DNA from: Arenibacter algicola
GTDB taxonomy: Bacteria; Bacteroidota; Bacteroidia; Flavobacteriales; Flavobacteriaceae
DNA length: 64,000 nt
Assembly: GCF_018860365.1 (NCBI RefSeq)
Contig: NZ_JAHKPO010000018.1
Span: forward strand, 1-64,000
Direction: 5' to 3'
The position numbers and the translations under genes are program-made. Shown one piece after another: positions 1-64,000 of the stretch (position 1 is the first letter of the stretch; each line of letters opens with the position of its first letter). Under the pieces are notes generated by a model. It saw only the letters and a list, made by a program, of their open reading frames with translations. It did not search any database and was not told the DNA's origin.

Positions 1-123
1 ATAGATGACCATTTCGGGGTGTACCACGCTGATGGCGTGGCAGGTCTCGCCCGGCTTGCAAAGCCAAAGGCATTGTTATCGCGCCGCGTTTGGGACGCGG
101 AGGTCGTCACGCTTTGGGCGTGA
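1..123 (+). pseudogene. 3' end of a second GIY-YIG gene read through into tRNA-like DNA (partial)
   Basis: The first codons of the window read IDDHFGV, the same C-terminus as the intact GIY-YIG protein at 146-385. Here the stop codon is absent (gtg tac instead of gtg tag). The frame stays open through the tRNA-like segment, adding about 33 residues before TGA at 121-123. This looks like a second copy of the GIY-YIG/tRNA junction whose reading frame now runs through a decayed tRNA. The 5' part lies outside the window, so I cannot say whether the gene is intact. A functional protein with an extended tail is possible; a decayed copy is equally plausible. Confidence 0.4.
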
Positions 124-131
124 CCACCCCA
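15..131 (+). pseudogene. tRNA-Pro-like remnant interrupted by three small hairpins
   Basis: It keeps the 5' acceptor strand CGGGGTG (15-21), the whole anticodon arm with TGG and flanks (about 78-106), and a 3' acceptor strand CACCCC (125-130), all matching the intact tRNA-Pro at 376-453. The D-arm region carries two insertions that are perfect hairpins: CCACGC/GCGTGG at 24-40 and GGCTT/AAGCC at 53-65. The T arm is replaced by a third hairpin, TCACGC/GCGTGA at 107-123. The CCA end is lost. It is unlikely to be charged as a tRNA. The hairpins resemble small inserted palindromic elements. Confidence 0.6.
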
Positions 132-145
132 AAGAGAGTTAGTAT

Positions 146-385
146 ATGTTCGTTTATATTTTATATAGCGAGAAACGTTCAAGATATTACGTAGGTCAGA
201 CTACGGATATTGACAAGAGATTGAAAAGACATAACCTCGGGATTGTTCCTTCTACCAAGAGTGGGACCCCTTGGAAATTAGTTTTGCAACTGGAAGTATT
301 ATCTCGCTCGGAAGCCTTAATTTTGGAGCGACGTATAAAGAAAAGAGGAGCAAAACGTTTTATAGATGACCATTTCGGGGTGTAG
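146..385 (+). CDS. small GIY-YIG domain endonuclease-like protein
   Basis: This is a stand-alone GIY-YIG nuclease domain of 79 residues, the normal length of the UvrC-N-type family common in Bacteroidota. The GIY-YIG signature appears as VYILYSEKR followed by YYVGQT. The expected Arg/His of the active-site helix lie in DKRLKRHN, and a late conserved Glu in LERRIKK. Such proteins presumably cut DNA, but their cellular role is not settled. The last four codons and the stop overlap the 5' end of the tRNA-Pro gene, so the C-terminus FGV is encoded by the tRNA acceptor stem. The same arrangement occurs upstream in a decayed form. Confidence 0.85.
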   Translation: MFVYILYSEKRSRYYVGQTTDIDKRLKRHNLGIVPSTKSGTPWKLVLQLEVLSRSEALILERRIKKRGAKRFIDDHFGV

Positions 386-453
386 CGTAGCCCGGTTATC
401 GCGCCGCGTTTGGGACGCGGAGGTCGCAGGTTCGAATCCTGCCACCCCGACCA
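376..453 (+). tRNA. tRNA-Pro (anticodon UGG)
   Basis: A full cloverleaf can be drawn. The acceptor stem CGGGGTG (376-382) pairs with CACCCCG (443-449), followed by discriminator A and an encoded CCA (451-453). The anticodon stem CCGCG/CGCGG closes a loop with TGG. The T loop is TTCGAAT, flanked by CAGG/CCTG. The 5' ten bases are shared with the end of the upstream GIY-YIG gene. A terminator follows six bases later. Confidence 0.95.
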
Positions 454-458
454 AGAAA

Positions 459-488
459 ATCCGATCATGAAAGTGATCGGATTTTTTG
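459..488 (+). terminator. intrinsic terminator after tRNA-Pro
   Basis: A 9-bp stem, ATCCGATCA (459-467) with TGATCGGAT (474-482), has a six-base loop and is followed by T482-487. It starts six bases after the tRNA CCA end. Confidence 0.8.
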
Positions 489-999
489 TTTTTAACGGTA
501 TAGTGCCAAGGGCACTTAAACCGGGAAAAACAAAAAAGACGTACAGGCGTCAGCCTGTGTCGGATTATCTTGAGCACCGAACCCTAAACATGATCACCGA
601 GCACATCAAGGTAATCCTGGCACGGATACCATTAGCATAGCTAGGGGGTTAAGCAGTGGAAAACAAAAAATCGGGATAGGCACAAGTCTGTATCGGATTT
701 TTATAGGCCACGATCCTGCTAGAGGATTATGGAACTCATTGAGTTAATTTCTGATTATTGATTCAATATACATTGAAACCCTTCTTTTTCATATATTTCC
801 CTTCAAAGTTTACGTCTACCCACTATAAGAATCCTAAGAAAACCTGACGATTCGTTAGCTTTTTGCTTATATTTTGCATATTCGTATTTTGTAATGTTAA
901 AATTTATTAAATCTATAATATAGCCGGCCTATATTGCGATATATTTAATAAGTTTGAGTAGAATTAGTTAAAAAAACAAATCTAAAACATCCTTAAAAT
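489..999. other. intergenic region without a supported gene
   Basis: I find no convincing coding frame, RNA gene or repeat here. The last 150 bases are AT-rich and lead into the start of the secreted protein at 1000, so its promoter probably lies there. Confidence 0.5.
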
Positions 1000-1356
1000 A
1001 TGAAAAAGTCAGTATTTATCTTGATGGCTGCAATGCTGTTGAACGTGGTTCAAGTTTTTGCTACCGATCCCCAAAAAGGCGAAGCAAAACCGGCGAAAGC
1101 AGTTACGACCCAAATTTTCCAATTGTTGAGTGACAATATTATTCCCGATGAAATTCGTGGCGCAAAGGCCGAGGTACGTGTGGCATTGGACAATGGTGAT
1201 TATTTGCGGGTTCTAAGTGTTAAAACGGAAAACGAAGCATTGGAGACCTATATTCGCAATAGTATCGATTTTCAGAAAGTTTCAAAAGGAACTTTCGAGC
1301 AAGGAGTTATATATCGTATTCCTTTAGAAGTCAGTAAAAAGGGAAGTATCCTGTAA
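1000..1356 (+). CDS. small secreted protein, unknown function
   Basis: The protein has 118 residues. Residues 1-22 form a typical Sec signal peptide (MKKSVFILMAAMLLNVVQVFA) ending at A-T-D. The mature part is one small soluble domain with a V-R-V-A-L-D-N-G strand pattern, resembling in layout the short TonB-C-like or energy-transducer-like periplasmic proteins of flavobacteria. I do not recognise a defined family. It stands alone, followed by a strong terminator. Confidence 0.7.
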   Translation: MKKSVFILMAAMLLNVVQVFATDPQKGEAKPAKAVTTQIFQLLSDNIIPDEIRGAKAEVRVALDNGDYLRVLSVKTENEALETYIRNSIDFQKVSKGTFEQGVIYRIPLEVSKKGSIL

Positions 1357-1378
1357 GCTGATTCAATTAAATAATAGT

Positions 1379-1411
1379 AAAAGGCCCCTGAAATACTTTC
1401 AGGGGCCTTTT
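1379..1411. terminator. bidirectional intrinsic terminator
   Basis: A perfect 15-bp stem (1379-1393 with 1397-1411) with a 3-base loop, A-rich on one side and T-rich on the other. It lies between two convergent genes (1000-1356 and 1449-2600) and can serve both. Confidence 0.9.
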
Positions 1412-1448
1412 GATTTTTTGGAATACTATCAATACTTTTTTAGAAGTA

Positions 1449-2600
1449 TTAATGATTTTCCGATGAATGTGCATTGGTATTTATTCCAAAGAAGGTATTG
1501 TAATTAACAACCTCCTCGGTTTTATCGCTTCTTTTCAATTTAGTGATCAAGTATGGAATGTAGGTGACAGCTACCATAATAATTCCTGTAACCACTAGTA
1601 CCACTGGGTTCACGAAAAATTCGCTGAAAGAAAAAATACTAATGATCAAAATGGTGGAAAACGGCATGGAACAAGCCAAAATATTAACGGCAAAGTTAAT
1701 ATCGAAAGTGGGCTTTTTCTGTTCGTCCTTTTCCTCCAAGGTACTTACAGCACTCATATGGGCAAACGGCCAAAAGCTGCAGGCACTCTGTGGGAATACC
1801 ACAATAAATAAAATCATTGGGGCGGCCAATGCAGGGAACAGGAAAACAAAAATAGCCGATAGTAAAAAGGTGATACCGGCGCGTCTCATCAAAAGTGAAA
1901 AGATAAAGCCAAATTCCCTAAATTTTATACGTACTGCCATACCAATGAAAAGGAGCACCAAAGGTGTCATAATCAAGCTCATTTTAACTATGGTGTTCCC
2001 CAAGAAATCAGGAAAGGAGCTAAGGGTTAGTCCGAACCCCAAAAGTACCATAGCTACTATTATAACCAGGTTAATAGGTTCATTCAGCATTGAAAGGAAC
2101 AGGCCTTTTAACTTGCTGGAAGTAGTTGCAACCAAATCTTTGACGGCCCTTGCATGATACCAGTGCATCCCTAACATATACAAAAGGATAAGGACAAAGA
2201 TTTTGTTGCCAACGTCTGCCAATGCGGCCAAGGCCAGATATTCATCCCCCAAATAGACTATGATAAAGGGGAAACAGGAAAGTCCTGGTGCCAAAGAGGG
2301 GAGGAGCATTGTCAATGTTCTTTTTTTAGCTCCTTCATTGTTTGGTAGTGAAGGTGCCAATAGGTACTTAGTGGCTATGACCATTATAAAATTAAATACC
2401 AAAGCCATAAGGGGAAAAACCAATAATGACCCTTTGAGTTCTATTTTTAATAAGGCCACAAAAATTGTAGCTGGCAATGCCACGCTCAATATCAAGGTCT
2501 TAATCCCTTTCAGGTCATCCTTAGCTACCTTTTTTTGTAGTAACAGACCCAGACCTATGATCAGTAGGAGTTCTAATGTTTTTTGTAATGCATAATTCAT
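1449..2600 (-). CDS. AEC-family (auxin efflux carrier-like) permease
   Basis: The protein has 383 residues with about ten hydrophobic membrane segments in two halves, the layout of the AEC transporter family. Bacterial members export or import small carboxylates or amino-acid derivatives. The N-terminal helix LLLIIGLGLLLQKK and the following LPATIFVALLKIEL segment are typical. The C-terminal tail is short and hydrophilic. It follows the aminotransferase gene after 125 bp, and the two probably share an operon with the TonB receptor, suggesting transport of the aminotransferase substrate or product. The substrate cannot be read from sequence. Confidence 0.8.
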   Translation of the reverse strand: MNYALQKTLELLLIIGLGLLLQKKVAKDDLKGIKTLILSVALPATIFVALLKIELKGSLLVFPLMALVFNFIMVIATKYLLAPSLPNNEGAKKRTLTMLLPSLAPGLSCFPFIIVYLGDEYLALAALADVGNKIFVLILLYMLGMHWYHARAVKDLVATTSSKLKGLFLSMLNEPINLVIIVAMVLLGFGLTLSSFPDFLGNTIVKMSLIMTPLVLLFIGMAVRIKFREFGFIFSLLMRRAGITFLLSAIFVFLFPALAAPMILFIVVFPQSACSFWPFAHMSAVSTLEEKDEQKKPTFDINFAVNILACSMPFSTILIISIFSFSEFFVNPVVLVVTGIIMVAVTYIPYLITKLKRSDKTEEVVNYNTFFGINTNAHSSENH

Positions 2601-2655
2601 ATTATAAGTTCTTAATAATTCACTATTCCGTTCGGGGGTTTCCGTAATAAAGAAC

Positions 2656-2708
2656 CCAACAGTAGTTGGATCATAGAAAGATCTGTAAGACCCTCCTATT
2701 GATCCAAC
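2656..2708 (-). promoter_or_regulatory. overlapping inverted repeats between aminotransferase and permease genes
   Basis: On the minus strand GTTGGATCA (2708-2700) can pair with TGATCCAAC (2673-2665). The latter can instead pair its CCAAC with GTTGG (2660-2656) just downstream. The two hairpins exclude each other, the layout of an attenuator or processing site. The T tract after the second hairpin is poor, so termination is uncertain. Confidence 0.35.
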
Positions 2709-2725
2709 CCGTGGGTAAACTCAAC

Positions 2726-3919
2726 TTAAACCAATACTTTTTCCAACGCTTTTGTAAATAGCTTCATTTCCTCCATGGTACCCATACTAACGCGGCACCA
2801 GTTCTTACCCATAATCTCGAAGGCGCGAACACCTACTTTCTGGGCTGTCATTTTCTCTAGGAAGGCCTTTCCTTCCATTTCAATAGGGAAGATTATGAAA
2901 CTTGTGGAAGACGGAATGTATTCAAAGCCCATTTTATCCAAACTTTGGTAGACATATTCTCTACATGCAGCGTTGAGCTTTCTGGACTTGTCCTGAAAGG
3001 CTACATCATCCATACTGGCCGTAGCTGCAAATATGGAAGTGTATGCAATGCCCATACCCCCGCGGGTAACTTTTTCAAGTTTTGCCAGAGTCGATTCCTG
3101 TGCCACGATATATCCTACCCTTAGGCCGGCCATACCGTGTATTTTTGAGAATGTACGGGCTATTATTACGTCCTTGCCTTCATTTACTAGAGATACCATA
3201 CTTTGTTTGGCACCATCCTCTAAAAAGCCCATATAGGCCTCATCCACGAAAATGGGAACTTTTTCGGATACCCTTGAACAGAAATCTACCAATTCAGCAC
3301 TATCGGTCATTGCCCCGGTAGGATTGTTGGGATTACAGATGTATACCAATTTTGTATCTGCGTCAATGGCAGCTTCCATGGCTTTAAGGTCATGTGACCA
3401 ATCTGCCTTACAGGGAACGGCTTTCCAAGAAGCACCTGTGGCCTCTGCTACACGAATCAATGACATATAAGTAGGGTCAGCGGATACCACATTACCACCG
3501 TTCGCAAAAAGGACCATGGCTGTTTTTTCCAATAGATCGGATGATCCAGGCCCCATCATAATGTTCTTGATGTCTACGCCTTCTTCCGTAGCTATTTTGC
3601 CCATTAGGTCAAAAAGTTCGTACCAAGCATAACGATTGCCTTTAAAGGCAACATTTTGTAAGGCCGAAATGGCTTTTGGGGATGGTCCGTAAGGATTTTC
3701 GTTGGCATTTAATTTAGCTTCCAATACCGGCATTTCACGACTATAGTCCGGTAAAAATTCCTTAAAAAATGGAGTGTAAATGGCATTTCCCTGGGCATCA
3801 AGTGCTAAAGGTGCTTTGGGCATCTCGGAGATCCCAAAACTCAAATGTGGCATAGCCATTGCTCCTGCAGCAGTTAATGCTCCTTTTTTTAACCATGATC
3901 TTCTGTCTAATGTTTTCAT
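2726..3919 (-). CDS. Tat-exported PLP-dependent aminotransferase (HisC-like, class I/II)
   Basis: The 397-residue protein has the fold-type I aminotransferase motifs: NENPYGPS near 72-80, CNPNNPTG at 195-202, DEAY at 226-229, and the PLP lysine K259 in FSKIHGMAGLRVGY. This is the histidinol-phosphate aminotransferase-like branch. Unusually, it begins with a twin-arginine signal (R6-R7 in DRRSWLKKGAL, then an Ala-rich hydrophobic stretch), implying folded export to the periplasm. It is probably not the biosynthetic HisC. It lies 34 bp after a lipoprotein gene and downstream of a TonB receptor, so it may process an amino compound taken up by the receptor. Confidence 0.85.
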   Translation of the reverse strand: MKTLDRRSWLKKGALTAAGAMAMPHLSFGISEMPKAPLALDAQGNAIYTPFFKEFLPDYSREMPVLEAKLNANENPYGPSPKAISALQNVAFKGNRYAWYELFDLMGKIATEEGVDIKNIMMGPGSSDLLEKTAMVLFANGGNVVSADPTYMSLIRVAEATGASWKAVPCKADWSHDLKAMEAAIDADTKLVYICNPNNPTGAMTDSAELVDFCSRVSEKVPIFVDEAYMGFLEDGAKQSMVSLVNEGKDVIIARTFSKIHGMAGLRVGYIVAQESTLAKLEKVTRGGMGIAYTSIFAATASMDDVAFQDKSRKLNAACREYVYQSLDKMGFEYIPSSTSFIIFPIEMEGKAFLEKMTAQKVGVRAFEIMGKNWCRVSMGTMEEMKLFTKALEKVLV

Positions 3920-3953
3920 AATGTTATCGTATTTAAGTTTATGAGTTTAATTT

Positions 3954-4454
3954 TTAATTACTTTCTACTGGTTCGGCATTGGCACCTATATTTCCTGAGG
4001 CCACTACCGTATTATCTGTTTCGCTTAGGTAAATGTTGATGTGCGCATCCAGGTCTAGGAGCCCATCATAAAAAGAAGTATCGCTAATGACGTAAAACTT
4101 GTTGTCATTTAACTCGCCCGTATCTCCGGAAACGGTATCCAGTGTTAGCAGGGTAGTAGTTCCTACTCCTGCCGCACCCTCTATAATAAGTGCAGGATGT
4201 TGTTGGCCTTCAATGGTGTTATATAGCGAAACCTGAACAAGTGTTCTGTCTAGGGTGCCTTTCCAAAAAACCACGCGACCATAGACATTGGATCCACCTG
4301 GGTCAGCAGCATCAATGGTATAGGCAGTATAATAGCGTAAAGTTCCTCTGCCTTCGGCGACCTCTAATGCAGCTTCTGGCATTTCTTGCTCACAGGAAGC
4401 AGTGAAGAAAACAAGAAATAGCAAACTAATAATTTTTATAGATGTATGTTTCAT
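3954..4454 (-). CDS. lipoprotein, unknown function
   Basis: The protein has 166 residues. The signal peptide ends in a lipobox, FFTASC, with Cys21 as the lipidation site, followed by EQE. The mature domain is rich in beta-strand patterns and Asp/Thr and has no motif I recognise. It lies 27 bp after the TonB receptor gene, the position usually held by a partner surface lipoprotein, so it may be an accessory binding protein. It is much shorter than SusD and lacks the helical SusD pattern. Confidence 0.75.
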   Translation of the reverse strand: MKHTSIKIISLLFLVFFTASCEQEMPEAALEVAEGRGTLRYYTAYTIDAADPGGSNVYGRVVFWKGTLDRTLVQVSLYNTIEGQQHPALIIEGAAGVGTTTLLTLDTVSGDTGELNDNKFYVISDTSFYDGLLDLDAHINIYLSETDNTVVASGNIGANAEPVESN

Positions 4455-4481
4455 ATCTTTTATTTTTATAGCGTTAACAGA

Positions 4482-7418
4482 TTAAAATCCAAAAGTTAGC
4501 CTAGCGAAATAATATGCTCCGTTAGAACCTTGCTGATAGTTGGAGTATAGGTAGAAGCCTCTTTGTTCGGACCTTAGAATATCTGGGTACTTATTAAAGA
4601 TGTTATTGCCCCCTACAGTTAATGCAAGCATGTCAGTAAAGTTGTGGGTAACTCCTATATCTGTAACAAACTGAGCTGAAAAGGTTTGGTCTGGATAGCC
4701 TTCAGAACCATCACTAAGAGTTATGAAATTGTTGCTTAAGGAGGTTACTTCCCCAAAATAGGATCCCCTTAGCATTCCTGACCATTTGCCCCAAGTATAG
4801 GTTCCAGAACCAATAAAGGTGGTGTTTGGAGTACCTGTTTCAAATTGACCTATGGAAGACCTGTTTACATATTTAGTTTCCAATTCCTCATCGGACAATA
4901 CGGTATTAAGATCGGGAACACTTGCCCCTTCAAAAGTGTTTTCACGGAATACACCTGAAAGTGTTAGGCCCAACATGCCTTCACCTACTTTTTCTCTATA
5001 GTTGGCCACTATTTCAACTCCTTTGGTGCTTATGTCGCCGCCATTTATTCTAAAACTGGCCAATCCGGAACCAATGATAGGTGCCAATGCAGGAGCTTCG
5101 CTAGCATCAAAATTATCGGTTTCAAAGATGCGGTCTTTTATATCAATTTTATAGGCATCTACTGTTAGGTCTATTTTGTTGAAGAGACGGGTAGTGAAAC
5201 CTATACTTAAATTTGTGGACTGTTCCTGTTTTAGGGCCTCTATACCGATGGCTCTTGCGGCACTACTTGTATTTGGATAAAGTGTACCATCAAAAGGATC
5301 AAGACCTACAAAGAAGGTAAAGGTGTGTGAATAATTCAATTCTTGTAGGGATGGAGCTCTAAAGCCCGTGCTCAAAGACCCTCTCAAGGCAAAGTTATCC
5401 AAGATGGAGTATCTAGTAGCTATTTTCCCAGTAAAGACATCTCCAAAATCTGAGTAGTTCTCAGTACGAACGGCACCTGTCAATAGCCATTTTTCGGTAA
5501 CATCAAGTTCAGCATCCAAATAGGCAGCTGTAACCGAGCGAAATTCGTTGGCCTCATTCTCAGGGGCAAAGCCTCTAAAGCACTGACAGTTGGGGCTGTA
5601 AAATTTATTTATGTTGGTACTGGCCTCACCATAAGGCAGAACTACTGGGCTGCCATCTGCATTTACAATGGGTTCGGAGTTAAGATCTTCCAAGGGAAAA
5701 CCATCAGGACCCAATAGCGCTTCGTTATCAGTAGTTGCCGTATATATCCCGGCATCGCCTATGGCGTAACTTTCTGGCTGACCTGCCTCAATTTGGTAGT
5801 TTTCTACCCTTAGTTCTACTCCTATAGCAACGTTAAGCCCTAATAGTACATCATCAAAATATTTTGATACATCAAAATTGGTTGTGTTCTGGTAGAAGCT
5901 GTGTGTTCCCAAATCCATTGTTGTAGGGGATGCGGATTGTAGGCTTGCGTTGAAGGTATTGAACATGTCATAATTCATTTTGTTTCTACCGAAGGTATTG
6001 CTGAAATCAAAATTGAAATCGCCCAGGGTACCATCAATTCCACCTGTAAAGGCTATGTTGGTCTGGGTACTGGCAATCTGGGGCCTAAATCCATTCGGGA
6101 AAAGGTCAAAATTGGCTCGGTCCGCTTGTGCAGCTCTACGGTAAAAGCAGCTGTACCCAGCTGTGTATTTATATCCAAAATCACCAAAAGAATAAAATTG
6201 GATATCCTCATTGATGGGAAATGCCAAATTGTAGGCCACGACTCCTAGATTGGATGCCGCGGTACCTGCATAGGAGGAAAAATCCTTGGCAGTAAGGCCT
6301 CTCGCATCCGAAAGTCCGGCATCTGTCCTAAGTTCATCTGCAAGGGCTGTATTGCCTGAGGCCTGTGCCGCTACCAGTTCTGGGTTGGTTATGATAATAT
6401 TCCCTTGGGCATCCGTACGCTCGTTGTTCAGGTATGCATCACCATAAGGAGTAGCATTACTTATATTGGGGCGAACTGTTGCTTCTGCTTGGCGGTAAAG
6501 TCCTGTAAGGTTTAAGTAGCCACCTTCTTCAAAAGAGACCCCGTAATTTCCTGCCAATTGATAATTGATACCATCTGGTTCTGTGTCTTTCAACAAAGCC
6601 TGATTTTCTACACTTACATCGGTTCCGCTAAGATCTGGGGCGGAATTTGGGAATCCGCCCACAGTAAAATTTCCGGTAAACTCTCCAGTACCCTTTTTTA
6701 GTACAACGTTCATTACACCGGCAATGGCATCGGAACCGTATTGCGCCGAGGCACCGTCCCTTAAAATTTCGACCCTGTCAATGGCGTCGGGGACAATGAA
6801 GCTCATATCCGTGGCATTTGCAGCTGATCCAGTTTGTGAACCTGCCAACAGTGCTGAAGTGTGTCTTCTCTTACCATTTACAAGTACCAACATTTGGTTC
6901 GGGGCTAGACCACGAAGGGTGGGGGGGTCAACAGCAGACGAAAGGTCACCACCCTGGGAGCGAAAGGCACTAAATGAAGGTGCTGAGGCGACCAGCATTT
7001 GCGCCAGGTCCATTTGCGGCATATTAATAGCCTGTTCCTTTATACTTATAACATCGACGGGGGCAGTAGTTTCCAATTTGGTCCTACCTTTACTTCTAGA
7101 GCCAATAACTATAGTTTCCGTTAACATTTCAGCAGCTTCGGGAAGGGTTACGGTAATGTTGGTTCTTCCTCCTATTAGAATTTCCTTATTAGCGTAACCT
7201 AATGATGATAATAATAAAACTGCGTCGGATTCCGCGTCAATGGAAAAATTTCCGTCAAAATCCGATATACTTCCTTTAGTGGTACCCTTGATTACTACAT
7301 TCACGCCTGGTAGGGGGGTACCGACTTCATCTGTAACTATTCCAGATACAGTAATTTGTTGGGCGTTCATCGCTAGCATACTGAATAGTGCGAGTGATAG
7401 TATTAGAGCTTTCTTCAT
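4482..7418 (-). CDS. TonB-dependent outer membrane receptor with CarboxypepD_reg N-domain
   Basis: This outer-membrane receptor imports a bulky substrate using TonB energy. I start it at 7418, where MKKALILSLALFSMLAMNAQ forms a proper signal peptide; the frame is open 69 bases further upstream but without signal-peptide logic. The protein then has 978 residues. After the signal come a carboxypeptidase-regulatory-like beta domain (VSGIVTDEVGTPLPGVNVVIKG region), the TonB plug with VEILRDGASAQYGSDAIAGV, and a long barrel ending in the aromatic terminus FARLTFGF. It heads the receptor-lipoprotein-aminotransferase-permease operon. The substrate is unknown. Confidence 0.9.
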   Translation of the reverse strand: MKKALILSLALFSMLAMNAQQITVSGIVTDEVGTPLPGVNVVIKGTTKGSISDFDGNFSIDAESDAVLLLSSLGYANKEILIGGRTNITVTLPEAAEMLTETIVIGSRSKGRTKLETTAPVDVISIKEQAINMPQMDLAQMLVASAPSFSAFRSQGGDLSSAVDPPTLRGLAPNQMLVLVNGKRRHTSALLAGSQTGSAANATDMSFIVPDAIDRVEILRDGASAQYGSDAIAGVMNVVLKKGTGEFTGNFTVGGFPNSAPDLSGTDVSVENQALLKDTEPDGINYQLAGNYGVSFEEGGYLNLTGLYRQAEATVRPNISNATPYGDAYLNNERTDAQGNIIITNPELVAAQASGNTALADELRTDAGLSDARGLTAKDFSSYAGTAASNLGVVAYNLAFPINEDIQFYSFGDFGYKYTAGYSCFYRRAAQADRANFDLFPNGFRPQIASTQTNIAFTGGIDGTLGDFNFDFSNTFGRNKMNYDMFNTFNASLQSASPTTMDLGTHSFYQNTTNFDVSKYFDDVLLGLNVAIGVELRVENYQIEAGQPESYAIGDAGIYTATTDNEALLGPDGFPLEDLNSEPIVNADGSPVVLPYGEASTNINKFYSPNCQCFRGFAPENEANEFRSVTAAYLDAELDVTEKWLLTGAVRTENYSDFGDVFTGKIATRYSILDNFALRGSLSTGFRAPSLQELNYSHTFTFFVGLDPFDGTLYPNTSSAARAIGIEALKQEQSTNLSIGFTTRLFNKIDLTVDAYKIDIKDRIFETDNFDASEAPALAPIIGSGLASFRINGGDISTKGVEIVANYREKVGEGMLGLTLSGVFRENTFEGASVPDLNTVLSDEELETKYVNRSSIGQFETGTPNTTFIGSGTYTWGKWSGMLRGSYFGEVTSLSNNFITLSDGSEGYPDQTFSAQFVTDIGVTHNFTDMLALTVGGNNIFNKYPDILRSEQRGFYLYSNYQQGSNGAYYFARLTFGF

Positions 7419-7758
7419 ATACAATAGTTTAAGGTAGTTAGTAAACACTGTTTTAGGCATACCTATTCCAATCGTTTCCATGGCCATGGAAATTCAACTG
7501 TACACCTGGTAAAAGGAAAGTTCCGGATACTTAGCTATCAAAAAACAACCAAAATTTATTGTTAAATGACTTTACAAATTTAACGATACATTAGGATAAA
7601 TAAAAGTTTGGTGGTTTTCTAAAAGTCTGTATTATAGTCAGTTACAAGTCAAAAAGTAAACATATAGCCATTTTATAGTCCGTTTTCTAACGATATGTCA
7701 GCTTTTTTAATTTGAAAGAATAAAAGCTGTCAATATGATCAATTTTGCAAATAATTCA

Positions 7759-7779
7759 TTTTTATCATTATGATAAAAA
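7759..7779. promoter_or_regulatory. perfect palindrome TTTTTATCA-N3-TGATAAAAA
   Basis: Nine-base arms around TTA. It lies 341 bp upstream of the TonB receptor start and next to repeat copy A. It could be an operator. It does not have the N4 spacing of the TGAY-N4-RTCA boxes found elsewhere in the window. Confidence 0.35.
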
Positions 7780-7800
7780 GCCTCTTGTTCAAAATGAATT

Positions 7801-7884
7801 AAAATCAGTATTTGATTCTTTTTCTTGCCATATTATTTGTGTTTTTTGCAAAATGGTAAATTAAATTTATTAAAATCGACCATT
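7801..7884 (+). repeat. diverged 80-bp direct repeat, copy A
   Basis: Aligns almost gap-free with 8871-8953. The best block reads ATATTATTTGTGTTTTTT here and ATATTATTAGTGTTTTTC in copy B, followed by AATTAAATTTA in both. It lies 383 bp upstream of the TonB receptor. Confidence 0.5.
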
Positions 7885-8870
7885 AAAAGGATTTTATTGA
7901 ATATTTTTCATCGTTATTTTTGTAAAAAACTGACTAATAAGTTTATTATGATCTAAAAAGTGATAAAACAATATTATCTGGTCTTGAATGGATGTTTTTA
8001 CAAGTATTGTATAGTAGTGGGTCTTAGATTTCATCCATAACGGTTATTATTATTCGGGAGTCTTAAGTGATAATATTAAGATTGGATCCAATAATGGGGA
8101 TTCTAAGTGTCCCATTAAAGACAACACAACAGGAGTAGCTTTCAGTGACTGGACCACAAAGCGAGCCCAAGTATGCACATAGAGCTATATTATCCTAATT
8201 GCTTTAAAGGTGTAATGACATTGGTCCGTATGCGGAAAGGGTATAATTGAAATCCAAAAAGGTCTATAGGAAGGATAAACTAATATTGGAATGATTAATG
8301 GAGTTGGAGTTAAGGGGTAACCTTTATTATATACGGCTAATGTTAATTTACAACTATATCAATATTGGGAAATGTATACCTATATATAATAAGGAGTATA
8401 TTTCTATGGTAAAGTGCTTCGGGTTTTATACCGTTACTGAAGGTCAAAGAATAAGTTCCTTTTTTATTATTGTCAATATATGGTTGATGGAGCCGTATAA
8501 TAGAGAAGCCTTTGGAAAACTTAATAGCCCAGGGTTGAAGGTTGTTAAATTCGATAATTTAGTAAAAGAGCCTGATCCAAGTTGCCGTTAAGCAATGGTT
8601 CCAAATATTCAATATTTAAAAGAAGTTGTAGTTAGTTGGTAGTGATCTTAGGAGTTGGCCAAAAGATTTCAATAAAGGAGATTGTTTTTATCTAAAACTA
8701 AAGAATTGGCAGTTTTAATAAATATTATATGTCATATAAGTATATTATATCATTTTTTTTGATGATTTTTTAGATTTTCGAATTCATTGTTCAAAGGCCA
8801 TCGCTAAGAACAAAAAAATGAAAAAGTGATTTTTAATAATATGAAAAATCCTACTTCTGAAAAATGACAT

Positions 8871-8953
8871 AAAATTATTTTTACATCTTTTTATTATCAT
8901 ATTATTAGTGTTTTTCCTTAAATGATGAATTAAATTTACTGAAACTTATAATT
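8871..8953 (+). repeat. diverged 80-bp direct repeat, copy B
   Basis: The partner of 7801-7884, ending about 85 bp upstream of the Lrp-type gene at 9038. A shared block upstream of a regulator and of a possible target operon could be the binding region of that regulator, but low-complexity AT composition inflates the similarity. Confidence 0.5.
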
Positions 8954-9037
8954 ATCAGAATAAAACACATTATTTCACAACTGATGTTATATACGTGACA
9001 GATATTTAATGTTCTGGATAATCTAAAATTGAACAAT

Positions 9038-9496
9038 ATGAAAGATAGAATTGATGAAATGGATTTCAAAATTTTAAGTTTGCTGGCAGACAATGCCCAG
9101 ATGCCCTATACCGAGGTGGCTAAAAAGGCAGGTATTTCCCCTGGTACAGTTCATGCCCGGACCAAGAAAATGATAAATTTGGGGCTGATAAAGGGTGCAA
9201 CCTTAGATCTTGACTACAGCAAGATAGGATGGAAAATGACTATTTTTCTAGGGGTTTATCTACGTGAAAGTTTTATGTACAAACAGGTTATCGAGGCCTT
9301 GAGAAAGGTGCCGGAGGTAGTTAAAATTCACCACAGTACTGGTAAATATGATATTTTTCTTAAAATGCACGCTAGGGATAGTATGCATTATCGGGATGTG
9401 TACCAGGATACCATTTTAACCATAGACGGGATAAAAGGGGTAGAATCTTTTATGTCCGTGGAGGAAAACATGAGCCGACATATTTCTTTTGAGTGA
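9038..9496 (+). CDS. Lrp/AsnC-family transcriptional regulator
   Basis: The protein has 152 residues from the ATG at 9038; a TTG three codons earlier is in frame but less likely. Residues 1-55 form the winged helix-turn-helix (MDFKILSLLADNAQMPYTEV, then GISPGTVHARTKKM). The rest is the RAM/AsnC ligand-binding fold with its beta strands (VVKIHHSTGKYDIFLKM) and the usual C-terminus. Members sense amino acids and act as dimers or octamers. It faces the TonB-aminotransferase-permease operon across a shared intergenic region and is a reasonable candidate for its regulator, possibly with autoregulation. Confidence 0.88.
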   Translation: MKDRIDEMDFKILSLLADNAQMPYTEVAKKAGISPGTVHARTKKMINLGLIKGATLDLDYSKIGWKMTIFLGVYLRESFMYKQVIEALRKVPEVVKIHHSTGKYDIFLKMHARDSMHYRDVYQDTILTIDGIKGVESFMSVEENMSRHISFE

Positions 9497-9545
9497 TTTA
9501 TATTTTTCCAAGTCCGTGGTAACCAATTACGCTACAATTAGGTTG

Positions 9546-9579
9546 ACCATTGGAACAAATGGTTTCAATGGTGCTTTTT
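9546..9579 (+). terminator. intrinsic terminator after the Lrp gene
   Basis: ACCATTG (9546-9552) pairs with CAATGGT (9566-9572), extended by GAAC/GTTT inside (11 bp including one G-T), with a 5-base loop, followed by GC and T75-79. It lies 50 bp past the stop codon. Confidence 0.75.
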
Positions 9580-9752
9580 GATCGGAGCTTCAGCTTTCAT
9601 ACTAAGGAGGACTAAGGACGACTATGGAGAACCAGGGGCCCGGCCCCAAAACCTGAGCCCCTGTGTCTATTATATTTTAGAAGCTAAATAGGGCCGTAAT
9701 ATCACCAATAATACCTCCTTATAAAATCAGCCTTATATATTGAATAGCATTA

Positions 9753-11132
9753 TTATATATTTTTCATTTCGGCCACCAAATCTGTCAAAGCCGCCTTTGC
9801 GTCACCGAAAAGCATGGAAGTTTTGGAATTATAAAACAATTCGTTCTCAATCCCGGCATAACCTGCGTTCATACTGCGTTTGTTTACGATGATATGCTTG
9901 GCATTTTCCACATCCAAAATTGGCATACCGTAAATGGGGCTTGTTGGATTGTTATGTGCTGCCGGGTTAACAACATCATTCGCCCCAACAACCAGTACTA
10001 TGTCGGTATTGCTAAACTGGGGATTAATATCTTCCATTTCAACCAGCATATTGTATTCTACATTGGATTCCGCCAATAATACATTCATATGTCCTGGCAT
10101 ACGACCTGCAACGGGATGGATCGCATATTTCACATTTACCCCCTTTCTTGTCAACATCTCCTCCAGCTCATGAATTACATGTTGCGCCTGTGCAACTGCC
10201 AAGCCATAGCCAGGGACAATGACTACATTGTTCGCATAATTCATCATAATGGCAGCATCGCTGGCGGTGGTGCTCTTTATGGACCCTAAAGCCTTATTCT
10301 CACCTGCAGTTGCAGTTGCTCCCCCAAAAGCACCAAAAATTACCGACCCCAAGGTTCTGTTCATGGCCTTGCACATTGCCACCGTAAGTATAATACCAGC
10401 AGATCCTACTAATATACCCCCTACGAGCATCACCATATTATTATACAAAATCCCTGTTATGGCAGCGGCAATACCTGTCAAAGAATTTAATAAAGAGATT
10501 ACCACTGGCATATCAGCGCCTCCAATGGGAAGCACAAATAGAATTCCATAGATTAGGCCTGCAGCCAATAGTGTATACAACACAAGCTGGCTATCTACGC
10601 CGGTGGTGACCATAAATGCCGCAAAAATGATAATTCCAATAATGGTAATATTGTTTATGATGTTGTAGTAGGGTATCCTTACCACACTTTTTAAAGAGCC
10701 GTTTAATTTGCCCCAGGCAATTAAACTACCGGAAAAAGTAATGGCCCCGATTATTATTCCTGAAACTATGGTCGTGGATTGGGTTGCGTAGTTTACGTTT
10801 TTACCGTATTCCACTAGCCCGATAAGTGCTGCACTTGCACCTCCAAAACCATTGAATAAGGAGACCAATTCTGGCATTTTCGTCATTTCTACCTTTATGG
10901 CTATTAACCAGCCAATAATGGAACCTATGAGAATTGCCACCCCAATAAGGATATAAATTAGAGGTGAAACTTGTTGCTCATGAACAAAAACAGTCCCTAA
11001 AATGGCCAATCCCATACCGGCGGCCGCAATGGAGTTACCTTTTTTTGCCGTTTCTGGGTGGCCCAACATTTTTAGGCCAACTATAAATGTTACGGTCGCA
11101 ATCAGATATATGATATTCAATAAAATCCCCAT
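9753..11132 (-). CDS. pntB: NAD(P) transhydrogenase subunit beta
   Basis: Beta subunit of the membrane-bound proton-translocating transhydrogenase, which uses the proton gradient to make NADPH from NADH. Its 459 residues match the usual length. The N-terminal half has about nine membrane helices. The C-terminal NADP(H)-binding domain III contains GYGLAVAQAQH, HPVAGRMPGHMNVLLAE and VVGANDVVNPAA. The start overlaps the preceding gene's stop by one base (TAATG), indicating translational coupling. It is the last gene of a three-gene operon. Confidence 0.95.
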   Translation of the reverse strand: MGILLNIIYLIATVTFIVGLKMLGHPETAKKGNSIAAAGMGLAILGTVFVHEQQVSPLIYILIGVAILIGSIIGWLIAIKVEMTKMPELVSLFNGFGGASAALIGLVEYGKNVNYATQSTTIVSGIIIGAITFSGSLIAWGKLNGSLKSVVRIPYYNIINNITIIGIIIFAAFMVTTGVDSQLVLYTLLAAGLIYGILFVLPIGGADMPVVISLLNSLTGIAAAITGILYNNMVMLVGGILVGSAGIILTVAMCKAMNRTLGSVIFGAFGGATATAGENKALGSIKSTTASDAAIMMNYANNVVIVPGYGLAVAQAQHVIHELEEMLTRKGVNVKYAIHPVAGRMPGHMNVLLAESNVEYNMLVEMEDINPQFSNTDIVLVVGANDVVNPAAHNNPTSPIYGMPILDVENAKHIIVNKRSMNAGYAGIENELFYNSKTSMLFGDAKAALTDLVAEMKNI

Positions 11133-11440
11133 TATTTTTTTCTTTTAAACATTTGTAACATTCTATCGGTAACTGCAAAACCACCTACCACATTTAGGAC
11201 CCCCAAGACAACAGCAATGAATCCCAAGGTCAAGGCTACATAATCAGTTGGATCTGCATGCAACATCACTAAAATAGCTCCCACTATTACAACACCGCTC
11301 AAGGCATTTGCCCCGGACATTAAAGGTGTATGCAAAACAGCAGGAATACTCTTTATTACCTCTACCCCAACAAATATGGCAAGGATAAGGATATAGGTAA
11401 TCTGTAGGTTGTTCTCTATAAATTCCAAAAACTCATTCAT
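11132..11440 (-). CDS. pntAB: NAD(P) transhydrogenase subunit alpha part 2 (membrane part)
   Basis: 102 residues with three hydrophobic helices, equal to the C-terminal membrane part of the fused E. coli PntA. The split alpha subunit is common in many bacteria. Conserved motifs include IPAVLHTPLMSGANALSGVV. It is positioned between the soluble alpha part and pntB, with 11 bp to the former and a 1-base overlap with the latter. Confidence 0.93.
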   Translation of the reverse strand: MNEFLEFIENNLQITYILILAIFVGVEVIKSIPAVLHTPLMSGANALSGVVIVGAILVMLHADPTDYVALTLGFIAVVLGVLNVVGGFAVTDRMLQMFKRKK

Positions 11441-11451
11441 TGTTTAATTTT

Positions 11452-12552
11452 TTAATTATTTCTAATAATTCCATTTTGTACAATCAGGGTCTCATCCGTA
11501 ATTTCTTCCTCCAGATCCCATTTAAAATTGGTCCCTTCGGTTAAATGTTTAATATAGTTGTAGATATTTTTTGCATACAGATCACTGGCATTTGTGGATA
11601 CGCTTCTTGGATCAATACTGGTGCCAATGACCTTAACACCATTTCTGACGATGGTCTTATTTATCTCACTTACTTCGCAGTTTCCTCCTTGGGCAGCGGC
11701 CAAATCAATGATTACAGCACCATTTTTCATTTGCATTACCTGTTCTTCCGTAATTAATACTGGTGCTTTTCTGCCGGGAATATTGGCTGTTGTAATAACC
11801 AGGTCTGCCTGGAACAGGGATTTGTTTACCGCCTCTTTTTGTCTTTTTTGGTAATCTGCCGAGGCTTCCTTGGCATAACCCCCTTCTGTTTCCTCCCCCT
11901 CATTGTCTACCGAGATAAATTTGGCCCCAAGGGATTCCGCTTGCTCCTTGGTTTCAGATCTTATATCTGTGGCCTCTACAATAGCTCCCAATCTTTTGGC
12001 AGTCGCTATGGCTTGTAAGCCTGCAACGCCAACACCATAGATCAATACCCTTGCTGGCGCAATGGTTCCGGCCGATGTCATCATCAAAGGAAAGATTTTA
12101 GTCATCTCAAAGGCTCCCAAAATCACAGCTTTATAGCCGGCCAGATTGTTTTGAGAACTCAATACATCCATATCCTGGGCCCTTGATATCCTAGGAATGG
12201 CATCCATGGAAAAAGCAGTAGCGCCTTTATTGGCAATGGCCTGGATTAGTTCTGGGTTCGACTTATGATATAATTTACTGATCAAAATCTGCCCTTCGTC
12301 CACCAATTTTAAATCTTCTTCATCAAAGGGATTAATTTTTAGGAGTACCTCGGCTTCATGGAAAATGACAGCTCGTTTTTCAACAGCTACCTCAACATTT
12401 TTATAATCTGAATCCTTAAAGGAAGAGTACTCTCCTGCACCTTCCTCCACAAGAAGTTCAAATCCTGAGGCAATTAATTGTTTGGCAATGTTCGGCGTAA
12501 TGGCAACGCGTCTTTCTCCATCCAAGGTTTCTTTTAAAATGCCTATTTTCAT
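11452..12552 (-). CDS. pntAA: NAD(P) transhydrogenase subunit alpha part 1 (NAD-binding)
   Basis: The soluble NAD(H)-binding domain I, 366 residues. N-terminal MKIGILKETLDGERRVAITP is the alanine dehydrogenase/PNT signature. The nucleotide-binding glycines lie in VLIYGVGVAGLQAIATAKRLGA, and the RQD-like loop region in SRAQDMDVLSSQ. It is the first gene of the pnt operon. No TGAY-N4-RTCA box is present upstream, so this operon seems outside the island regulon. Confidence 0.95.
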   Translation of the reverse strand: MKIGILKETLDGERRVAITPNIAKQLIASGFELLVEEGAGEYSSFKDSDYKNVEVAVEKRAVIFHEAEVLLKINPFDEEDLKLVDEGQILISKLYHKSNPELIQAIANKGATAFSMDAIPRISRAQDMDVLSSQNNLAGYKAVILGAFEMTKIFPLMMTSAGTIAPARVLIYGVGVAGLQAIATAKRLGAIVEATDIRSETKEQAESLGAKFISVDNEGEETEGGYAKEASADYQKRQKEAVNKSLFQADLVITTANIPGRKAPVLITEEQVMQMKNGAVIIDLAAAQGGNCEVSEINKTIVRNGVKVIGTSIDPRSVSTNASDLYAKNIYNYIKHLTEGTNFKWDLEEEITDETLIVQNGIIRNN

Positions 12553-13030
12553 TTTGGTTAATGGTTTAGTTATTTATGAAAATTAACTTATTGGTTATGA
12601 TTATAGAAAATTGGCGAAAATAGAGAATTAACAAAGTATTTGAGGTTATTCATAAGAAAGATTACAATTTTTGTGTTAATTGTTTAATATTTCGTAAAAG
12701 GATGGCAAAACTACAAGGCCATTCCTTTTGAGTGTTATTCTTAGGTTTAACTTTTTTATTAATGTTTCTATAGACCATTCAATACTACAATGATAAGCTT
12801 AGTGAGTTTTTTAGGCATCCTGTACTGTCCGGGCTTGGACGTATATTAAAATGCAATTTTGGAAATTTTCTATAAGATTATCTCTTTAGGAAATGTAGTT
12901 TTTACAATCCATTCAAGATGGGTAACTTAACCTAATATTGTTAATTGTCGATTTGATTACCGACTTCAGTGTATTCCAGATGGAATTAAAGAGGCGTATT
13001 GAAGTATTTACAAGGAATATGATCTTCTAA
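12553..13030. other. intergenic region without a supported feature
   Basis: 478 bp between the pntAA start and the 3' end of the antiporter gene. It must hold the pnt promoter. I see no gene, hairpin with T tract or repeat. Confidence 0.5.
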
Positions 13031-14917
13031 TTAATGTTCAGGGGCATTATGGGCCTCTCGCATTTGTTCACTGTCCCAATGATTGTCAAATTCAATAATA
13101 CCCCTATTTAAATCTTCCTCCAACTGTTTTTCTTGTTGTTTCATTTCTTTTTTGGCCTTAAAAATATACTCTTCCCTGGTTTTGGGTTTATTGGCCAATC
13201 GTCTTAGGCTTTCCTCATCGTATTGAATAAATTTCTGGGCTTGCCTGTATATGGTGTATTTTCTAAACCCTAAATGGTTTAAAGCATCACTTGCCATTTT
13301 AACGGAGGTTTCCAAAGACTCTCTGTACACATCTTCAACACCCATATTTAGTAAATCGTACGCATCATATCTGTTTTTTGCGCGTAACATCAACTTCACA
13401 TTAGGATATTTCTCCTTCACCATTTTCGTTAAATGGATTACGTTATCGCTATTGTCAATTGCCGATATTAGAATCTTGGCCTCTGCTATACCTGCAGATT
13501 CCAATAGATCTATTCGAGTGGCATCCCCATAGTATACTTCAAACCCCATTTTCCTTAGAAGATCTACCCGGTTGGAATCGTTATCCAATATAGTGGCTTC
13601 AATGCCATAGGATCTGAGGAACCTTCCAACCGTACTTCCAAAATGGCCAAAACCTACCAAAATAACTTTGTGGGTCTTGGCAATGTGATCCACTGGTCTG
13701 GTTTCCGCTTTTTTGGTTCCTACCCGCGGTAGGATCAATCGCTCATTTATTATTCCCAGTATGGGCGTAAGGGTCATGGTAAGTGCTGTTACCACCAACA
13801 TCATATCCAATTCAACCCTATCCAGAATATTTAATTGATAGGCGAAAGAAAGTAGTACAAAAGCAAATTCCCCAATTTGGGCCAGCCCAATAGTTAGGAG
13901 CAGTCTTTGATCGGCCTTGAGTTTAAAAATGGCTCCGACCAAGAATAGGATTAGGGCCTTTAAAACGATTACGGCGACTACCAACCCACTAATCATTAAG
14001 GGGTTGTCCCCAATAACAATAAAATTAATAGAGGCTCCGACCGCCATAAAGAACAAACCCAACAACAGGCCTTTGAAGGGTTCCAGATTACTTTCCAGTT
14101 CATGTTTAAATTCGCTGGTAGCCAATACCACTCCGCCTAGAAAAGCCCCCAAGGCCGGACTAAGTCCAACCAATTCCATAAGATAGGCGAGGGCAATAAC
14201 GATGAGCAGGGCGGAAGCGGATAGTAGCTCCCTAAGTCTGGTTTTGGCTACCAACCGCAACATGGGAACAAAGAAATATCGACCGGCAAGAACAACGGTC
14301 ACTACCGACAGGAAAATGGCCAAAGCCTGAAAACCTAGGGGTAAATTCTCAAGTAGATAGATATGATCCGAATGATCGTCGGCAATTGCAGTTTTTTCCG
14401 AATCCGTTAGTAAGGGGATTACCGCCAACATCAAAATAACAATAATATCCTGAAAAAGAAGAATGGAAAAAGATGAAGCCCCGTAGGTAGTATTCATCAA
14501 TCCATTTTCCTTTATAGTCTGTAAGGTTATGGCAGTGGAGGACAGGGATACTGCCATGGATATGATAAGCGAAACTTTCCAATCAAATCCAATCATGTTA
14601 AATAACAGGAAGGAAACGATCATAGTACCCAGAACCTGGGCTCCGCCCATGCCAATTATGGTTTTTCTCATTTGCCAAAAACTCTTTGGTTCTATTTCAA
14701 GGCCTATTAGAAAAAGCATCATGACCACACCAAATTCGGCAAAGTGAAGTATGTCCTGACCTTCATCGCCAACAAAGCCCATAATATAAGGCCCTATTAA
14801 TATTCCAGCCAAGAGGTAGCCCAGAACAGAACTTAGTCCGAACTTTTTGGCTATGGGAACACAAATAATGGCACCGGTCAGAAAGACAATTGCTGCAAAA
14901 AGTATGCTACCGCTCAT
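13031..14917 (-). CDS. KefB-type monovalent cation:proton antiporter (CPA2) with TrkA-N domain
   Basis: 628 residues: about 12-13 membrane helices of the CPA2 Na/H exchanger fold (residues 1-390), then a TrkA-N/RCK NAD-binding domain (KVILVGFGHFGSTVGRFLRS near 415), and a charged C-terminal tail rich in Lys and Glu. In proteobacteria KefB/KefC export K+ during electrophile stress under glutathione control and need a quinone-reductase-like partner. That partner is encoded immediately upstream with a 4-base overlap. Whether glutathione is the ligand in this organism is unknown. Confidence 0.9.
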   Translation of the reverse strand: MSGSILFAAIVFLTGAIICVPIAKKFGLSSVLGYLLAGILIGPYIMGFVGDEGQDILHFAEFGVVMMLFLIGLEIEPKSFWQMRKTIIGMGGAQVLGTMIVSFLLFNMIGFDWKVSLIISMAVSLSSTAITLQTIKENGLMNTTYGASSFSILLFQDIIVILMLAVIPLLTDSEKTAIADDHSDHIYLLENLPLGFQALAIFLSVVTVVLAGRYFFVPMLRLVAKTRLRELLSASALLIVIALAYLMELVGLSPALGAFLGGVVLATSEFKHELESNLEPFKGLLLGLFFMAVGASINFIVIGDNPLMISGLVVAVIVLKALILFLVGAIFKLKADQRLLLTIGLAQIGEFAFVLLSFAYQLNILDRVELDMMLVVTALTMTLTPILGIINERLILPRVGTKKAETRPVDHIAKTHKVILVGFGHFGSTVGRFLRSYGIEATILDNDSNRVDLLRKMGFEVYYGDATRIDLLESAGIAEAKILISAIDNSDNVIHLTKMVKEKYPNVKLMLRAKNRYDAYDLLNMGVEDVYRESLETSVKMASDALNHLGFRKYTIYRQAQKFIQYDEESLRRLANKPKTREEYIFKAKKEMKQQEKQLEEDLNRGIIEFDNHWDSEQMREAHNAPEH

Positions 14918-15519
14918 TTAGAAGTTATTTTATTTAGTTGGGGAGTGTCATTTAAGAATTCACAGTTTTTCATCTTGTCAAAAGGAAGGTTTTGCTGTAA
15001 TTCAAATATTAATTGTTCGTATTTCAAGGTGTAATCTTCCAGCTCTTGATCGGACATGTTATGGGTTCCCATAACCGTAAATGGTGGCAGATATATCATA
15101 TTACAGAGTCTGGCGGTCTGTTCAAAGGGTCGCAAAAATTCATTTACAGAATAGTTATTGCTACCTTCTGAACAGTAAACTGCCCTGGTTCCACCGGTGG
15201 TAATAACATTTAAACATTTTTTGGATTGTAGCGCCTTGCCGTTAGCTCCATAGGCCCATCCAAATTCCAGAACCACATCCATCCATTGTTTCATCAAGGG
15301 GGGGCAACTGTACCAATAAAAGGGATGGTGCCAAACAATAACATCGTGTTCGGCCAAAAGTTTTTTTTCACTTGTAATATCTATGTTAAAATCGGGATAG
15401 CGCTCATAAAGGTCATGAAAAGTAACCCCCTCTTTATTTTCTACCATTTTTACCAGGGCTTTGTTTGCTCTGGATTGTTCAAATTTTGGATGTGCAAACA
15501 AAATTAATATTCGATTCAT
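14914..15519 (-). CDS. NAD(P)H:quinone oxidoreductase-like flavoprotein, KefF/KefG type
   Basis: 201 residues with the flavodoxin-like fold of the NQO1/KefF family. N-terminal ILILFAHPKFEQSRANKALV is the family opening; HHPFYWYSCPPLMKQWMD is the FMN-loop/partner motif. In the E. coli Kef systems the cognate protein activates the antiporter and reduces quinones. The 4-base overlap with the KefB-type gene supports a functional pair. Confidence 0.88.
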   Translation of the reverse strand: MNRILILFAHPKFEQSRANKALVKMVENKEGVTFHDLYERYPDFNIDITSEKKLLAEHDVIVWHHPFYWYSCPPLMKQWMDVVLEFGWAYGANGKALQSKKCLNVITTGGTRAVYCSEGSNNYSVNEFLRPFEQTARLCNMIYLPPFTVMGTHNMSDQELEDYTLKYEQLIFELQQNLPFDKMKNCEFLNDTPQLNKITSK

Positions 15520-15610
15520 ACTTTTAATTTAATGCAAAACATTGGAACCAAGGTTTCATTTCCAATAAATATGGCATTCCATATCTGTAATTAGGCCCTT
15601 CCTTACCGAT

Positions 15611-16867
15611 TTACACCTTATCCAGACCATTGTTAAAAGAGGTTGGCAGTTCAAATACTTCCAACTCAAAATAAGGCAGTGCCGCCAACAAATGGTCAAA
15701 AATATCCGCCATTATATATTCGTAATTTTCCCAACGTTTATCACTGCTAAAGGCGTAGATTTCCAAGGGTATCCCTTGTGGTGTAGGAGATAATTGCCTG
15801 GTCATTAGGGTCATAGTCTGGTTAATAGCGGAGTGGTTCTTTAAGTAGGTTTCCGCATATTTTCTAAAAACACCAATATTTGTAAGGTTCCTTCCGTTTA
15901 TGGCCATTTGTTTGTCAATATCGTGCTCATTGTTATAGGTATCGATATTGGTATTTCTTACCTCTAAATATTTGGAAATTATCTGTATACCTTTCAGGGT
16001 TTCGATGTTTTCTGCAGTCAGGAATTTAATACTTTTCTGTTTTATAAGCAGAGCGCGTTTAATCCTACGGCCTCCGGAGGCCTGCATTCCCCTCCAGTTT
16101 TTGAAAGAATCAGAAATAAGCGAATAGGTAGGAATGGTTGTAATTGTCTTGTCAAAATTCTGGACTTTCACCGTTGCAAGGGAAATTTCGGTAACATTGC
16201 CATCGGCCCCAAATTTTTCAAAGGTTATCCAGTCCCCTATACGCACCATGTCATTGATACTTACCTGTATGCTTGCCACAAGGCCTAAAATGGTATCTTT
16301 AAATATCAAAAGAATTACCGCAGAAGCAGCGCCCAAGGCGGTAAAGAATTTCCAAATAGTGGTATCGGTCAATACCGCAAAAAGAGTTAGGATGCCCCCG
16401 ATCCAAGCGAATATCATAAATACCTGAATATAACTATCCAAAGGCTTGTCCTTCATATGGGGCAAGGTTTTTAGATAATCCTTAATGCTTCGGAGCAGGC
16501 TTCTTATAAGTATTAGCACCAAAATTACGGCTAGGATTTCAATGGCCTTCAATATAATACCTTCGGTATTTTCAAAATCGAGGAAGGCCAAGGGAAGATA
16601 CCTGTACAACAACCATAAGGGTATAATGTGCGCTACATACCTGGGCACCTTATTGAACACTAAAAAATTATCAAAATTGGTCTTGGACTGCCTAGCGAAC
16701 CTGACCGATAAGAAACGGAATAGTTTCCAAAGGATATAATCCATCAATAGGGCCACTAAAATTATTCCTATGAAAAGAATTAGGGCGTTGAGATAGGCGG
16801 CCGTGTTGGCTTCCAAACCGGATTGGATCAGGTAATCGTAAAGTAATCGTCTTAAACCGTTGTTCAT
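15611..16867 (-). CDS. MscS-superfamily mechanosensitive channel, YbdG type
   Basis: 418 residues from the ATG at 16867 (MNNGLRRLLYDYL); a further in-frame start at 16897 is less likely. There are about five membrane helices, then the MscS pore/beta region (GAASAVILLIFKDTILGLVASIQ, MVRIGDWITFEKFGADG). The C-terminal part, with NGRNLTNIGVFRKYAETYL and LSPTPQGIPLEIYAF, matches the E. coli YbdG (MscM) pattern and length. It protects against mild osmotic downshock. It is separate from the second MscS-type gene at 24964. Confidence 0.88.
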   Translation of the reverse strand: MNNGLRRLLYDYLIQSGLEANTAAYLNALILFIGIILVALLMDYILWKLFRFLSVRFARQSKTNFDNFLVFNKVPRYVAHIIPLWLLYRYLPLAFLDFENTEGIILKAIEILAVILVLILIRSLLRSIKDYLKTLPHMKDKPLDSYIQVFMIFAWIGGILTLFAVLTDTTIWKFFTALGAASAVILLIFKDTILGLVASIQVSINDMVRIGDWITFEKFGADGNVTEISLATVKVQNFDKTITTIPTYSLISDSFKNWRGMQASGGRRIKRALLIKQKSIKFLTAENIETLKGIQIISKYLEVRNTNIDTYNNEHDIDKQMAINGRNLTNIGVFRKYAETYLKNHSAINQTMTLMTRQLSPTPQGIPLEIYAFSSDKRWENYEYIMADIFDHLLAALPYFELEVFELPTSFNNGLDKV

Positions 16868-17048
16868 GACCAGAATGCAATGTTGAATATTTGGCAAAAA
16901 TAAGGATTGAGGTTCAGTTGTAGCAGTAGATAGGCAAAAAGTATTAAAGCTCTGTCCTACAAACTATTTTAATCCCTTTATGTGCTTAAACAGGTTGCTT
17001 ATCTATACCGGGCTAAAATCGTAAAATAAATTTGAAGTTAGTTAATTT

Positions 17049-17243
17049 TTACCGGCTAATGATTTCATTGTTCAGAATATTGCCATCAACGTCATAATGT
17101 GTAAATTCTACCACTGTGGCAGTTCCTTCCCAGGTCAATTTAATTCCATTGTTGGCAATGACATCCTGGCAAAGGAGGTACGGCAGCAATGCCGATCCAT
17201 TTTCATTGCTCGCACATAGGATAGTTGAAGTTGTACTTGGCAC
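17049..17243 (-). CDS. possible short ORF or gene fragment, unknown
   Basis: 64 codons from a GTG start, reading MPSTTSTILCASNENGS and ending NNEIISR. The sequence looks protein-like (a beta-rich piece with TWEGTATVVEFTHYDVDG) but has no signal peptide and no upstream extension, so it may be the remnant of a larger secreted protein. I do not recognise it. Confidence 0.3.
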   Translation of the reverse strand: MPSTTSTILCASNENGSALLPYLLCQDVIANNGIKLTWEGTATVVEFTHYDVDGNILNNEIISR

Positions 17244-17331
17244 AATAAATATTGAATAATGTTAAAAAAAAGCCATATATTGAATAAGCTAAAAAAACTC
17301 TAAAATATAACCACCCATTAACAAAGTCAAT

Positions 17332-17877
17332 ATGAAAATAAACCGATTCTTTATGACCGTGGCCACGGTAGTTGTAGTGTTCCTATACAGTGAAAATGCA
17401 TTTTGCCAGACCACAGATATCGCGGTAGTGGATAGTACCTCCAAAGCAGAAAACAGATTAAAATTCGGTTGTGGGTTTGGATTGAGCTTTGTTGGAGGTA
17501 CCAATATTAGTCTATCTCCTAATTTGATTTATGATGTAAGCAATAAAGTGAGTCTTGGCGGTGGAATCCAGGGCAGTTATACCTCCATCAAGGATTTGCA
17601 GAATACCACCACTTTTGGAGCCAACATTATAACCCAGTATAGGCCGATCCGACAATTGACTACCTTATTGGAATTCGCCCAACTCAAGGTAAATACCAAA
17701 ACGGAGACCCCCACGGGAAAAGTTACCGATGATTACTGGGACTCTGCACTCTTCGTTGGTTTAGGATGGAATATTAATGAAAAAATATCCGTAGGGGCAA
17801 AATACAATGTATTGTACAAGGAAGATGAAAGTGTATATACCAGTCCCATTCTTCCCTTTGTAAATATTACCTTTTAG
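17332..17877 (+). CDS. outer-membrane beta-barrel protein, unknown function
   Basis: 181 residues with a signal peptide (MKINRFFMTVATVVVVFLYS, cleavage around AFCQ). The mature part shows alternating hydrophobic strands and Gly-rich turns, and ends VNITF, a C-terminal aromatic typical of barrels. This fits the porin-like small barrel (OMP_b-brl) group of Bacteroidota. It stands alone with no linked function. Confidence 0.7.
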   Translation: MKINRFFMTVATVVVVFLYSENAFCQTTDIAVVDSTSKAENRLKFGCGFGLSFVGGTNISLSPNLIYDVSNKVSLGGGIQGSYTSIKDLQNTTTFGANIITQYRPIRQLTTLLEFAQLKVNTKTETPTGKVTDDYWDSALFVGLGWNINEKISVGAKYNVLYKEDESVYTSPILPFVNITF

Positions 17878-18313
17878 AAGATTGGCGGCTTAGGTGGCAT
17901 TAAAGTTTTAATAGCGCAAGGCCAAACACTATCTTACTTGTGTTGATATCGGGCATCGAGGTCTTTTAAAGTACCTAGGGGGGGGATTAGAACCGGATTC
18001 CCATTTTTTTTGACGATAGATTCAATCGTTTTTCCCAATTAGGTTTACAGAGAATTTTATCCCATTTGCGGCAATTCCTAGATCGCTTCTGCAAATAATA
18101 TCACTTAATATTCAACTTCATGGATATTGTAATACCTCAAATAATTAATACACTGCTCTAGATTGGGATTAACCCAACTATGCTAAATGTTGACATTTTT
18201 TAAGATTTGTTGTCAATGTGCAGTTAAAATAGCATATAAATTGGAAAATCCTGCTGTTTCATGAGGAAGTGTATGTCTATAAATTTGTAGGCGTATTCTT
18301 TAAATACTTCGTT
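17878..18313. other. intergenic region without a supported feature
   Basis: About 430 bp. It contains G-rich and T-rich runs (near 17980-18010) but no gene, convincing terminator or TGAY-N4-RTCA box. Confidence 0.5.
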
Positions 18314-18865
18314 ATGAAAAAAATGAATTTTTATCCCAAGACTTGGCAAGTGGTACCACTGCTTTCCGATAGGTATCTGTTGGATTCAGATGGAAAATGT
18401 ATAAAGGATTTGGTCTTGCGGAATAGCTATGCCACGGATATGAAAGTGTCCGAAATGGATTTGAACATTACTAAGTTTTCTGCTATAGATACCCATGGAC
18501 AGGAGCATTTTATTGGGGACTTCCCAGGTCAGGCTTCCATACCTATCAAAGGTATGCATACGGGCCTATTTCTAAAATCCAAAAGCGTCCTTAGCTTGGA
18601 AAAAGGTTCTTACAGTGCATTCAGATTTTATCTTGGCAAATCTGGGAGCAAGATAATCTATAGTGATAGATTTCAAGAACGTGCGGACGGAATTAAATTC
18701 CTGGACTTCGAGATAGTGAACGGACTAACCATTGAAGGGGAGGAGTCGCCCGAAGCTATTCTCCGGTTTGATTTTGTACCCTTTAAAACAATGGGACTTT
18801 TGAAGTCCATTGCACAATTTTTTAAAGGCCCTGCTGCACTTGTGGGCAAGCTCGCACACTCGTAG
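18314..18865 (+). CDS. hypothetical cytoplasmic protein
   Basis: 183 residues from the ATG at 18314 (MKKMNFYPKTWQVVPLLSD); the frame is open 45 bases upstream but that extension looks non-coding. No signal peptide or membrane helix is evident. The body is mixed alpha/beta, with a C-terminal hydrophobic-basic stretch (GLLKSIAQFFKGPAALVGKL) that could associate with membranes. I do not recognise a family. It lies just left of the stress island and has no box of its own. Confidence 0.6.
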   Translation: MKKMNFYPKTWQVVPLLSDRYLLDSDGKCIKDLVLRNSYATDMKVSEMDLNITKFSAIDTHGQEHFIGDFPGQASIPIKGMHTGLFLKSKSVLSLEKGSYSAFRFYLGKSGSKIIYSDRFQERADGIKFLDFEIVNGLTIEGEESPEAILRFDFVPFKTMGLLKSIAQFFKGPAALVGKLAHS

Positions 18866-19041
18866 GTCTGGAAATCCAAAAAGCCCGTTGATTGGGACAA
18901 AATCAGTTTCCAGAGATGTAATGGCCTAAATAATACGGACTACAAACAACCCACAGAACATGAGTAACTTGTTTTGTGGGTTTTATATTTAGCATTCACT
19001 GTTTAATGGATAGCTGTAAATAGTTCAATCCTATCAATAGC

Positions 19042-19053
19042 TGATAATTATCA
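19042..19053. promoter_or_regulatory. TGAY-N4-RTCA box (cls promoter)
   Basis: TGATAATTATCA, a perfect palindrome, 71 bp upstream of the cls start. A -7-like GAACTTTG lies at 19076-19083; box centre to its first base is 28.5 bp, one base shorter than the other 20 promoters. Confidence 0.6.
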
Positions 19054-19123
19054 TAGTTAAAACACAACAATTCCCGAACTTTGTTCATTGCACTTATCCC
19101 AGTCAACAAACTAAAAAGGAAAC

Positions 19124-20536
19124 ATGTGGAATGCTATTTTTCTTAGTCTTTATTTACTTATTGCTTTAGTCATTATCATAAGTATCCTTTTGCACGGCGC
19201 AAAACCTTCAAAAAGTTTGGCCTGGCTTCTGGCCATTTTTACCATTCCGGTAGGTGGGATGTTTCTTTATCTTCTTCTGGGAAGAAATCGAAGAAAAAAT
19301 AAGTTGCTGAAATTAAAAAAGAAGGCCTTTTTAAATTTGCCGGAACCCCTAATGCAGCACATGGCTTCCATGAGCGGGAGGCACCAAAAACTAATGACCT
19401 TGGTATACCGGAATTCACATTTCCCTCCAACGGACAATAATGAACTCAAACTGCTGAAAGATGGAAAAACGACCTTCGAATCTATTTTCGAAGCTTTGGA
19501 AAACGCCCAATACCGTATACATCTACAATACTACATTTTTGAAGAAGGGGAACTTACGCAAAGGCTATTGCAACTTTTTGAGCGTAAAATTGCGGAAGGG
19601 GTGGAGGTTAGAATGATCTATGACGGTATTGGCAGCTTTTCATTAAGTAAGGCCTATTTGAAAAAATTAACAATTATAGGTGTAGAGGTATATCCTTTTC
19701 TGCCGTTCAAGTTCGGGCGGTTTTTTTCTTCCTTAAACTATAGGAATCATAGAAAGATCATTGTTGTAGATGGCAAGGTGGCATTTACCGGGGGAATCAA
19801 CGTATCTGATAAATACTTAAAAGGTGATGTGGAACTGGGCAATTGGCACGATATGCACCTAAGATTGAAGGGTACTTCAGCGAGTCATTTGGATTTTGTT
19901 TTTGCAATGGATTGGTATTTGGTTTGTCAGAAGACGATTTCTGTGCTGCCCTTGGATACTGATAAAGGTGCTATTGAAAAAAATGAAGGTAAACTTGTAC
20001 AGATCGTCTCTGGGGGACCGGATGATGATTTCCCTTCCTTGGAACAGACTTACTTTACAATTATAAATAAGGCGAAGAATTATCTGTTTATTACCAATCC
20101 CTATGTAATTCCCGGACAGGCTATAATGGAGGCCTTACAGACCGCCGCTTTGGGAGGTGTGGACATACGCTTGATGGTTTCCGAGAATGCGGACAACAAA
20201 ATAGTAAGTTGTAGCGTGCGGTCTTATTTTGAGCCCCTTCTTAAATCCGGGGTGAAGATCTATTTATTTCCTGACGGATTTTTACATAGTAAAATCATTG
20301 TTAGTGATGATACTATAGCTACCATAGGCACGGCCAATTTGGATGATAGGAGCTTTGAACAGAACTATGAAGTAAATGCCATTGTTTATGATGCCCCTTT
20401 TGCACAGCTGTTGAAGGAGGATTTTCTTAAGGACGCCTATTCAAGTAGAATGCTGGTCTACGAAGATCATATAAAAAGACCTTGGGGTGAAAAACTAAAA
20501 GAAGGTTTTGGAAAAGTGTTTAGTCCGTTGTTATGA
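19124..20536 (+). CDS. cls: cardiolipin synthase (two PLD domains)
   Basis: 470 residues. Two N-terminal membrane helices with SLAWLLAIFTIPVGGMFLYL are followed by two phospholipase D domains. HKD motif 1 is HRKIIVVDGKVAFTGG and motif 2 is HSKIIVSDDTIATIGTANLD. It condenses phosphatidylglycerol into cardiolipin in the inner membrane. It has its own TGAY-N4-RTCA box, suggesting membrane remodelling as part of the island's stress programme. Its 3' end overlaps that of the D-2-hydroxyacid dehydrogenase gene by 6 bp, tail to tail. Confidence 0.93.
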   Translation: MWNAIFLSLYLLIALVIIISILLHGAKPSKSLAWLLAIFTIPVGGMFLYLLLGRNRRKNKLLKLKKKAFLNLPEPLMQHMASMSGRHQKLMTLVYRNSHFPPTDNNELKLLKDGKTTFESIFEALENAQYRIHLQYYIFEEGELTQRLLQLFERKIAEGVEVRMIYDGIGSFSLSKAYLKKLTIIGVEVYPFLPFKFGRFFSSLNYRNHRKIIVVDGKVAFTGGINVSDKYLKGDVELGNWHDMHLRLKGTSASHLDFVFAMDWYLVCQKTISVLPLDTDKGAIEKNEGKLVQIVSGGPDDDFPSLEQTYFTIINKAKNYLFITNPYVIPGQAIMEALQTAALGGVDIRLMVSENADNKIVSCSVRSYFEPLLKSGVKIYLFPDGFLHSKIIVSDDTIATIGTANLDDRSFEQNYEVNAIVYDAPFAQLLKEDFLKDAYSSRMLVYEDHIKRPWGEKLKEGFGKVFSPLL

Positions 20537-21538
20537 ATTGATCATTTCAAGACCCAGTTCGTTCTGGCATGGTTTACCTTCTTCCCAACTATTTAGATTT
20601 TCATAAGTAACTTCGGCAATATTGGTCAACGCCTCTTTGGTTATAAAACCTTGGTGGGGTGTAAGAAGTACATTGGAAAAGGATAATAATTTTATTAGGG
20701 TCTCATCTTTGATTCCATCAATAGAATTATCCTTAAAGAACGAGCCTATTTCCTTTTCATAAACATCTGTGCAGTAGCCGCCAATTGCGTTTTTTTCCAA
20801 AGCATTGATCAATTCTTTAGTTTCCACTAAGGCTCCTCTTGCAGTATTTATCAAAACAACCTCCGGTTTCATTAAGGCTAATTTTTGTTTGTCTATTAAA
20901 TAGTAGTTCTCTTGGGTGAGCGGAATGTGAAGGCTAATTATATCCGATTGTTCACAAAGCTTGTCCAAGGAAGTGTAGGTAAGATCATATAATTGAACAA
21001 GTTTATAATCGGGTTTAAGGTCGTGGGCCAATATTTTGCAACCAAAACCATGCATGATTTTTGCCATTACACTGCCAATTTTGCCAGTTCCAACAATGCC
21101 TACGGTCTTTCCGTTCAAATCGAAGCCCATCAGATTGTTTTGTAGAAAATTATAGGAGTGTACCTGCCTATCTGCCAAAATAATCTTCCGGTTAAGTGCC
21201 TGCAATTGGGCAACGGCATGTTCGGCAATGGAGTAGGGGGAATACTCTGGGACATTGGCTACCTTAAGCCCAAATTTATGTGCTGTTTTTAGATGCACGT
21301 TGTTATACCCGGCCGAACGCAAGCTAATATAAAGAACGCCCAAATCCGATAACTTTTCCACTACTAGGGCGGAGGCATCATCTCCGGAAAATATGGAAAC
21401 CGCCTTATGGCCAACAGCTTGGATGGCCGTCTCTGCATTTAAGGCATCTTTTGTAAAGGTAACTTTATGACCGTTGTTATTGGCGCTATTTAAAAAAGGG
21501 ATTTCAAAATCTTTAGCGCTATAGACCAGTAATTTCAT
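20531..21538 (-). CDS. D-lactate dehydrogenase / D-2-hydroxyacid dehydrogenase (LdhA type)
   Basis: 335 residues of the D-isomer-specific 2-hydroxyacid dehydrogenase family. The NAD motif is VGIVGTGKIGSVMAK. The substrate Arg lies in NTARGALVE, and the catalytic His in LTPHQGFITKEAL, the HQ form typical of fermentative D-LDH. It most likely reduces pyruvate to D-lactate, regenerating NAD+ when respiration is limited. Its start overlaps the upstream lipoprotein gene by 20 bp, so both are expressed from the box at 22255. Confidence 0.85.
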   Translation of the reverse strand: MKLLVYSAKDFEIPFLNSANNNGHKVTFTKDALNAETAIQAVGHKAVSIFSGDDASALVVEKLSDLGVLYISLRSAGYNNVHLKTAHKFGLKVANVPEYSPYSIAEHAVAQLQALNRKIILADRQVHSYNFLQNNLMGFDLNGKTVGIVGTGKIGSVMAKIMHGFGCKILAHDLKPDYKLVQLYDLTYTSLDKLCEQSDIISLHIPLTQENYYLIDKQKLALMKPEVVLINTARGALVETKELINALEKNAIGGYCTDVYEKEIGSFFKDNSIDGIKDETLIKLLSFSNVLLTPHQGFITKEALTNIAEVTYENLNSWEEGKPCQNELGLEMINS

Positions 21539-22175
21539 TTTTTTCTTCTTTGATAAATATTAGATCTTGGTCTTCCATGGCCAGTATAACAAGCTTTATA
21601 TAATCTTTGATGGTTTTTTGTATGTTCTTGGGGTCTGAGATGTCTATACTTCCCCTCCAGATCATAGACCTTTCCTTGCCTTCACAAATACAGTAAAGTG
21701 TGGTCTCGGCATGGTATACCGTAAATTTATCATAATATCCTTGGTCATAATAGATGTCCTGGTGACTTAGATAATCGTCATTAAATCTTCCTTGGTAATT
21801 GTTCCACCTTGAAATGGATTTCAAAAAACTTTCCTTATCCTCCGAACCAACAACTTTGGTAAACAGTATAGCATCAAAATCTTTATCCAGAAGACTTTGT
21901 TCCACATCATCCAGTTCTTTTTCGGTCTTACGGGTATCGGTAAAGGAAACATCAAAAACATCAAGGCTGCGCATGGCTTCAACATTTCGTTTGCTAAATT
22001 CTTTCTGCATGTTCGTTTCAAAATCCATCCTGGCTTCCTCGTCAGACGCCATTCCTACTATCAACACTTTATTGGCATGGAACAGTACAGTGTCCGGATT
22101 TTTCCAGTTTTCAACCAAACTAGTGGAAGAGCATCCCGTTAGTAGTATTGCGAATAGAATTAATATTTTTTTCAT
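21519..22175 (-). CDS. lipoprotein, unknown function
   Basis: 218 residues. The signal peptide ends in the lipobox LLTGC (Cys15), followed by SSTSL. The mature domain begins with a short WKNP motif, then a region about managing a nucleotide-like fold (KVLIVGMASDEEARMDFE) and Asp/Glu-rich helices. It resembles the DUF4136-like periplasmic lipoproteins in layout, but I am not certain. It heads a two-gene operon with the D-lactate dehydrogenase. Confidence 0.7.
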   Translation of the reverse strand: MKKILILFAILLTGCSSTSLVENWKNPDTVLFHANKVLIVGMASDEEARMDFETNMQKEFSKRNVEAMRSLDVFDVSFTDTRKTEKELDDVEQSLLDKDFDAILFTKVVGSEDKESFLKSISRWNNYQGRFNDDYLSHQDIYYDQGYYDKFTVYHAETTLYCICEGKERSMIWRGSIDISDPKNIQKTIKDYIKLVILAMEDQDLIFIKEEKNEITGL

Positions 22176-22254
22176 GGTATAAGCCTTTGTAATAATAGTA
22201 TTTTTTAATTTCAGGAATAGTTGCGAAGGTAGCAGATGTGCTAATGAAATAATA

Positions 22255-22266
22255 TGACGTTGGTCA
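22255..22266. promoter_or_regulatory. TGAY-N4-RTCA box (lipoprotein-ldh promoter)
   Basis: TGACGTTGGTCA. The minus-strand -7 element TACCTTCG runs 22231-22224, 29.5 bp from the box centre. Positions 22264-22266 are also the TGA stop of the coiled-coil gene upstream, so the box is built into its stop codon. Confidence 0.7.
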
Positions 22267-22674
22267 GTTATTAAGAATGCTCCCCGTATAATTGAAAATT
22301 TCGCTTTTTAGATTTTGGTAAGCCCCCTGACATTCGTCGACCTCCAATTGAAGACTATCATTTTTTTTAATGTCGTCCGCACTAATGGCGCTGTCCGCTA
22401 TATCCAACTCAGTACCTAAATTGTTTTCGTGCAATGAAATTTGGGTTCTTACGGCCGCATTTCTATTTTCGATATCCTTCAAACGGGTTTTGTAATCCTG
22501 TAAACGTTCAAAGAGGTTAGGGATGTTGGGCCTAAAGGCATTGGAATCCAATAGCCGTTTTATAAAAACAATTTCCTCATCCATTAACTGAAACCTCAAT
22601 TTCCATTGCTGAATTTTCCAGTGCAATAGGGTAACTTTCCCCCCGTTATCTGTGGCCGTATTTTTCTTTTCCAT
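22264..22674 (-). CDS. small helical protein, member 1 of an unrecognised three-member family
   Basis: 136 residues from the ATG at 22674 (MEKKNTATDN); the open frame extends upstream but without a good start. It is predicted all-helical with coiled-coil character. It shares with the proteins at 57590-57988 and 60994-61380 the pattern L-H-x5-W-x9-E in helix 1 (LLHWKIQQW...DEE) and I-x2-H-E in helix 2 (ISLHE). It is the last gene of the operon starting with the Usp at 27205. No family name or function is known to me. Confidence 0.65.
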   Translation of the reverse strand: MEKKNTATDNGGKVTLLHWKIQQWKLRFQLMDEEIVFIKRLLDSNAFRPNIPNLFERLQDYKTRLKDIENRNAAVRTQISLHENNLGTELDIADSAISADDIKKNDSLQLEVDECQGAYQNLKSEIFNYTGSILNN

Positions 22675-22742
22675 TTTTTTTGGATCTTGGATAAAGTTAA
22701 GAACTTTTAAAAACCTCCGCAATGAGATTCGTCATCGCAGGT

Positions 22743-24113
22743 TTAGATGAATATTTCTTGTATGTCGTTGAGTTTAGGGATTTGTACGTTCCATCCATGA
22801 ACATCCCTGATCTTGACTCTAAAGGCATCCAAGGAGGTAGGTTCCCCATGGATAAGGAAAACTGTTTCCGGAATATTTTCAATTTCCTCCATCCAATGTA
22901 ACAACTCGCTTTGATCGGCATGGGCAGAAAGACTTTCCAAATGATGAATTTTTGCTTTAACCGGATAATATTTTCCAAACAGCTTTATTTCATAGGCCCC
23001 TTCCAATAGTTGGCGTCCGCGGGTTCCTTCCGCTTGGAAACCCACTAATAAAACCGATGTTGATGGAATGTCTATCAACTGTTTTAAATAGGTAAGAACC
23101 CTGCCTCCCGTTACCATGCCGCTTCCGGCGATCACAATTTTAGATCTGGGATCATCGATAGTCTTCCAAGTGTCGGCATAGGAGGTTATAATATTGAAGT
23201 GATTGCACATGGCACGGTACTCGTTCATAGGAAGCTTGTGCCAATGTGGAAATTGTTCAAAAACAGACAACACATTGTTGCCCATAGGACTATCTATAAA
23301 TACAGGGATATTGGGGATCTTATTTTTTTTATACAACCGCCAAAGTAGGTACATTAAAGATTGTAGTCGCTCCACGGCAAAGGACGGGATGATCAGATTT
23401 CCCCTTTCCTGAATGGTTGTTTTTATGAGATTGCTAAGTATTGTTTCCACGTCTTCCTCAGGATGTAATTTATTCCCATAGGTGCTTTCCACAAAAAGAT
23501 AGTCGGCCCATTTTGGACGTTCAGGGGCTTCCAATAGATCATCATGTAACCTACCAACGTCTCCAGAAAAAACGAATAGTTTTCCGAAGATTTCCAGTTC
23601 AATATAGGTCGCTCCAATGATATGACCGTTATATCGGTATTTGAAGCGAATATGTTCTGACAGGGTAATCCATTGGTCCTTTTCCTTGGATTGGAACAGA
23701 TCTATAGTACGCTCTGCGTCTTTTATCGTGTAAAAAGGGAGTGCGGGGTCATGCTTACTATAACCTTCCTTATTGGCCTGCTCTGCTTCTTCTTCGTGTA
23801 TCTTGGCACTGTCCAAAAGAATTATTCTAGTAACCGCCAAAGTGGGTGCTGTTCCCACAATTTTTCCCTTAAAGCCTTCCTTTAATAATCTGGGCAAGTA
23901 GCCTGTATGGTCTAGATGTCCGTGGGTCAATAGGACCAAATCTATTTTAGAGACATCTATGGGCAAGGGATTCCAGTTTTGTTGTCGTAGTTCCTTTAGT
24001 CCTTGGAACATGCCACAATCGATCATCAGATTCAATTCAGGCGTTTCCAAATAGAATTTAGAGCCTGTTACGGTACCCGAAGCACCCAGAAAATGTATTT
24101 TTATAGTATTCAT
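22743..24113 (-). CDS. MBL-fold beta-CASP nuclease (RNA-processing exonuclease-like)
   Basis: 456 residues. The metallo-beta-lactamase motif HGHLDHTG has H64, H66, D68 and H69. The beta-CASP part follows with SFAVERLQSLMYLL, DSPMG, SGMVTGGRV and the late SAHADQSEL. This is the CPSF/Ysh1-like bacterial group, expected to cut RNA with two zinc ions. Its start is 3 bp after the ATP-cone/nuclease gene, so the two are probably made together. It belongs to the six-gene operon from the box at 27259 and may process RNA during dormancy. Confidence 0.88.
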   Translation of the reverse strand: MNTIKIHFLGASGTVTGSKFYLETPELNLMIDCGMFQGLKELRQQNWNPLPIDVSKIDLVLLTHGHLDHTGYLPRLLKEGFKGKIVGTAPTLAVTRIILLDSAKIHEEEAEQANKEGYSKHDPALPFYTIKDAERTIDLFQSKEKDQWITLSEHIRFKYRYNGHIIGATYIELEIFGKLFVFSGDVGRLHDDLLEAPERPKWADYLFVESTYGNKLHPEEDVETILSNLIKTTIQERGNLIIPSFAVERLQSLMYLLWRLYKKNKIPNIPVFIDSPMGNNVLSVFEQFPHWHKLPMNEYRAMCNHFNIITSYADTWKTIDDPRSKIVIAGSGMVTGGRVLTYLKQLIDIPSTSVLLVGFQAEGTRGRQLLEGAYEIKLFGKYYPVKAKIHHLESLSAHADQSELLHWMEEIENIPETVFLIHGEPTSLDAFRVKIRDVHGWNVQIPKLNDIQEIFI

Positions 24114-24116
24114 GTT

Positions 24117-24962
24117 CTAATGATTGCAAAGTTTTTTAATTTCGTTCAGGATCTTTTCTTTCCTGGAATTGGACATTCCCAAATGGTCCAAAAAGAACTT
24201 ATCTTTCCAAAGCTGCCTACATAACACAACATCCCTACTCAACAAAAACTGTTTTTCCCTATTACTGAGCAGGGTGGATACGGTGATGGGGTAAAGTCCC
24301 AAACGATCAATACGGTCCTTAAGTCCATCATTTAATGGTAGGTCCCAACTCAATAGGTACATTCCTGCACATTTACCATAGGCTATGGCATCGCCGGTAA
24401 AACGGGTGTTGGTTACTACCCATCCTTTATCCAGTTCCCTATTTTCTGTTTTCTTGGTGGCCCAATGTGCTTTTACATCGTTATATCTGGAATGGATGTA
24501 TAGGGGAATCTTAACATTGCAGTTGCGCCCTTCTTCCGAGTGGAACTTACATTCTATAACAGTGACCGTTCCATTCTTTTCTGCAATAACATCAATTTCA
24601 TGGGTTACACAGATACCGTTCATAATTTCATCTACACGGGTTTTGTAACCCGAATATTCCAGGATGGCGGCCACAAAACGTTCAAAGGGAAAGCCTGTGG
24701 GTCCCAATTCGTAAATGGCTTTTTTTAGTTTGTATTTTGAGGCAAAGACCGATTCGTTCTTTTTTAGAAGGGCATAGGCCCTATTGTAGATCTCATTGGT
24801 GGAGATGCCCTCATAGAGTTCATCCTTTACCTTGCCAACAATTTGTTCTACCAGATTATGGTCGGCTCCACTGTGTTTAAGGGATTTACGCAGTTTATCC
24901 ATGGAAAATATGGCCCGTTCCCCAGAGGATTTTAGAATTTCAATGTCCAATTCCTTTTCCAT
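24117..24962 (-). CDS. ATP-cone fused to a PD-(D/E)XK (Mrr-like) nuclease domain
   Basis: 281 residues. Residues 1-85 look like an ATP-cone, the nucleotide-sensing domain known from ribonucleotide reductases and NrdR (IFSMDKLRKSLKHSGAD, then ISTNEIYNRAYALLKK). Residues 90-200 are a restriction-endonuclease-like fold with the catalytic set E94, D124 in HEIDVIAEKNG, and E137-x-K139 in VTVIECKFH. The C-terminal 80 residues are helical. A nuclease gated by ATP/dATP level would suit an energy-starvation programme. It precedes the beta-CASP gene by 3 bp and follows the MscS gene by 1 bp. Confidence 0.8.
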   Translation of the reverse strand: MEKELDIEILKSSGERAIFSMDKLRKSLKHSGADHNLVEQIVGKVKDELYEGISTNEIYNRAYALLKKNESVFASKYKLKKAIYELGPTGFPFERFVAAILEYSGYKTRVDEIMNGICVTHEIDVIAEKNGTVTVIECKFHSEEGRNCNVKIPLYIHSRYNDVKAHWATKKTENRELDKGWVVTNTRFTGDAIAYGKCAGMYLLSWDLPLNDGLKDRIDRLGLYPITVSTLLSNREKQFLLSRDVVLCRQLWKDKFFLDHLGMSNSRKEKILNEIKKLCNH

Positions 24963-24963
24963 A

Positions 24964-25863
24964 TCATTGCTTTAGGTTAATATCCAATTCTGGTATTTTT
25001 AAAAGTTGCAGGGTGGTAGAAGCAAGTTTCACTTTGTCATCCGTAGCCATAAGGGCCTGTACTATCTGCTCGAACAATTCGTGCTTTGTAATACGTCTTA
25101 ATTTATAATCCGTGATATACCTTAAGTTTATCGCAATCCAATTATCCGTTGGACTAATGGCCAGGGTAGGGGCAATTTTGGCATTTTCTATATAATAGTG
25201 CTCCACCATTTCCTCCCATTTTGCCAATGAATTCTTGGTGTATTCCGAAAGGAAATCCGTAGCCTTTTCCAAGACCAGTTTTTTTGCCAACGTAACATCG
25301 GAATCATAGGTTATAAGTATATTTAGTTCATCCCAAACAAAGGGGAAATCCATGGAATAGTTCTTTATGGGACCTTTAAAAACAAAGGCGTTGCTGATTT
25401 TTACGATCCTACCCGAATAATTGTCACTGCTGACCCATTCCCCAATTTCCATTAGGGTAGTATAGATGCTATCTATATCAATGACATCCCCTTTAATACC
25501 GTTAATTTCAATTCGGTCCCCGGGTTTATAGACCTTTACAAAAAAGATATAGAAGGATCCCGCAATACTTAGGATCAATTCTTGTAGTGTAAATGTTATA
25601 CCAGCAGTAAACAGACCTATAATAATGGTATAGTCCTTAATACTTTCTACCGTAAATGCCATTAGGATCAATAGCGCAATTAGTACGTAGCCAATAATCT
25701 CTACTCCTTTTTGCGCCTTGTATCTAACTGAGACGTTGTCTATTCTTTTTTTAAGGACCCTCCGAAGAAACCCAATGAAAATTATTATGGCGAGTATCCA
25801 TAATAAAAGTTTTGCAATCCGTAATACAACGGGGTCGTTAATAAAGTCCAAGGGACTGTTCAT
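24964..25863 (-). CDS. MscS-family mechanosensitive channel
   Basis: 299 residues from the ATG at 25863; a TTG two codons upstream is in frame but weaker. Three to four membrane helices are followed by an MscS beta domain (KPGDRIEINGIKGDVIDID) and a cytoplasmic part. It is shorter than the YbdG-type channel at 15611 and belongs to the small MscS group. It lies inside an operon of stress and nuclease genes, implying osmotic protection in the same regulon. Confidence 0.82.
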   Translation of the reverse strand: MNSPLDFINDPVVLRIAKLLLWILAIIIFIGFLRRVLKKRIDNVSVRYKAQKGVEIIGYVLIALLILMAFTVESIKDYTIIIGLFTAGITFTLQELILSIAGSFYIFFVKVYKPGDRIEINGIKGDVIDIDSIYTTLMEIGEWVSSDNYSGRIVKISNAFVFKGPIKNYSMDFPFVWDELNILITYDSDVTLAKKLVLEKATDFLSEYTKNSLAKWEEMVEHYYIENAKIAPTLAISPTDNWIAINLRYITDYKLRRITKHELFEQIVQALMATDDKVKLASTTLQLLKIPELDINLKQ

Positions 25864-25933
25864 GGGCAATTTATTTTAATAAGACCGCCAGAACAATATT
25901 TGTTTCGGCGGTCTCCCAATTAAAAATAACCAA

Positions 25934-26347
25934 CTATTTTTTTTGGCCAAAAAAGTCCCGAACCAAGGCTTTGGTCTGGTTCTCGGTCATGCTATCGGCT
26001 TTGGTGACGGCTTTTACTCTTGCTGCCAGGCTTTTGTGGTGTTCCAACAGTTCTTTTCTAAACTTTTCATTGGTATCTGCCGGGCCAAAAAGCGCTATGG
26101 CATCCGCATCGCCTATGGCATCTGCGAGTTTTTTAAAATATGTTTTCATTTGTGCCTTCTCCCTTTCCAGATAGGTACGTTCGTGCGTAACATCTTGGGT
26201 TGCACCCGATTTTACCCTGGGCCCAGAGGTACCCTTGCGATTAAAAAATTCCATCTCCGAAAAAATGGTTTCCAATTTCTCTTCTTTGTTATCCAAACGG
26301 ATGATATGGGCTTTTTCCCTATCCATCCATATTCCAATATTTTTCAT
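25934..26347 (-). CDS. small eRF1/baeRF-like protein, translation-related (tentative)
   Basis: 137 residues. The N-terminus (IGIWMDREKAHIIRL) and the later ALFGPADTNEKFRKELLEHH and KALVRDFF segments resemble the eRF1-domain fold of bacterial baeRF or 'translational machinery protein' families, with the GP turn typical of that fold. A possible role at the ribosome would fit growth arrest. It lies 12 bp after the Usp gene that heads the operon. The family call is from pattern only. Confidence 0.5.
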   Translation of the reverse strand: MKNIGIWMDREKAHIIRLDNKEEKLETIFSEMEFFNRKGTSGPRVKSGATQDVTHERTYLEREKAQMKTYFKKLADAIGDADAIALFGPADTNEKFRKELLEHHKSLAARVKAVTKADSMTENQTKALVRDFFGQKK

Positions 26348-26359
26348 AATACAGTGTTT

Positions 26360-27205
26360 TTAAGATTCGTTCAAGGCCAAAATAGGCACGGTGGCGTCAT
26401 AACCAATTTCCTTCACCAATGGTCTAGAAAATATACTATTGAACAGAAAATGCTTTTTGTTGATAAACGCTATCATGTCGCTGTTCCTACTCTCTACAAA
26501 AGTGGTTATTCCCTGGGCGATGTCCTTATCCGTAAGTGTATGGAAGCTATGGTCAACGCCTTTGAGGATGTCGTCCAAGAGTTGTTTGTGGTTTTCTTGG
26601 TCTTCGTCCAGTGTAGTTTTTTTCGTAAAGTGTACAACGCGTATGGACGTATTGTGCATCATAGCAATCTCGATCAAATAATTCAATTCCTTGCGACTAA
26701 AGGCGGATTTATAATTGGTTGGAAATACAATTTCCTTGGGAATGGAAAACCGCAGATTATCAGGAATTGCCATTACTGGGCACTCCCTTATTTTTTCCAT
26801 GGCATTTACCGTATTGCTTCCAAAAATAACCCCTTTGGCGCCCGTAGCTCCCTGTGTACCCATTACAACAAGGTCTATATCTTTGCTGTCAATGGTCTGT
26901 TTCATAGCCTCTGAGAGAAAATTGAAGGAAGAAATTGTATGATAACTATGTTTTGGGTTGTCATGGTGAAGCTCCAACATGTCCAATAGCTTGGCAAAAT
27001 CTTCCTCAGATGCCCCTTTGGTAGCTTCGTATTCTGAACTGCCAGGTTCTGGCAATATTAAAGTATTTGTAGTGTAATTGGTCAACCGGAAGACGTTTAA
27101 AAAATAGAATTCGCAGTTAAGCTTTGCATAAAGGTCCAAGGCATAGCGTGTGGCGTTCAACGCATTTTTGGAGAAATCGGTAGGAATTAATATTCTTTTG
27201 TCCAT
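26360..27205 (-). CDS. tandem-domain universal stress protein
   Basis: 281 residues, two Usp domains. Domain 1 begins ILIPTDFSKNALNATRYAL and has the ATP-loop signature G-x2-G-x9-G-S as GTQGATGAKGVIFGS. Domain 2 begins EIVFPTNY and has lost the loop, showing instead FINKKHFLFNSIFSRP. It is the first gene of a six-gene operon (then baeRF-like, MscS, ATP-cone nuclease, beta-CASP, helical protein) from the box at 27259. Confidence 0.9.
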   Translation of the reverse strand: MDKRILIPTDFSKNALNATRYALDLYAKLNCEFYFLNVFRLTNYTTNTLILPEPGSSEYEATKGASEEDFAKLLDMLELHHDNPKHSYHTISSFNFLSEAMKQTIDSKDIDLVVMGTQGATGAKGVIFGSNTVNAMEKIRECPVMAIPDNLRFSIPKEIVFPTNYKSAFSRKELNYLIEIAMMHNTSIRVVHFTKKTTLDEDQENHKQLLDDILKGVDHSFHTLTDKDIAQGITTFVESRNSDMIAFINKKHFLFNSIFSRPLVKEIGYDATVPILALNES

Positions 27206-27258
27206 AACTATGCTTCTTTAGTTTTATTAAATATAATAGGCTTTTGCGACAGTTTCTA

Positions 27259-27270
27259 TGACAATGGTCA
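27259..27270. promoter_or_regulatory. TGAY-N4-RTCA box (six-gene Usp operon promoter)
   Basis: TGACAATGGTCA, 54 bp upstream of the ATG at 27205. The minus-strand -7 element TATATTTA runs 27235-27228, 29.5 bp from the centre. Positions 27268-27270 are also the TGA stop of the upstream Usp gene. Confidence 0.75.
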
Positions 27271-28113
27271 TTCTTGGGACGGGAGAATTAGGAATGGAAT
27301 ATCGGAATACATACTTAGGTCTTTTACCACTGGTTCACGGGTAAGTTTTTCAAAAAGATTGCGTTTTTCATGTACCATGGCGAACATATCCACTTTCAGT
27401 TTTTCTAAAAAAACATCTATTACCTTCGCTTTGTCGTCAAAATTCTTGATCCATTGAAAGGAATGGCCCACATTTCTTAGACCATCTTCCAATTTCTTTC
27501 TGTTCTCTTCCTGTGTCTTGTTCAGAATATGTTGTTCTTGAACGTGTACCACCCTAATTGCCGCTTTGGACAAAGAGGCCATGTATAGTAGTTGATCTAT
27601 TGTTTTTTGGCCACAATCCTTTCTCAAGTCCGTCACAAATGCAATTTCCTTTATTGGGTGGAAATCCATTTCGCCCGGAATGGCCAATAGTGGGCATTTA
27701 AGATTATCGGCCACCTTTATGGTATTGCTCCCAAAGAATACATCGGTAGCTTCTGTAAGTCCTTTGTTACCCATAGTTACCAAATGGATCTTAAGTTCCT
27801 CTATCTTTTGTTCTATGATATTTACCAAGTCCCCTTTTTGGGATATGGTCTTGAAGGTATGTAGCGGATTTTCATTGTCCAAGACTATTTTGTGCTTGGT
27901 ATGCGTTAATTTTTCCTTGGAATCCGCTTCCAATTCTTTTAGATGTTTTTTAATATTAAGGATAGGGAGTGTTTTGCCAGGGGATAGGGTAAGTTCCGAA
28001 TAGGTGTTTAGAATGTAAAAAGTACATTTTTCCGATGCCAAAAGTTTTGATGCGTAGAATAGGGCACAATAGGCATTATTGGAGAAATCGGTGGCAACTA
28101 GTATATTCTTCAT
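27268..28113 (-). CDS. tandem-domain universal stress protein (most divergent loop)
   Basis: 281 residues. Domain 1 starts ILVATDFSNNAYCALFYA; its loop GNKGLTEATDVFFGS keeps the G-x2-G-x9-G-S spacing but replaces the usual TG step. Domain 2 (IAFVTDL) has VHEKRNLFEKLTREPVVKDL where the family has HSF-E-R. It lies 10 bp after the Usp at 28124, so both come from the box at 29014. Confidence 0.88.
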   Translation of the reverse strand: MKNILVATDFSNNAYCALFYASKLLASEKCTFYILNTYSELTLSPGKTLPILNIKKHLKELEADSKEKLTHTKHKIVLDNENPLHTFKTISQKGDLVNIIEQKIEELKIHLVTMGNKGLTEATDVFFGSNTIKVADNLKCPLLAIPGEMDFHPIKEIAFVTDLRKDCGQKTIDQLLYMASLSKAAIRVVHVQEQHILNKTQEENRKKLEDGLRNVGHSFQWIKNFDDKAKVIDVFLEKLKVDMFAMVHEKRNLFEKLTREPVVKDLSMYSDIPFLILPSQE

Positions 28114-28123
28114 TATCTATTAA

Positions 28124-28960
28124 TTAAAATTGTGGAATTACCATAAAAGGTATAGTAACGTGGAAACCTATTTTTTTGATAACAGGTTCAATAAAAAGTC
28201 GCTCCATAAAAGTATGTTTGTTCTGAACCATGACCAGAAGGTTGATTTTTTCTTTGGACTGGAAGGCATTGATAGCGTCTATAATTTCATTATTGGGAAC
28301 ATCGTGGAATAATGCCTTGTTACCCAAAATCTTTTCAAGGCCTTTCTTTTGCTTCTCTTGATCCGGGGTAAGTTCATAGCCTGTGGATACGTGTAACACA
28401 TTTATTTGGGATCCATGCTCATTGGCTATTTCCAATAGGGGGCTTAATTTTTCCTGTTTGTATACAATCTCATAGTCTGTTGGAAATAATATTTCCAATG
28501 GATTCTCGTATTCAAAATTGGGGGGTACTACTAGAACAGGGCAATTGGCTTTTCTTATGACATGTACCGTATTTGTCCCAAAGAGGATTTCCTCGGCCCC
28601 TGTGGCCCCTTTGGTGCCCATTACTACCAAATGTATACCTTCGGATTCAACGGTTTCCATAACTTCGTTCACTAGGGTGTTGAAAGCGGTGTGAATAACA
28701 ATACTGTGATTAGGGTTGTTGTATTCCTTTTCCAAACGGCTTTTTAGTTTTTCCAGTTGGGTCATGGATGTTTCCTGCATTACATCTCCCAAGCCTATGA
28801 GTCCCGGACTTCCAACCAAGTATTCCGCGTTGTACACTGGCGGCATATAGGTATGCATAAGGTAGAATTTACATTTTGCATTTTTGAAGATTTTTAGGGC
28901 GTAGCTAATGGCCTTAATGGAGTTGTCTGAAAAATCAGTGGGAAGCAATATTCTTTTCAT
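28124..28960 (-). CDS. tandem-domain universal stress protein
   Basis: 278 residues. Domain 1 has ILLPTDFSDNSIKAISYA and loop GTKGATGAEEILFGT. Domain 2 has ILFPTDY and the degenerate-loop motif VQNKHTFMERLFIEPVIKKIG. It shares the central box 29014-29025 with the divergent thioredoxin gene; its start is 54 bp from the box. Confidence 0.9.
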   Translation of the reverse strand: MKRILLPTDFSDNSIKAISYALKIFKNAKCKFYLMHTYMPPVYNAEYLVGSPGLIGLGDVMQETSMTQLEKLKSRLEKEYNNPNHSIVIHTAFNTLVNEVMETVESEGIHLVVMGTKGATGAEEILFGTNTVHVIRKANCPVLVVPPNFEYENPLEILFPTDYEIVYKQEKLSPLLEIANEHGSQINVLHVSTGYELTPDQEKQKKGLEKILGNKALFHDVPNNEIIDAINAFQSKEKINLLVMVQNKHTFMERLFIEPVIKKIGFHVTIPFMVIPQF

Positions 28961-29013
28961 AGTGTTTATTACATTAGTATGGTAAAACTAAAGCAGAAGA
29001 ATTTTGAAAACCA

Positions 29014-29025
29014 TGATATTGGTCA
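29014..29025. promoter_or_regulatory. TGAY-N4-RTCA box, divergent (Usp and thioredoxin promoters)
   Basis: TGATATTGGTCA lies between two divergent genes. Minus-strand -7: TAGTTTTA at 28990-28983. Plus-strand -7: TAATTTTA at 29049-29056. Both are exactly 29.5 bp from the box centre, so one site can activate both directions. Confidence 0.8.
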
Positions 29026-29074
29026 GTTCCATATTCTCTTTGTTTAGGTAATTTTACTTTTCAAAAATTTAATT

Positions 29075-29374
29075 ATGAAGGATAGTTTTAACAATATTAT
29101 CAATTCTGAAACCCCTGTTCTGGTAGATTTTCACGCGGATTGGTGCGGACCTTGTAAAATGTTGGCGCCCATTTTAAAACAGGTCAAGGAAGAAATGGGT
29201 AATGCCCTAAAAATTGTAAAGATTGATGTGGACAAGAATCAATCCTTGGCCAGTACTTATCAAGTTAGGGGGGTACCTACCATGTTGCTGTTTAAAAACG
29301 GAAAGCAGGTTTGGCGACAATCCGGCGTGCTTCAAAAGAACGACATACTACATGTTGTTAAACAACATATTTAA
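29075..29374 (+). CDS. trxA: thioredoxin
   Basis: 99 residues, the normal thioredoxin length. The active site is W23-C24-G25-P26-C27 (DFHADWCGPCKM), with the cis-Pro in RGVPTMLLF. It reduces protein disulfides in the cytoplasm. It shares a divergent box with a Usp gene and is convergent with the Usp at 29419. It is probably a stress-specific paralogue and not the only thioredoxin of the cell. Confidence 0.93.
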   Translation: MKDSFNNIINSETPVLVDFHADWCGPCKMLAPILKQVKEEMGNALKIVKIDVDKNQSLASTYQVRGVPTMLLFKNGKQVWRQSGVLQKNDILHVVKQHI

Positions 29375-29418
29375 AGGGCGGTACTAAGGATTCGCCCGGC
29401 AATTAAAATCCAACATTC

Positions 29419-30258
29419 TTATTCGTGAACAATTAGAAATGGAATCTTGGTATGGTAGCTAATTTTTTCGACCGCTGGTTTAAATAGGATGCGTTCCAAG
29501 AAGTTTAGGTTCTTGGCTACCATGACCAACATATCCAGATCCCTACTTTCTACAAATGCTTGTACTGCATCATCCAAGTTCTTTACGGTAAGGGTATGGA
29601 AGGAATGTTCGTTTTCCCTAAAATAATTCTTTAAAAATTCCTTGTTCTTCATCTGGAGATCGCTGAGGTCCTTTCCTTTTTGGGACACATGTAGGAAGCG
29701 CAGTGCAGAGTTGTGCATTATTGCAAGTTCCTTGATATGGTTCAGGACCTTTATATCATAGCTCAATTGGAAATCTGTAGGAAACCCAATTTCCCGGGGG
29801 TTATTATACTCGGCGTCTTCGGGCACGGCCAGAACAGCACATCGTACTTTGGTAAGAACATTGCCGGTGTTGCTTCCCAAGGAAACGGCTTTAAGGCCGG
29901 TGGCCCCTTTGGTTCCCATTATGATCAGGTCAATATTTTTATCCTTTACTTCTTGCTTAATATGATCTGTAAAAAATCCGTATAGCGCTGTTGTATTAAA
30001 GGTATGTTTTGTGTTAAGGGGCAAACGTCCAATCTCTTTAAGCAAATCTTCCAATTTTTCTTTGCTCTCCTTAAGAATGTTTTCCTCCAGAAGTTCCGGT
30101 GAAGCATACATGGCTGCCTCACCACCCGAATTATAGGAAATAGGATTTATATGTATAATATGAAACGTACATCTGGTTTTGGAGTACAATGCGGTTCCAT
30201 ATTTAATGGCATTCCAGGCATTGTCAGAGAAGTCGGTCGGGATCAATATATTTTTCAT
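29419..30258 (-). CDS. tandem-domain universal stress protein
   Basis: 279 residues. Domain 1 has ILIPTDFSDNAWNAIKYG and loop GTKGATGLKAVSLGSNTG. Domain 2 has IGFPTDF and VAKNLNFLERILFKPAVEKIS, ending in HE. It is closest to the protein at 34092, with the same K-N-L-N-F and C-terminal HE, suggesting a recent duplication. Its box at 30346 lies 88 bp upstream, giving a longer leader than its neighbours. Confidence 0.9.
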   Translation of the reverse strand: MKNILIPTDFSDNAWNAIKYGTALYSKTRCTFHIIHINPISYNSGGEAAMYASPELLEENILKESKEKLEDLLKEIGRLPLNTKHTFNTTALYGFFTDHIKQEVKDKNIDLIIMGTKGATGLKAVSLGSNTGNVLTKVRCAVLAVPEDAEYNNPREIGFPTDFQLSYDIKVLNHIKELAIMHNSALRFLHVSQKGKDLSDLQMKNKEFLKNYFRENEHSFHTLTVKNLDDAVQAFVESRDLDMLVMVAKNLNFLERILFKPAVEKISYHTKIPFLIVHE

Positions 30259-30345
30259 GTAAGTTGTTTTATCGGTTCAATACTGTTCGGTTTTGTTGGC
30301 AAGCTTCAATGAATTAAAATTAAGCCCTCCTTAATTGTTTCCCAA

Positions 30346-30357
30346 TGACATATATCA
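30346..30357. promoter_or_regulatory. TGAY-N4-RTCA box (Usp 29419 promoter)
   Basis: TGACATATATCA. The minus-strand -7 element TAATTTTA runs 30322-30315, 29.5 bp from the centre. Confidence 0.72.
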
Positions 30358-30392
30358 TGTTGATTGTAATAGTCGCAAAATGGGAGTGGTAT

Positions 30393-31253
30393 TTAGGGTT
30401 CTATTAGGGGGAATATTAAAAAAGGTACTTCCGTATTAAAAGCTACCCGCTTAATAACATTTTCTTTGGTAAGCTTCTCAAAGAAACTATGCCAATAATT
30501 TACCATGGCGATCATTCCTATATTTTCATTTTCATGGGTATAGCCATTTATTGCCCCTGAAATATTGTTATGTCCCTTAACCTCTTTAAAATTGTATTCT
30601 AGACTAATGAACCGTTTGGGCAATGAATCTTTGGCAGTTTTTTGATGGGGTTGCAATTCCTTGCCCGTATCAATATGTACAATGCTTATTTTGGAGTCCC
30701 ATAATTTTGCCAATCCTATTAGCGGTACTAATTCTACCTCACTATAAATATGTTCAAAATTTGTGGCAAAGGCTATTTCATCGGGAAGATCAAAATCATA
30801 ATTTTCCGGAACGGCAATGATAGGGCAGAAGTCTATTTTCTGTATAATCCTTACCGTGTTACTGCCCATAAATACCTCTTTCAGTGCAGAGGAACCTTTG
30901 GTTCCCATAAAAATGTATTGTATGCCTTCATCTATTGTGGTTCTTGCTATCGCATTAACCAAGGAATCGGCAATACTTAATCCCTTAAAGGTGTGCTTAC
31001 TATTTTTGTTTTTGGATTCCAATTCGTCTATTAGGGATTTTATGTCTCTCTTGGATTCGTCTTTTATTGCCCTAAATAGGCGGGTGTCCTTTGCCTTGCC
31101 CATAGTACTGCTAAGATTGGATGCCCCAACTTCAAAGGCATGCAAAACATAGAAAACACATTTCACCTTTTCAAAAAGGTAGACGGCGTAGTCTATGGCA
31201 TTGCGGGCGTTGGTAGAGAAATCTGTAGGTAGGAGTATATGTTTTGCTTTCAT
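30393..31253 (-). CDS. tandem-domain universal stress protein
   Basis: 286 residues. Domain 1 has ILLPTDFSTNARNAIDYA and loop GTKGSSALKEVFMGSN. Domain 2 has IAFATNF and VNYWHSFFEKLTKENVIKRVA. It lies 165 bp after the Usp at 31419. I see no TGAY-N4-RTCA box in that gap, so it is probably read through from upstream or has a separate promoter. Confidence 0.9.
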   Translation of the reverse strand: MKAKHILLPTDFSTNARNAIDYAVYLFEKVKCVFYVLHAFEVGASNLSSTMGKAKDTRLFRAIKDESKRDIKSLIDELESKNKNSKHTFKGLSIADSLVNAIARTTIDEGIQYIFMGTKGSSALKEVFMGSNTVRIIQKIDFCPIIAVPENYDFDLPDEIAFATNFEHIYSEVELVPLIGLAKLWDSKISIVHIDTGKELQPHQKTAKDSLPKRFISLEYNFKEVKGHNNISGAINGYTHENENIGMIAMVNYWHSFFEKLTKENVIKRVAFNTEVPFLIFPLIEP

Positions 31254-31418
31254 GTGTTTGTTTTTATTGCTCTTAGGAGATACACCGGCTTGAAAGATTC
31301 GTTCTGTCGTGTGTCGCCTTTGATGATTAAAAAATGTTAAGGCCCTTTCTGAATAGTAATATTCTGAATCATGTGGGGCTAATTTTATAAATGGTTGAAC
31401 GGTTTTTAGTAGCTCCTC

Positions 31419-32267
31419 CTATGATTGCCCTGGAAGAAACAAGACCGGCACCATGGAATGGAAGGCTATTTTTTTAATAACTGGCTCATCTATAATTCTC
31501 TCCCAAAAGCTATGCCGGTATCTCACCATGGTAAGTAGATCCGCCCTTGTTTCGTTTACGTACTGCTCTACACCGTCCGCAATATTGGATTCGAATCTAA
31601 GTTCATGAAGGGAATATTTATAACTGGCCAACCGTTGTTCCAAAATTTTCAGGTTCGCTTTCTGGACATCGGTGAGAATAAATTCTACCGCCACATGTAT
31701 CACCTGTATTGCTGTGTTCCAAAGTTTTATAAGTTCTATCATGGACAATAGTTCAAACTTTTCATACTTTCTGGTATAATCCGTTGGAAAGACAAGTGTC
31801 TTTAGCTGTTGGAAGTTAAAGTCCTTGGGAACCACTAAAATGGAAATATTTTTAAGTTGTTTTAAGATTTTCACCGTATTGCTGCCCATAAAGACTTCCT
31901 TTGCACCAGTAGCCCCTTGAGTACCCATAACAACGAGATCTATATCTTTGACAGATACCAATTCCCTGACCGAGCCTTCCAAAGTATCGGATCTGGAAAT
32001 AGTTTCAAAACTGTGGTTGGGGTTGTTGTGGTTTTGGTTCAGGTAGGACAAAATCTTATCAAGTTCCTTAGCTGAATTCTGTGCCAAGGAGTCATAAACG
32101 ACGCCTAGTCGCTGTTGACTTTTTTGCCCCAACATGTTCATGGCTTTTGGTTCATAGGCATGTAAAATGAGAAACTTACATTGTACATCGGCATAGAGTT
32201 TTAATGCTGTAAATATGGCATTCCAGGCATTATCGGAAAAATCGGTAGGCAGCAGGATTTTTTTCAT
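31419..32267 (-). CDS. tandem-domain universal stress protein
   Basis: 282 residues starting at the ATG at 32267 (MKKILLPTDFSDNAWNAIFT). This start overlaps the upstream Usp stop by four bases (ATGA); a longer frame to 32297 lies inside that gene and is unlikely. The domain 1 loop is GTQGATGAKEVFMGSN. Domain 2 has LVFPTDY and VRYRHSFWERIIDEPVIKKIA. It is the third gene of the four-Usp run from the box at 34050. Confidence 0.88.
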   Translation of the reverse strand: MKKILLPTDFSDNAWNAIFTALKLYADVQCKFLILHAYEPKAMNMLGQKSQQRLGVVYDSLAQNSAKELDKILSYLNQNHNNPNHSFETISRSDTLEGSVRELVSVKDIDLVVMGTQGATGAKEVFMGSNTVKILKQLKNISILVVPKDFNFQQLKTLVFPTDYTRKYEKFELLSMIELIKLWNTAIQVIHVAVEFILTDVQKANLKILEQRLASYKYSLHELRFESNIADGVEQYVNETRADLLTMVRYRHSFWERIIDEPVIKKIAFHSMVPVLFLPGQS

Positions 32268-33133
32268 GTTTTGGCTTTTTGAGGGAGGTCTTTCCAAGTA
32301 TCCGGTATTACCAAAAAGGGAATCCTCGAGTGGTACCCTATCGAGTCTAAGGTAGATTTTGTAATCAATCTTTCCAAAAATGAATGCTTCCTATTCATTA
32401 TTGCCAAAAGCCCAATTCTATGTTTTTCCACATATTCATGTATGGCATTGGGCATTAATTCGCCCTTTACCTGCTCAAAGCAATGGTCCATGGTTTCAAG
32501 GAAAATGCCTAGGGCTTTTTTATGGACATTTTGTTTCTCGTCAAGAGCATAGTCCTCCTTAACATTCAGTACTATCAATTTAGCCTTATGCACTTTGGAT
32601 ATTTCTGCCAGAAAGCCTAATGATTTGGGGTCATAGGGCGTGGTGTAATCTGTTGGGAAAACTATGGAATCAATTTCCTTAAAGGCATAACCATTGGGAA
32701 TGGCCAATACCGGAATTCTGGCTTTTTTGATGACATGGACGGTCTGGGTTCCCAAAAAGATTTCCTTGGCTCCTGTAGCCCCTTGGGTTCCCATGGCAAT
32801 GATGTCTATGCCCTCCCGTTCTGTAACCTCTTCAATTTCATCGGTCAGAATATTAAAGGATGAAATGGTCTTGAATTGATGGTTCTTATTGGGATATTGC
32901 TTCCTTATATCCCTTAGTGTTTTTTCCAAACCTGCCTGGGCCGTCTCGACCCCCTTGTCGGGAATAGCACTGTTGACCGGACCGCCCATCATATAATCTA
33001 CCCTATAAAATGTGGGGGTATAGGTGTGAAGTATATAGAAAAGACATTTTTCATTTTGGAAATAATTCACCGTATACACGATAGCGTTCCAGGCATTGGC
33101 GGAAAAATCGGTGGGCAATAATATTTTTTTCAT
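32264..33133 (-). CDS. tandem-domain universal stress protein
   Basis: 289 residues. Domain 1 has ILLPTDFSANAWNAIVYT and loop GTQGATGAKEIFLGTQT (GT in place of GS). Domain 2 has IVFPTDY and MNRKHSFLERLITKSTLDSIG. It lies 17 bp after the Usp at 33151 and overlaps the next gene by four bases, indicating one transcript. Confidence 0.9.
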   Translation of the reverse strand: MKKILLPTDFSANAWNAIVYTVNYFQNEKCLFYILHTYTPTFYRVDYMMGGPVNSAIPDKGVETAQAGLEKTLRDIRKQYPNKNHQFKTISSFNILTDEIEEVTEREGIDIIAMGTQGATGAKEIFLGTQTVHVIKKARIPVLAIPNGYAFKEIDSIVFPTDYTTPYDPKSLGFLAEISKVHKAKLIVLNVKEDYALDEKQNVHKKALGIFLETMDHCFEQVKGELMPNAIHEYVEKHRIGLLAIMNRKHSFLERLITKSTLDSIGYHSRIPFLVIPDTWKDLPQKAKT

Positions 33134-33150
33134 CCTTGCTTCTTTTTAAA

Positions 33151-33996
33151 TTATCGGGGTAGATTCTGCATCACCAAAAAAGGCAGCTTTAATCGTAGCC
33201 CAATTTCGTCTACGGTTGATCTGTATAGCATATCTTCCAAGAATGAATGGCGCGAGTTTACCATGACTAAAAGGTTTATGTTATTCTTTTTGATGTAATC
33301 CATTATGGCCTCCGCCTTATTCTTAGTGGGAAGTCTTTCAAAAAACAGGAAGGCCTCTGCCAAAGATTCCTTAAGGAAACGTTGGTTGTCTATCTGCCTG
33401 TTGCTTAAATCTTCGAAGTCTGAAATATAAAGGCAATGGATTTCCGATTTAAATTCGGATGCCAAGGTGTTCAACAACTTCAATTCCCTACGCTTATATG
33501 GCAGCATATAATCTGTGGGAAACAATATTTTTTTGGGCTGATGATATTTATAGTCCAAAGGTATTGCCAGCACAGGGCACTGTACGTATTTGAAAACCTG
33601 TACCGTATGGCTGCCGAAGGTAAGTTTTTTGTCGGCAGTTTGCCCTTTTGTACCCATTATCACTAGGTCAACATTTATTTGATTGACAAAATCGTTGACT
33701 GCATCCACCAAAGTGTCGAATGCCGAGAGCGTTTCATAAGTGTGTTTTGGATTACTCTCCCTAGCGGTAAGTTTTTGGATAAGATCCTTTAAAGATTTAT
33801 CCGTAGTATTCTTAACAGTTTTCTTTTGATCTTCAATAGAGGTTTCCCCATTAGTCTTGAACGGGCCATAAACCTCGTCTGCATAAGCATGTAAAAAGTA
33901 GAAATTGGCGCGTTCGCATTTGTAAAGATTCAGTGCATAATCTATTGCATGCATTGCACTATTGGAAAAATCGGTAGGAATCAAAACTGTTTTCAT
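33151..33996 (-). CDS. tandem-domain universal stress protein
   Basis: 281 residues. Domain 1 has VLIPTDFSNSAMHAIDYA and loop GTKGQTADKKLTFGSHT. Domain 2 has ILFPTDY and VNSRHSFLEDMLYRSTVDEIG. It is the first gene of the Usp run 33151-32264-31419 (and perhaps 30393), with its box 54 bp upstream. Confidence 0.9.
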   Translation of the reverse strand: MKTVLIPTDFSNSAMHAIDYALNLYKCERANFYFLHAYADEVYGPFKTNGETSIEDQKKTVKNTTDKSLKDLIQKLTARESNPKHTYETLSAFDTLVDAVNDFVNQINVDLVIMGTKGQTADKKLTFGSHTVQVFKYVQCPVLAIPLDYKYHQPKKILFPTDYMLPYKRRELKLLNTLASEFKSEIHCLYISDFEDLSNRQIDNQRFLKESLAEAFLFFERLPTKNKAEAIMDYIKKNNINLLVMVNSRHSFLEDMLYRSTVDEIGLRLKLPFLVMQNLPR

Positions 33997-34049
33997 GGGT
34001 TTTCTTTTGTATACCTACCAAAGTTATTGGTAGGGACATATAAAACCTA

Positions 34050-34061
34050 TGACATTTATCA
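34050..34061. promoter_or_regulatory. TGAY-N4-RTCA box (multi-Usp operon promoter)
   Basis: TGACATTTATCA. The minus-strand -7 TAACTTTG at 34026-34019 is a full TAnnTTTG match, 29.5 bp from the centre. Confidence 0.8.
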
Positions 34062-34091
34062 GTAGCCCAATATCAACATAGGGGAGAGCGT

Positions 34092-34928
34092 TTATTCGTG
34101 CAGGACAAGTAAAGGAACGCTGGTCTGAAAACTAATCTTTTTAATGGTGGTGTCGAACAGCAGTTGTTGCAGAAAATTAAGGTTCTTGGCCACCATGATT
34201 ACCATATCTATTTTCTCGCTGACCACAAATTGCTCAATGGCACTTTTTGCTTTTTCATGTTTTAGGTTGTGGATACTATGCGATTTTTCATAAAGCTCCA
34301 GTAAATAGTCCTTTAGATAGACCATGTTCTGATTTTGGGCTTCATTTAATTGAACATTGGGCTTGGAGACATTAACAACTCGGAGATTGGCTTTGGTGAT
34401 ACGGAGCATTTTTGAAATCGCCTCCAAAATAGAATGGGAATAGAAAATATTGTAATCGGTAGGAAAGGCAATTTCCTTGGGGATGCACTGCACCGCTTTT
34501 TCCGGAATCACCAATAGATTACAAGGTACTTTGGTCATGACATTGCCGCTATTACTGCCCAAAATGGTTTCTTTTAGACCCGAAGCCCCTTTGGTCCCCA
34601 TGACAATTAGATTTATCTTTTTGTCCATTACGGTCTTGCGAATAATATCTATGAGATTTCCGTATTCATGGAGGGCAATAAAGTTATGTTCTTTATTGGT
34701 GGTAATGGTCTTGATGCGGGCAAAGGTATCTGCCAGATTATCCCTAAGGGCCATATTCACGGCTTTGGAAGGCATAATAAAGGAATTGCTGTCCACACCG
34801 GATTGACTTAGGGCATCAACATGGAGTACGTAAAAATTACATGGGGCATCTTTAAAAAGCTTTATGGCATATTCAATAGCGTTCCAAGAATTTTTGGAAA
34901 AATCGGTAGGGAACAGTATATTCTTCAT
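34092..34928 (-). CDS. tandem-domain universal stress protein
   Basis: 278 residues. Domain 1 has ILFPTDFSKNSWNAIEYA and loop GTKGASGLKETILGSNSG. Domain 2 has IAFPTDY and VAKNLNFLQQLLFDTTIKKIS, ending in HE like the protein at 29419. It is monocistronic, with its own box at 34985. Confidence 0.9.
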   Translation of the reverse strand: MKNILFPTDFSKNSWNAIEYAIKLFKDAPCNFYVLHVDALSQSGVDSNSFIMPSKAVNMALRDNLADTFARIKTITTNKEHNFIALHEYGNLIDIIRKTVMDKKINLIVMGTKGASGLKETILGSNSGNVMTKVPCNLLVIPEKAVQCIPKEIAFPTDYNIFYSHSILEAISKMLRITKANLRVVNVSKPNVQLNEAQNQNMVYLKDYLLELYEKSHSIHNLKHEKAKSAIEQFVVSEKIDMVIMVAKNLNFLQQLLFDTTIKKISFQTSVPLLVLHE

Positions 34929-34984
34929 TCAAAATTATATAGCAACATTTGTACAAAACTAGACTTATGGCTATAATTGAAATA

Positions 34985-34996
34985 TGACATTGGTCA
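34985..34996. promoter_or_regulatory. TGAY-N4-RTCA box (Usp 34092 promoter)
   Basis: TGACATTGGTCA. The minus-strand -7 TAGTTTTG at 34961-34954 is a full TAnnTTTG match, 29.5 bp from the centre. Confidence 0.8.
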
Positions 34997-35028
34997 GTTT
35001 CCAATAAAATATAGTATTGGAAAAATGC

Positions 35029-36081
35029 TTAATTGATGTATTGCAGGGCCTTTAATTCCTTGATACGGATATTTCTTCCTTCAATATCTATAAGCCCTTC
35101 TTTTTTGAACCCGGAAAGTGTGCGTATAAGGCTTTCGGTGGCAATACCGGCTACACTGGCCAAATCGTTTCGGGAAATTTTAATGGGATCCTCGGTTTTT
35201 TTGTTCATTATTTCTGCAAACTGCAACAAGGTTTGCGCGGTTTTCTTACGAACGGAACTGTAGGCCATTTGCAACAATTGCTGTTTTATGTCCTTAATAT
35301 TTCCAGTAAGCAGTTCCATTAGTTCCAAGGAGATATTGTGGTTATTTTCCAATACCTGTTTTAGATTTTCCTTGGATATCCCGGCCAGTTCCACATCCTC
35401 AATGGCGGTTGCCGATTCTTGATACGGAATATTGTCTATAAAAGAGGTAAATCCTAAAAAGTCGTCTGCCCTATAGAGGGAAGTGATCAGTTCTTTTCCG
35501 TCCTCGTCCATAGTATGGCATTTTACCACTCCTTTTAGGATAAGATATATTTTATGCGAATATGTACCTTCTTGGTAGATAGTACTTCCTTGGAGAAAAC
35601 TAGTGGGCTCGCCATTGTCGTCAAAAAAATTCTTCAACTCGTTCAAGGTGCGTATCTGATCTTCCGGACCAGCAGTTCCTTGTGATCTTTCCTTTGCCAT
35701 GCGCCCCAAAAGTTCCACTTTTGCCAAACGACTTTCAATGGCATTTACAAGATCTTCCTCTTCAAAAGGCTTGGTAAGGTAATCGTCAGCGCCCAGATCC
35801 ATTCCCCGTCGTATCTCCTTGTGCTCGGTTTTGGCAGATAGGAATATAAAGGGAATGTGTCTGGTTTTTTCATCGGAAGACAAGTCCTTTAGAACGCCAT
35901 AACCATCCACTTCCGGCATCATAATGTCGCAGACGATAATATCCGGCAATTTTTCTTTGGCCATTTGAATACCAATTTTTCCGTTCGGGGCGGTAATCAT
36001 GGAGTAACCCGAAAGCTCCAAAAGCTCTTCGGTATTTTCGCGTAAGGCCCTATCGTCCTCGATCAATAAAATGGTCTTCAT
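35029..36081 (-). CDS. response regulator fused to a Crp/Fnr-type DNA-binding module (REC-cNMP-HTH)
   Basis: 350 residues. REC domain 1-120 has D9/D10, phospho-acceptor D52 in VCDIMMPEVDGYG, and K104 in YLTKPF. A cNMP-binding beta-roll (about 150-250) is followed by a dimer helix and the Crp/Fnr HTH (300-345). The recognition helix reads TESLIRTLSGF: E316 and R320 occupy the base-contacting Glu and Arg positions of FNR, while the FNR Ser is Ile. There is no N-terminal Cys cluster, so it is not an iron-sulfur sensor. It lies 7 bp after the PAS kinase gene. It is a candidate reader of the TGAY-N4-RTCA boxes. Confidence 0.88.
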   Translation of the reverse strand: MKTILLIEDDRALRENTEELLELSGYSMITAPNGKIGIQMAKEKLPDIIVCDIMMPEVDGYGVLKDLSSDEKTRHIPFIFLSAKTEHKEIRRGMDLGADDYLTKPFEEEDLVNAIESRLAKVELLGRMAKERSQGTAGPEDQIRTLNELKNFFDDNGEPTSFLQGSTIYQEGTYSHKIYLILKGVVKCHTMDEDGKELITSLYRADDFLGFTSFIDNIPYQESATAIEDVELAGISKENLKQVLENNHNISLELMELLTGNIKDIKQQLLQMAYSSVRKKTAQTLLQFAEIMNKKTEDPIKISRNDLASVAGIATESLIRTLSGFKKEGLIDIEGRNIRIKELKALQYIN

Positions 36082-36088
36082 TGTTCTT

Positions 36089-37600
36089 TCAATTTACGTT
36101 TTCTAATGGGATAACTATAGTAAAAATGGATCCCTTATTTTCTTCACTTCGAAATTCAATGGTGGAGCCAAGATTCTCCAAATGCTGTTTGGCAATATTA
36201 AGTCCAATGCCCGTACCTTGGTTCAATAATGCATTTTCCGCCCTGAAATAGCGATTGAATATATGTTTTTGGTCTTTTGCGGGTATGCCAATACCACGAT
36301 CAATAACTTCTATTAATATAGTATCTTTTCCCTTATCCACCGCTAGACTTATGGTTGTATCTTCAGGGGAATATTTAATGGCATTGTGAATTAGGTTGGA
36401 CAAGGCAAGTTCTAAGGTTTTTTCGTCAAATCTTATGAAAATGTCATCGATATTCTCAGGATATTGGATGGTTTGGCCCGCCTTAAGGAGCATGTTGGCA
36501 CCATAGACAACCTCGTTTATAATTTTGCTTAGAGGGAAAGTTTCGATCTTGTAATTTACCTTTCCTGAATCCAAACGCTCCACCGAAAGGAAATCGGTTA
36601 AAATGGTATCCAAATATCGTACTTTGTTCTTTATTGTTTCTACGTGTTTGTCGCGCTTTTCCTGTTGGTGACTTTCGGTATACTTGGCCAATAGCGTTAT
36701 AGAGGTAAGTATACTGCTCAAAGGGGTTTTGAATTCATGGGAAACCAAGGAAAGGAAGCGTGTTTTTAGTTCGTTCAGTTCTTTCTCCTTGGCCAGGGCT
36801 TCGGTAAGTTGTTTGGTACGCTCTTGGACCTTTTTTTCTAGTTTTTCCGTGTAACTTTTTCGTTCTGTGATATCGAGTATTATGGCAACAAAAACCTGCT
36901 CTTCACCAAGAATTGATAATTGAATATGCACTTCTACAGGATAAATAGATCCGTCCTTTCTTTGATGGTCTGTTTCAAACTTTACCTTATCCCTTTCTCC
37001 ATTCAACAACGGGTCTATAAGTAGTTTAAATTGTGGCACGTCCATATGGGGCTTAATATCCAATGGGGTCATGGCCTTAAAATCTTCCAGGTCATAGCCC
37101 ATATTTCGTTGGGCCTCTTTGTTGACATTTACAAAATGTAATGAGATAGCATCGAACACGTAGATTTCGTTCAAAGATTCATCAAAGATCCTGGCCCAAT
37201 GGCTAAGTTCCTTTTCCTTGATCTTACGTTCTGTAATATCGATAACTAGGGCCATTACATAGGTTTCGTCATAAAGCTTAAACGGATTTAGACCCGCCTC
37301 GACCGGAAATTCCTCGCCGTTTTTACGTACGCCGTGTAAATCCCTTCCCCGACCCATTTGTCGACGTTCACTTTTATCAATAAAGTCCTCCACATGGTGG
37401 CCGTGATGCCCGTGGTACCTTCTGGGTATAAGGGTGTCCAGGGGTTTTCCAAGAAGCTCGCCCTTATGGTAGCCAAACATTCTCCCGGCCGAGGAATTGG
37501 TGGCTACAATAAGCTGTTGGGTATTGACAACTATAATTCCTTCGGATACTCCTTCGGAAAGAAGGTTGAATATTTCACTGTTTTTTTGAAAGGCCTGCAT
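36089..37600 (-). CDS. PAS-PAS histidine kinase with FixL-like residues in PAS1
   Basis: 503 residues without membrane helices, so cytosolic. PAS1 (about 10-125) contains RYHGHHGHHVEDF and QMGRGRDLHG. Ungapped alignment with FixL places H66 at the heme-ligand His and R86 at the regulatory Arg. PAS2 (130-250) is followed by a coiled coil, HisKA with H288 in LVSHEFKTPLSS, and an HATPase with DRGIGIP and GTGIGLNI. The next gene is its REC-Crp partner. Heme binding is unproven, since similar His-rich PAS domains occur without heme. The box at 37625 is too close to its start to be its promoter. Confidence 0.85.
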   Translation of the reverse strand: MQAFQKNSEIFNLLSEGVSEGIIVVNTQQLIVATNSSAGRMFGYHKGELLGKPLDTLIPRRYHGHHGHHVEDFIDKSERRQMGRGRDLHGVRKNGEEFPVEAGLNPFKLYDETYVMALVIDITERKIKEKELSHWARIFDESLNEIYVFDAISLHFVNVNKEAQRNMGYDLEDFKAMTPLDIKPHMDVPQFKLLIDPLLNGERDKVKFETDHQRKDGSIYPVEVHIQLSILGEEQVFVAIILDITERKSYTEKLEKKVQERTKQLTEALAKEKELNELKTRFLSLVSHEFKTPLSSILTSITLLAKYTESHQQEKRDKHVETIKNKVRYLDTILTDFLSVERLDSGKVNYKIETFPLSKIINEVVYGANMLLKAGQTIQYPENIDDIFIRFDEKTLELALSNLIHNAIKYSPEDTTISLAVDKGKDTILIEVIDRGIGIPAKDQKHIFNRYFRAENALLNQGTGIGLNIAKQHLENLGSTIEFRSEENKGSIFTIVIPLENVN

Positions 37601-37624
37601 AAGCCAAAGATAAAATTTTTAAAC

Positions 37625-37636
37625 TGATTATTGTCA
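37625..37636. promoter_or_regulatory. TGAY-N4-RTCA box (TerB-like gene promoter)
   Basis: TGATTATTGTCA. The plus-strand -7 TATTTTTA at 37660-37667 is 29.5 bp from the centre and points to the gene at 37693. For the minus-strand kinase the matching -7 would lie in its start codon, so the box does not seem to serve it. Confidence 0.68.
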
Positions 37637-37692
37637 TATAAAAAACTTGGTCTATTCGCTATTTTTAGCGCATACACTTGAACAATATAAAA

Positions 37693-38097
37693 ATGAAAAA
37701 TACAAAGAAAGTAGGTAAGGAATTGTACGAAAACCTGGGAAAATTATTTTATGCCATTGCCATGGCAGATTCCCGCGTACATGGTAAGGAAGTAAGCAAG
37801 CTTAGGTCTTTTATTAGAAAATATTGGTTGGAGGTAGATGAGCTGGAGGATGAATTTGGTGCCGACGCGGCCTTTCAAATCGAATCGGTGTTCGATTGGT
37901 CAATCGACAATGATTTGGAAAGTGAAGCATGCTACGATGAATTTAAGGATTTCTATAAAGACAATAGAGGTATGTTCAGCGCGTTCATAAAGGTGCTTAT
38001 ATTGGATACAGCGAACGCTATTTCCAATAGTTTTTCAGGAAAAAACAAGGCAGAATTAGTAATGTTGGGCAAATTGGAACTTTTGCTCAAGGAATAA
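37693..38097 (+). CDS. TerB-like helical protein (tentative)
   Basis: 134 residues from the ATG at 37693 (MKNTKKVGKEL); a TTG 15 bases earlier is in frame. Helical, with YAIAMADSRVHGKEVSKL near the start, the pattern of the TerB/tellurite-resistance-like fold where the Asp-rich turn binds metal in relatives. The C-terminal half is hydrophobic-helical. It is the only plus-strand gene between the kinase and a Usp, with its own box. Role unknown. Confidence 0.6.
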   Translation: MKNTKKVGKELYENLGKLFYAIAMADSRVHGKEVSKLRSFIRKYWLEVDELEDEFGADAAFQIESVFDWSIDNDLESEACYDEFKDFYKDNRGMFSAFIKVLILDTANAISNSFSGKNKAELVMLGKLELLLKE

Positions 38098-38129
38098 TAA
38101 AGTAGAAGTGGTTAGGCTCCGATTATTTG

Positions 38130-38954
38130 TCAGATCTTGAATGTCATAACCGGTAATCTCGCGTGGTTGGCTATATCTTCACCTATACTTCCCAACAAGA
38201 AATGAGCAACGCCTTTTCTTCCATGTGTTGGAAGTGCAAGTAGGTCAAATTTTTCGGTCTTACTGAAATTCAGTATTCCATTTTCCACACTACGGTCATT
38301 GTATATTTCAACTTTAGATTGGGTATCCCCGGCCTTGAACATGAATTTGGCCATGCGATCATCGGCTTCAGGAGTACTCAAAAAATCCTGATATGGGGTA
38401 TTGATGTAAACCAATTTTAATTTGGCGGAAAATTTTTGAGCCATCAACTTAACATTTTTAAAGGCCTCTATCATATCCTCCGAATAACTGCAGGCAAATA
38501 GGATATTGTTTATAGTGAAGTTTGAATTTTGTTCTTTTATAACCAAAACAGGAATATCGGAAGTGCGGACAACCTTTTCGGTATTGGAGCCGATAAAAAT
38601 TTCATTGAAGCCTGTACTACCGTGAGAACCCATAACGATCAAATCAATATTTTGTTCCTTGGCAACATTGTTGAGCTCACTGAATACCTTATAGTTCTGC
38701 ACTATTTTATGAATAGTTATATCCTTTAAATAGGGTTGGTCCAAGAAGGTCTTAAATCTTTTCCTAGCAAGCCCCATAAAGTATTTGGCTTCTTCGTACT
38801 CCAAAAATTCCTCTTCGGCATTTACTGCCTCCGAAATTCCCAGCATATGTAATATGGTAATATCCGCGTTCTGCTGTTTGGCTATGCAAGCAGCAGCCTC
38901 CAGCGCATAGGCAGAGTGTTCGGAAAAATCAACAGGTACCAATATGTGTTTCAT
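38130..38954 (-). CDS. tandem-domain universal stress protein, canonical type
   Basis: 274 residues. It differs from the other nine Usps: domain 1 loop GSHGSTGFNEIFIGSNTE is the classical ATP-binding form. Domain 2 also keeps a loop (THGRKGVAHFLLGS), with G-x9-G-S intact and only the first Gly replaced by Pro. Domain 1 begins ILVPVDFSEHSAYALEAA. The box at 39134 lies 180 bp upstream of the start, predicting a leader of about 140 nt. Confidence 0.92.
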   Translation of the reverse strand: MKHILVPVDFSEHSAYALEAAACIAKQQNADITILHMLGISEAVNAEEEFLEYEEAKYFMGLARKRFKTFLDQPYLKDITIHKIVQNYKVFSELNNVAKEQNIDLIVMGSHGSTGFNEIFIGSNTEKVVRTSDIPVLVIKEQNSNFTINNILFACSYSEDMIEAFKNVKLMAQKFSAKLKLVYINTPYQDFLSTPEADDRMAKFMFKAGDTQSKVEIYNDRSVENGILNFSKTEKFDLLALPTHGRKGVAHFLLGSIGEDIANHARLPVMTFKI

Positions 38955-39133
38955 AGTGTATTTTTTATAGTTGTGATCATCTTAGGTCTACTTTTGGCAG
39001 CCGTTTCAATTCGCTAATGCGGGGAGATGGTCCCCTATGCAAAATTTTCAGTTCTGGCCAGCTTAGGCCTACGTCCCAGTAGAATACCATAATGTTCTGA
39101 AACAAAAATATACAGTAGCCGGACTATTTAAAA

Positions 39134-39145
39134 TGATATTGGTCA
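39134..39145. promoter_or_regulatory. TGAY-N4-RTCA box (Usp 38130 promoter)
   Basis: TGATATTGGTCA. The minus-strand -7 TATTTTTG at 39110-39103 is a full TAnnTTTG match, 29.5 bp from the centre. Confidence 0.75.
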
Positions 39146-39285
39146 CTATATCCAGCTTTAATTGAAGATATTTCAAGGATCCCTGAACTTTGAAAGAGCT
39201 TCATTTCAATTTAATATTTCCATACTCTTTAAAACTAGGAACAGGGATGAAAGCCCGTGGTTGGGAATTAATATTTGTGGACTAC

Positions 39286-39297
39286 TGACATTGGTCA
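39286..39297. promoter_or_regulatory. TGAY-N4-RTCA box (WG-repeat/SDR operon promoter)
   Basis: TGACATTGGTCA, 53 bp upstream of the start at 39350. Plus-strand -7 TACTTTAG at 39321-39328, 29.5 bp from the centre. Confidence 0.78.
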
Positions 39298-39349
39298 TTT
39301 TGTACTGCATATCCATACACTACTTTAGTGGAAACTAAAATTCGAAGTC

Positions 39350-39988
39350 ATGAAAAAAATTATTATAACAGCATTCGTAATGCTAATGCTTCCGAACGTA
39401 TTCCATTCCCAAACCATTAAAAACATTGATGAAATAGCTCCATTTAGTGAAGGATTGGCGGCCGTTAGACAAGGAAATCAATGGGGATTTATTAATGAAG
39501 AGGGTACTATGGTCATTAATTTTCGTAACGATATTTATTGGAACAAAGATGCGGATACCTCTAAAAAGGATATTTCCGGTGTCCAATATCCTATGTTCAA
39601 TGAAGGAAGGTGCCTTATCACTAAAAAGGTGGAAGATGGTGTGTCCGTTTTCGGATTTATCGATACCAAGGGTAAGGTAGTACTTGAGCCCCAGCTATTA
39701 AATGTTTATCCCTTTAAGAATGGTTTTACCACGGCCGTTCTTTTTGAGAAATCCATGAAGGGAAAAAACGAATTCAATCTAGATATTTACGAATTTAAGT
39801 TTCACGATGTTATGCTGGACACTTCTGGGGAAATTGTAGAGTTCTTCAATAGAAGGAACAATATCCAAATGACCAAAAAAAGGTACGAGATGCCTTCAGT
39901 AGGGGTGAAACAATTCAAAGATGGTCTTGTTGCGGTATATACCCAAGATCAAGGTTGGGAAGTAAGGAAGATAACTTTAAATAATTAA
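39350..39988 (+). CDS. secreted WG-repeat protein
   Basis: 212 residues. Signal peptide MKKIIITAFVMLMLPNVFHSQ, then WG-repeat units (FSEGLAAVRQGNQWGFINEEG; FNEGRCLITKK...FGFIDTKGK; FKDGLVAVYTQDQGWEV). Such repeats form beta structures of unknown function, often exported. It is the first gene of a three-gene operon with an SDR enzyme 1 bp downstream and a HEAT-like protein. Confidence 0.82.
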   Translation: MKKIIITAFVMLMLPNVFHSQTIKNIDEIAPFSEGLAAVRQGNQWGFINEEGTMVINFRNDIYWNKDADTSKKDISGVQYPMFNEGRCLITKKVEDGVSVFGFIDTKGKVVLEPQLLNVYPFKNGFTTAVLFEKSMKGKNEFNLDIYEFKFHDVMLDTSGEIVEFFNRRNNIQMTKKRYEMPSVGVKQFKDGLVAVYTQDQGWEVRKITLNN

Positions 39989-39989
39989 A

Positions 39990-40751
39990 ATGTTACGACT
40001 AAAGGGTAAAGTAGCCGTTATAACAGGCGGTGCTGGGGGCATAGGATTGGCTACGGCAAAACTGTTTTTACAGGAAGGTGCCAAGGTGGTTATCGTGGAT
40101 ATTGATAGGGAAGTTTTGGAAAAGGCAATCCTGGCCTTAGATCACGAGAATCTGTCCATTTGTGTTGCCGATGTTTCAAAAGCTATGGACAACGAAAAGT
40201 TTGTCGAGACAACGCTGGAAGTTCATGGAAAGATCGATATATTTTTCGCCAATGCCGGAATTGAAGGTGTTTCCAAACCAATTACGGAATATCCGGACGA
40301 GATTTTCGATAAGGTAATTGGGGTAAACCTTAAAGGGGTATGGCTTGGGTGCAAGCATGTAATTCCGAAAATGCAGCCAGGAGGAAGTGTAATAATCACT
40401 TCTTCTGTGGCGGGTTTAAAGGGCTTTTCCGGTTTGGGAGCTTATGTGGCCAGTAAACATGCTGTAGTTGGTATAATGAGGGTAGCGGCCCAAGAAAATG
40501 CCAAACGTAAAATTCGTGTGAATACCATTCATCCAGGTCCCGTAAACAATAATATGATGCGGCGTATTGAAGTGGATATGTCGCCCAGCAGTCCTAATGA
40601 GGTTATGAAAGGCTTTGAGGCGGCAGTACCTTTAGGTCGTTATGCAGAATCTAGCGAGATTGCAGCTATGGCACTTTTCTTGGCTTCGGACGAGAGTAAG
40701 TATATTACAGGAACTACCCATGTGGTAGATGGCGGCATGTTAAGTTCATAA
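39990..40751 (+). CDS. short-chain dehydrogenase/reductase (SDR)
   Basis: 253 residues of classical SDR type. The cofactor motif TGGAGGIG lies at 13-20, followed by an acidic D in VIVDIDRE that favours NAD(H). NAG in FFANAGIEG; catalytic Ser in ITSSVAG and Tyr-Lys in YVASKHA; HPGPV after it; C-terminal TGTTHVVDGGM. The substrate cannot be told. It starts 1 bp after the WG-repeat gene and its stop shares one base with the next start. Confidence 0.92.
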   Translation: MLRLKGKVAVITGGAGGIGLATAKLFLQEGAKVVIVDIDREVLEKAILALDHENLSICVADVSKAMDNEKFVETTLEVHGKIDIFFANAGIEGVSKPITEYPDEIFDKVIGVNLKGVWLGCKHVIPKMQPGGSVIITSSVAGLKGFSGLGAYVASKHAVVGIMRVAAQENAKRKIRVNTIHPGPVNNNMMRRIEVDMSPSSPNEVMKGFEAAVPLGRYAESSEIAAMALFLASDESKYITGTTHVVDGGMLSS

Positions 40752-41281
40752 TGTTTGGGGATTTGGAAACTACAACTAACATAAAAAAATATTTGGAAGG
40801 CGGTGATATAAGATCCATAGGCCGGGTTAAGTTTTTGATACCTTTAATTCGGAATCAGGGAGACTTCGACCTTCTTTTTGGTTTTCTTCAATCCAAGGAT
40901 AGGCCAATAGTTATGAGAGCTGCGGATGCCGTGGAAAAAATTACCATTGGGAGGCCCCAATATCTTCAAAGTCATAAAAGTGAGATATTGTCTTTTCTCC
41001 AAAACGCCCAAGACAAGGAATTTAAATGGCATTTATCCCTAATGGTGGCAAGGCTTTTACTCACAGAGCAAGAGTTGAATATTGTCTCCTCCAAACTTAA
41101 CCAGTGGGCAAGCGACCCTGCCGAAAGTAGAATTGTAAGGGTGAATGCCTTACAGGCCCTTTGTGATATTAAAGATCAAGATCCAGGAATGGAAAAGGAT
41201 TTTAGGACTCTTATAGGGAAATTGCAAAAGGAAGAAATAGCTTCGATAAATGCCAGGATTCGAAAATTAAAAATAAGCTGA
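40751..41281 (+). CDS. HEAT-repeat-like helical protein
   Basis: 176 residues with repeated helical pairs (VKFLIPLIRNQGDFDLLFGFL; VMRAADAVEKI; WHLSLMVARLLL; RIVRVNALQALCDI), the layout of HEAT/armadillo-type scaffolds. No enzyme motif. It overlaps the SDR stop by one base (TAATG). Perhaps a binding partner of the SDR; function unknown. Confidence 0.68.
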   Translation: MFGDLETTTNIKKYLEGGDIRSIGRVKFLIPLIRNQGDFDLLFGFLQSKDRPIVMRAADAVEKITIGRPQYLQSHKSEILSFLQNAQDKEFKWHLSLMVARLLLTEQELNIVSSKLNQWASDPAESRIVRVNALQALCDIKDQDPGMEKDFRTLIGKLQKEEIASINARIRKLKIS

Positions 41282-41496
41282 TTTTGGCCACTTTAGCTTA
41301 AGAATAGGGACAGCTTAATTAGTTCTTTAACTAATATTGTACACTGTCATATTCGTCTATACCTTATCTATTTGCATTTCTCCACTTTCAGGGGCAGACC
41401 TTTCCAAATTTTTTATTACCGCCCTATACTTCTTCCTGTTTAAATAGTCCAGTCTTTCGGCACCAAGGTATTTATAGGGGCTAATTTTACCACTTA

Positions 41497-41508
41497 TGAC
41501 ATTTGTCA
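41497..41508. promoter_or_regulatory. TGAY-N4-RTCA box (M50 protease promoter)
   Basis: TGACATTTGTCA. Plus-strand -7 TATCTTCA at 41532-41539, 29.5 bp from the centre. Since this box and -7 lie inside the longer frame starting at 41503, they decide the start at 41554. Confidence 0.7.
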
Positions 41509-41553
41509 TTGTCAATGTCGTGCTGTGGAAATATCTTCAGCAAAATATTATTT

Positions 41554-42636
41554 ATGAAAGGTTTTTTAAGGTTGGGAAAGATTGCCGGCATTCAATTGGA
41601 GGTCCATTGGACTTTTGCATTATTATTAATTTGGGCCGGATTTATTGAGTTTCAAAATAGCGGAAACTTCGAAAGGGTTGCCGTTAACCAGGGCTTTATT
41701 TTGGTATTGATGGCCTGTGTAGTGCTGCATGAACTGGGTCATGCCCTGACCGCTAGAAAATTTGGTATCAAGACCCAAAGAATTATTCTTCTACCCATTG
41801 GCGGTGTGGCCACTTTGGACAAAATGCCGGAAAAACCGGGGCCGGAACTATTGGTAGCCTTGGCCGGTCCGGCCGTTAATGTTGTGATAGCCATTATATT
41901 GTCTCTTATAATACCTATCAAAAGCTATTTTAATTTCGATAATATTGTGGTGGAAGAGATGCTATATGCACCCAACCTACAGAATTTTCTATTTTATCTT
42001 TTTGTAGCCAATGTAATGTTGGTAGTATTTAATCTTATACCTGCATTTCCTATGGATGGCGGACGGGTACTTAGGGCCTTGTTGGCCTTTAGATTGAGCC
42101 GTGTGGATGCAACGAACATTGCAGCCACTATTGGCCAGGCCTTGGCCGTGGTATTTTTTATACTAGGATTTTTCGTAAATCCCTTTTTAATACTTATTGC
42201 CTTTTTTATTTTCTTCGGGGCTTATGGCGAGAATCAAATGGTTAAGCAAAATTCCCTGCTGCAGGGACATCTGGTAAAGGAGGCCACTTTGACCAATATA
42301 ACGATATTACGTCCGGATAATAATGTTCAAGAGGTTATAGATATTCTTATGGCAAGTACGGAAAAAGATTTTGTGGTAGCCAAGGACATGGAAATTATTG
42401 GAATTGTAACCCAGAAGGATGTTATTAAGTATGCCAAGACCCCTTCAACACTTGTAACGGAAATTATGGATAAGAACTTCACCGTAATTGATGAATCTAC
42501 AGAAATCCTTAAAGTATTGGAATTGGTAGGAAAGGAAAAGAAAAGCTTTTTTCCCGTTACAAGGAATTCAAAATTAATTGGAGCTATAGATATGGTCAAT
42601 ATAGGGGAGTTTATTTTGTTTAAAACAGTATCCTGA
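41554..42636 (+). CDS. site-2 protease-like M50 metalloprotease with C-terminal CBS pair
   Basis: 361 residues from the ATG at 41554 (MKGFLRLGKIAGIQLEVHWT), chosen over an upstream ATG at 41503 because the promoter elements lie between them. The zinc motif is H59-E60-L-G-H63; the third ligand region is PAFPMDGGRVLRALLAF. About six membrane helices, then two CBS domains (about 235-360) that in relatives bind adenine nucleotides. It cuts proteins within the membrane, here probably under energy-state control. The same M50-CBS architecture occurs in the mycobacterial DosR regulon (Rv2625c). Confidence 0.9.
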   Translation: MKGFLRLGKIAGIQLEVHWTFALLLIWAGFIEFQNSGNFERVAVNQGFILVLMACVVLHELGHALTARKFGIKTQRIILLPIGGVATLDKMPEKPGPELLVALAGPAVNVVIAIILSLIIPIKSYFNFDNIVVEEMLYAPNLQNFLFYLFVANVMLVVFNLIPAFPMDGGRVLRALLAFRLSRVDATNIAATIGQALAVVFFILGFFVNPFLILIAFFIFFGAYGENQMVKQNSLLQGHLVKEATLTNITILRPDNNVQEVIDILMASTEKDFVVAKDMEIIGIVTQKDVIKYAKTPSTLVTEIMDKNFTVIDESTEILKVLELVGKEKKSFFPVTRNSKLIGAIDMVNIGEFILFKTVS

Positions 42637-42842
42637 AACAAGTTCTTGGAGCAATATCTTCTTATTTAAGGTTGAACAATGATCCAAACCTCTAATCCAG
42701 AATAGCGCTTTAGACCCTTTTTATATTTCCAATTCGGTATTGGAACAAAAAAAAGTGAGTCTGTTGAGGTAGGCAATAACTTCTAATTAAATCATAACAA
42801 CCCTAAGGAACTCCGAATTTGAAAACAACTAATAGTCAAGAA

Positions 42843-45398
42843 ATGAAAAATAGTAATTTGGGAGGGACTTTGAAAAACAACCAGGTTTATGGTTTTATTC
42901 CAACGGATATTGATGGTGTTGACGAGCTCGCTGAGTTGGCCCTGGATTTACGCTGGTCTTGGAACCATGCCGTAGATGAAATATGGTACAAATTAGATCC
43001 CGAACTATGGATGGAGACCCATAATCCGTGGGTAGTTTTACAGAACGTGTCCCGGGATCAACTCATATTTCAAATGGGCAATGAGGCTTTCCGGAACAAG
43101 TTAAATGAAATGATAAAGCTTAAGGAGAAGTCCCAAAACGACCCCGCGTGGTTCCAAAGGAAATATCCCTCATCCCCCCTAAAATGCCTTGCTTACTTTA
43201 GCATGGAATTCATGCTTAGCGAAGCATTGCCCATTTATGTTGGAGGCCTTGGTAATGTTGCTGGGGATCAATTAAAATCGGCCAGTGATCTAGGGATTCC
43301 CGTTGTTGCCGTGGGGCTACTTTATCAACAGGGATATTTTAGGCAGTTGATAGATCAATATGGTACCCAACAGGCACTTTTTCCGTACAATGATCCTGGG
43401 CAATTGCCCATTTCGCCACTGCGGTTGCCCAATGGGGAATGGTTGCGGATCAATATATCCTTATCCGGTCATACGGTTTGGTTGCGCACATGGCAGGTAC
43501 AGGTGGGCCGGGTGAAACTTTACCTGTTGGATAGTAATGATCCGGTTAATATGCCGCTCCACAGGGGCATCACCAGTGCAGCGTATGGTGGCGGGACCGA
43601 GCTTCGCATTCAGCAGGAAATTATTCTGGGTATAGGGGGATGGAGATTGCTCCGAGCAATGAATATTGCACCAGAAGTATGCCATATGAACGAAGGTCAC
43701 TCCGCCTTTCTTGTACTGGAAAGGGCGGCCGATTTTATGCGGGAGAATGGCGTGTCTTTCCAGGAGGCCTTGGCAGTAACCCGTGCAGGAAATTTGTTTA
43801 CCACCCATACGGCGGTGGCGGCCGGATTTGATAATTTTAGTCCAACTTTAATGTGGCAGTTTTTTGCCAATTATGCCAAAGAGGAATTACATATTGATTT
43901 TAATGATCTGTTGGCATTGGGTAGGGAGGACCCGCTTAATTTATCCCAGTATTTCAACATGGCCTATCTGGCTATTCATGGCAGTAGTGCTGTAAATGGG
44001 GTGAGTAGGCTTCATGGGGAGGTAAGTCGTAATCTTTTTGGAAATTTATTTCAAAGGTGGCCTAATAGCGAAGTGCCGGTTGGATATGTAACCAATGGAG
44101 TTCACATGCCCAGCTGGGATTCTATATACGCCGACAAAATCTGGACGCATTCCTGCGGTAAAGAACGCTGGAGAGGTCATTTGGAATCTGTTGAGCAAGA
44201 TATTTACTGCGTTTCCGATGTTGATTTATGGCAACTCCGGAACGATTCTAGACATTACATGATAAACTTTATACGGGAAAGGTTCCAAGGACAGACCGAG
44301 GATGCCGGCCAGTCCCCGGAAATCGTGGAAATGGCCAAACATATTTTTGACAAGGAAACTTTAACCCTGGGTTTTGCACGGAGATTTGTTCCCTACAAAA
44401 GACCAAACCTACTTTTGCATGATGAGGAACGATTTATTCGCATTCTAACAAATCCACAGCAGCCGGTGCAATTGGTAATTGCGGGAAAGTCTCCGCCCTA
44501 TGATGAGTCCGGAAAGGCATTGATAAGACAATGGGTGCAATTTATTGAACAGCATAACCTATATAAGCACGTAGTTTTTTTAAGCGATTATGATATGTTG
44601 TTAACAGAACATCTTGTTCAAGGGGTAGATGTGTGGATAAATACACCTAGGCGTCCTTGGGAGGCCTGCGGTACCAGTGGTATGAAGGTTCTGGTAAATG
44701 GTGGGATCAATTTATCGGAGCTGGACGGTTGGTGGGCAGAGGCCTACACCCCGGAAGTGGGTTGGGCATTGGGCGATGGTCATGAACATGGGGAGGATTC
44801 CTCTTGGGATGCTGTCGAGGCCAACGAATTGTACGAGCTTTTGGAACAAAAAGTGGTACCGGAATTTTATAATCGCAATGAAGATGGGATACCTGAACAT
44901 TGGGTAGCAAAAATGCGAAATAGTATGTCTACCTTAACCCCAAAGTTTTCGGCAAACCGTGCCGTTCGTGAATACACGGAGAAATATTACCTTCCGGCAG
45001 CAATCAATTACAAAAAAAGATCGTCCAAAAAAGGAGTGGCAGGAAAAAAAATAGTTGACACCTATCTTGAATTACAAAATAAGTGGTGGCAAATGCGCTT
45101 TGTCCAAACCCAAATTGAAAATATTGTGGAAGGATATCAATTTAAAACGGTGGTCTGGTTAAACCACCTTAGTCCTGACAATATTTCTGTTGAGCTTTTT
45201 GCCGAAGGCCTTAATGGTGGTATAAATGAAATTATAAAAATGGAGATCGTTGGGCTCGCAAAGAATGGGTTGGATCATGAGTACCAGGCACGTATAAGGA
45301 CCAGCAGGCCAGAGAGTCATTATACGGCAAGGATAGTTCCCTGCTATGAAAATATTTCCGTGCCGCTGGAAAATAACTTGATTCTATGGCAGCGATAA
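42843..45398 (+). CDS. glgP: alpha-glucan (glycogen/maltodextrin) phosphorylase
   Basis: 851 residues from the ATG at 42843; a TTG at 42819 in frame is possible. GT35 phosphorylase, of the short bacterial/archaeal alpha-glucan type. The N-terminal domain WSWNHAVDEIWYKLDPELW is the family opening; PLP binding lies around RRPWEACGTSGMKVLVNGG, with K in GTSGMK. It releases glucose-1-phosphate from stored glucan without ATP cost. It follows the M50 gene by 206 bp; I see no box directly upstream, so it may be read through or constitutive. Confidence 0.92.
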   Translation: MKNSNLGGTLKNNQVYGFIPTDIDGVDELAELALDLRWSWNHAVDEIWYKLDPELWMETHNPWVVLQNVSRDQLIFQMGNEAFRNKLNEMIKLKEKSQNDPAWFQRKYPSSPLKCLAYFSMEFMLSEALPIYVGGLGNVAGDQLKSASDLGIPVVAVGLLYQQGYFRQLIDQYGTQQALFPYNDPGQLPISPLRLPNGEWLRINISLSGHTVWLRTWQVQVGRVKLYLLDSNDPVNMPLHRGITSAAYGGGTELRIQQEIILGIGGWRLLRAMNIAPEVCHMNEGHSAFLVLERAADFMRENGVSFQEALAVTRAGNLFTTHTAVAAGFDNFSPTLMWQFFANYAKEELHIDFNDLLALGREDPLNLSQYFNMAYLAIHGSSAVNGVSRLHGEVSRNLFGNLFQRWPNSEVPVGYVTNGVHMPSWDSIYADKIWTHSCGKERWRGHLESVEQDIYCVSDVDLWQLRNDSRHYMINFIRERFQGQTEDAGQSPEIVEMAKHIFDKETLTLGFARRFVPYKRPNLLLHDEERFIRILTNPQQPVQLVIAGKSPPYDESGKALIRQWVQFIEQHNLYKHVVFLSDYDMLLTEHLVQGVDVWINTPRRPWEACGTSGMKVLVNGGINLSELDGWWAEAYTPEVGWALGDGHEHGEDSSWDAVEANELYELLEQKVVPEFYNRNEDGIPEHWVAKMRNSMSTLTPKFSANRAVREYTEKYYLPAAINYKKRSSKKGVAGKKIVDTYLELQNKWWQMRFVQTQIENIVEGYQFKTVVWLNHLSPDNISVELFAEGLNGGINEIIKMEIVGLAKNGLDHEYQARIRTSRPESHYTARIVPCYENISVPLENNLILWQR

Positions 45399-45496
45399 TT
45401 ATTTTGAAGAAAAAGGGCTATAACCTGTTGCGCATAGTTAAGATTTTATAGTGTTTGTAAGGGGAATTCAGTATCTTGAAACTAAATGGATAAACA

Positions 45497-46150
45497 ATGA
45501 TCGTACATAGCTTAGGGGAAGAAAATTCACTGCTAAATAAATTTGTCGCCGAAATCAGGGATGCCAAAATTCAACGTGATAGCATGCGCTTTAGGCGTAA
45601 TATTGAACGTATTGGGGAAATTTTGGGTTACGAACTTAGCAAAACCCTTAACTATAGGAACCAAATGGTTGAAACACCTTTGGGAACCAAAGAAATGTCC
45701 ATGCCCGTTGATGATTTGGTGTTGTGTTCCGTTTTACGTGCCGGACTCCCCTTACATCAGGGCCTGTTAAATTATTTTGACAATGCGGAGAATGCCTTTA
45801 TTTCTGCCTATAGGCATCACCGCGGCGATGAGGATGCTTTTGAAGTTATAGTAAAATACTTTGCGGCCCCATCCTTGGAAAATAAAACCTTGGTCCTTAC
45901 AGATCCTATGCTGGCCACTGGAAAAACTTTGGAAAATGTTTTAAATGCCCTTAAAGACCATGGCAAACCCAAGCAGATCCATATAATATCGGTAATTGGT
46001 TCCCAATCCGGGATAGACCATATTAAGACAGTTTTTCCAAAGAATACCCAATTGTGGATAGCGGCTATCGATACTCAATTAAATAGCAAAGGCTATATTA
46101 TTCCCGGTATAGGGGATGCAGGGGATTTGGCTTTTGGGGTTAAACTTTAG
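45497..46150 (+). CDS. upp: uracil phosphoribosyltransferase
   Basis: 217 residues, of UPRT length. The PRPP-binding motif is LTDPMLATGKTL; uracil-binding features are present in the C-terminal YIIPGIGDAGDLAFG. It salvages uracil to UMP, cheap for a cell recycling RNA. It lies 98 bp after glgP on the same strand and convergent with the P-type ATPase gene, 33 bp away. Confidence 0.93.
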   Translation: MIVHSLGEENSLLNKFVAEIRDAKIQRDSMRFRRNIERIGEILGYELSKTLNYRNQMVETPLGTKEMSMPVDDLVLCSVLRAGLPLHQGLLNYFDNAENAFISAYRHHRGDEDAFEVIVKYFAAPSLENKTLVLTDPMLATGKTLENVLNALKDHGKPKQIHIISVIGSQSGIDHIKTVFPKNTQLWIAAIDTQLNSKGYIIPGIGDAGDLAFGVKL

Positions 46151-46183
46151 ACTTCTTACTATCTGCTCATCTGTTGCACTATT

Positions 46184-48688
46184 TTAATTTCTCCTAGCTC
46201 GTTTTACCCCTTTCACAATTTCATACCAGAGTACGGAAATCATGCCTACAAGGACTGAAATTCCCAGCTGATTAAGGGTTAAGGTTTCAAATTGAAAAAA
46301 CCTTGTCAATGGGGGAACAAAGAGCAACAATGCCGATAAGATCAAAGTAATTCCTATAATCAAAGGCACCAGGTTGTTCTTATATTTTAAAGTGGTCCAA
46401 ATTGAATAATAAAAAGAGCGGTTTACCAAAGTCAGAAAAATATTGGAAGATATTAATACCATAAACACCATAGTTCTGGTTACGGATTCGTTATGACTTT
46501 CAAAAACGGCGTATTGGTATACCGATAAAGATCCCAAGGTGATCACCAGTCCCTGAATGATACTAGTTGTCAATTCTTTGAACTTAAAAAAAGTTGTAGT
46601 AAATGGCCTTGGTCTTTGGATCATTGTATTTTTCTCCATAGGCTCGTTTTCATAAATAATGGAGCAGGTGGGGCCCATAATCAATTCCAATAAAATAACA
46701 TGGGAGGGTGAAAATATGGCAGGATAGGCCCACCCCAGTGCCAAGGGGATAAATACCGTTAATATGATAGGGATATGAATGGATATGATATACTGGATGG
46801 CCTTTTTTAAATTGCCGTAAATTTTTCTGCCCATGGCAATGGCATCTACCATTTTTGAAAGGTCATCGTCCACCAAGATCAAGGAGGCGGCCTGCTTGGC
46901 AATTTCAGTTCCTTTTTTGCCCATGGCAATACCGATATGAGATGCCTTGAGCGCCGGACCGTCGTTGACCCCATCACCTGTCATGGCCACTACTTCGTTA
47001 TTGGCCTTTATGGCGTTTACAATTCTTAGCTTGGCTTCTGGGAACATGCGGGTAAACACCTGGGTAGACATTACCTTTTGTTGTAGTTCCTCATCGTTCA
47101 ATTGCATTAGTTCTTCCCCGGTCATGTTTTTATCATAGCCAGGAAAATCAATTTGTTTGGCAATGGCCATGGATGTGGCGGGATTATCACCTGTAACCAG
47201 TTTTACCTGTATGCCGGCCTTGTCAAAATCTTTCAGTACCTGGCGAATGTTATCTTTAGGGGGGTCATAAAAAGCCACCAATCCCTTGAAAATAAATTGA
47301 AAATCCTGTTGTTTTTCAGGAAAGTCAGGTCCTTTGAAATTGGCCTGTCCCACTCCTAACATTCGGTATCCTTCCCGCCCTAAATTGGTCAAGATATCCG
47401 TAATCTGTTCTTTTTGGGCATCGGTAAGTGTGGACGTTGCCAAAAGTGCTTCCGGTGCCCCTTTGGCAGCAATGATACGGTTACCTTCACTATTTGCGAA
47501 CAGATGGGTCATCATAGGAGGTTTTCCGCTTAGCGGATACTCATGTATCATTTTATAATGTGGTCGCTGGTCTACAGAGGCAATTCTACCGTAGGCCACA
47601 TGCAAGGCCTTTTCCATAGGATCGAAAGGTATTGGTTCGCTGGCCCACATCGCTATGGTGACCAATTCTTTTTGAGAATTATTCAGGAGGGCATCTGCAG
47701 AAACTACCTCTCCCGTATCCAAGGTGAAGAGTTTGGCAAGTTCCATCTTATTCTGGGTTATGGTACCTGTTTTGTCCGTACAGATTACCGTAGCGCTTCC
47801 CAAGGATTCTACGGTTTTCATTTGTTTTACCACAATGCCCATTTTCATTAACCTATAGGCACCTAGGGCCATAAAAGTGGTAAAGGCCACGGGTATTTCT
47901 TCTGGCAGGACACTCATGGCCAAGGTTAAGGCTTTCAGCAAACTTTCCAAAACCTCCCGTGATTGAAGGTAATTGATTCCCCAGACCAATAGAAAAATGA
48001 TACCGCCCCAAATGGACATATGTTTTACGAAATTGGAAATCTGTTTTTCCAAGGGTGTCTTCTCCTCCTGGATTCCTTCAAGACTTTTTCCAATTTTACC
48101 CAACCGGGTGCTGTTCCCAATTTCTGTAATGGTGGCGATTGCCAGTCCACTGGCAACTGTAGTGCCGCCAAATATCTTATTGTCCAATTTTGACGCATCC
48201 TTAAAAACGGAAAGGGATTCTCCGGTAAGTATGGATTCGTTTACGGAGAAATCGTTGGAATGTACAATGGTGCCATCGGCAGGAACGGTGTTGCCTTCCT
48301 CTACCATTAGGCTGTCGCCAACAACCAACTCCTCACTGGGTATTTCTATGACCACTCCGTTCCTAATGACCTGACTATTGGGTTGGGTAAGACTTTTTAA
48401 TTTTTCCAAGGCCATCCTACTTTTGGAATCCTGATAAAGGGATATGGAGGCTACCAGGATAATGGCGGCGACCATAAATATTCCATCACCATTATTTCCT
48501 GTTATAAAATAGATAGAGGAAGCCACCATTAATAGGATGACCATTGGCTCCTGGGCAACACTTTTTAAAGCGTCTAAAAAACCATTTTCCTTTTTATAGC
48601 TAAGGCTATTTTCGCCATGTTTTTTTCTTGAGCTTTTTACTGCTTCATCCGTTAGCCCTTTAATGCCAAAATCGAGTGGATTGATCAT
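46184..48688 (-). CDS. P-type cation-transporting ATPase (P2, Ca2+-ATPase-like)
   Basis: 834 residues. N-terminal cation ATPase domain, TGES loop (SILTGESLSVF), membrane motif LPEEIPV in place of the Ca-ATPase PEGLP, phosphorylation site CTDKTGTITQNKM, hinge TGDGVNDGPALKASHIG, and a shortened C-terminal membrane part with NEPMEKNTM. Ion not certain; Ca2+, or another divalent or monovalent cation. CtpF of the DosR regulon is of the same P2 class. It starts 140 bp from the divergent box shared with the Hsp20 gene. Confidence 0.88.
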   Translation of the reverse strand: MINPLDFGIKGLTDEAVKSSRKKHGENSLSYKKENGFLDALKSVAQEPMVILLMVASSIYFITGNNGDGIFMVAAIILVASISLYQDSKSRMALEKLKSLTQPNSQVIRNGVVIEIPSEELVVGDSLMVEEGNTVPADGTIVHSNDFSVNESILTGESLSVFKDASKLDNKIFGGTTVASGLAIATITEIGNSTRLGKIGKSLEGIQEEKTPLEKQISNFVKHMSIWGGIIFLLVWGINYLQSREVLESLLKALTLAMSVLPEEIPVAFTTFMALGAYRLMKMGIVVKQMKTVESLGSATVICTDKTGTITQNKMELAKLFTLDTGEVVSADALLNNSQKELVTIAMWASEPIPFDPMEKALHVAYGRIASVDQRPHYKMIHEYPLSGKPPMMTHLFANSEGNRIIAAKGAPEALLATSTLTDAQKEQITDILTNLGREGYRMLGVGQANFKGPDFPEKQQDFQFIFKGLVAFYDPPKDNIRQVLKDFDKAGIQVKLVTGDNPATSMAIAKQIDFPGYDKNMTGEELMQLNDEELQQKVMSTQVFTRMFPEAKLRIVNAIKANNEVVAMTGDGVNDGPALKASHIGIAMGKKGTEIAKQAASLILVDDDLSKMVDAIAMGRKIYGNLKKAIQYIISIHIPIILTVFIPLALGWAYPAIFSPSHVILLELIMGPTCSIIYENEPMEKNTMIQRPRPFTTTFFKFKELTTSIIQGLVITLGSLSVYQYAVFESHNESVTRTMVFMVLISSNIFLTLVNRSFYYSIWTTLKYKNNLVPLIIGITLILSALLLFVPPLTRFFQFETLTLNQLGISVLVGMISVLWYEIVKGVKRARRN

Positions 48689-48827
48689 GTTGTCTAAATT
48701 AACAAAATTGTACAGAACCTTGCATTATAGACCAACTCTTATATGAATTTAATTAAGATATGGTTATAACAGTTTTGATACATTGATTTGATATGGTAAA
48801 AATAAACGTAAAGAAATTTTGAGAGAC

Positions 48828-48839
48828 TGACCTATATCA
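48828..48839. promoter_or_regulatory. TGAY-N4-RTCA box, divergent (P-type ATPase and Hsp20 promoters)
   Basis: TGACCTATATCA. Plus-strand -7 TACATTAG at 48863-48870 (Hsp20); minus-strand -7 TATTTTTA at 48804-48797 (ATPase). Both are 29.5 bp from the centre. Confidence 0.75.
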
Positions 48840-48909
48840 TTTTGTACAAAGGCATTTGGATGTACATTAGGGATAACAATAAATGTATAACCCTTAAAAT
48901 CAAAATATT

Positions 48910-49374
48910 ATGTCAGTAGTAAAATTTAAAAGGAGACCATTTGGCAACCTAATGAGCCAAGATTTTTTTGACATGGACGATTTTTTCGATAATCGCGGTT
49001 GGGTAAGGGACATGCTACCCGATAGTTTCTGGAATGGAAAAAGGTCGGAGCCAGCCTTGAACATTAAGGAAACCGGTGACCATTTTGAGATAGAACTGGC
49101 CGCTCCTGGATTTCAAAAAAAGGACTTTGAGGTAACCATAGATAATGGATGCTTGAACATTACTGCCGAGAAATCGCAAACCAAAGAGGAAAAGGAGGAC
49201 AAATTTACGCGTCGGGAATTTAGCTATAATTCCTTTGAACGGTCCTTGCAGCTACCTGATAATGTAAAACAGGAAGAAATTAAGGCCGCCTACAAGGATG
49301 GTATCCTTAGTTTTAATCTTGCCAAAAAAGAGGAAGCTAAAAAAGCACCTCCTAAAAAAGTACAAATCGGATAA
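48910..49374 (+). CDS. small heat-shock protein (Hsp20/alpha-crystallin)
   Basis: 154 residues. The N-terminal arm has RPFGNLMSQDFFDMDDFF; the alpha-crystallin domain (about 45-145) has ALNIKETGDHFEIELAAPGF and the C-terminal signature AYKDGILSFNLAKKEE. An ATP-independent holdase that keeps unfolding proteins soluble. The DosR-controlled HspX of mycobacteria has the same role. It has its own arm of the divergent box at 48828. Confidence 0.92.
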   Translation: MSVVKFKRRPFGNLMSQDFFDMDDFFDNRGWVRDMLPDSFWNGKRSEPALNIKETGDHFEIELAAPGFQKKDFEVTIDNGCLNITAEKSQTKEEKEDKFTRREFSYNSFERSLQLPDNVKQEEIKAAYKDGILSFNLAKKEEAKKAPPKKVQIG

Positions 49375-49609
49375 TAATTATTGGTTGGTTATTTGTTAGT
49401 AGCAATGCCTTCCTACTAAAAACTGAATTACGTTAAAGTATAAGGTTTAAGTGGGAGGGCTTTTGCATTTTTAAACCTCACTAGAGTTCAACCCTGTTGT
49501 AATAATCTAGGGTAATAAGGTGAAATTCCTTAAGAAAATGTCTAGCCTTTTAAATTTATACCAATAGTAATAAACTTTATGATATGTGATAAAAAATATT
49601 GTCGAGGGT

Positions 49610-50449
49610 TTATTCTTTTGGAGTATTCTTAACGGAAGTATTCATTGAAAAACCATTCATTGCTTCCAATTCTGCATCCGACAGTAATTCTGAGGAAATA
49701 GGGTTGTTTTCCAGTGCTTTCATGGTTGCGGTATAGCCTAAATCTAAGATGATGTCCAAGTTTTTTAAGGTGAACATACTATATTGATCCATGTTCTTTG
49801 GACGGATCAATAAATCACAGTCCTTAAATTTTTTAGTTGTTTCATTGGCTACCATTACATGATAGGCCCTTTCTAAAACCTTGTTTACATGATTAAGTTC
49901 TTTGATGCTTACATGATTGAACGGATTTACATAAACGCCCACAATCTTATCACAATATTTTTTTATAAGGTCCACAGGAAAATTGTTTAAAGTGCCACCG
50001 TCTACGTAATATCCTTTTTCAATCTGTACGGGCGCAAACAATCCAGGAACCGCTGCTGATGCCAAGACAGGTTTTATGAGTTCTCCACGACTAAAAATAT
50101 TCAATGTACCATCAAGTAAGTTGGTGGCCGTTACATAAAGCTGCTTTTCCAAAGATTCGAAGGTATCATGGGGCATATAGGCCTTTAATTGATCATGGAA
50201 TTTTTCTGTGTCCAAGAAACCTGGTTTTCCCATGGCATAATTATTAAAACTAAAAATTTCTGTAGTCTTAAAAAAATCCAGCATTTGCTCCCATGTACAG
50301 CCAGAAGCGTACAAGGCACCAACTATGGCGCCTGCACTGGTTCCTGCTATATGCGTAGGGTAAATGCCATATTCTTCCAAGGCTTTTATGGCCCCTATAT
50401 GGGCAACGCCCCGGATACCACCCCCGGATAATACCAAACCTGTATTCAT
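49610..50449 (-). CDS. patatin-like phospholipase
   Basis: 279 residues from the ATG at 50449 (MNTGLVLSGGGIRG). A frame open to 50476 exists, but the box/-7 pair at 50505 and 50474-50481 would place transcription start after it, so 50449 is preferred. Oxyanion loop GGGIRG, nucleophile Ser38 in GTSAG, and Asp in the DGG motif of YYVDGGTLNNFPVD. A RssA/YchK-like single-domain patatin, probably hydrolysing lipid acyl chains. Its own box is 56 bp upstream. Confidence 0.9.
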   Translation of the reverse strand: MNTGLVLSGGGIRGVAHIGAIKALEEYGIYPTHIAGTSAGAIVGALYASGCTWEQMLDFFKTTEIFSFNNYAMGKPGFLDTEKFHDQLKAYMPHDTFESLEKQLYVTATNLLDGTLNIFSRGELIKPVLASAAVPGLFAPVQIEKGYYVDGGTLNNFPVDLIKKYCDKIVGVYVNPFNHVSIKELNHVNKVLERAYHVMVANETTKKFKDCDLLIRPKNMDQYSMFTLKNLDIILDLGYTATMKALENNPISSELLSDAELEAMNGFSMNTSVKNTPKE

Positions 50450-50504
50450 TGATCTTACTTTTAATTCTAGTCTCAAAATTATTCCATTATTGGGAGTACA
50501 GATA

Positions 50505-50516
50505 TGACCAATATCA
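50505..50516. promoter_or_regulatory. TGAY-N4-RTCA box (patatin promoter)
   Basis: TGACCAATATCA. The minus-strand -7 TAATTTTG at 50481-50474 is a full TAnnTTTG match, 29.5 bp from the centre. No matching -7 exists on the plus strand, so it serves only the patatin. Confidence 0.75.
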
Positions 50517-50542
50517 TGTTCTTGGAATCTAGGTACAGCTTA

Positions 50543-50554
50543 TGACGGATATCA
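50543..50554. promoter_or_regulatory. TGAY-N4-RTCA box (LOV kinase promoter)
   Basis: TGACGGATATCA. The plus-strand -7 TACATTTG at 50578-50585 is a full match, 29.5 bp from the centre. The kinase start is about 120 bp further, so the leader is long. This makes the second two-component system part of the regulon. Confidence 0.75.
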
Positions 50555-50709
50555 TTTCTTAGGGCTATAGCGAACAATACATTTGTGTAAATGAGTGCTA
50601 AAATACTAGAATACAGGACTCAATGGGTAGTTTATTTTCAACCAAACTCCTTAGCGGTCCTTCCTTTTGGTTTGGTCAAGACCATTAAGTGAAAATCAGT
50701 AAAAGGACA

Positions 50710-53463
50710 ATGAATGAAAAATTAACAAATAGCGATCTTTATCAATCCATTTTTGAATCTTCCTTAGCTGGACTGATTGTGGTAGACGAACTTGGATACA
50801 TTCTCATTGCCAACATGTCTGCCCAAAAAATGTTCGGATATGTTGAAAGGGAATTAGTGCAGGAGAAGATTCATTTGATTATTCCCGATTGGAAGAACAG
50901 TGCTTTTGATGTCCAAATGAAAGATATTGTTGTAGGGCCCAACCAGTTTTATGGTAGAGAAAAGAACGGGGTCAAATTTCCTATCGATATTAGAATAGTC
51001 CCAACAATGGTAAAAGGTCAAAGCCTAAAAGTGATCTATTGCAAACCAGCGGATATCCCTGTATTTGAAAGCGATAGAAAGTTTCGAACCTTGATTTCCA
51101 ATGTAGCGGGCATAGTTTATAGCTCTAAAATTGATAGACCTTGGAACATTGAATTTATCAGTGAAGCCTGCAAGGCTATAAGCGGATATACTCCTATGCA
51201 ATTTTATAATAGATCAGGGATTAGTTGGGAATCTTTAATTCATCCAGAGGATTTGTCCAAGGTTTTGGATGAGGTGAACAAGGCAATTTTGGATAAAAAA
51301 CAGTATCAGCTCACCTATAGGATTGTTACTGCAAATAAGGAAATTAAATGGATATGGGAGCAGGTTTCCTGCGTTACGGATGAGCAGGGCAATGTTTACA
51401 GTTTGGAAGGTTTTATGCAGGATATAACGGAGCCGAAGAAAATAGAAATGGCACTGGACAAGGAGAAAAATTTGCTCCGACAATATTTGGATACGTCCGC
51501 CTCCTTGTTTTTGGTTATCAATAAGGACTATACCGTTGAGCTGGTCAATAATAAGACCTGCGAGATTTTAGGTCTTGATCAGGATGCAGTTTTGCACAAG
51601 AACTGGTTTACAGGCTTTGTTCCAAAAAGGGAAAGAAAGGAACTAATGGCACTTTTCGATACTATTTTTAAGGATAAGGTGAAGCCAAAAGATTTTTATG
51701 AAAACCATGTACTCACCAAGGATGGGAAGCAACGACTTATACGATGGCGGAACGCCACCTTACGGAATGGAAATGATCAGATTATCGGAATTGTAAGTTC
51801 TGGGGTAGATGTTACGGATACCAAGTTGTTACAGAATACCCTGAATATCAGAAATAGGGCCTTGGAACTTGCAGGAAATGGAATCATCATTGTAGATGCC
51901 CAAGATCCAAAACTCCCCATTATATATAGCAACAAGTCCTTTACCCAAATAACCGGATATAGCCACAAGGAGGTTCTGGGAAGAAATTGTAGGTTTTTGC
52001 AAAATGGAGATAGGGACCAACCTGAAATAGCAACCTTGGCCAAGGCTGTGCAAAATGGTGAGTCCTGTAGGGTTGTACTAAGAAATTATCGTAAGGATGG
52101 GACCCTTTTTTGGAACGATCTGGCCGTTACGCCCCTATATGATAATGAGCTAAAATTGACACATTTTATTGGGGTTCAGAACGATGTTACCGAAATTCAG
52201 CAAAACAAGAAGAAGTTGGAGGAATATGCCCAACAATTGGAGCATAAAGTGAAAGAACAGACTAGGGAAGTACAATCTACAGTACAGAAACTGGTGGCCA
52301 CCAGTTTAAACCTGGAAGATCAGGTAGTGGAGACCCAAAGGGCGGAAAAGAAGGCCAAGTTGAGTAGGGCATTGTTTTCTGCCATAGCACATAATTTTCC
52401 CAATGGGGTCATAATGGTCTTTAATTCGGATTATGAACTGGTTTATGTGGAAGGGGAGGAAATGGACCGAATAAATATTAAAAAGTCCGATTTTGAAGGA
52501 ATACCCATAGATGATATCCCTGTTTTTTCAAAATGGCAGATAAAAAAAATAAAATCGGATATTCGAAAAACATTAAGGGGGAGCAATATTTCATTTGAAG
52601 TGGATTTTCACGATCAGTGTTATGCCGTGAATTCTACACCGCTCTATTCCGATGAAAAGAAAATAATGTGGGCCTTGTTCGTTTACAACAATGTTACCGA
52701 GCAGAAGGAGATTCAGCATAAATTGGAAAAGACCCTGGAGGTTGAAAAGGAACTAAACGAGCTGAAATCCCGTTTTATTTCAATGGCCTCCCATGAGTTT
52801 CGTACCCCGCTCAGTGCCATACTTTCTTCTGCTATACTGATAGGAAAACAAAATGAGCCGGGTAAGGAGGACAGGAGGATGAAACATGTTTCAAGGATAC
52901 GCAACAATGTGAAGGATCTTGTTGTTATTCTTAACGACTTCCTCTCTTTGAGCAAGTTGGAAGAAGGCAAAGTGCAGGTAAAACCACAGTCTTTTGAATT
53001 GATACATTTTATAAAAATGTTGATCGATGAAATGGAGCCAAACAAAAAAGATGGACAGGATATTATTTTAAAGCATTCCGAACCTTCTGTATCGGTTTAT
53101 CTTGACCCCAAATTATTGAACCATATCCTTATAAATCTTCTCTCCAATGCCATAAAGTATTCGGAGGAGAAAAAAGAGATTATCATTAAAGTTAAGGTTG
53201 GTGGAAAAGTCTTATCCATAGATATTAAGGATAAAGGCATTGGTATACCTAAAGACGAGCAAAAAAATCTATTTAACCGTTTCTTTCGTGCAGAAAACGC
53301 CACCAACTTTCAGGGCACGGGTCTCGGGCTTCATATTGTTAAGCAGTATACAGAACTTTTGGGCGGTGGTGTAAACTTTAAAAGTGAGGTGGGTATAGGA
53401 AGTACCTTCAATATTAAACTTCCCGTAAATATAAATGAATATGAAAAGAATTCTATTAATTGA
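50710..53463 (+). CDS. multi-PAS histidine kinase containing a LOV (blue-light) domain
   Basis: 917 residues from the ATG at 50710 (aaaagga upstream); a GTG 21 bases earlier is in frame. Order: PAS, PAS_3-type, PAS, LOV, coiled coil, PAS, HisKA, HATPase. The LOV domain (about 380-500) carries GRNCRFLQ with the photo-adduct Cys427, and its flavin contacts NYRKDGT, FWNDL and FIGVQNDVTE. The phospho-acceptor His695 is in MASHEFRTPLSA, then DKGIGIP and GTGLGLHI. No membrane helix. It overlaps its REC-Crp partner by 29 bases. It is under its own regulon box. Confidence 0.9.
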   Translation: MNEKLTNSDLYQSIFESSLAGLIVVDELGYILIANMSAQKMFGYVERELVQEKIHLIIPDWKNSAFDVQMKDIVVGPNQFYGREKNGVKFPIDIRIVPTMVKGQSLKVIYCKPADIPVFESDRKFRTLISNVAGIVYSSKIDRPWNIEFISEACKAISGYTPMQFYNRSGISWESLIHPEDLSKVLDEVNKAILDKKQYQLTYRIVTANKEIKWIWEQVSCVTDEQGNVYSLEGFMQDITEPKKIEMALDKEKNLLRQYLDTSASLFLVINKDYTVELVNNKTCEILGLDQDAVLHKNWFTGFVPKRERKELMALFDTIFKDKVKPKDFYENHVLTKDGKQRLIRWRNATLRNGNDQIIGIVSSGVDVTDTKLLQNTLNIRNRALELAGNGIIIVDAQDPKLPIIYSNKSFTQITGYSHKEVLGRNCRFLQNGDRDQPEIATLAKAVQNGESCRVVLRNYRKDGTLFWNDLAVTPLYDNELKLTHFIGVQNDVTEIQQNKKKLEEYAQQLEHKVKEQTREVQSTVQKLVATSLNLEDQVVETQRAEKKAKLSRALFSAIAHNFPNGVIMVFNSDYELVYVEGEEMDRINIKKSDFEGIPIDDIPVFSKWQIKKIKSDIRKTLRGSNISFEVDFHDQCYAVNSTPLYSDEKKIMWALFVYNNVTEQKEIQHKLEKTLEVEKELNELKSRFISMASHEFRTPLSAILSSAILIGKQNEPGKEDRRMKHVSRIRNNVKDLVVILNDFLSLSKLEEGKVQVKPQSFELIHFIKMLIDEMEPNKKDGQDIILKHSEPSVSVYLDPKLLNHILINLLSNAIKYSEEKKEIIIKVKVGGKVLSIDIKDKGIGIPKDEQKNLFNRFFRAENATNFQGTGLGLHIVKQYTELLGGGVNFKSEVGIGSTFNIKLPVNINEYEKNSIN

Positions 53464-54508
53464 GGATAATAAGGATGTTCGGGAAAATACAGCAGACATA
53501 TTGGAATTGGCCAATTTCGAGGTGGCTACCGCCGAGAATGGAAAAATAGGGGTAGAACTTGCAGAAAAATTTAAGCCGGACGTGATCATATGTGATATCA
53601 TGATGCCAGAACTGGATGGATATGGAGTCTTGGAACAGTTGGGTAAAAACAGTACCACTTCTAGTATACCCTTTATATTTCTAACGGCAAAAACCGATAG
53701 GGCAGAGGTGAGGTTGGGAATGAATTTGGGGGCGGACGATTATCTGACCAAACCTTTTGAGGAAAAGGAATTATTGGAAGCCATTACCTCCCGATTGCGA
53801 AAGAGCGACTTTCTTAAAAAAGAGATAGCCAAAAACATGGAAGGACTTAATAAATTCTTGGACGAGGCCTCCCAATACGGCGATATGAAAAGTCTTTCCA
53901 AGGATTATCCCCTTAAAACGTATCATAAAAGGGATATTGTTTTTTGGGAAGGTGATAACGCAAAATCCTTGTATTTTATAGAAAAGGGCAGTGTAAAGAC
54001 CTATAAGAGTACGGAATCCGGAAAGGAATTTGTGACTGGCATATATGGTCCGGGAGATTTTGTAGGGCAACTATCCTTATTGAATTCCGATAAAGTTTAT
54101 GTAGAAAATGCAACTGTGTTGGAGGATGCCGAAATGTGTGCCATACCTAGGAAGGATTTTACCAAATTGCTTTATGGCAACTCGGCGGTTTCACAGAAAT
54201 TTATTGGAATGATATCCAATAACCTTATGCACCTGCAGGAACAATTGGTGGATATGGCTTTTGCCTCTGTAAGACAACGGGCCGCCAAGGCCTTATTGGA
54301 ACTTTATGATAAACATGTAATACAGGATAAACCCAAGGGCGGTATAGGAATTCCACGGGAAGATTTTGCAGGTATGATCGGCACCGCAACAGAAACCGCT
54401 ATCCGTACCTTATCGGATTTTAAGGAAGAGGGCCTCATTGCCACCGACCACGGACGAAGGATCATTATTTTAAATGAAAAGGGACTTAGGCAGGTAGCTG
54501 ATTTTTAA
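53435..54508 (+). CDS. response regulator fused to a Crp/Fnr-type DNA-binding module (second copy)
   Basis: 357 residues. REC domain with phospho-acceptor D54 in IICDIMMPELDGYG and K in YLTKPFEEKEL; cNMP beta-roll (about 155-255); HTH (about 300-345) with recognition helix ATETAIRTLSDF, E320 and R324 at the FNR Glu/Arg positions and Ile at the Ser position, as in the other copy. No Cys cluster. It overlaps the LOV kinase gene, so the pair is translationally coupled. Domain order and sequence make it a paralogue of 35029-36081. Confidence 0.88.
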   Translation: MNMKRILLIEDNKDVRENTADILELANFEVATAENGKIGVELAEKFKPDVIICDIMMPELDGYGVLEQLGKNSTTSSIPFIFLTAKTDRAEVRLGMNLGADDYLTKPFEEKELLEAITSRLRKSDFLKKEIAKNMEGLNKFLDEASQYGDMKSLSKDYPLKTYHKRDIVFWEGDNAKSLYFIEKGSVKTYKSTESGKEFVTGIYGPGDFVGQLSLLNSDKVYVENATVLEDAEMCAIPRKDFTKLLYGNSAVSQKFIGMISNNLMHLQEQLVDMAFASVRQRAAKALLELYDKHVIQDKPKGGIGIPREDFAGMIGTATETAIRTLSDFKEEGLIATDHGRRIIILNEKGLRQVADF

Positions 54509-54548
54509 GGTTGTCATTCATTGAGGACAAGATTCAAAATTATATATG

Positions 54549-54767
54549 CTACCTTTTACTAAACATGGCCTTTAGTTTCCTTATTGCATAGATCAACAAC
54601 ATTTGTTGAATGCTACCCTTAAGGTTTCCCGCCAATTGCAGTGGTCTTAGATTTGACTTTAGCTGATTAATATTAAGTTTAAGGCTTTCAATTTCAATTT
54701 TGCGCTGTAATTTCAAGACCATTAGCCTTTCATCAATTTCTTTAAAAGAGTTGTATTGTTTCCCCAT
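54549..54767 (-). CDS. small helical protein of a YtxH/holin-like operon
   Basis: 72 residues from the ATG at 54767 (MGKQYNSFKEIDERL); the open frame extends into the previous gene and is unlikely there. Highly charged helix, then a basic, hydrophobic C-terminus (LLIYAIRKLKAMFSKR). Third gene after the YtxH and holin-like genes, with 4 bp spacing. In flavobacteria this trio is usual (DUF6327-like third member), function unknown. Confidence 0.6.
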   Translation of the reverse strand: MGKQYNSFKEIDERLMVLKLQRKIEIESLKLNINQLKSNLRPLQLAGNLKGSIQQMLLIYAIRKLKAMFSKR

Positions 54768-54771
54768 GGTC

Positions 54772-55116
54772 TTAATCAAAAAAATGTTTGGAAAATGTGC
54801 GCAGTAACGGCCCATTGAGTCTATCCCTAAGAAAATAACAAATGAAAGCTATAAGTATATAGCCCATACCCACCACTAAATATCCAAGGTAAGTGCTTTC
54901 CATTATTTCATTCAGGGCATTTGATGCGGCCCAAGATAACAAAACCAAAGCAAGTAGGGCCAAGGCCCCAATTAAAAGGGTTTGCGCAAATGTGGTCACA
55001 AGCTCCATTAGCACCTTAAATATTTTTAGCTTGGCATATTCCTCGCTATTTTCTAGATAAGACCTTACATCGGCTTCTGCTTCTGTAAAGTCTCTCTTAA
55101 GTTCTTCCAAGGCCAT
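54772..55116 (-). CDS. phage holin III-like (DUF1469-type) membrane protein
   Basis: 114 residues with an N-terminal amphipathic helix (FTEAEADVRSYLENSEEYAK), two close hydrophobic segments and a basic C-terminus. This is the putative actinobacterial-holin-X/holin III layout, which is chromosomal and not of phage origin here. It lies 6 bp after the YtxH gene. Confidence 0.72.
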   Translation of the reverse strand: MALEELKRDFTEAEADVRSYLENSEEYAKLKIFKVLMELVTTFAQTLLIGALALLALVLLSWAASNALNEIMESTYLGYLVVGMGYILIAFICYFLRDRLNGPLLRTFSKHFFD

Positions 55117-55122
55117 ATTACC

Positions 55123-55452
55123 TTATTTTTGAAATTGGGCGTTCTTCTTTTTTAAGTCTTCCAATTTACGCTCCAAGGTAGCAATAATGTCATCTGCCTT
55201 GTAGCTCATAGTGGAGATGGCTTCATCCAATTTTCGGTCAAAGGCATCTTTTTTCTCATTGGCAGTTTTGGTAAGTTCTTCCTTGGCATGTGATAATCTA
55301 TCTGATATATCATGGGTAGTTTCCCCAACCTTTTGCTTTATTTTATGTCTGGTCTCAATACCCTTGTCAGGAGCATATAGAATTCCAATTCCTGCTCCTA
55401 TGGCAGCCCCTGTTAATAAAGCCAAAAGAATATTTCCGTCGTTGTTTGTCAT
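55123..55452 (-). CDS. YtxH-domain protein
   Basis: 109 residues. The N-terminal hydrophobic GILYAPDKGIETRHKI motif is the YtxH signature (Gly/Ala-rich membrane helix followed by APxxG). The rest is a long charged helix. Stress-associated membrane protein, role unknown. First gene of a three-gene operon from the box at 55524. Confidence 0.85.
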   Translation of the reverse strand: MTNNDGNILLALLTGAAIGAGIGILYAPDKGIETRHKIKQKVGETTHDISDRLSHAKEELTKTANEKKDAFDRKLDEAISTMSYKADDIIATLERKLEDLKKKNAQFQK

Positions 55453-55523
55453 GATTTTTGTTTTTAGATTACTATATGTTTATTAATAATACCAAAAGTA
55501 ACCTTAACAAAACCCATTTGAAA

Positions 55524-55535
55524 TGATTTAAATCA
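55524..55535. promoter_or_regulatory. TGAY-N4-RTCA box, divergent (YtxH operon and 55616 gene)
   Basis: TGATTTAAATCA, a perfect palindrome. Minus-strand -7 TACTTTTG at 55500-55493 (YtxH operon) is a full match; plus-strand TACATTGG at 55559-55566 (gene 55616) is weaker. Both are 29.5 bp from the centre. Confidence 0.72.
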
Positions 55536-55615
55536 TATCCTAAAATCTTTATGATGCTTACATTGGGATTGAACGAATATTCCAGCCTGACCATTTCATA
55601 ATTATCTATAAAAAA

Positions 55616-56113
55616 ATGAAATCCAGGGTGAACACTACAGGTAAAAGGATTATTATAATAGTAGATTTTCAGCATTTACAGATGTTGAGAAAAGCTATAC
55701 GGGAAATATTGTCCAGCAAGGATACATTCCAGTTGTCCATTTTGGGTCAACTTGGAAACGACGGTTTTTTCCTGGATAAAATGGAGGTAGGCTTAGAACG
55801 GGAATTGAAGACCTATTGGAATGGGGTTTTAGAGACTAAAACCGATTTTGGGATTTTTGGGAATCCGGAGTTTGGAACCCTTTTTGTTACCGGTCCGGTA
55901 GCTTCCCAATTTCTAAAAGACATATCTGGGGAGCCTTTGGGAGCAATTTCGGCAGGCCCTTATGGTATTTTAAGGGGCATGGGGATATTGGAAGAAGAGG
56001 TTAATTCACATCTTAAGTTATTGAAAGAGGGGCATTACTTGCTTTTTATACGGACTTATACCCAACATTGGAAATTGATAAAAAAACAATTGGGAAAGCT
56101 TATATTAGTTTAG
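55616..56113 (+). CDS. stress-protein-like small protein, unknown function
   Basis: 165 residues, no signal or membrane helix. The second half (FGTLFVTGPVASQFLKDISG, then GPYGILRGMGILEEEVNSHL and LKEGHYLLFI) resembles the general stress protein 17M/DUF1269-like fold, where a Gly-rich helix precedes an E-x-x-LK-G motif. The N-terminal half has DFQHLQMLRKAIREIL. Fold similarity is by eye. Transcribed from the weak plus arm of the box at 55524. Confidence 0.5.
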   Translation: MKSRVNTTGKRIIIIVDFQHLQMLRKAIREILSSKDTFQLSILGQLGNDGFFLDKMEVGLERELKTYWNGVLETKTDFGIFGNPEFGTLFVTGPVASQFLKDISGEPLGAISAGPYGILRGMGILEEEVNSHLKLLKEGHYLLFIRTYTQHWKLIKKQLGKLILV

Positions 56114-56156
56114 AGGCTTCATTTCGTTTTGGTGTATGTACTGCTTGCGGTAACCA

Positions 56157-56192
56157 AAAAAAAAGAAACAGTAGCTCTAGAGCTACTGTTTC
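56157..56192 (-). terminator. intrinsic terminator, T tract on the minus strand
   Basis: GAAACAGTAGCT (56165-56176), loop CTAG, AGCTACTGTTTC (56181-56192). The run A56157-56164 gives T8 after the hairpin on the minus strand; on the plus strand the tail TCCCTTT is weak. Perhaps also ends the plus gene 55616. Confidence 0.75.
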
Positions 56193-56623
56193 CCTTTAAG
56201 GGTTTAATTCCGTTTGTACTTCCATTTATGCCCATATTTTAATTTATTGCTAAAATGATTCAAAAGTCGATTTTAGAACAACCGGTATACCACCCATAAA
56301 TATAGTTCCATGGCTAACGCCATATTTGGAACTAATGACATTTACTCACTAAGTGGAATTTGAATGCTCCGACGCCTCAAGGGCCTGCCCAGAAGTAATT
56401 AACTTATATAAGAAACCGGGCCACCTGAATGTCCCGGTTTCCAAGAAGCTATTGAGCCTGCCTGTTACGCTTACTGTAATTTGTCAATGATGATCTTAGC
56501 ATTTCAAGTTTTCAAAATACAGGGTCCAAGGCATCTCCAACAACTTCTTTTGGATCCGTGCAGTGTTACTGCGACACTACATCCGTATCATGAGGTATTT
56601 AAAGAATAATATTTTAATTAAAA
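56157..56623 (-). ncRNA. candidate regulated non-coding RNA (about 465 nt)
   Basis: No gene lies on the minus strand here, yet a box (56660-56671) with a minus-strand -7 TATATTGA (56636-56629, exactly 29.5 bp from the centre) points into it. The far end carries a 12-bp hairpin followed by eight T on the minus strand. Inside are GAAACCGGG/CCCGGTTTC (56412-56441) and a bulged GTTCCA/TGGAAC hairpin (56305-56332). Start is inferred; the terminator could instead serve the plus-strand gene 55616. Confidence 0.4.
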
Positions 56624-56659
56624 GTATGTCAATATACATGGATATTTTCAAGAATGAAA

Positions 56660-56671
56660 TGACGTAGGTCA
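56660..56671. promoter_or_regulatory. TGAY-N4-RTCA box (candidate ncRNA promoter)
   Basis: TGACGTAGGTCA. Its only phased -7 is on the minus strand, TATATTGA at 56636-56629. On the plus strand no -7 fits the spacing. Confidence 0.6.
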
Positions 56672-56716
56672 GTAATAGATATTATTAATTTTTTTTGATA
56701 ATCCATTGTTCTATAA

Positions 56717-56728
56717 TGATATAAATCA
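56717..56728. promoter_or_regulatory. TGAY-N4-RTCA box (sigma-factor gene promoter)
   Basis: TGATATAAATCA, 66 bp upstream of the gene at 56794. Plus-strand -7 CATTTTTG at 56752-56759, 29.5 bp from the centre (first base C instead of T). Confidence 0.68.
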
Positions 56729-56793
56729 TTTTTTAAGAGCATTAAAGGTTGCATTTTTGAAGGAAAGTTACTTAGCAAATAAATAAATTCAAT

Positions 56794-57561
56794 ATGGAAG
56801 AATCAGTAAATATTTATCAGAGCAAAAGGGAGTTTCACTTATTCGTGGCCAATACGTACAGGGATTTGAAACAGCTCAAAAAAGAAGGGGATCTGTCAAC
56901 TTTTAATAATCTATTGTTAAAGGCGATGCCAGAGGTGAAACGCTATGTTAATAAGAATCTGAACAGGGCACTGTCCAATGGCAAAATTGATAGGAATAAG
57001 TATAGGGCAGATGATTTTATAGATCAACTTTTTATTGAGGTGTATGAACATATTGATGAAATTGAAAATGAAAAGGAACTTTACCCTTGGATGTTTAAAA
57101 AAGTGGATGAGCTATTGGGAGATATACTTGTAGAGGAGGAATTTGATTCTTTATTCTTCGAGAATTTGGATAACTATTCCAAGCCCGAATGGGATGCAAT
57201 GCAGGAGAAATTTTCTACTGATGGAGATGGTGATTTGGTGATGAAAGAAGAATGGGACGATATTTCCTATGCAAAGAACGATTATGTGCTGAACCATGTT
57301 TTTGTTGAAGACGGGGATCAGGAAATCATAGTCCAATTGGACAAGGAACTGGGGGCTGAAAATATAAGAAAACATTCCGAATTGGTTTTGCGTCATTTAC
57401 CAGGGCCCATGCGAAGAGTATATGAGCTTTTTACCGAACATCAGTTTGACGTAGCGGAAATTGCAAAAATACGCAACAGCACCATCAAGGAGGTAGAATC
57501 ACTTTTGGACGCAGCCAGGAAAAGTTTGCGTAAAAGTTTCTTAAATAGATATGTATCCTAA
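56794..57561 (+). CDS. divergent sigma-70-like (ECF type) protein
   Basis: 255 residues. Residues 25-125 resemble sigma region 2 (FNNLLLKAMPEVKRYVNKNL, then DDFIDQLFIEVYEHI). Residues 200-250 resemble region 4 with an HTH (LPGPMRRVYELFTEHQFDVAEIAKIRNSTIKEV). Between them is an unusually long acidic linker of about 70 residues (YSKPEWDAMQEKFSTDGDGD). Possibly a regulatory insert. With a box upstream, it would give a second tier of control. It heads a run of three same-strand genes. Confidence 0.68.
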   Translation: MEESVNIYQSKREFHLFVANTYRDLKQLKKEGDLSTFNNLLLKAMPEVKRYVNKNLNRALSNGKIDRNKYRADDFIDQLFIEVYEHIDEIENEKELYPWMFKKVDELLGDILVEEEFDSLFFENLDNYSKPEWDAMQEKFSTDGDGDLVMKEEWDDISYAKNDYVLNHVFVEDGDQEIIVQLDKELGAENIRKHSELVLRHLPGPMRRVYELFTEHQFDVAEIAKIRNSTIKEVESLLDAARKSLRKSFLNRYVS

Positions 57562-57589
57562 CCAAGGATAACCTAAAATAAATAAAACT

Positions 57590-57988
57590 ATGAACGCCAA
57601 ATCATCAGGTCCGAAAAAAGAAATATTGTTGGATAGCGCATTGGATGTACTGCACAAAGAAAGTGTGGAATGGACCAATATCATTGCATTTTGGAAGGAT
57701 GAATCCAAATTTTTTACAGATCTGCTGGATAAAGAAAAGGTAAATAACTCAGAATATGGGCAGATGCTACAATATTTGGATAAGATCCACGAATCGCTAT
57801 TTGATTATTTGGCAGCGGATATAGTAAACCATGAAAGGTTATTGTCCAGATTGGTAAGGGGAGAGGAAGGCTTGTCCGATAAGGATTATAGGGAAAAACA
57901 CGCTACCCTAAAGGAACAGATGGATTTGTTTACCAACGACTTTAGGGAATTTAAAAAAATGGTATTTGGGTACGCCAAAAAATTGTGA
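57590..57988 (+). CDS. small helical protein, member 2 of the unrecognised family
   Basis: 132 residues, all-helical. Helix 1 reads VLHKESVEWTNIIAFWKDE, matching L-H-x5-W-x9-E of its relatives; helix 2 ends ADIVNHERLL with the conserved H-E; a third helix follows with REKHATLKEQM. Lies 28 bp after the sigma-like gene. The conserved His and Glu could be metal or flavin ligands, but this is unproven. Confidence 0.68.
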   Translation: MNAKSSGPKKEILLDSALDVLHKESVEWTNIIAFWKDESKFFTDLLDKEKVNNSEYGQMLQYLDKIHESLFDYLAADIVNHERLLSRLVRGEEGLSDKDYREKHATLKEQMDLFTNDFREFKKMVFGYAKKL

Positions 57989-58039
57989 TATTACCTTAGT
58001 CTCATGTAATGCTGAAAAACTAATAAAGAACTGAATGTT

Positions 58040-58405
58040 ATGGAAATCTCTATTTATACCTCAGAAAATAAGACAATGGATAGTATTGCCAATTTTTTGG
58101 AATTCTATTATAGCTTTCGATTGAAGCATTTGGCCAGTGATTTGCTGGAACAAGGTTTGTCTCCCGCACAAATTACGGAGGCGGTGGTCAAGGCCATGGC
58201 TGTAGGGAAATCTTCAGGTTTGGATATAGACCAACATTTTAGACCGGTATTCACGGGAATCCAAAAGCAAGTTGTGAGCGACTGCAAGCTGTCACATTTA
58301 GCCTATGGATTGGTACTTATGAATGCGGACGCCCAACTCCAGGTCGTAGGTGATTTTCAAGTTAGTGTCCTGCAGGAATTTATAGGGCATTACGGATCTT
58401 TCTAG
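58040..58405 (+). CDS. small helical protein, unknown function
   Basis: 121 residues starting MEISIYTSENKTMDSIANFL. Helical, with no membrane segment. It does not show the L-H-x5-W-x9-E pattern of its neighbour. It lies 51 bp after member 2 and probably in the same transcript. Its 3' end overlaps that of the exonuclease III gene by 4 bp, tail to tail. Confidence 0.6.
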   Translation: MEISIYTSENKTMDSIANFLEFYYSFRLKHLASDLLEQGLSPAQITEAVVKAMAVGKSSGLDIDQHFRPVFTGIQKQVVSDCKLSHLAYGLVLMNADAQLQVVGDFQVSVLQEFIGHYGSF

Positions 58406-59166
58406 AATTCTATTTCCAAGGAGATGGGACAATGGTCGGAACCAAAATAATCCGATAGGATATCCACAGACTTTATGTGGTCTACCAAAGACTTGCTTAC
58501 CAGGAAATAATCTATACGCCAGCCCGTGTTTCTTTCCCGCGACTTAAAGCGATAACTCCAATAGGTATAGGCAACGGTATCAGGATGAAAATGCCGAAAC
58601 GAATCCACAAAGCCGGATTTGATAAAATTGTCCATTCCGTCAATTTCAGTTTGGGTATATCCTGCCGTTTTGTTGTAGTTGCTTTTATCGTTCTTAAGGT
58701 CTATGGCCCTATGGGCCACGTTAAAATCCCCGCAAGCAATTACAGGTTTAGTCTTTTCCAGGTTTTTAAGGTAGTTCAGAAAATCGGCATCCCATTTTTC
58801 ACGATAATCCAAACGATCCAATTGTTGTCCGGAATTGGGAACGTAGACATTTACCAAGTAAAAATCATTATACTCCGCACACAGTATTCTACCTTCGCTA
58901 TCGTGTTCCGATACCTGCATATCTTTGCTTACGGCAAGAGGTTCTGTTCTGCTCAGGACTGCGGTACCGGAGTACCCTTTTTTATCGGCCGAATTGTAGT
59001 CTCTATGATAATGTTCCATTCCCGAAAGTGTCTCCTCTACCTCATGATCCTGTGCCTTGGTCTCTTGAAGACAGAGGATATCTGGTGCCATTTTATTTAC
59101 GGATTCAAAAAAATCTTTTTTGGCAACGGCCCTAATGCCGTTGACGTTCCAGGAAATTATTCTCAT
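58402..59166 (-). CDS. xth: exodeoxyribonuclease III (AP endonuclease)
   Basis: 254 residues. The ExoIII fold: N-terminal RIISWNVNGIRAV, catalytic Glu in LCLQETKAQ, GDFNVAHRAIDL, and C-terminal DYFGSDHCPISLEIEF. Acts on abasic sites and 3' DNA ends in base-excision repair. It stands alone on the minus strand, with no regulon box. Confidence 0.94.
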   Translation of the reverse strand: MRIISWNVNGIRAVAKKDFFESVNKMAPDILCLQETKAQDHEVEETLSGMEHYHRDYNSADKKGYSGTAVLSRTEPLAVSKDMQVSEHDSEGRILCAEYNDFYLVNVYVPNSGQQLDRLDYREKWDADFLNYLKNLEKTKPVIACGDFNVAHRAIDLKNDKSNYNKTAGYTQTEIDGMDNFIKSGFVDSFRHFHPDTVAYTYWSYRFKSRERNTGWRIDYFLVSKSLVDHIKSVDILSDYFGSDHCPISLEIEF

Positions 59167-59200
59167 TGTTTGGATTTTATTTTGGACACGGCCATGAAAA

Positions 59201-59240
59201 AAAACAGTTCGGAATAAAGATAATGATTCCGAACTGTTTT
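59201..59240. terminator. bidirectional intrinsic terminator
   Basis: Perfect 15-bp stem (59201-59215 with 59226-59240) with a 10-base loop, A-rich before and T-rich after. Lies after the UbiB-like gene on the minus strand. Confidence 0.85.
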
Positions 59241-59305
59241 TATAAAATGATCACTTAAAGTTTTGCCCCATCTGTCATAAACCATAGGCAGGAATAGAAT
59301 AAGGT

Positions 59306-60988
59306 TTACTCTTCCTTATTTCTATAAATTGAAATTAGAATAACCAATCCAATAATGGCGGAAAGACTAAAACCTATTGCGCCCAATACGGGTATACCAC
59401 TAATTTTTGGAGGCATATCGGCCATGACCAAAAGGGCAGAGCCAATGGATAGGGCTGCAATAATAACCGCATAGACCAAACGGTTAAAAGCGGTCTTTAG
59501 GGACATTCTAAATTCGTCCAGGCCATTATGCTCATGTACAATGACCAATTTCCCATCTTTTATCTTATCTACAATTTCATTAATGTCGTCCGGTAATTTA
59601 TCCAAGAGCGCATTGTAATCTTGAAATCTATTCAGGTTCTTTTGAAAAAGTCGTTTTAGGCCAAACCTTTTTCGGGTTATCTTGGCCATATAGGGTTTTA
59701 GATTATCCGTTATGTTGAATTCAGGATCTAATTTTAGGCCTACACCTTCAATTATAATCAGGGCCCTTATAAGAATATATAGGTAATGCGGTATGGTAAT
59801 CTTATTCTCGTAAAGAACATTTTTAAATTGTTTCAGGGTAGTCCCCAACTTAATGTTATGGATAGATGTATTACTAATACCTTCAATTAATTCGTACAAA
59901 TCATACTCCAATTTTTTTTCATCCGGGATTTCGGATTTTAAGGCAATCTTTTTTAAGACGGGAATTAATTTCTTTACATCTTTTTTCAAAAAACAAAGCA
60001 GTAGATCTGTAAGTGCCTCCTTGTCATTGGGCATTATAGTACCCATCATGCCAAAATCTATGAAGCAGATTTTTTGGGCCTCGGGTAACACAAATAGATT
60101 TCCGGGATGTGGGTCGGCATGAAAAAAACCATGTTCCAAAACCTGTTCCAAATATAGATCTACCCCAACTTTGGCAACGGCGCTGGAATCAATATTACTT
60201 TCCTTTAACTTTTCCAGTTCGGAAACCTTGATTCCATCTGCCCATTCCATACATATAATATGGTCATTGCTCAATTCACGATATAAATGGGGTACATAGA
60301 TAGCTTCGTTGCCTTCAAAATTTTTGGCGAAATGTTCCATATTGTCCATTTCCCTTTGAAAACTAAGTTCTTCATTGATGCTTTTTTCAAAGGACTCCAC
60401 CAACCTTAATGGCTGAAAGGCCTTGGCCTGTGCACTATATTTTTCCAAGGCCTCGGCAACTTCCTTCATAATGGAAATATCGGATGCAATAACATCCGCT
60501 ATATTGGGGCGCTGTATTTTTAATACTACCAAATCCCCATTGAGAAGCTGCGCCTTATGAACTTGGGCCAGGGAGGCCGCTGCCAAAGGTTTGGGATCAA
60601 TGGAAAGGAAATATTGGGAGCAGTGGATATCCAGTTCATTGGACAAAACTTTTTCTACTTCAAAATTCTGTAGGGAGGGAGCATGGTCTTGTAGTTTTTC
60701 TAGCTCTTTAACCAGCTCCGGTGGCAACATATCGTCCCGGTTGCTCATAATTTGCCCCATTTTTACATAGGAAGGACCCAATTCTTCAAGCACCATACGG
60801 ATACGTTCAAAAGTGGATCCTGATAACTGCTTTTCTGTGTCAGGGTGTTTTAAAAGGTATTTTTTGGGGATGAACTTTCTAGCCTGGCTACTGGCCATAA
60901 CATCTTGAAACCCATATTTGGTGAGGACCACAAATAGGGCGTTGTACCTTTTAAGATTTTGTTTCTGTGGAAGTTTTATACCAAACAT
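59306..60988 (-). CDS. ABC1/UbiB-family atypical kinase-like protein
   Basis: 560 residues. KxGQ motif region SYVKMGQIMSNRDDMLP, lysine in VVLKIQRP, catalytic HADPHPGNLFVL, and IDFGMMG, then two C-terminal membrane helices. UbiB-type proteins support quinone synthesis or lipid distribution using ATP; the substrate is unknown here. It lies 5 bp after the helical protein gene and shares its box. Confidence 0.9.
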   Translation of the reverse strand: MFGIKLPQKQNLKRYNALFVVLTKYGFQDVMASSQARKFIPKKYLLKHPDTEKQLSGSTFERIRMVLEELGPSYVKMGQIMSNRDDMLPPELVKELEKLQDHAPSLQNFEVEKVLSNELDIHCSQYFLSIDPKPLAAASLAQVHKAQLLNGDLVVLKIQRPNIADVIASDISIMKEVAEALEKYSAQAKAFQPLRLVESFEKSINEELSFQREMDNMEHFAKNFEGNEAIYVPHLYRELSNDHIICMEWADGIKVSELEKLKESNIDSSAVAKVGVDLYLEQVLEHGFFHADPHPGNLFVLPEAQKICFIDFGMMGTIMPNDKEALTDLLLCFLKKDVKKLIPVLKKIALKSEIPDEKKLEYDLYELIEGISNTSIHNIKLGTTLKQFKNVLYENKITIPHYLYILIRALIIIEGVGLKLDPEFNITDNLKPYMAKITRKRFGLKRLFQKNLNRFQDYNALLDKLPDDINEIVDKIKDGKLVIVHEHNGLDEFRMSLKTAFNRLVYAVIIAALSIGSALLVMADMPPKISGIPVLGAIGFSLSAIIGLVILISIYRNKEE

Positions 60989-60993
60989 AAAAT

Positions 60994-61380
60994 TTATAGG
61001 TACTTGGTCAAAAAACGAAAGAAATCTTTTTTAAGGTCCGCATAAATCTCTTCCTGTACCTCCATTTTTTTTCGGAACTCCATATGTTTTTTTACCAATA
61101 TGGTGTCCATGGCATCATGTGACACCAAATCTTGACCGGCCATGCGGGTTTCATGGATTTCGATTTCTTCCAATAAATCCTCGATAACTCCACCATGTAG
61201 GATAAATTCGTTCTGAAAGTGGTCCAATTGTTTTAATACCTCTTTTTTGGTCCATCTAGTAACCAGTTCGCTAAGCCTGTTGTTAAAAATAATGAGTTCA
61301 TCCTGCCAAAAGAAGAGTTCCCTTCTCCAAATTTCGTGTTCAAAATGCAGGTTTGAATTATATATGATTTCTTTTTCCAT
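60994..61380 (-). CDS. small helical protein, member 3 of the unrecognised family
   Basis: 128 residues, all-helical. NLHFEHEIWRRELFFWQDE in helix 1 fits L-H-x5-W-x9-E; EEIEIHETRM in helix 2 gives the shared H-E; third helix VKKHMEFRKKMEVQEE. Encoded 5 bp before the UbiB-like kinase, with its box 69 bp upstream. The three members are in three separate box-controlled operons. Confidence 0.7.
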   Translation of the reverse strand: MEKEIIYNSNLHFEHEIWRRELFFWQDELIIFNNRLSELVTRWTKKEVLKQLDHFQNEFILHGGVIEDLLEEIEIHETRMAGQDLVSHDAMDTILVKKHMEFRKKMEVQEEIYADLKKDFFRFLTKYL

Positions 61381-61448
61381 GATAATTAGATTTAAATATT
61401 ATAAATGTGGCGTACCCCAAAATTATTTAAATGTATCGGCCCCTGAAA

Positions 61449-61460
61449 TGACATATATCA
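61449..61460. promoter_or_regulatory. TGAY-N4-RTCA box (helical protein-UbiB operon promoter)
   Basis: TGACATATATCA. The minus-strand -7 TAATTTTG at 61425-61418 is a full TAnnTTTG match, 29.5 bp from the centre. Confidence 0.78.
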
Positions 61461-61672
61461 TTTGAAGAGGGATACATATCCATTTACTTTGAATTGTCAA
61501 TATAAAAATTGGGAAAAACCGAAAATAGGTTGCAACTTTAGCAATGAGGCCCCAAATGACACTTTGGTTAGTTTGAAGTTTATAGACAAAAAATTAATAA
61601 AAAAGAGACCTAAAGAATAAAATGGTAAGTTCATTTGGGCCTTTTCAAATTGTATAACATAAATTTATCGTC

Positions 61673-61882
61673 ATGAAGAAAAATATGGGTAATTTGGACA
61701 GAACCTTGCGTTTTGTGGTTGCGGCAGCATTGATCGCGCTTTATTATAACGGTACTATTTCCGGGGTGTTGGGTATTGTACTGGTGGTTTTGGCCATTAT
61801 CTTTTTCCTGACCAGTTTTATTGGTTTTTGTCCCCTGTACCTTCCTTTCGGAATAAGAACATGTAAAACAAAAAAGGAATAA
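61673..61882 (+). CDS. DUF2892-like (YgaP-type) small inner membrane protein
   Basis: 69 residues. Starts MGNLDRTLRFVVAAALIALYY (after MKKN), then one more hydrophobic segment, CPLYLPFGIRTC, the DUF2892 pattern. Function unknown; relatives are often near sulfur or rhodanese genes. No box of proper phase was found upstream. Confidence 0.78.
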   Translation: MKKNMGNLDRTLRFVVAAALIALYYNGTISGVLGIVLVVLAIIFFLTSFIGFCPLYLPFGIRTCKTKKE

Positions 61883-61987
61883 ACCTTGGTTTTGCCATAC
61901 GGCAATTTTGTTTATTGGGGCCACTCATTGATCATCATGGAAAATTGGGTTTTCCTGCAGATTGACTCAAAATCTCTATTGTCAAAA

Positions 61988-63178
61988 TTATAGGTTATGG
62001 GATAGACCATAGGCTTGTTTTGCAATTTCCAACTCTTCATTTGTGGGGACTACCAAAACTTTGACTTGAGCCTTGTCACTACCAATTTCCCTTATGTTGG
62101 AAGATTTTAACTCATTTTTAGAAGGGTCCATTGTTATGCCCAAATAGTCCAATTCGTTGCACACGAGACTTCTGAGCGTGCTGGAATTTTCACCAATGCC
62201 GGCGGTAAAGACCAGGGCATCCAAACCGTTCATGGCTGCTGTATAGGCACCTATATATTTTTTTATGCGGTAGGCGTTCATTTCCAAGGCCAATTCACAT
62301 TCAGGATTTCCGGATTGTGCTTTGGCTTCAATATCCCTTAGATCCATATGCCCCGTAAGCCCTAACATACCACTTTTTTTGGTGAGTAAAGTATTTACTT
62401 CTTCCAGACCATAACCTAAATTATTTACCAAATAGAAGATAATAGAATGATCCAGGTCGCCACTTCTAGAGCCCATGATAAGTCCGTTGGAAGGGGTAAA
62501 TCCCATGGAATGATCTATACTTTTTCCATCCCTTACAGCAGTGATACTGCAACCATGGCCCAGATGTATGGTAATTATCTTGGAAGATTTTAATTTTAAG
62601 AAGGAAATTGCCTTCTCGGATACATATTTGTGACTGGTACCATGAAAACCAAAGGCTTGGATACGATGATCTGTATATAATTCATTGGGCAAAGCGTATT
62701 TCTTGGCCTTCACTGGCATGGTCTGGTGAAAAGCGGTATCAAAAACGGCAATTTGTTTGGCAGTAGGAAAAGCTTCCTCTGCCAATATAATGCCTTCCAA
62801 ATTATGTGGGTTGTGTAAAGGGGCCAATACAGAAAGTTCCCTTATTTTATCCTTTACCTCCTGTGTAATCACGGTGGTTTCAGAAAAGGTATTACCGCCA
62901 TGCACTACCCTATGGGCGACAATCGCGATATCATTAACGTCTGCAATAACACCTTGGACGGAATCCATCAGGAGTGTGGCCATTTTCTTGAATCCGGCAC
63001 TGTGATTGGGAATCACCATCACCTCCTCAATATCCACGGTATTGGTTTTATACTTTACAGTTGCATTTTTGGAGCCGATTCGTTCTATTAAACCCTTGCC
63101 TATTACAAGCTCCGAAGGCATTTGAATCAATTGATATTTAATGGAAGAACTTCCTGCGTTTATGATCAGTATGTTCAT
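61988..63178 (-). CDS. ackA: acetate kinase
   Basis: 396 residues. Motifs: INAGSSSIKYQL at the start, RVVHGGNTF, GFHGTSHKYVS, TIHLGHGCSITAV, and TAGIGENSS. With phosphotransacetylase it makes ATP from acetyl-CoA, which helps during fermentation. Follows pta by 24 bp; the operon's promoter is outside the window. Confidence 0.95.
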   Translation of the reverse strand: MNILIINAGSSSIKYQLIQMPSELVIGKGLIERIGSKNATVKYKTNTVDIEEVMVIPNHSAGFKKMATLLMDSVQGVIADVNDIAIVAHRVVHGGNTFSETTVITQEVKDKIRELSVLAPLHNPHNLEGIILAEEAFPTAKQIAVFDTAFHQTMPVKAKKYALPNELYTDHRIQAFGFHGTSHKYVSEKAISFLKLKSSKIITIHLGHGCSITAVRDGKSIDHSMGFTPSNGLIMGSRSGDLDHSIIFYLVNNLGYGLEEVNTLLTKKSGMLGLTGHMDLRDIEAKAQSGNPECELALEMNAYRIKKYIGAYTAAMNGLDALVFTAGIGENSSTLRSLVCNELDYLGITMDPSKNELKSSNIREIGSDKAQVKVLVVPTNEELEIAKQAYGLSHNL

Positions 63179-63202
63179 AGTTTTTGTTTTATTGGATTAA
63201 AA

Positions 63203-64000
63203 TTATAGGCCTTGTGCCTGTATGGCGGTGATGACTACAGTGTTATAGATATCCTCCACTGTACAGCCACGGCTTAGGTCGTTAACAGGTTTGTTTAGAC
63301 CTTGTAACATGGGGCCAATGGCCAGGGCACCTGTTTCCCTTTGAACGGCCTTATAGGTGTTGTTTCCAGTATTGAGATCTGGAAAAATGAATACACTGGC
63401 CTGTCCGGCCACTTCCGAATCCGGCAATTTACTCTTACCTACATTTATATCCACGGCTGCATCGTACTGTATGGGGCCTTCTACTTTTAAACCAGGTCGT
63501 TTTCTTTTGATAATATCTGTGGCTTTGCGCACTCTATCCACGTCTTCGCCCACTCCTGAAGCCCCGGATGAATAGGATAGCATGGCAATTTTGGGTTCTA
63601 TGCCGAAGGCCGTGCTGGTTGCCGCAGAAGAAATGGCTATTTCCGCCAATTGTTCAGCGGTGGGATTGGGATTAATGGCGCAGTCCCCAAATATGGTGAC
63701 ACGGTTGGGGAGACACATAAAGAACACGGAGGACACAATGGAGACCTCTGGTTTGGTCTTAATAAATTGTAAAGCCGGTCTTATGGTATGTTGTGTAGTA
63801 TGTGCTGCACCGGAAACCATTCCATCGGCATGACCTTTGTAGACCATCATGGTGCCAAAATAGGAAACATCCTCCATTAGATCTTTCGCCATGGCAAGGT
63901 TAACATTTTTTTCTTTTCGCAGTTCGTATAGGGTGGTGGCATAATCCATAAAATTGGGCGAAGATTTGGGGTCTATAATATCGAAGCTATTGGAATCCAA
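63203..64000 (-). CDS. pta: phosphate acetyltransferase (partial at window end)
   Basis: 265 C-terminal residues visible; the start lies beyond 64000. The PTA domain carries [58 protein letters not shown] and [22 protein letters not shown]. It transfers acetyl between CoA and phosphate and is cotranscribed with ackA. Its upstream region should be checked for a box. Confidence 0.92.

Follow-up and report, generated by a model that had tools for sequence, protein, structure and literature searches.

A TGAY-N4-RTCA box in fixed promoter phase across an Arenibacter stress island, and three candidate CRP/FNR-type readers

The Arenibacter stress island described here raises the question of whether a short dyad that recurs ahead of its genes marks a regulon and, if so, which proteins might read it. 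The 64-kb window (the whole stretch of DNA that was analysed) holds 18 matches to TGAY-N4-RTCA (TGAYNNNNRTCA), all within positions 19042-61460 (Table 1), against a chance expectation of 3.32 (sd 1.64) and a largest count of 8 among 100 shuffles. The original prediction had counted 18 intergenic copies and seen none in the first 19 kb, and both statements stand.

Table 1. Regulators, kinases and box sites of the window; each box is given with its -7 element, at a gap of 23 bp unless stated
Feature	Coordinates	Strand	-7 element	Context
RC1 response regulator	35029..36081	-		Pfam Response_reg + cNMP_binding + HTH_Crp_2; recognition helix GIATESLIR; candidate box reader
HK1 PAS-PAS histidine kinase	36089..37600	-		adjoins RC1; first PAS residues 17-123 (~37232-37552), FixL-like
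HK2 multi-PAS histidine kinase	50710..53463	+		overlaps RC2; the reading frame extends upstream to a GTG at 50689
RC2 second receiver-CRP response regulator	53435..54508	+		Pfam; recognition helix GTATETAIR
Box 19042-19053	19042..19083	+	GAACTTTG (gap 22)	upstream of cls; weakest site, no TA
Box 22255-22266	22224..22266	-	TACCTTCG (gap 23)	upstream of 21519-22175(-) and D-2-hydroxyacid dehydrogenase
Box 27259-27270	27228..27270	-	TATATTTA	upstream of Usp 26360-27205(-)
Box 29014-29025, divergent	28983..29056	both	TAATTTTA; TAGTTTTA	to thioredoxin (+); to Usp 28124-28960(-)
Box 30346-30357	30315..30357	-	TAATTTTA	upstream of Usp 29419-30258(-)
Box 34050-34061	34019..34061	-	TAACTTTG	upstream of Usp 33151-33996(-)
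Box 34985-34996	34954..34996	-	TAGTTTTG	immediately behind RC1, upstream of Usp 34092-34928(-)
Box 37625-37636	37625..37667	+	TATTTTTA	upstream of 37693-38097(+), gene without Pfam match
Box 39134-39145	39103..39145	-	TATTTTTG	upstream of Usp 38130-38954(-)
Box 39286-39297	39286..39328	+	TACTTTAG	upstream of WG-repeat gene 39350-39988(+)
Box 41497-41508	41497..41539	+	TATCTTCA (4/6)	upstream of M50-CBS protease gene
Box 48828-48839, divergent	48797..48870	both	TACATTAG; TATTTTTA	to Hsp20 (+); to cation ATPase 46184-48688(-); conserved among Arenibacter loci
Box 50505-50516	50474..50516	-	TAATTTTG	upstream of patatin gene; conserved among Arenibacter loci
Box 50543-50554	50543..50585	+	TACATTTG	upstream of HK2-RC2; conserved among Arenibacter loci
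Box 55524-55535, divergent	55493..55566	both	TACATTGG; TACTTTTG	to 55616-56113(+); to YtxH-like gene 55123-55452(-); conserved among Arenibacter loci
Box 56660-56671	56629..56671	-	TATATTGA (4/6)	region aligns poorly among Arenibacter loci
Box 56717-56728	56717..56759	+	CATTTTTG	upstream of sigma-like gene 56794-57561(+); region aligns poorly among Arenibacter loci
Box 61449-61460, divergent	61418..61491	both	TAATTTTG; TTACTTTG	to 60994-61380(-) and ABC1 kinase gene; other side; conserved among Arenibacter loci

All 18 boxes were taken in both directions, giving 36 box-directions, and gaps of 5-59 bp were scanned for the six defined bases of TAnnTTTG. TA starts exactly 23 bp past the box, 29.5 bp from the box centre, in 22 of the 36 directions, and at this gap at least five of the six bases match in 19 directions and at least four in 21, which take in 17 of the 18 boxes. 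Every other gap gave only 0-2 matches of at least five bases, with TA found at most 10 times; 14 directions have no TA at gap 23, which is what one would expect were many boxes to act on a single gene. Dinucleotide shuffles of the box flanks (n = 500) reached maxima over gaps of 1-4 and never more than four, so the phasing does exceed chance, as had been claimed. The original prediction, which put 20 of 21 directions at 29.5 bp, was right as to the phase and not as to the denominator, the 21 directions being a selection from 36; its one exception, cls at 28.5 bp, is the box with GAACTTTG at gap 22. The arrangement, a TGA-N6-TCA dyad in fixed phase to a sigma-A element, fits a CRP/FNR class II promoter.

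Among 146 distinct, partly related sites, 95% have A or C immediately ahead of TGA and 93% have T as the flanking base on the promoter side. The flank of the box thereby departs from the FNR consensus TTGAT. The position of TAnnTTTG relative to mapped starts is known in Flavobacterium psychrophilum (PMC9723704); analogy with that flavobacterium would put the centre of the box at -41.5, a class II position, in line with where it had been placed beforehand.

Boxes are denser in the window (18 in 64 kb) than in the 5.75-Mb genome, which has 330 (202 in the reversed control). Phased sites occur elsewhere in the genome too, and we therefore reject a regulon specific to the island; their targets there are of low-oxygen type and include ccoNO and hemN-like genes. 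Across the family the phased site was matched 1162 times in 149 genomes, against 21 for the reversed pattern and 39 off-phase, and the same phase recurs ahead of unrelated genes. In a comparison of five intergenic regions over 6-8 Arenibacter loci, four show a conserved box and -7, with identity to the window of 1.00 in the box core, 0.94-1.00 in the -7 core and 0.60-0.67 in the remainder; the fifth, which aligns poorly, gave 0.72 and 0.50. These genome scans and orthologous-promoter comparisons, both proposed at the outset, agree with the phase and the low-oxygen-type targets in bearing out a regulon defined by an FNR/CRP-type class II box, except that its reach extends well past the island.

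The original prediction had named no regulator. Two response regulators of the window, RC1 and RC2, combine a two-component receiver, with D11, D54 and K106 at 95% or more among 111 RC proteins, with a cNMP_binding fold and an HTH_Crp_2 domain of CRP/FNR type. A free-standing FNR homologue (L041), encoded elsewhere in the genome and with a phased box of its own, has a near-identical recognition helix, so that G-[TI]-A-T-E-[ST]-x-I-R is common to all three. Glu and Arg of this helix have a role in DNA reading in the CRP/FNR family, and both are at 100% in the 111 RC proteins. The genome's fourth HTH_Crp_2 protein, L004, was judged by eye an unlikely reader, its helix TSRVVVSR being without the Glu. 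C4, C7, C53 and C106 of the FNR homologue are retained by 20 or more of 21 homologues; the first two line up with the Aliivibrio FNR CxxC, the last with a VC-IP cysteine, and the four conserved cysteines probably make this an Fe-S, oxygen-sensing protein. No cysteine set for a 4Fe-4S cluster was found in the 111 RC proteins, whose only column with Cys above 30% lies in the receiver. Comparison by eye with CRP residues made cAMP an unlikely RC ligand. Given two receiver-CRP regulators in the window, a low-oxygen, FNR-like signal probably makes up no more than a part of what the box receives. A literature search lying largely outside subscription papers found none on receiver-CRP regulators or on the TGAY-N4-RTCA box in Bacteroidota.

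Kinases accompany these regulators: 78 of 80 RC genes have one no farther than 4 kb away, and for 70 of those the distance is at most 50 bp. The first PAS domain of HK1 matches FixL (E 7.4e-11) and has a His at the position of the proximal haem ligand, as PAS domains that need not bind haem may also do, and the kinases of two relatives (L103 and L122) are far closer to FixL, at ~2e-33 (L103 also 2.8e-30). HK2 contains a canonical LOV domain (residues 371-513, ~51820-52248) in which GRNCRFLQ provides, at the sequence level, the GxNCRFLQ motif with the photoactive Cys; its best PDB match is a LOV-FixL chimera (domain E 2.1e-33). The box at 50543-50554 makes autoregulation of HK2-RC2 possible. 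Autoregulation of HK1-RC1 is not clear, since box 37625-37636 has no good phased -7 toward HK1 (TATGCAGG).

Presence of the regulators and of the sites can be compared in the family genomes, of which 30 have RC only, 54 FNR only, 36 both and 29 neither. Every RC-only and FNR-only genome has at least one phased site (means 8.87 and 6.61), and the two groups have targets in common; genomes with both average 14.0. Those with neither, many of them small, average 1.21 with zero in 15 of the 29, and the three that hold 5-9 sites are 82% (G048), 73% (G147) and 99% (G138) complete. Zero versus non-zero sites by regulator presence gives a Fisher p of 5e-13, computed ignoring relatedness. Of four RC-only genomes examined, just one has ccoNO behind a strict phased site. 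A phased box lies directly behind 17 of 19 RC1-class genes and only 2 of 10 RC2-class genes; for RC genes generally the figures are 5/31 against 24/620 random stretches of the same loci in named Flavobacteriaceae, and 9/49 against 12/980 in loci from outside that family. Tandem boxes 22 bp apart occur elsewhere in the class (242 matches, control 0) and are commoner in class genomes with RC (85/151) than in those without (25/144, that is, 25 class genomes with tandem sites and no RC detected); as a rule of Flavobacteriaceae they were not found.

We think it likely that the box is the site of a dimeric CRP/FNR-type activator, with signals converging through three proteins that share its recognition helix. 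Such an activator would bind at about -41.5 of sigma-A promoters, its readers being the free-standing FNR homologue, RC1 and RC2, the last two being built on a CRP/FNR-type body, with an N-terminal receiver where the Fe-S sensor would be. HK1 would phosphorylate RC1, and HK2 RC2, and several signals would thereby meet at one box and switch on the island together with the genome's low-oxygen respiration genes.

The sign of kinase output is not readable from sequence, and competition for a single site is conceivable between two of the three readers; RC1 and/or RC2 might thus repress or anti-activate at the same box, or act unphosphorylated, with the kinases turning the regulon off. We consider this unlikely, because a class II position suits activation and the -41.5 phase persists where RC is the only regulator of the two kinds. 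A poorer prospect is that the FNR homologue alone reads the box and the receiver-CRP proteins are mere neighbours with another site. Its own phased box, its alignment with Aliivibrio FNR including the CxxC and the 54 FNR-only genomes with sites would all suit that account, but all 30 RC genomes without a strong FNR match have sites (2-24 each) with FNR-type targets, the recognition helices are near-identical, and the box follows nearly all RC1-class genes. Five of these 30 genomes (G036, G075, G108, G113 and G124) have a weaker FNR-like match, and for them the account is less countered. That the phasing merely reflects base composition or the duplication of Usp promoter units has next to no chance of being right and is rejected: although the ten Usp genes of the island are paralogous, the 19 spacers between box and TAnnTTTG resemble one another no more than expected from composition (likeness 0.264 versus 0.270, most similar pair 0.58) and so are not mere copied promoter DNA, and neither the flank shuffles nor the two family-wide controls reproduce a phase that unrelated genes share.

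A box read by all three proteins would open a broader view, on which we are evenly divided: that either an Fe-S FNR or a phosphorylated receiver-FNR fusion may run the low-oxygen FNR regulon of Bacteroidota, the one being interchangeable with the other, with FixL-FixJ-FixK collapsed to one kinase and one regulator, often on tandem boxes at about -41.5/-63.5 outside Flavobacteriaceae, and that in Arenibacter-Maribacter a blue-light LOV kinase may feed the same box, light and oxygen being read at one site. Kinase signalling seems to have taken over from the regulator's own oxygen sensing, with box, phase and core targets kept, and a light signal is predicted to be able to act through an FNR-type box. 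For a large, little-studied phylum this offers a low-oxygen regulon that can be put to the test, and the strict phasing allows candidate targets to be picked out by sequence in the genomes of Flavobacteriaceae.

Class II promoters of FNR, ANR and FixK in Proteobacteria likewise have a TGA-N6-TCA dyad, centred at about -41.5 as predicted for the box here, and serve cbb3 oxidase, hemN and similar targets; they use TTGAT-N4-ATCAA, whereas here A or C precedes TGA, T follows TCA, the -7 is the Bacteroidota TAnnTTTG and the candidate readers include receiver-CRP response regulators. The FixL-FixJ-FixK cascade similarly joins a FixL-like PAS kinase, as found in some relatives (L103), to CRP/FNR-type output on FNR-like boxes, but here receiver and output share one protein with no separate FixJ step. 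The lxa locus of Burkholderia cenocepacia and the mycobacterial DosR regulon are low-oxygen-induced clusters of Usps, a heat-shock protein and other stress genes, similar in gene content and under other regulators, an Anr/FixK-type candidate being named for lxa; the accessible part of that paper mentions no receiver-CRP protein (PMC6127331). In Myxococcus xanthus the NmpRSTU phosphorelay, with a haem-binding kinase, governs cbb3, hemN and other oxygen-use genes (PMC11841059), but its kinase is globin-coupled and its regulator NtrC-like, with no CRP/FNR body. Finally, the LOV domain of HK2 resembles those of YF1-type chimeras and blue-light-activated histidine kinases; unlike the YF1-type proteins, HK2 is a natural kinase, and it adjoins a receiver-CRP regulator within an island of FNR type.

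The box TGAY-N4-RTCA (TGAYNNNNRTCA) has 18 matches in the window against 3.3 expected. Each box was scored in both directions (n=36) against the -7 element TAnnTTTG over gaps of 5-59 bp, and a gap of 23 bp, which sets the box centre 29.5 bp from the T of TA, gave at least five of six matches in 19 of the 36 directions, with TA present in 22. All other gaps gave at most two such directions and at most ten with TA, 500 shuffles of the box flanks reached a maximum of 4, and the spacers between box and -7 element are unrelated to each other in sequence. The strict phasing claimed in the original prediction stands, while the 21 promoter directions in which it was described are a selection from the 36. 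According to a Flavobacterium psychrophilum transcript map (PMC9723704), TAnnTTTG spans -12 to -5, so by analogy the box centre would fall at -41.5, the class II position; that study also reports cbb3 oxidase and haem synthesis genes to be up under oxygen limitation in F. psychrophilum.

Two of the checks proposed with the original prediction, a genome-wide scan and a comparison of orthologous promoters, favoured the phased site. Across the 5.75 Mb Arenibacter algicola genome we counted 330 boxes versus 202 matches to the reversed pattern, and requiring TAnnTTTG 10-40 bp beyond the box left 35 directed matches against 7 in the control, 18 of the 35 at exactly gap 23. Among 149 genomes of the same family, one per genus, the gap-23 site had 1162 matches against 21 for the reversed pattern, with at least one in 134 genomes; an off-phase control (gap 28) gave 39 matches in 35 genomes. 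The motif built from 146 distinct, partly related sites, [A/C]TGAY-N4-RTCAT-T-T, is asymmetric, towards the promoter. In footprints for which 10 loci were considered, with 5-8 Arenibacter loci alignable per region, identity to the window was 1.00 in the box core, 0.94-1.00 in the -7 core and 0.60-0.67 elsewhere for four of five regions, and 0.72, 0.50 and 0.10, respectively, for the fifth (5 loci).

Coordinates of features in the window and of a second box cluster
Feature	Position	Strand	Remarks
First box match	19042		
ATP-cone and Mrr-type nuclease domain	24117-24962		both in one protein
Ten Usp-domain genes	26360-34928, 38130-38954		nine lie in a single array that a thioredoxin gene interrupts
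Phased box behind RC1	34985		
RC1, receiver-CRP regulator	35029..36081	-	
HK1, histidine kinase	36089..37600	-	
Phased box before HK2-RC2	50543		conserved
HK2, histidine kinase	50710..53463	+	
LOV domain of HK2	51820-52248		
RC2, receiver-CRP regulator	53435..54508	+	
Fifth footprint region	56114-56793		
255-aa protein	56794-57561		box precedes gene; sole match sub-threshold, sigma-70 region 4
Second cluster (L039)	contig C2, about 488.9-499.5 kb		same genome; eight boxes spread over about 10.6 kb alongside Usp and DeoC-type genes

Genes behind phased boxes were inspected in 14 chosen stretches of the A. algicola genome, where a few sites have gap 24 instead of 23, and Pfam was run on ten of the encoded proteins. 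These comprised a COX1-FixO fusion (ccoNO), two proteins that look like HemN (a radical SAM protein) and NirK (a multicopper oxidase with cytochrome c), a ribonucleotide reductase, two pyridine-nucleotide oxidoreductases, a cytochrome c, a Usp, a DeoC-type aldolase and the FNR homologue itself.

HTH_Crp_2 matches eight loci in this genome, four of them above its cut-off. Two are RC1 and RC2 (the latter 95% identical in A. echinorum), which combine Response_reg, cNMP_binding and HTH_Crp_2 and each adjoin a kinase gene; the third is the FNR homologue (L041), and the fourth (L004) has a different recognition helix. RC1, RC2 and the FNR homologue share the helix G-[TI]-A-T-E-[ST]-x-I-R, whose E and R are present in 100% of 111 proteins of the receiver-CRP (RC) type; in CRP and FNR, TGA is read by Glu and Arg at such spacing. 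C4, C7, C53 and C106 are kept in at least 20 of 21 FNR homologues, and across the 111 RC proteins the CRP half has no Cys column above 30%, with receiver residues D11, D54 and K106 at 95% or more.

Co-occurrence of phased sites with these regulators was counted across the 149 genomes. RC was called at E <=1e-35 (66 genomes) and FNR searched at E <=1e-30 (97 genomes); the FNR class leaves out seven genomes with weaker matches of 1e-32 to 1e-41 (G020, G036, G051, G075, G108, G113, G124) and keeps G043, whose match is without the N-terminus. Mean phased sites were 14.0 with both regulators (36 genomes), 8.87 with RC only (30; minimum 2), 6.61 with FNR only (54; zero in none) and 1.21 with neither (29, many small or incomplete; 15 with zero). 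The ten "neither" genomes of at least 3 Mb hold 13 phased sites altogether, and G048, G147 and G138 are exceptions in this class. G138 (99% complete) has five phased sites on two contigs, C73 and C129, possibly reflecting a missing gene or foreign contigs.

Targets were inspected at 51 of 59 phased sites in four RC-only genomes and at 27 of 37 in three FNR-only genomes. The respective numbers of genomes with a phased site before a given gene were three and three for a HemN homologue, one and three for ccoNO, three and one for cytochrome c, and two and one for a ferredoxin-reductase-like gene; Usps lay behind 14 of the 51 sites versus 1 of the 27. From the overlapping targets and the Usp excess in RC-only genomes, RC seems capable of running an FNR regulon and of adding Usps to it.

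Phased boxes also lie directly behind 17 of 19 RC1-class genes, and behind only 2 of 10 RC2-class genes. For named, mostly RC2-like loci the counts were 5 of 31 in Flavobacteriaceae (random stretches, 24 of 620) and 9 of 49 outside it (12 of 980). The box preceding HK2-RC2 suggests that this pair may be autoregulated; HK1 showed no clear phased box of its own when window boxes were scored in both directions.

The named-genome RC sample comprises 80 loci among the matches listed, of which 78 have a kinase ORF within 4 kb and 70 within 50 bp. Of 40 kinases scanned, all have HisKA and HATPase_c and 36 have PAS_9. The first PAS of HK1 is FixL-like, and the L103 kinase matches the FixL haem PAS at 2.8e-30, with similar closeness for those of L122, L118 and L135. 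HK2 itself is not FixL-like (0.0009); its LOV domain is of the canonical blue-light type, with LOV-FixL chimeras as best PDB matches, and orthologous kinases keep GxNCRFLQ in 8 of 8 Arenibacter loci examined. The LOV motif (GxNC[RK]...) occurs in 19 of the 80 kinases listed, HK2 included, all from Flavobacteriaceae (among the matches listed, Arenibacter, Maribacter, Pelagihabitans and two uncultured members).

We regard the box as very probably a CRP/FNR-type site of class II, serving a low-oxygen regulon that spans the family. The proteins most likely to read it are the FNR homologue and the island's own pair of receiver-CRP response regulators, RC1 and RC2; the mechanism, sign of regulation and signals we infer. 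No description of such a regulon with these readers was found in the literature searched.

At 49 loci outside Flavobacteriaceae (L090-L138, Bacteroidota), 18 of 25 box pairs less than 80 bp apart are spaced by exactly 22 bp. When 295 genomes of the class were scanned for two boxes 22 bp apart followed after 23 bp by TAnnTTTG, 110 of them contained this arrangement, with 242 matches in total and all controls at 0. It occurred in 85 of 151 genomes with RC versus 25 of 144 without (p 3e-12), or 81 of 143 versus 29 of 152 when eight weak RC calls were dropped. Such a second box would lie at about -63.5, near the class I position at approximately -61.5.
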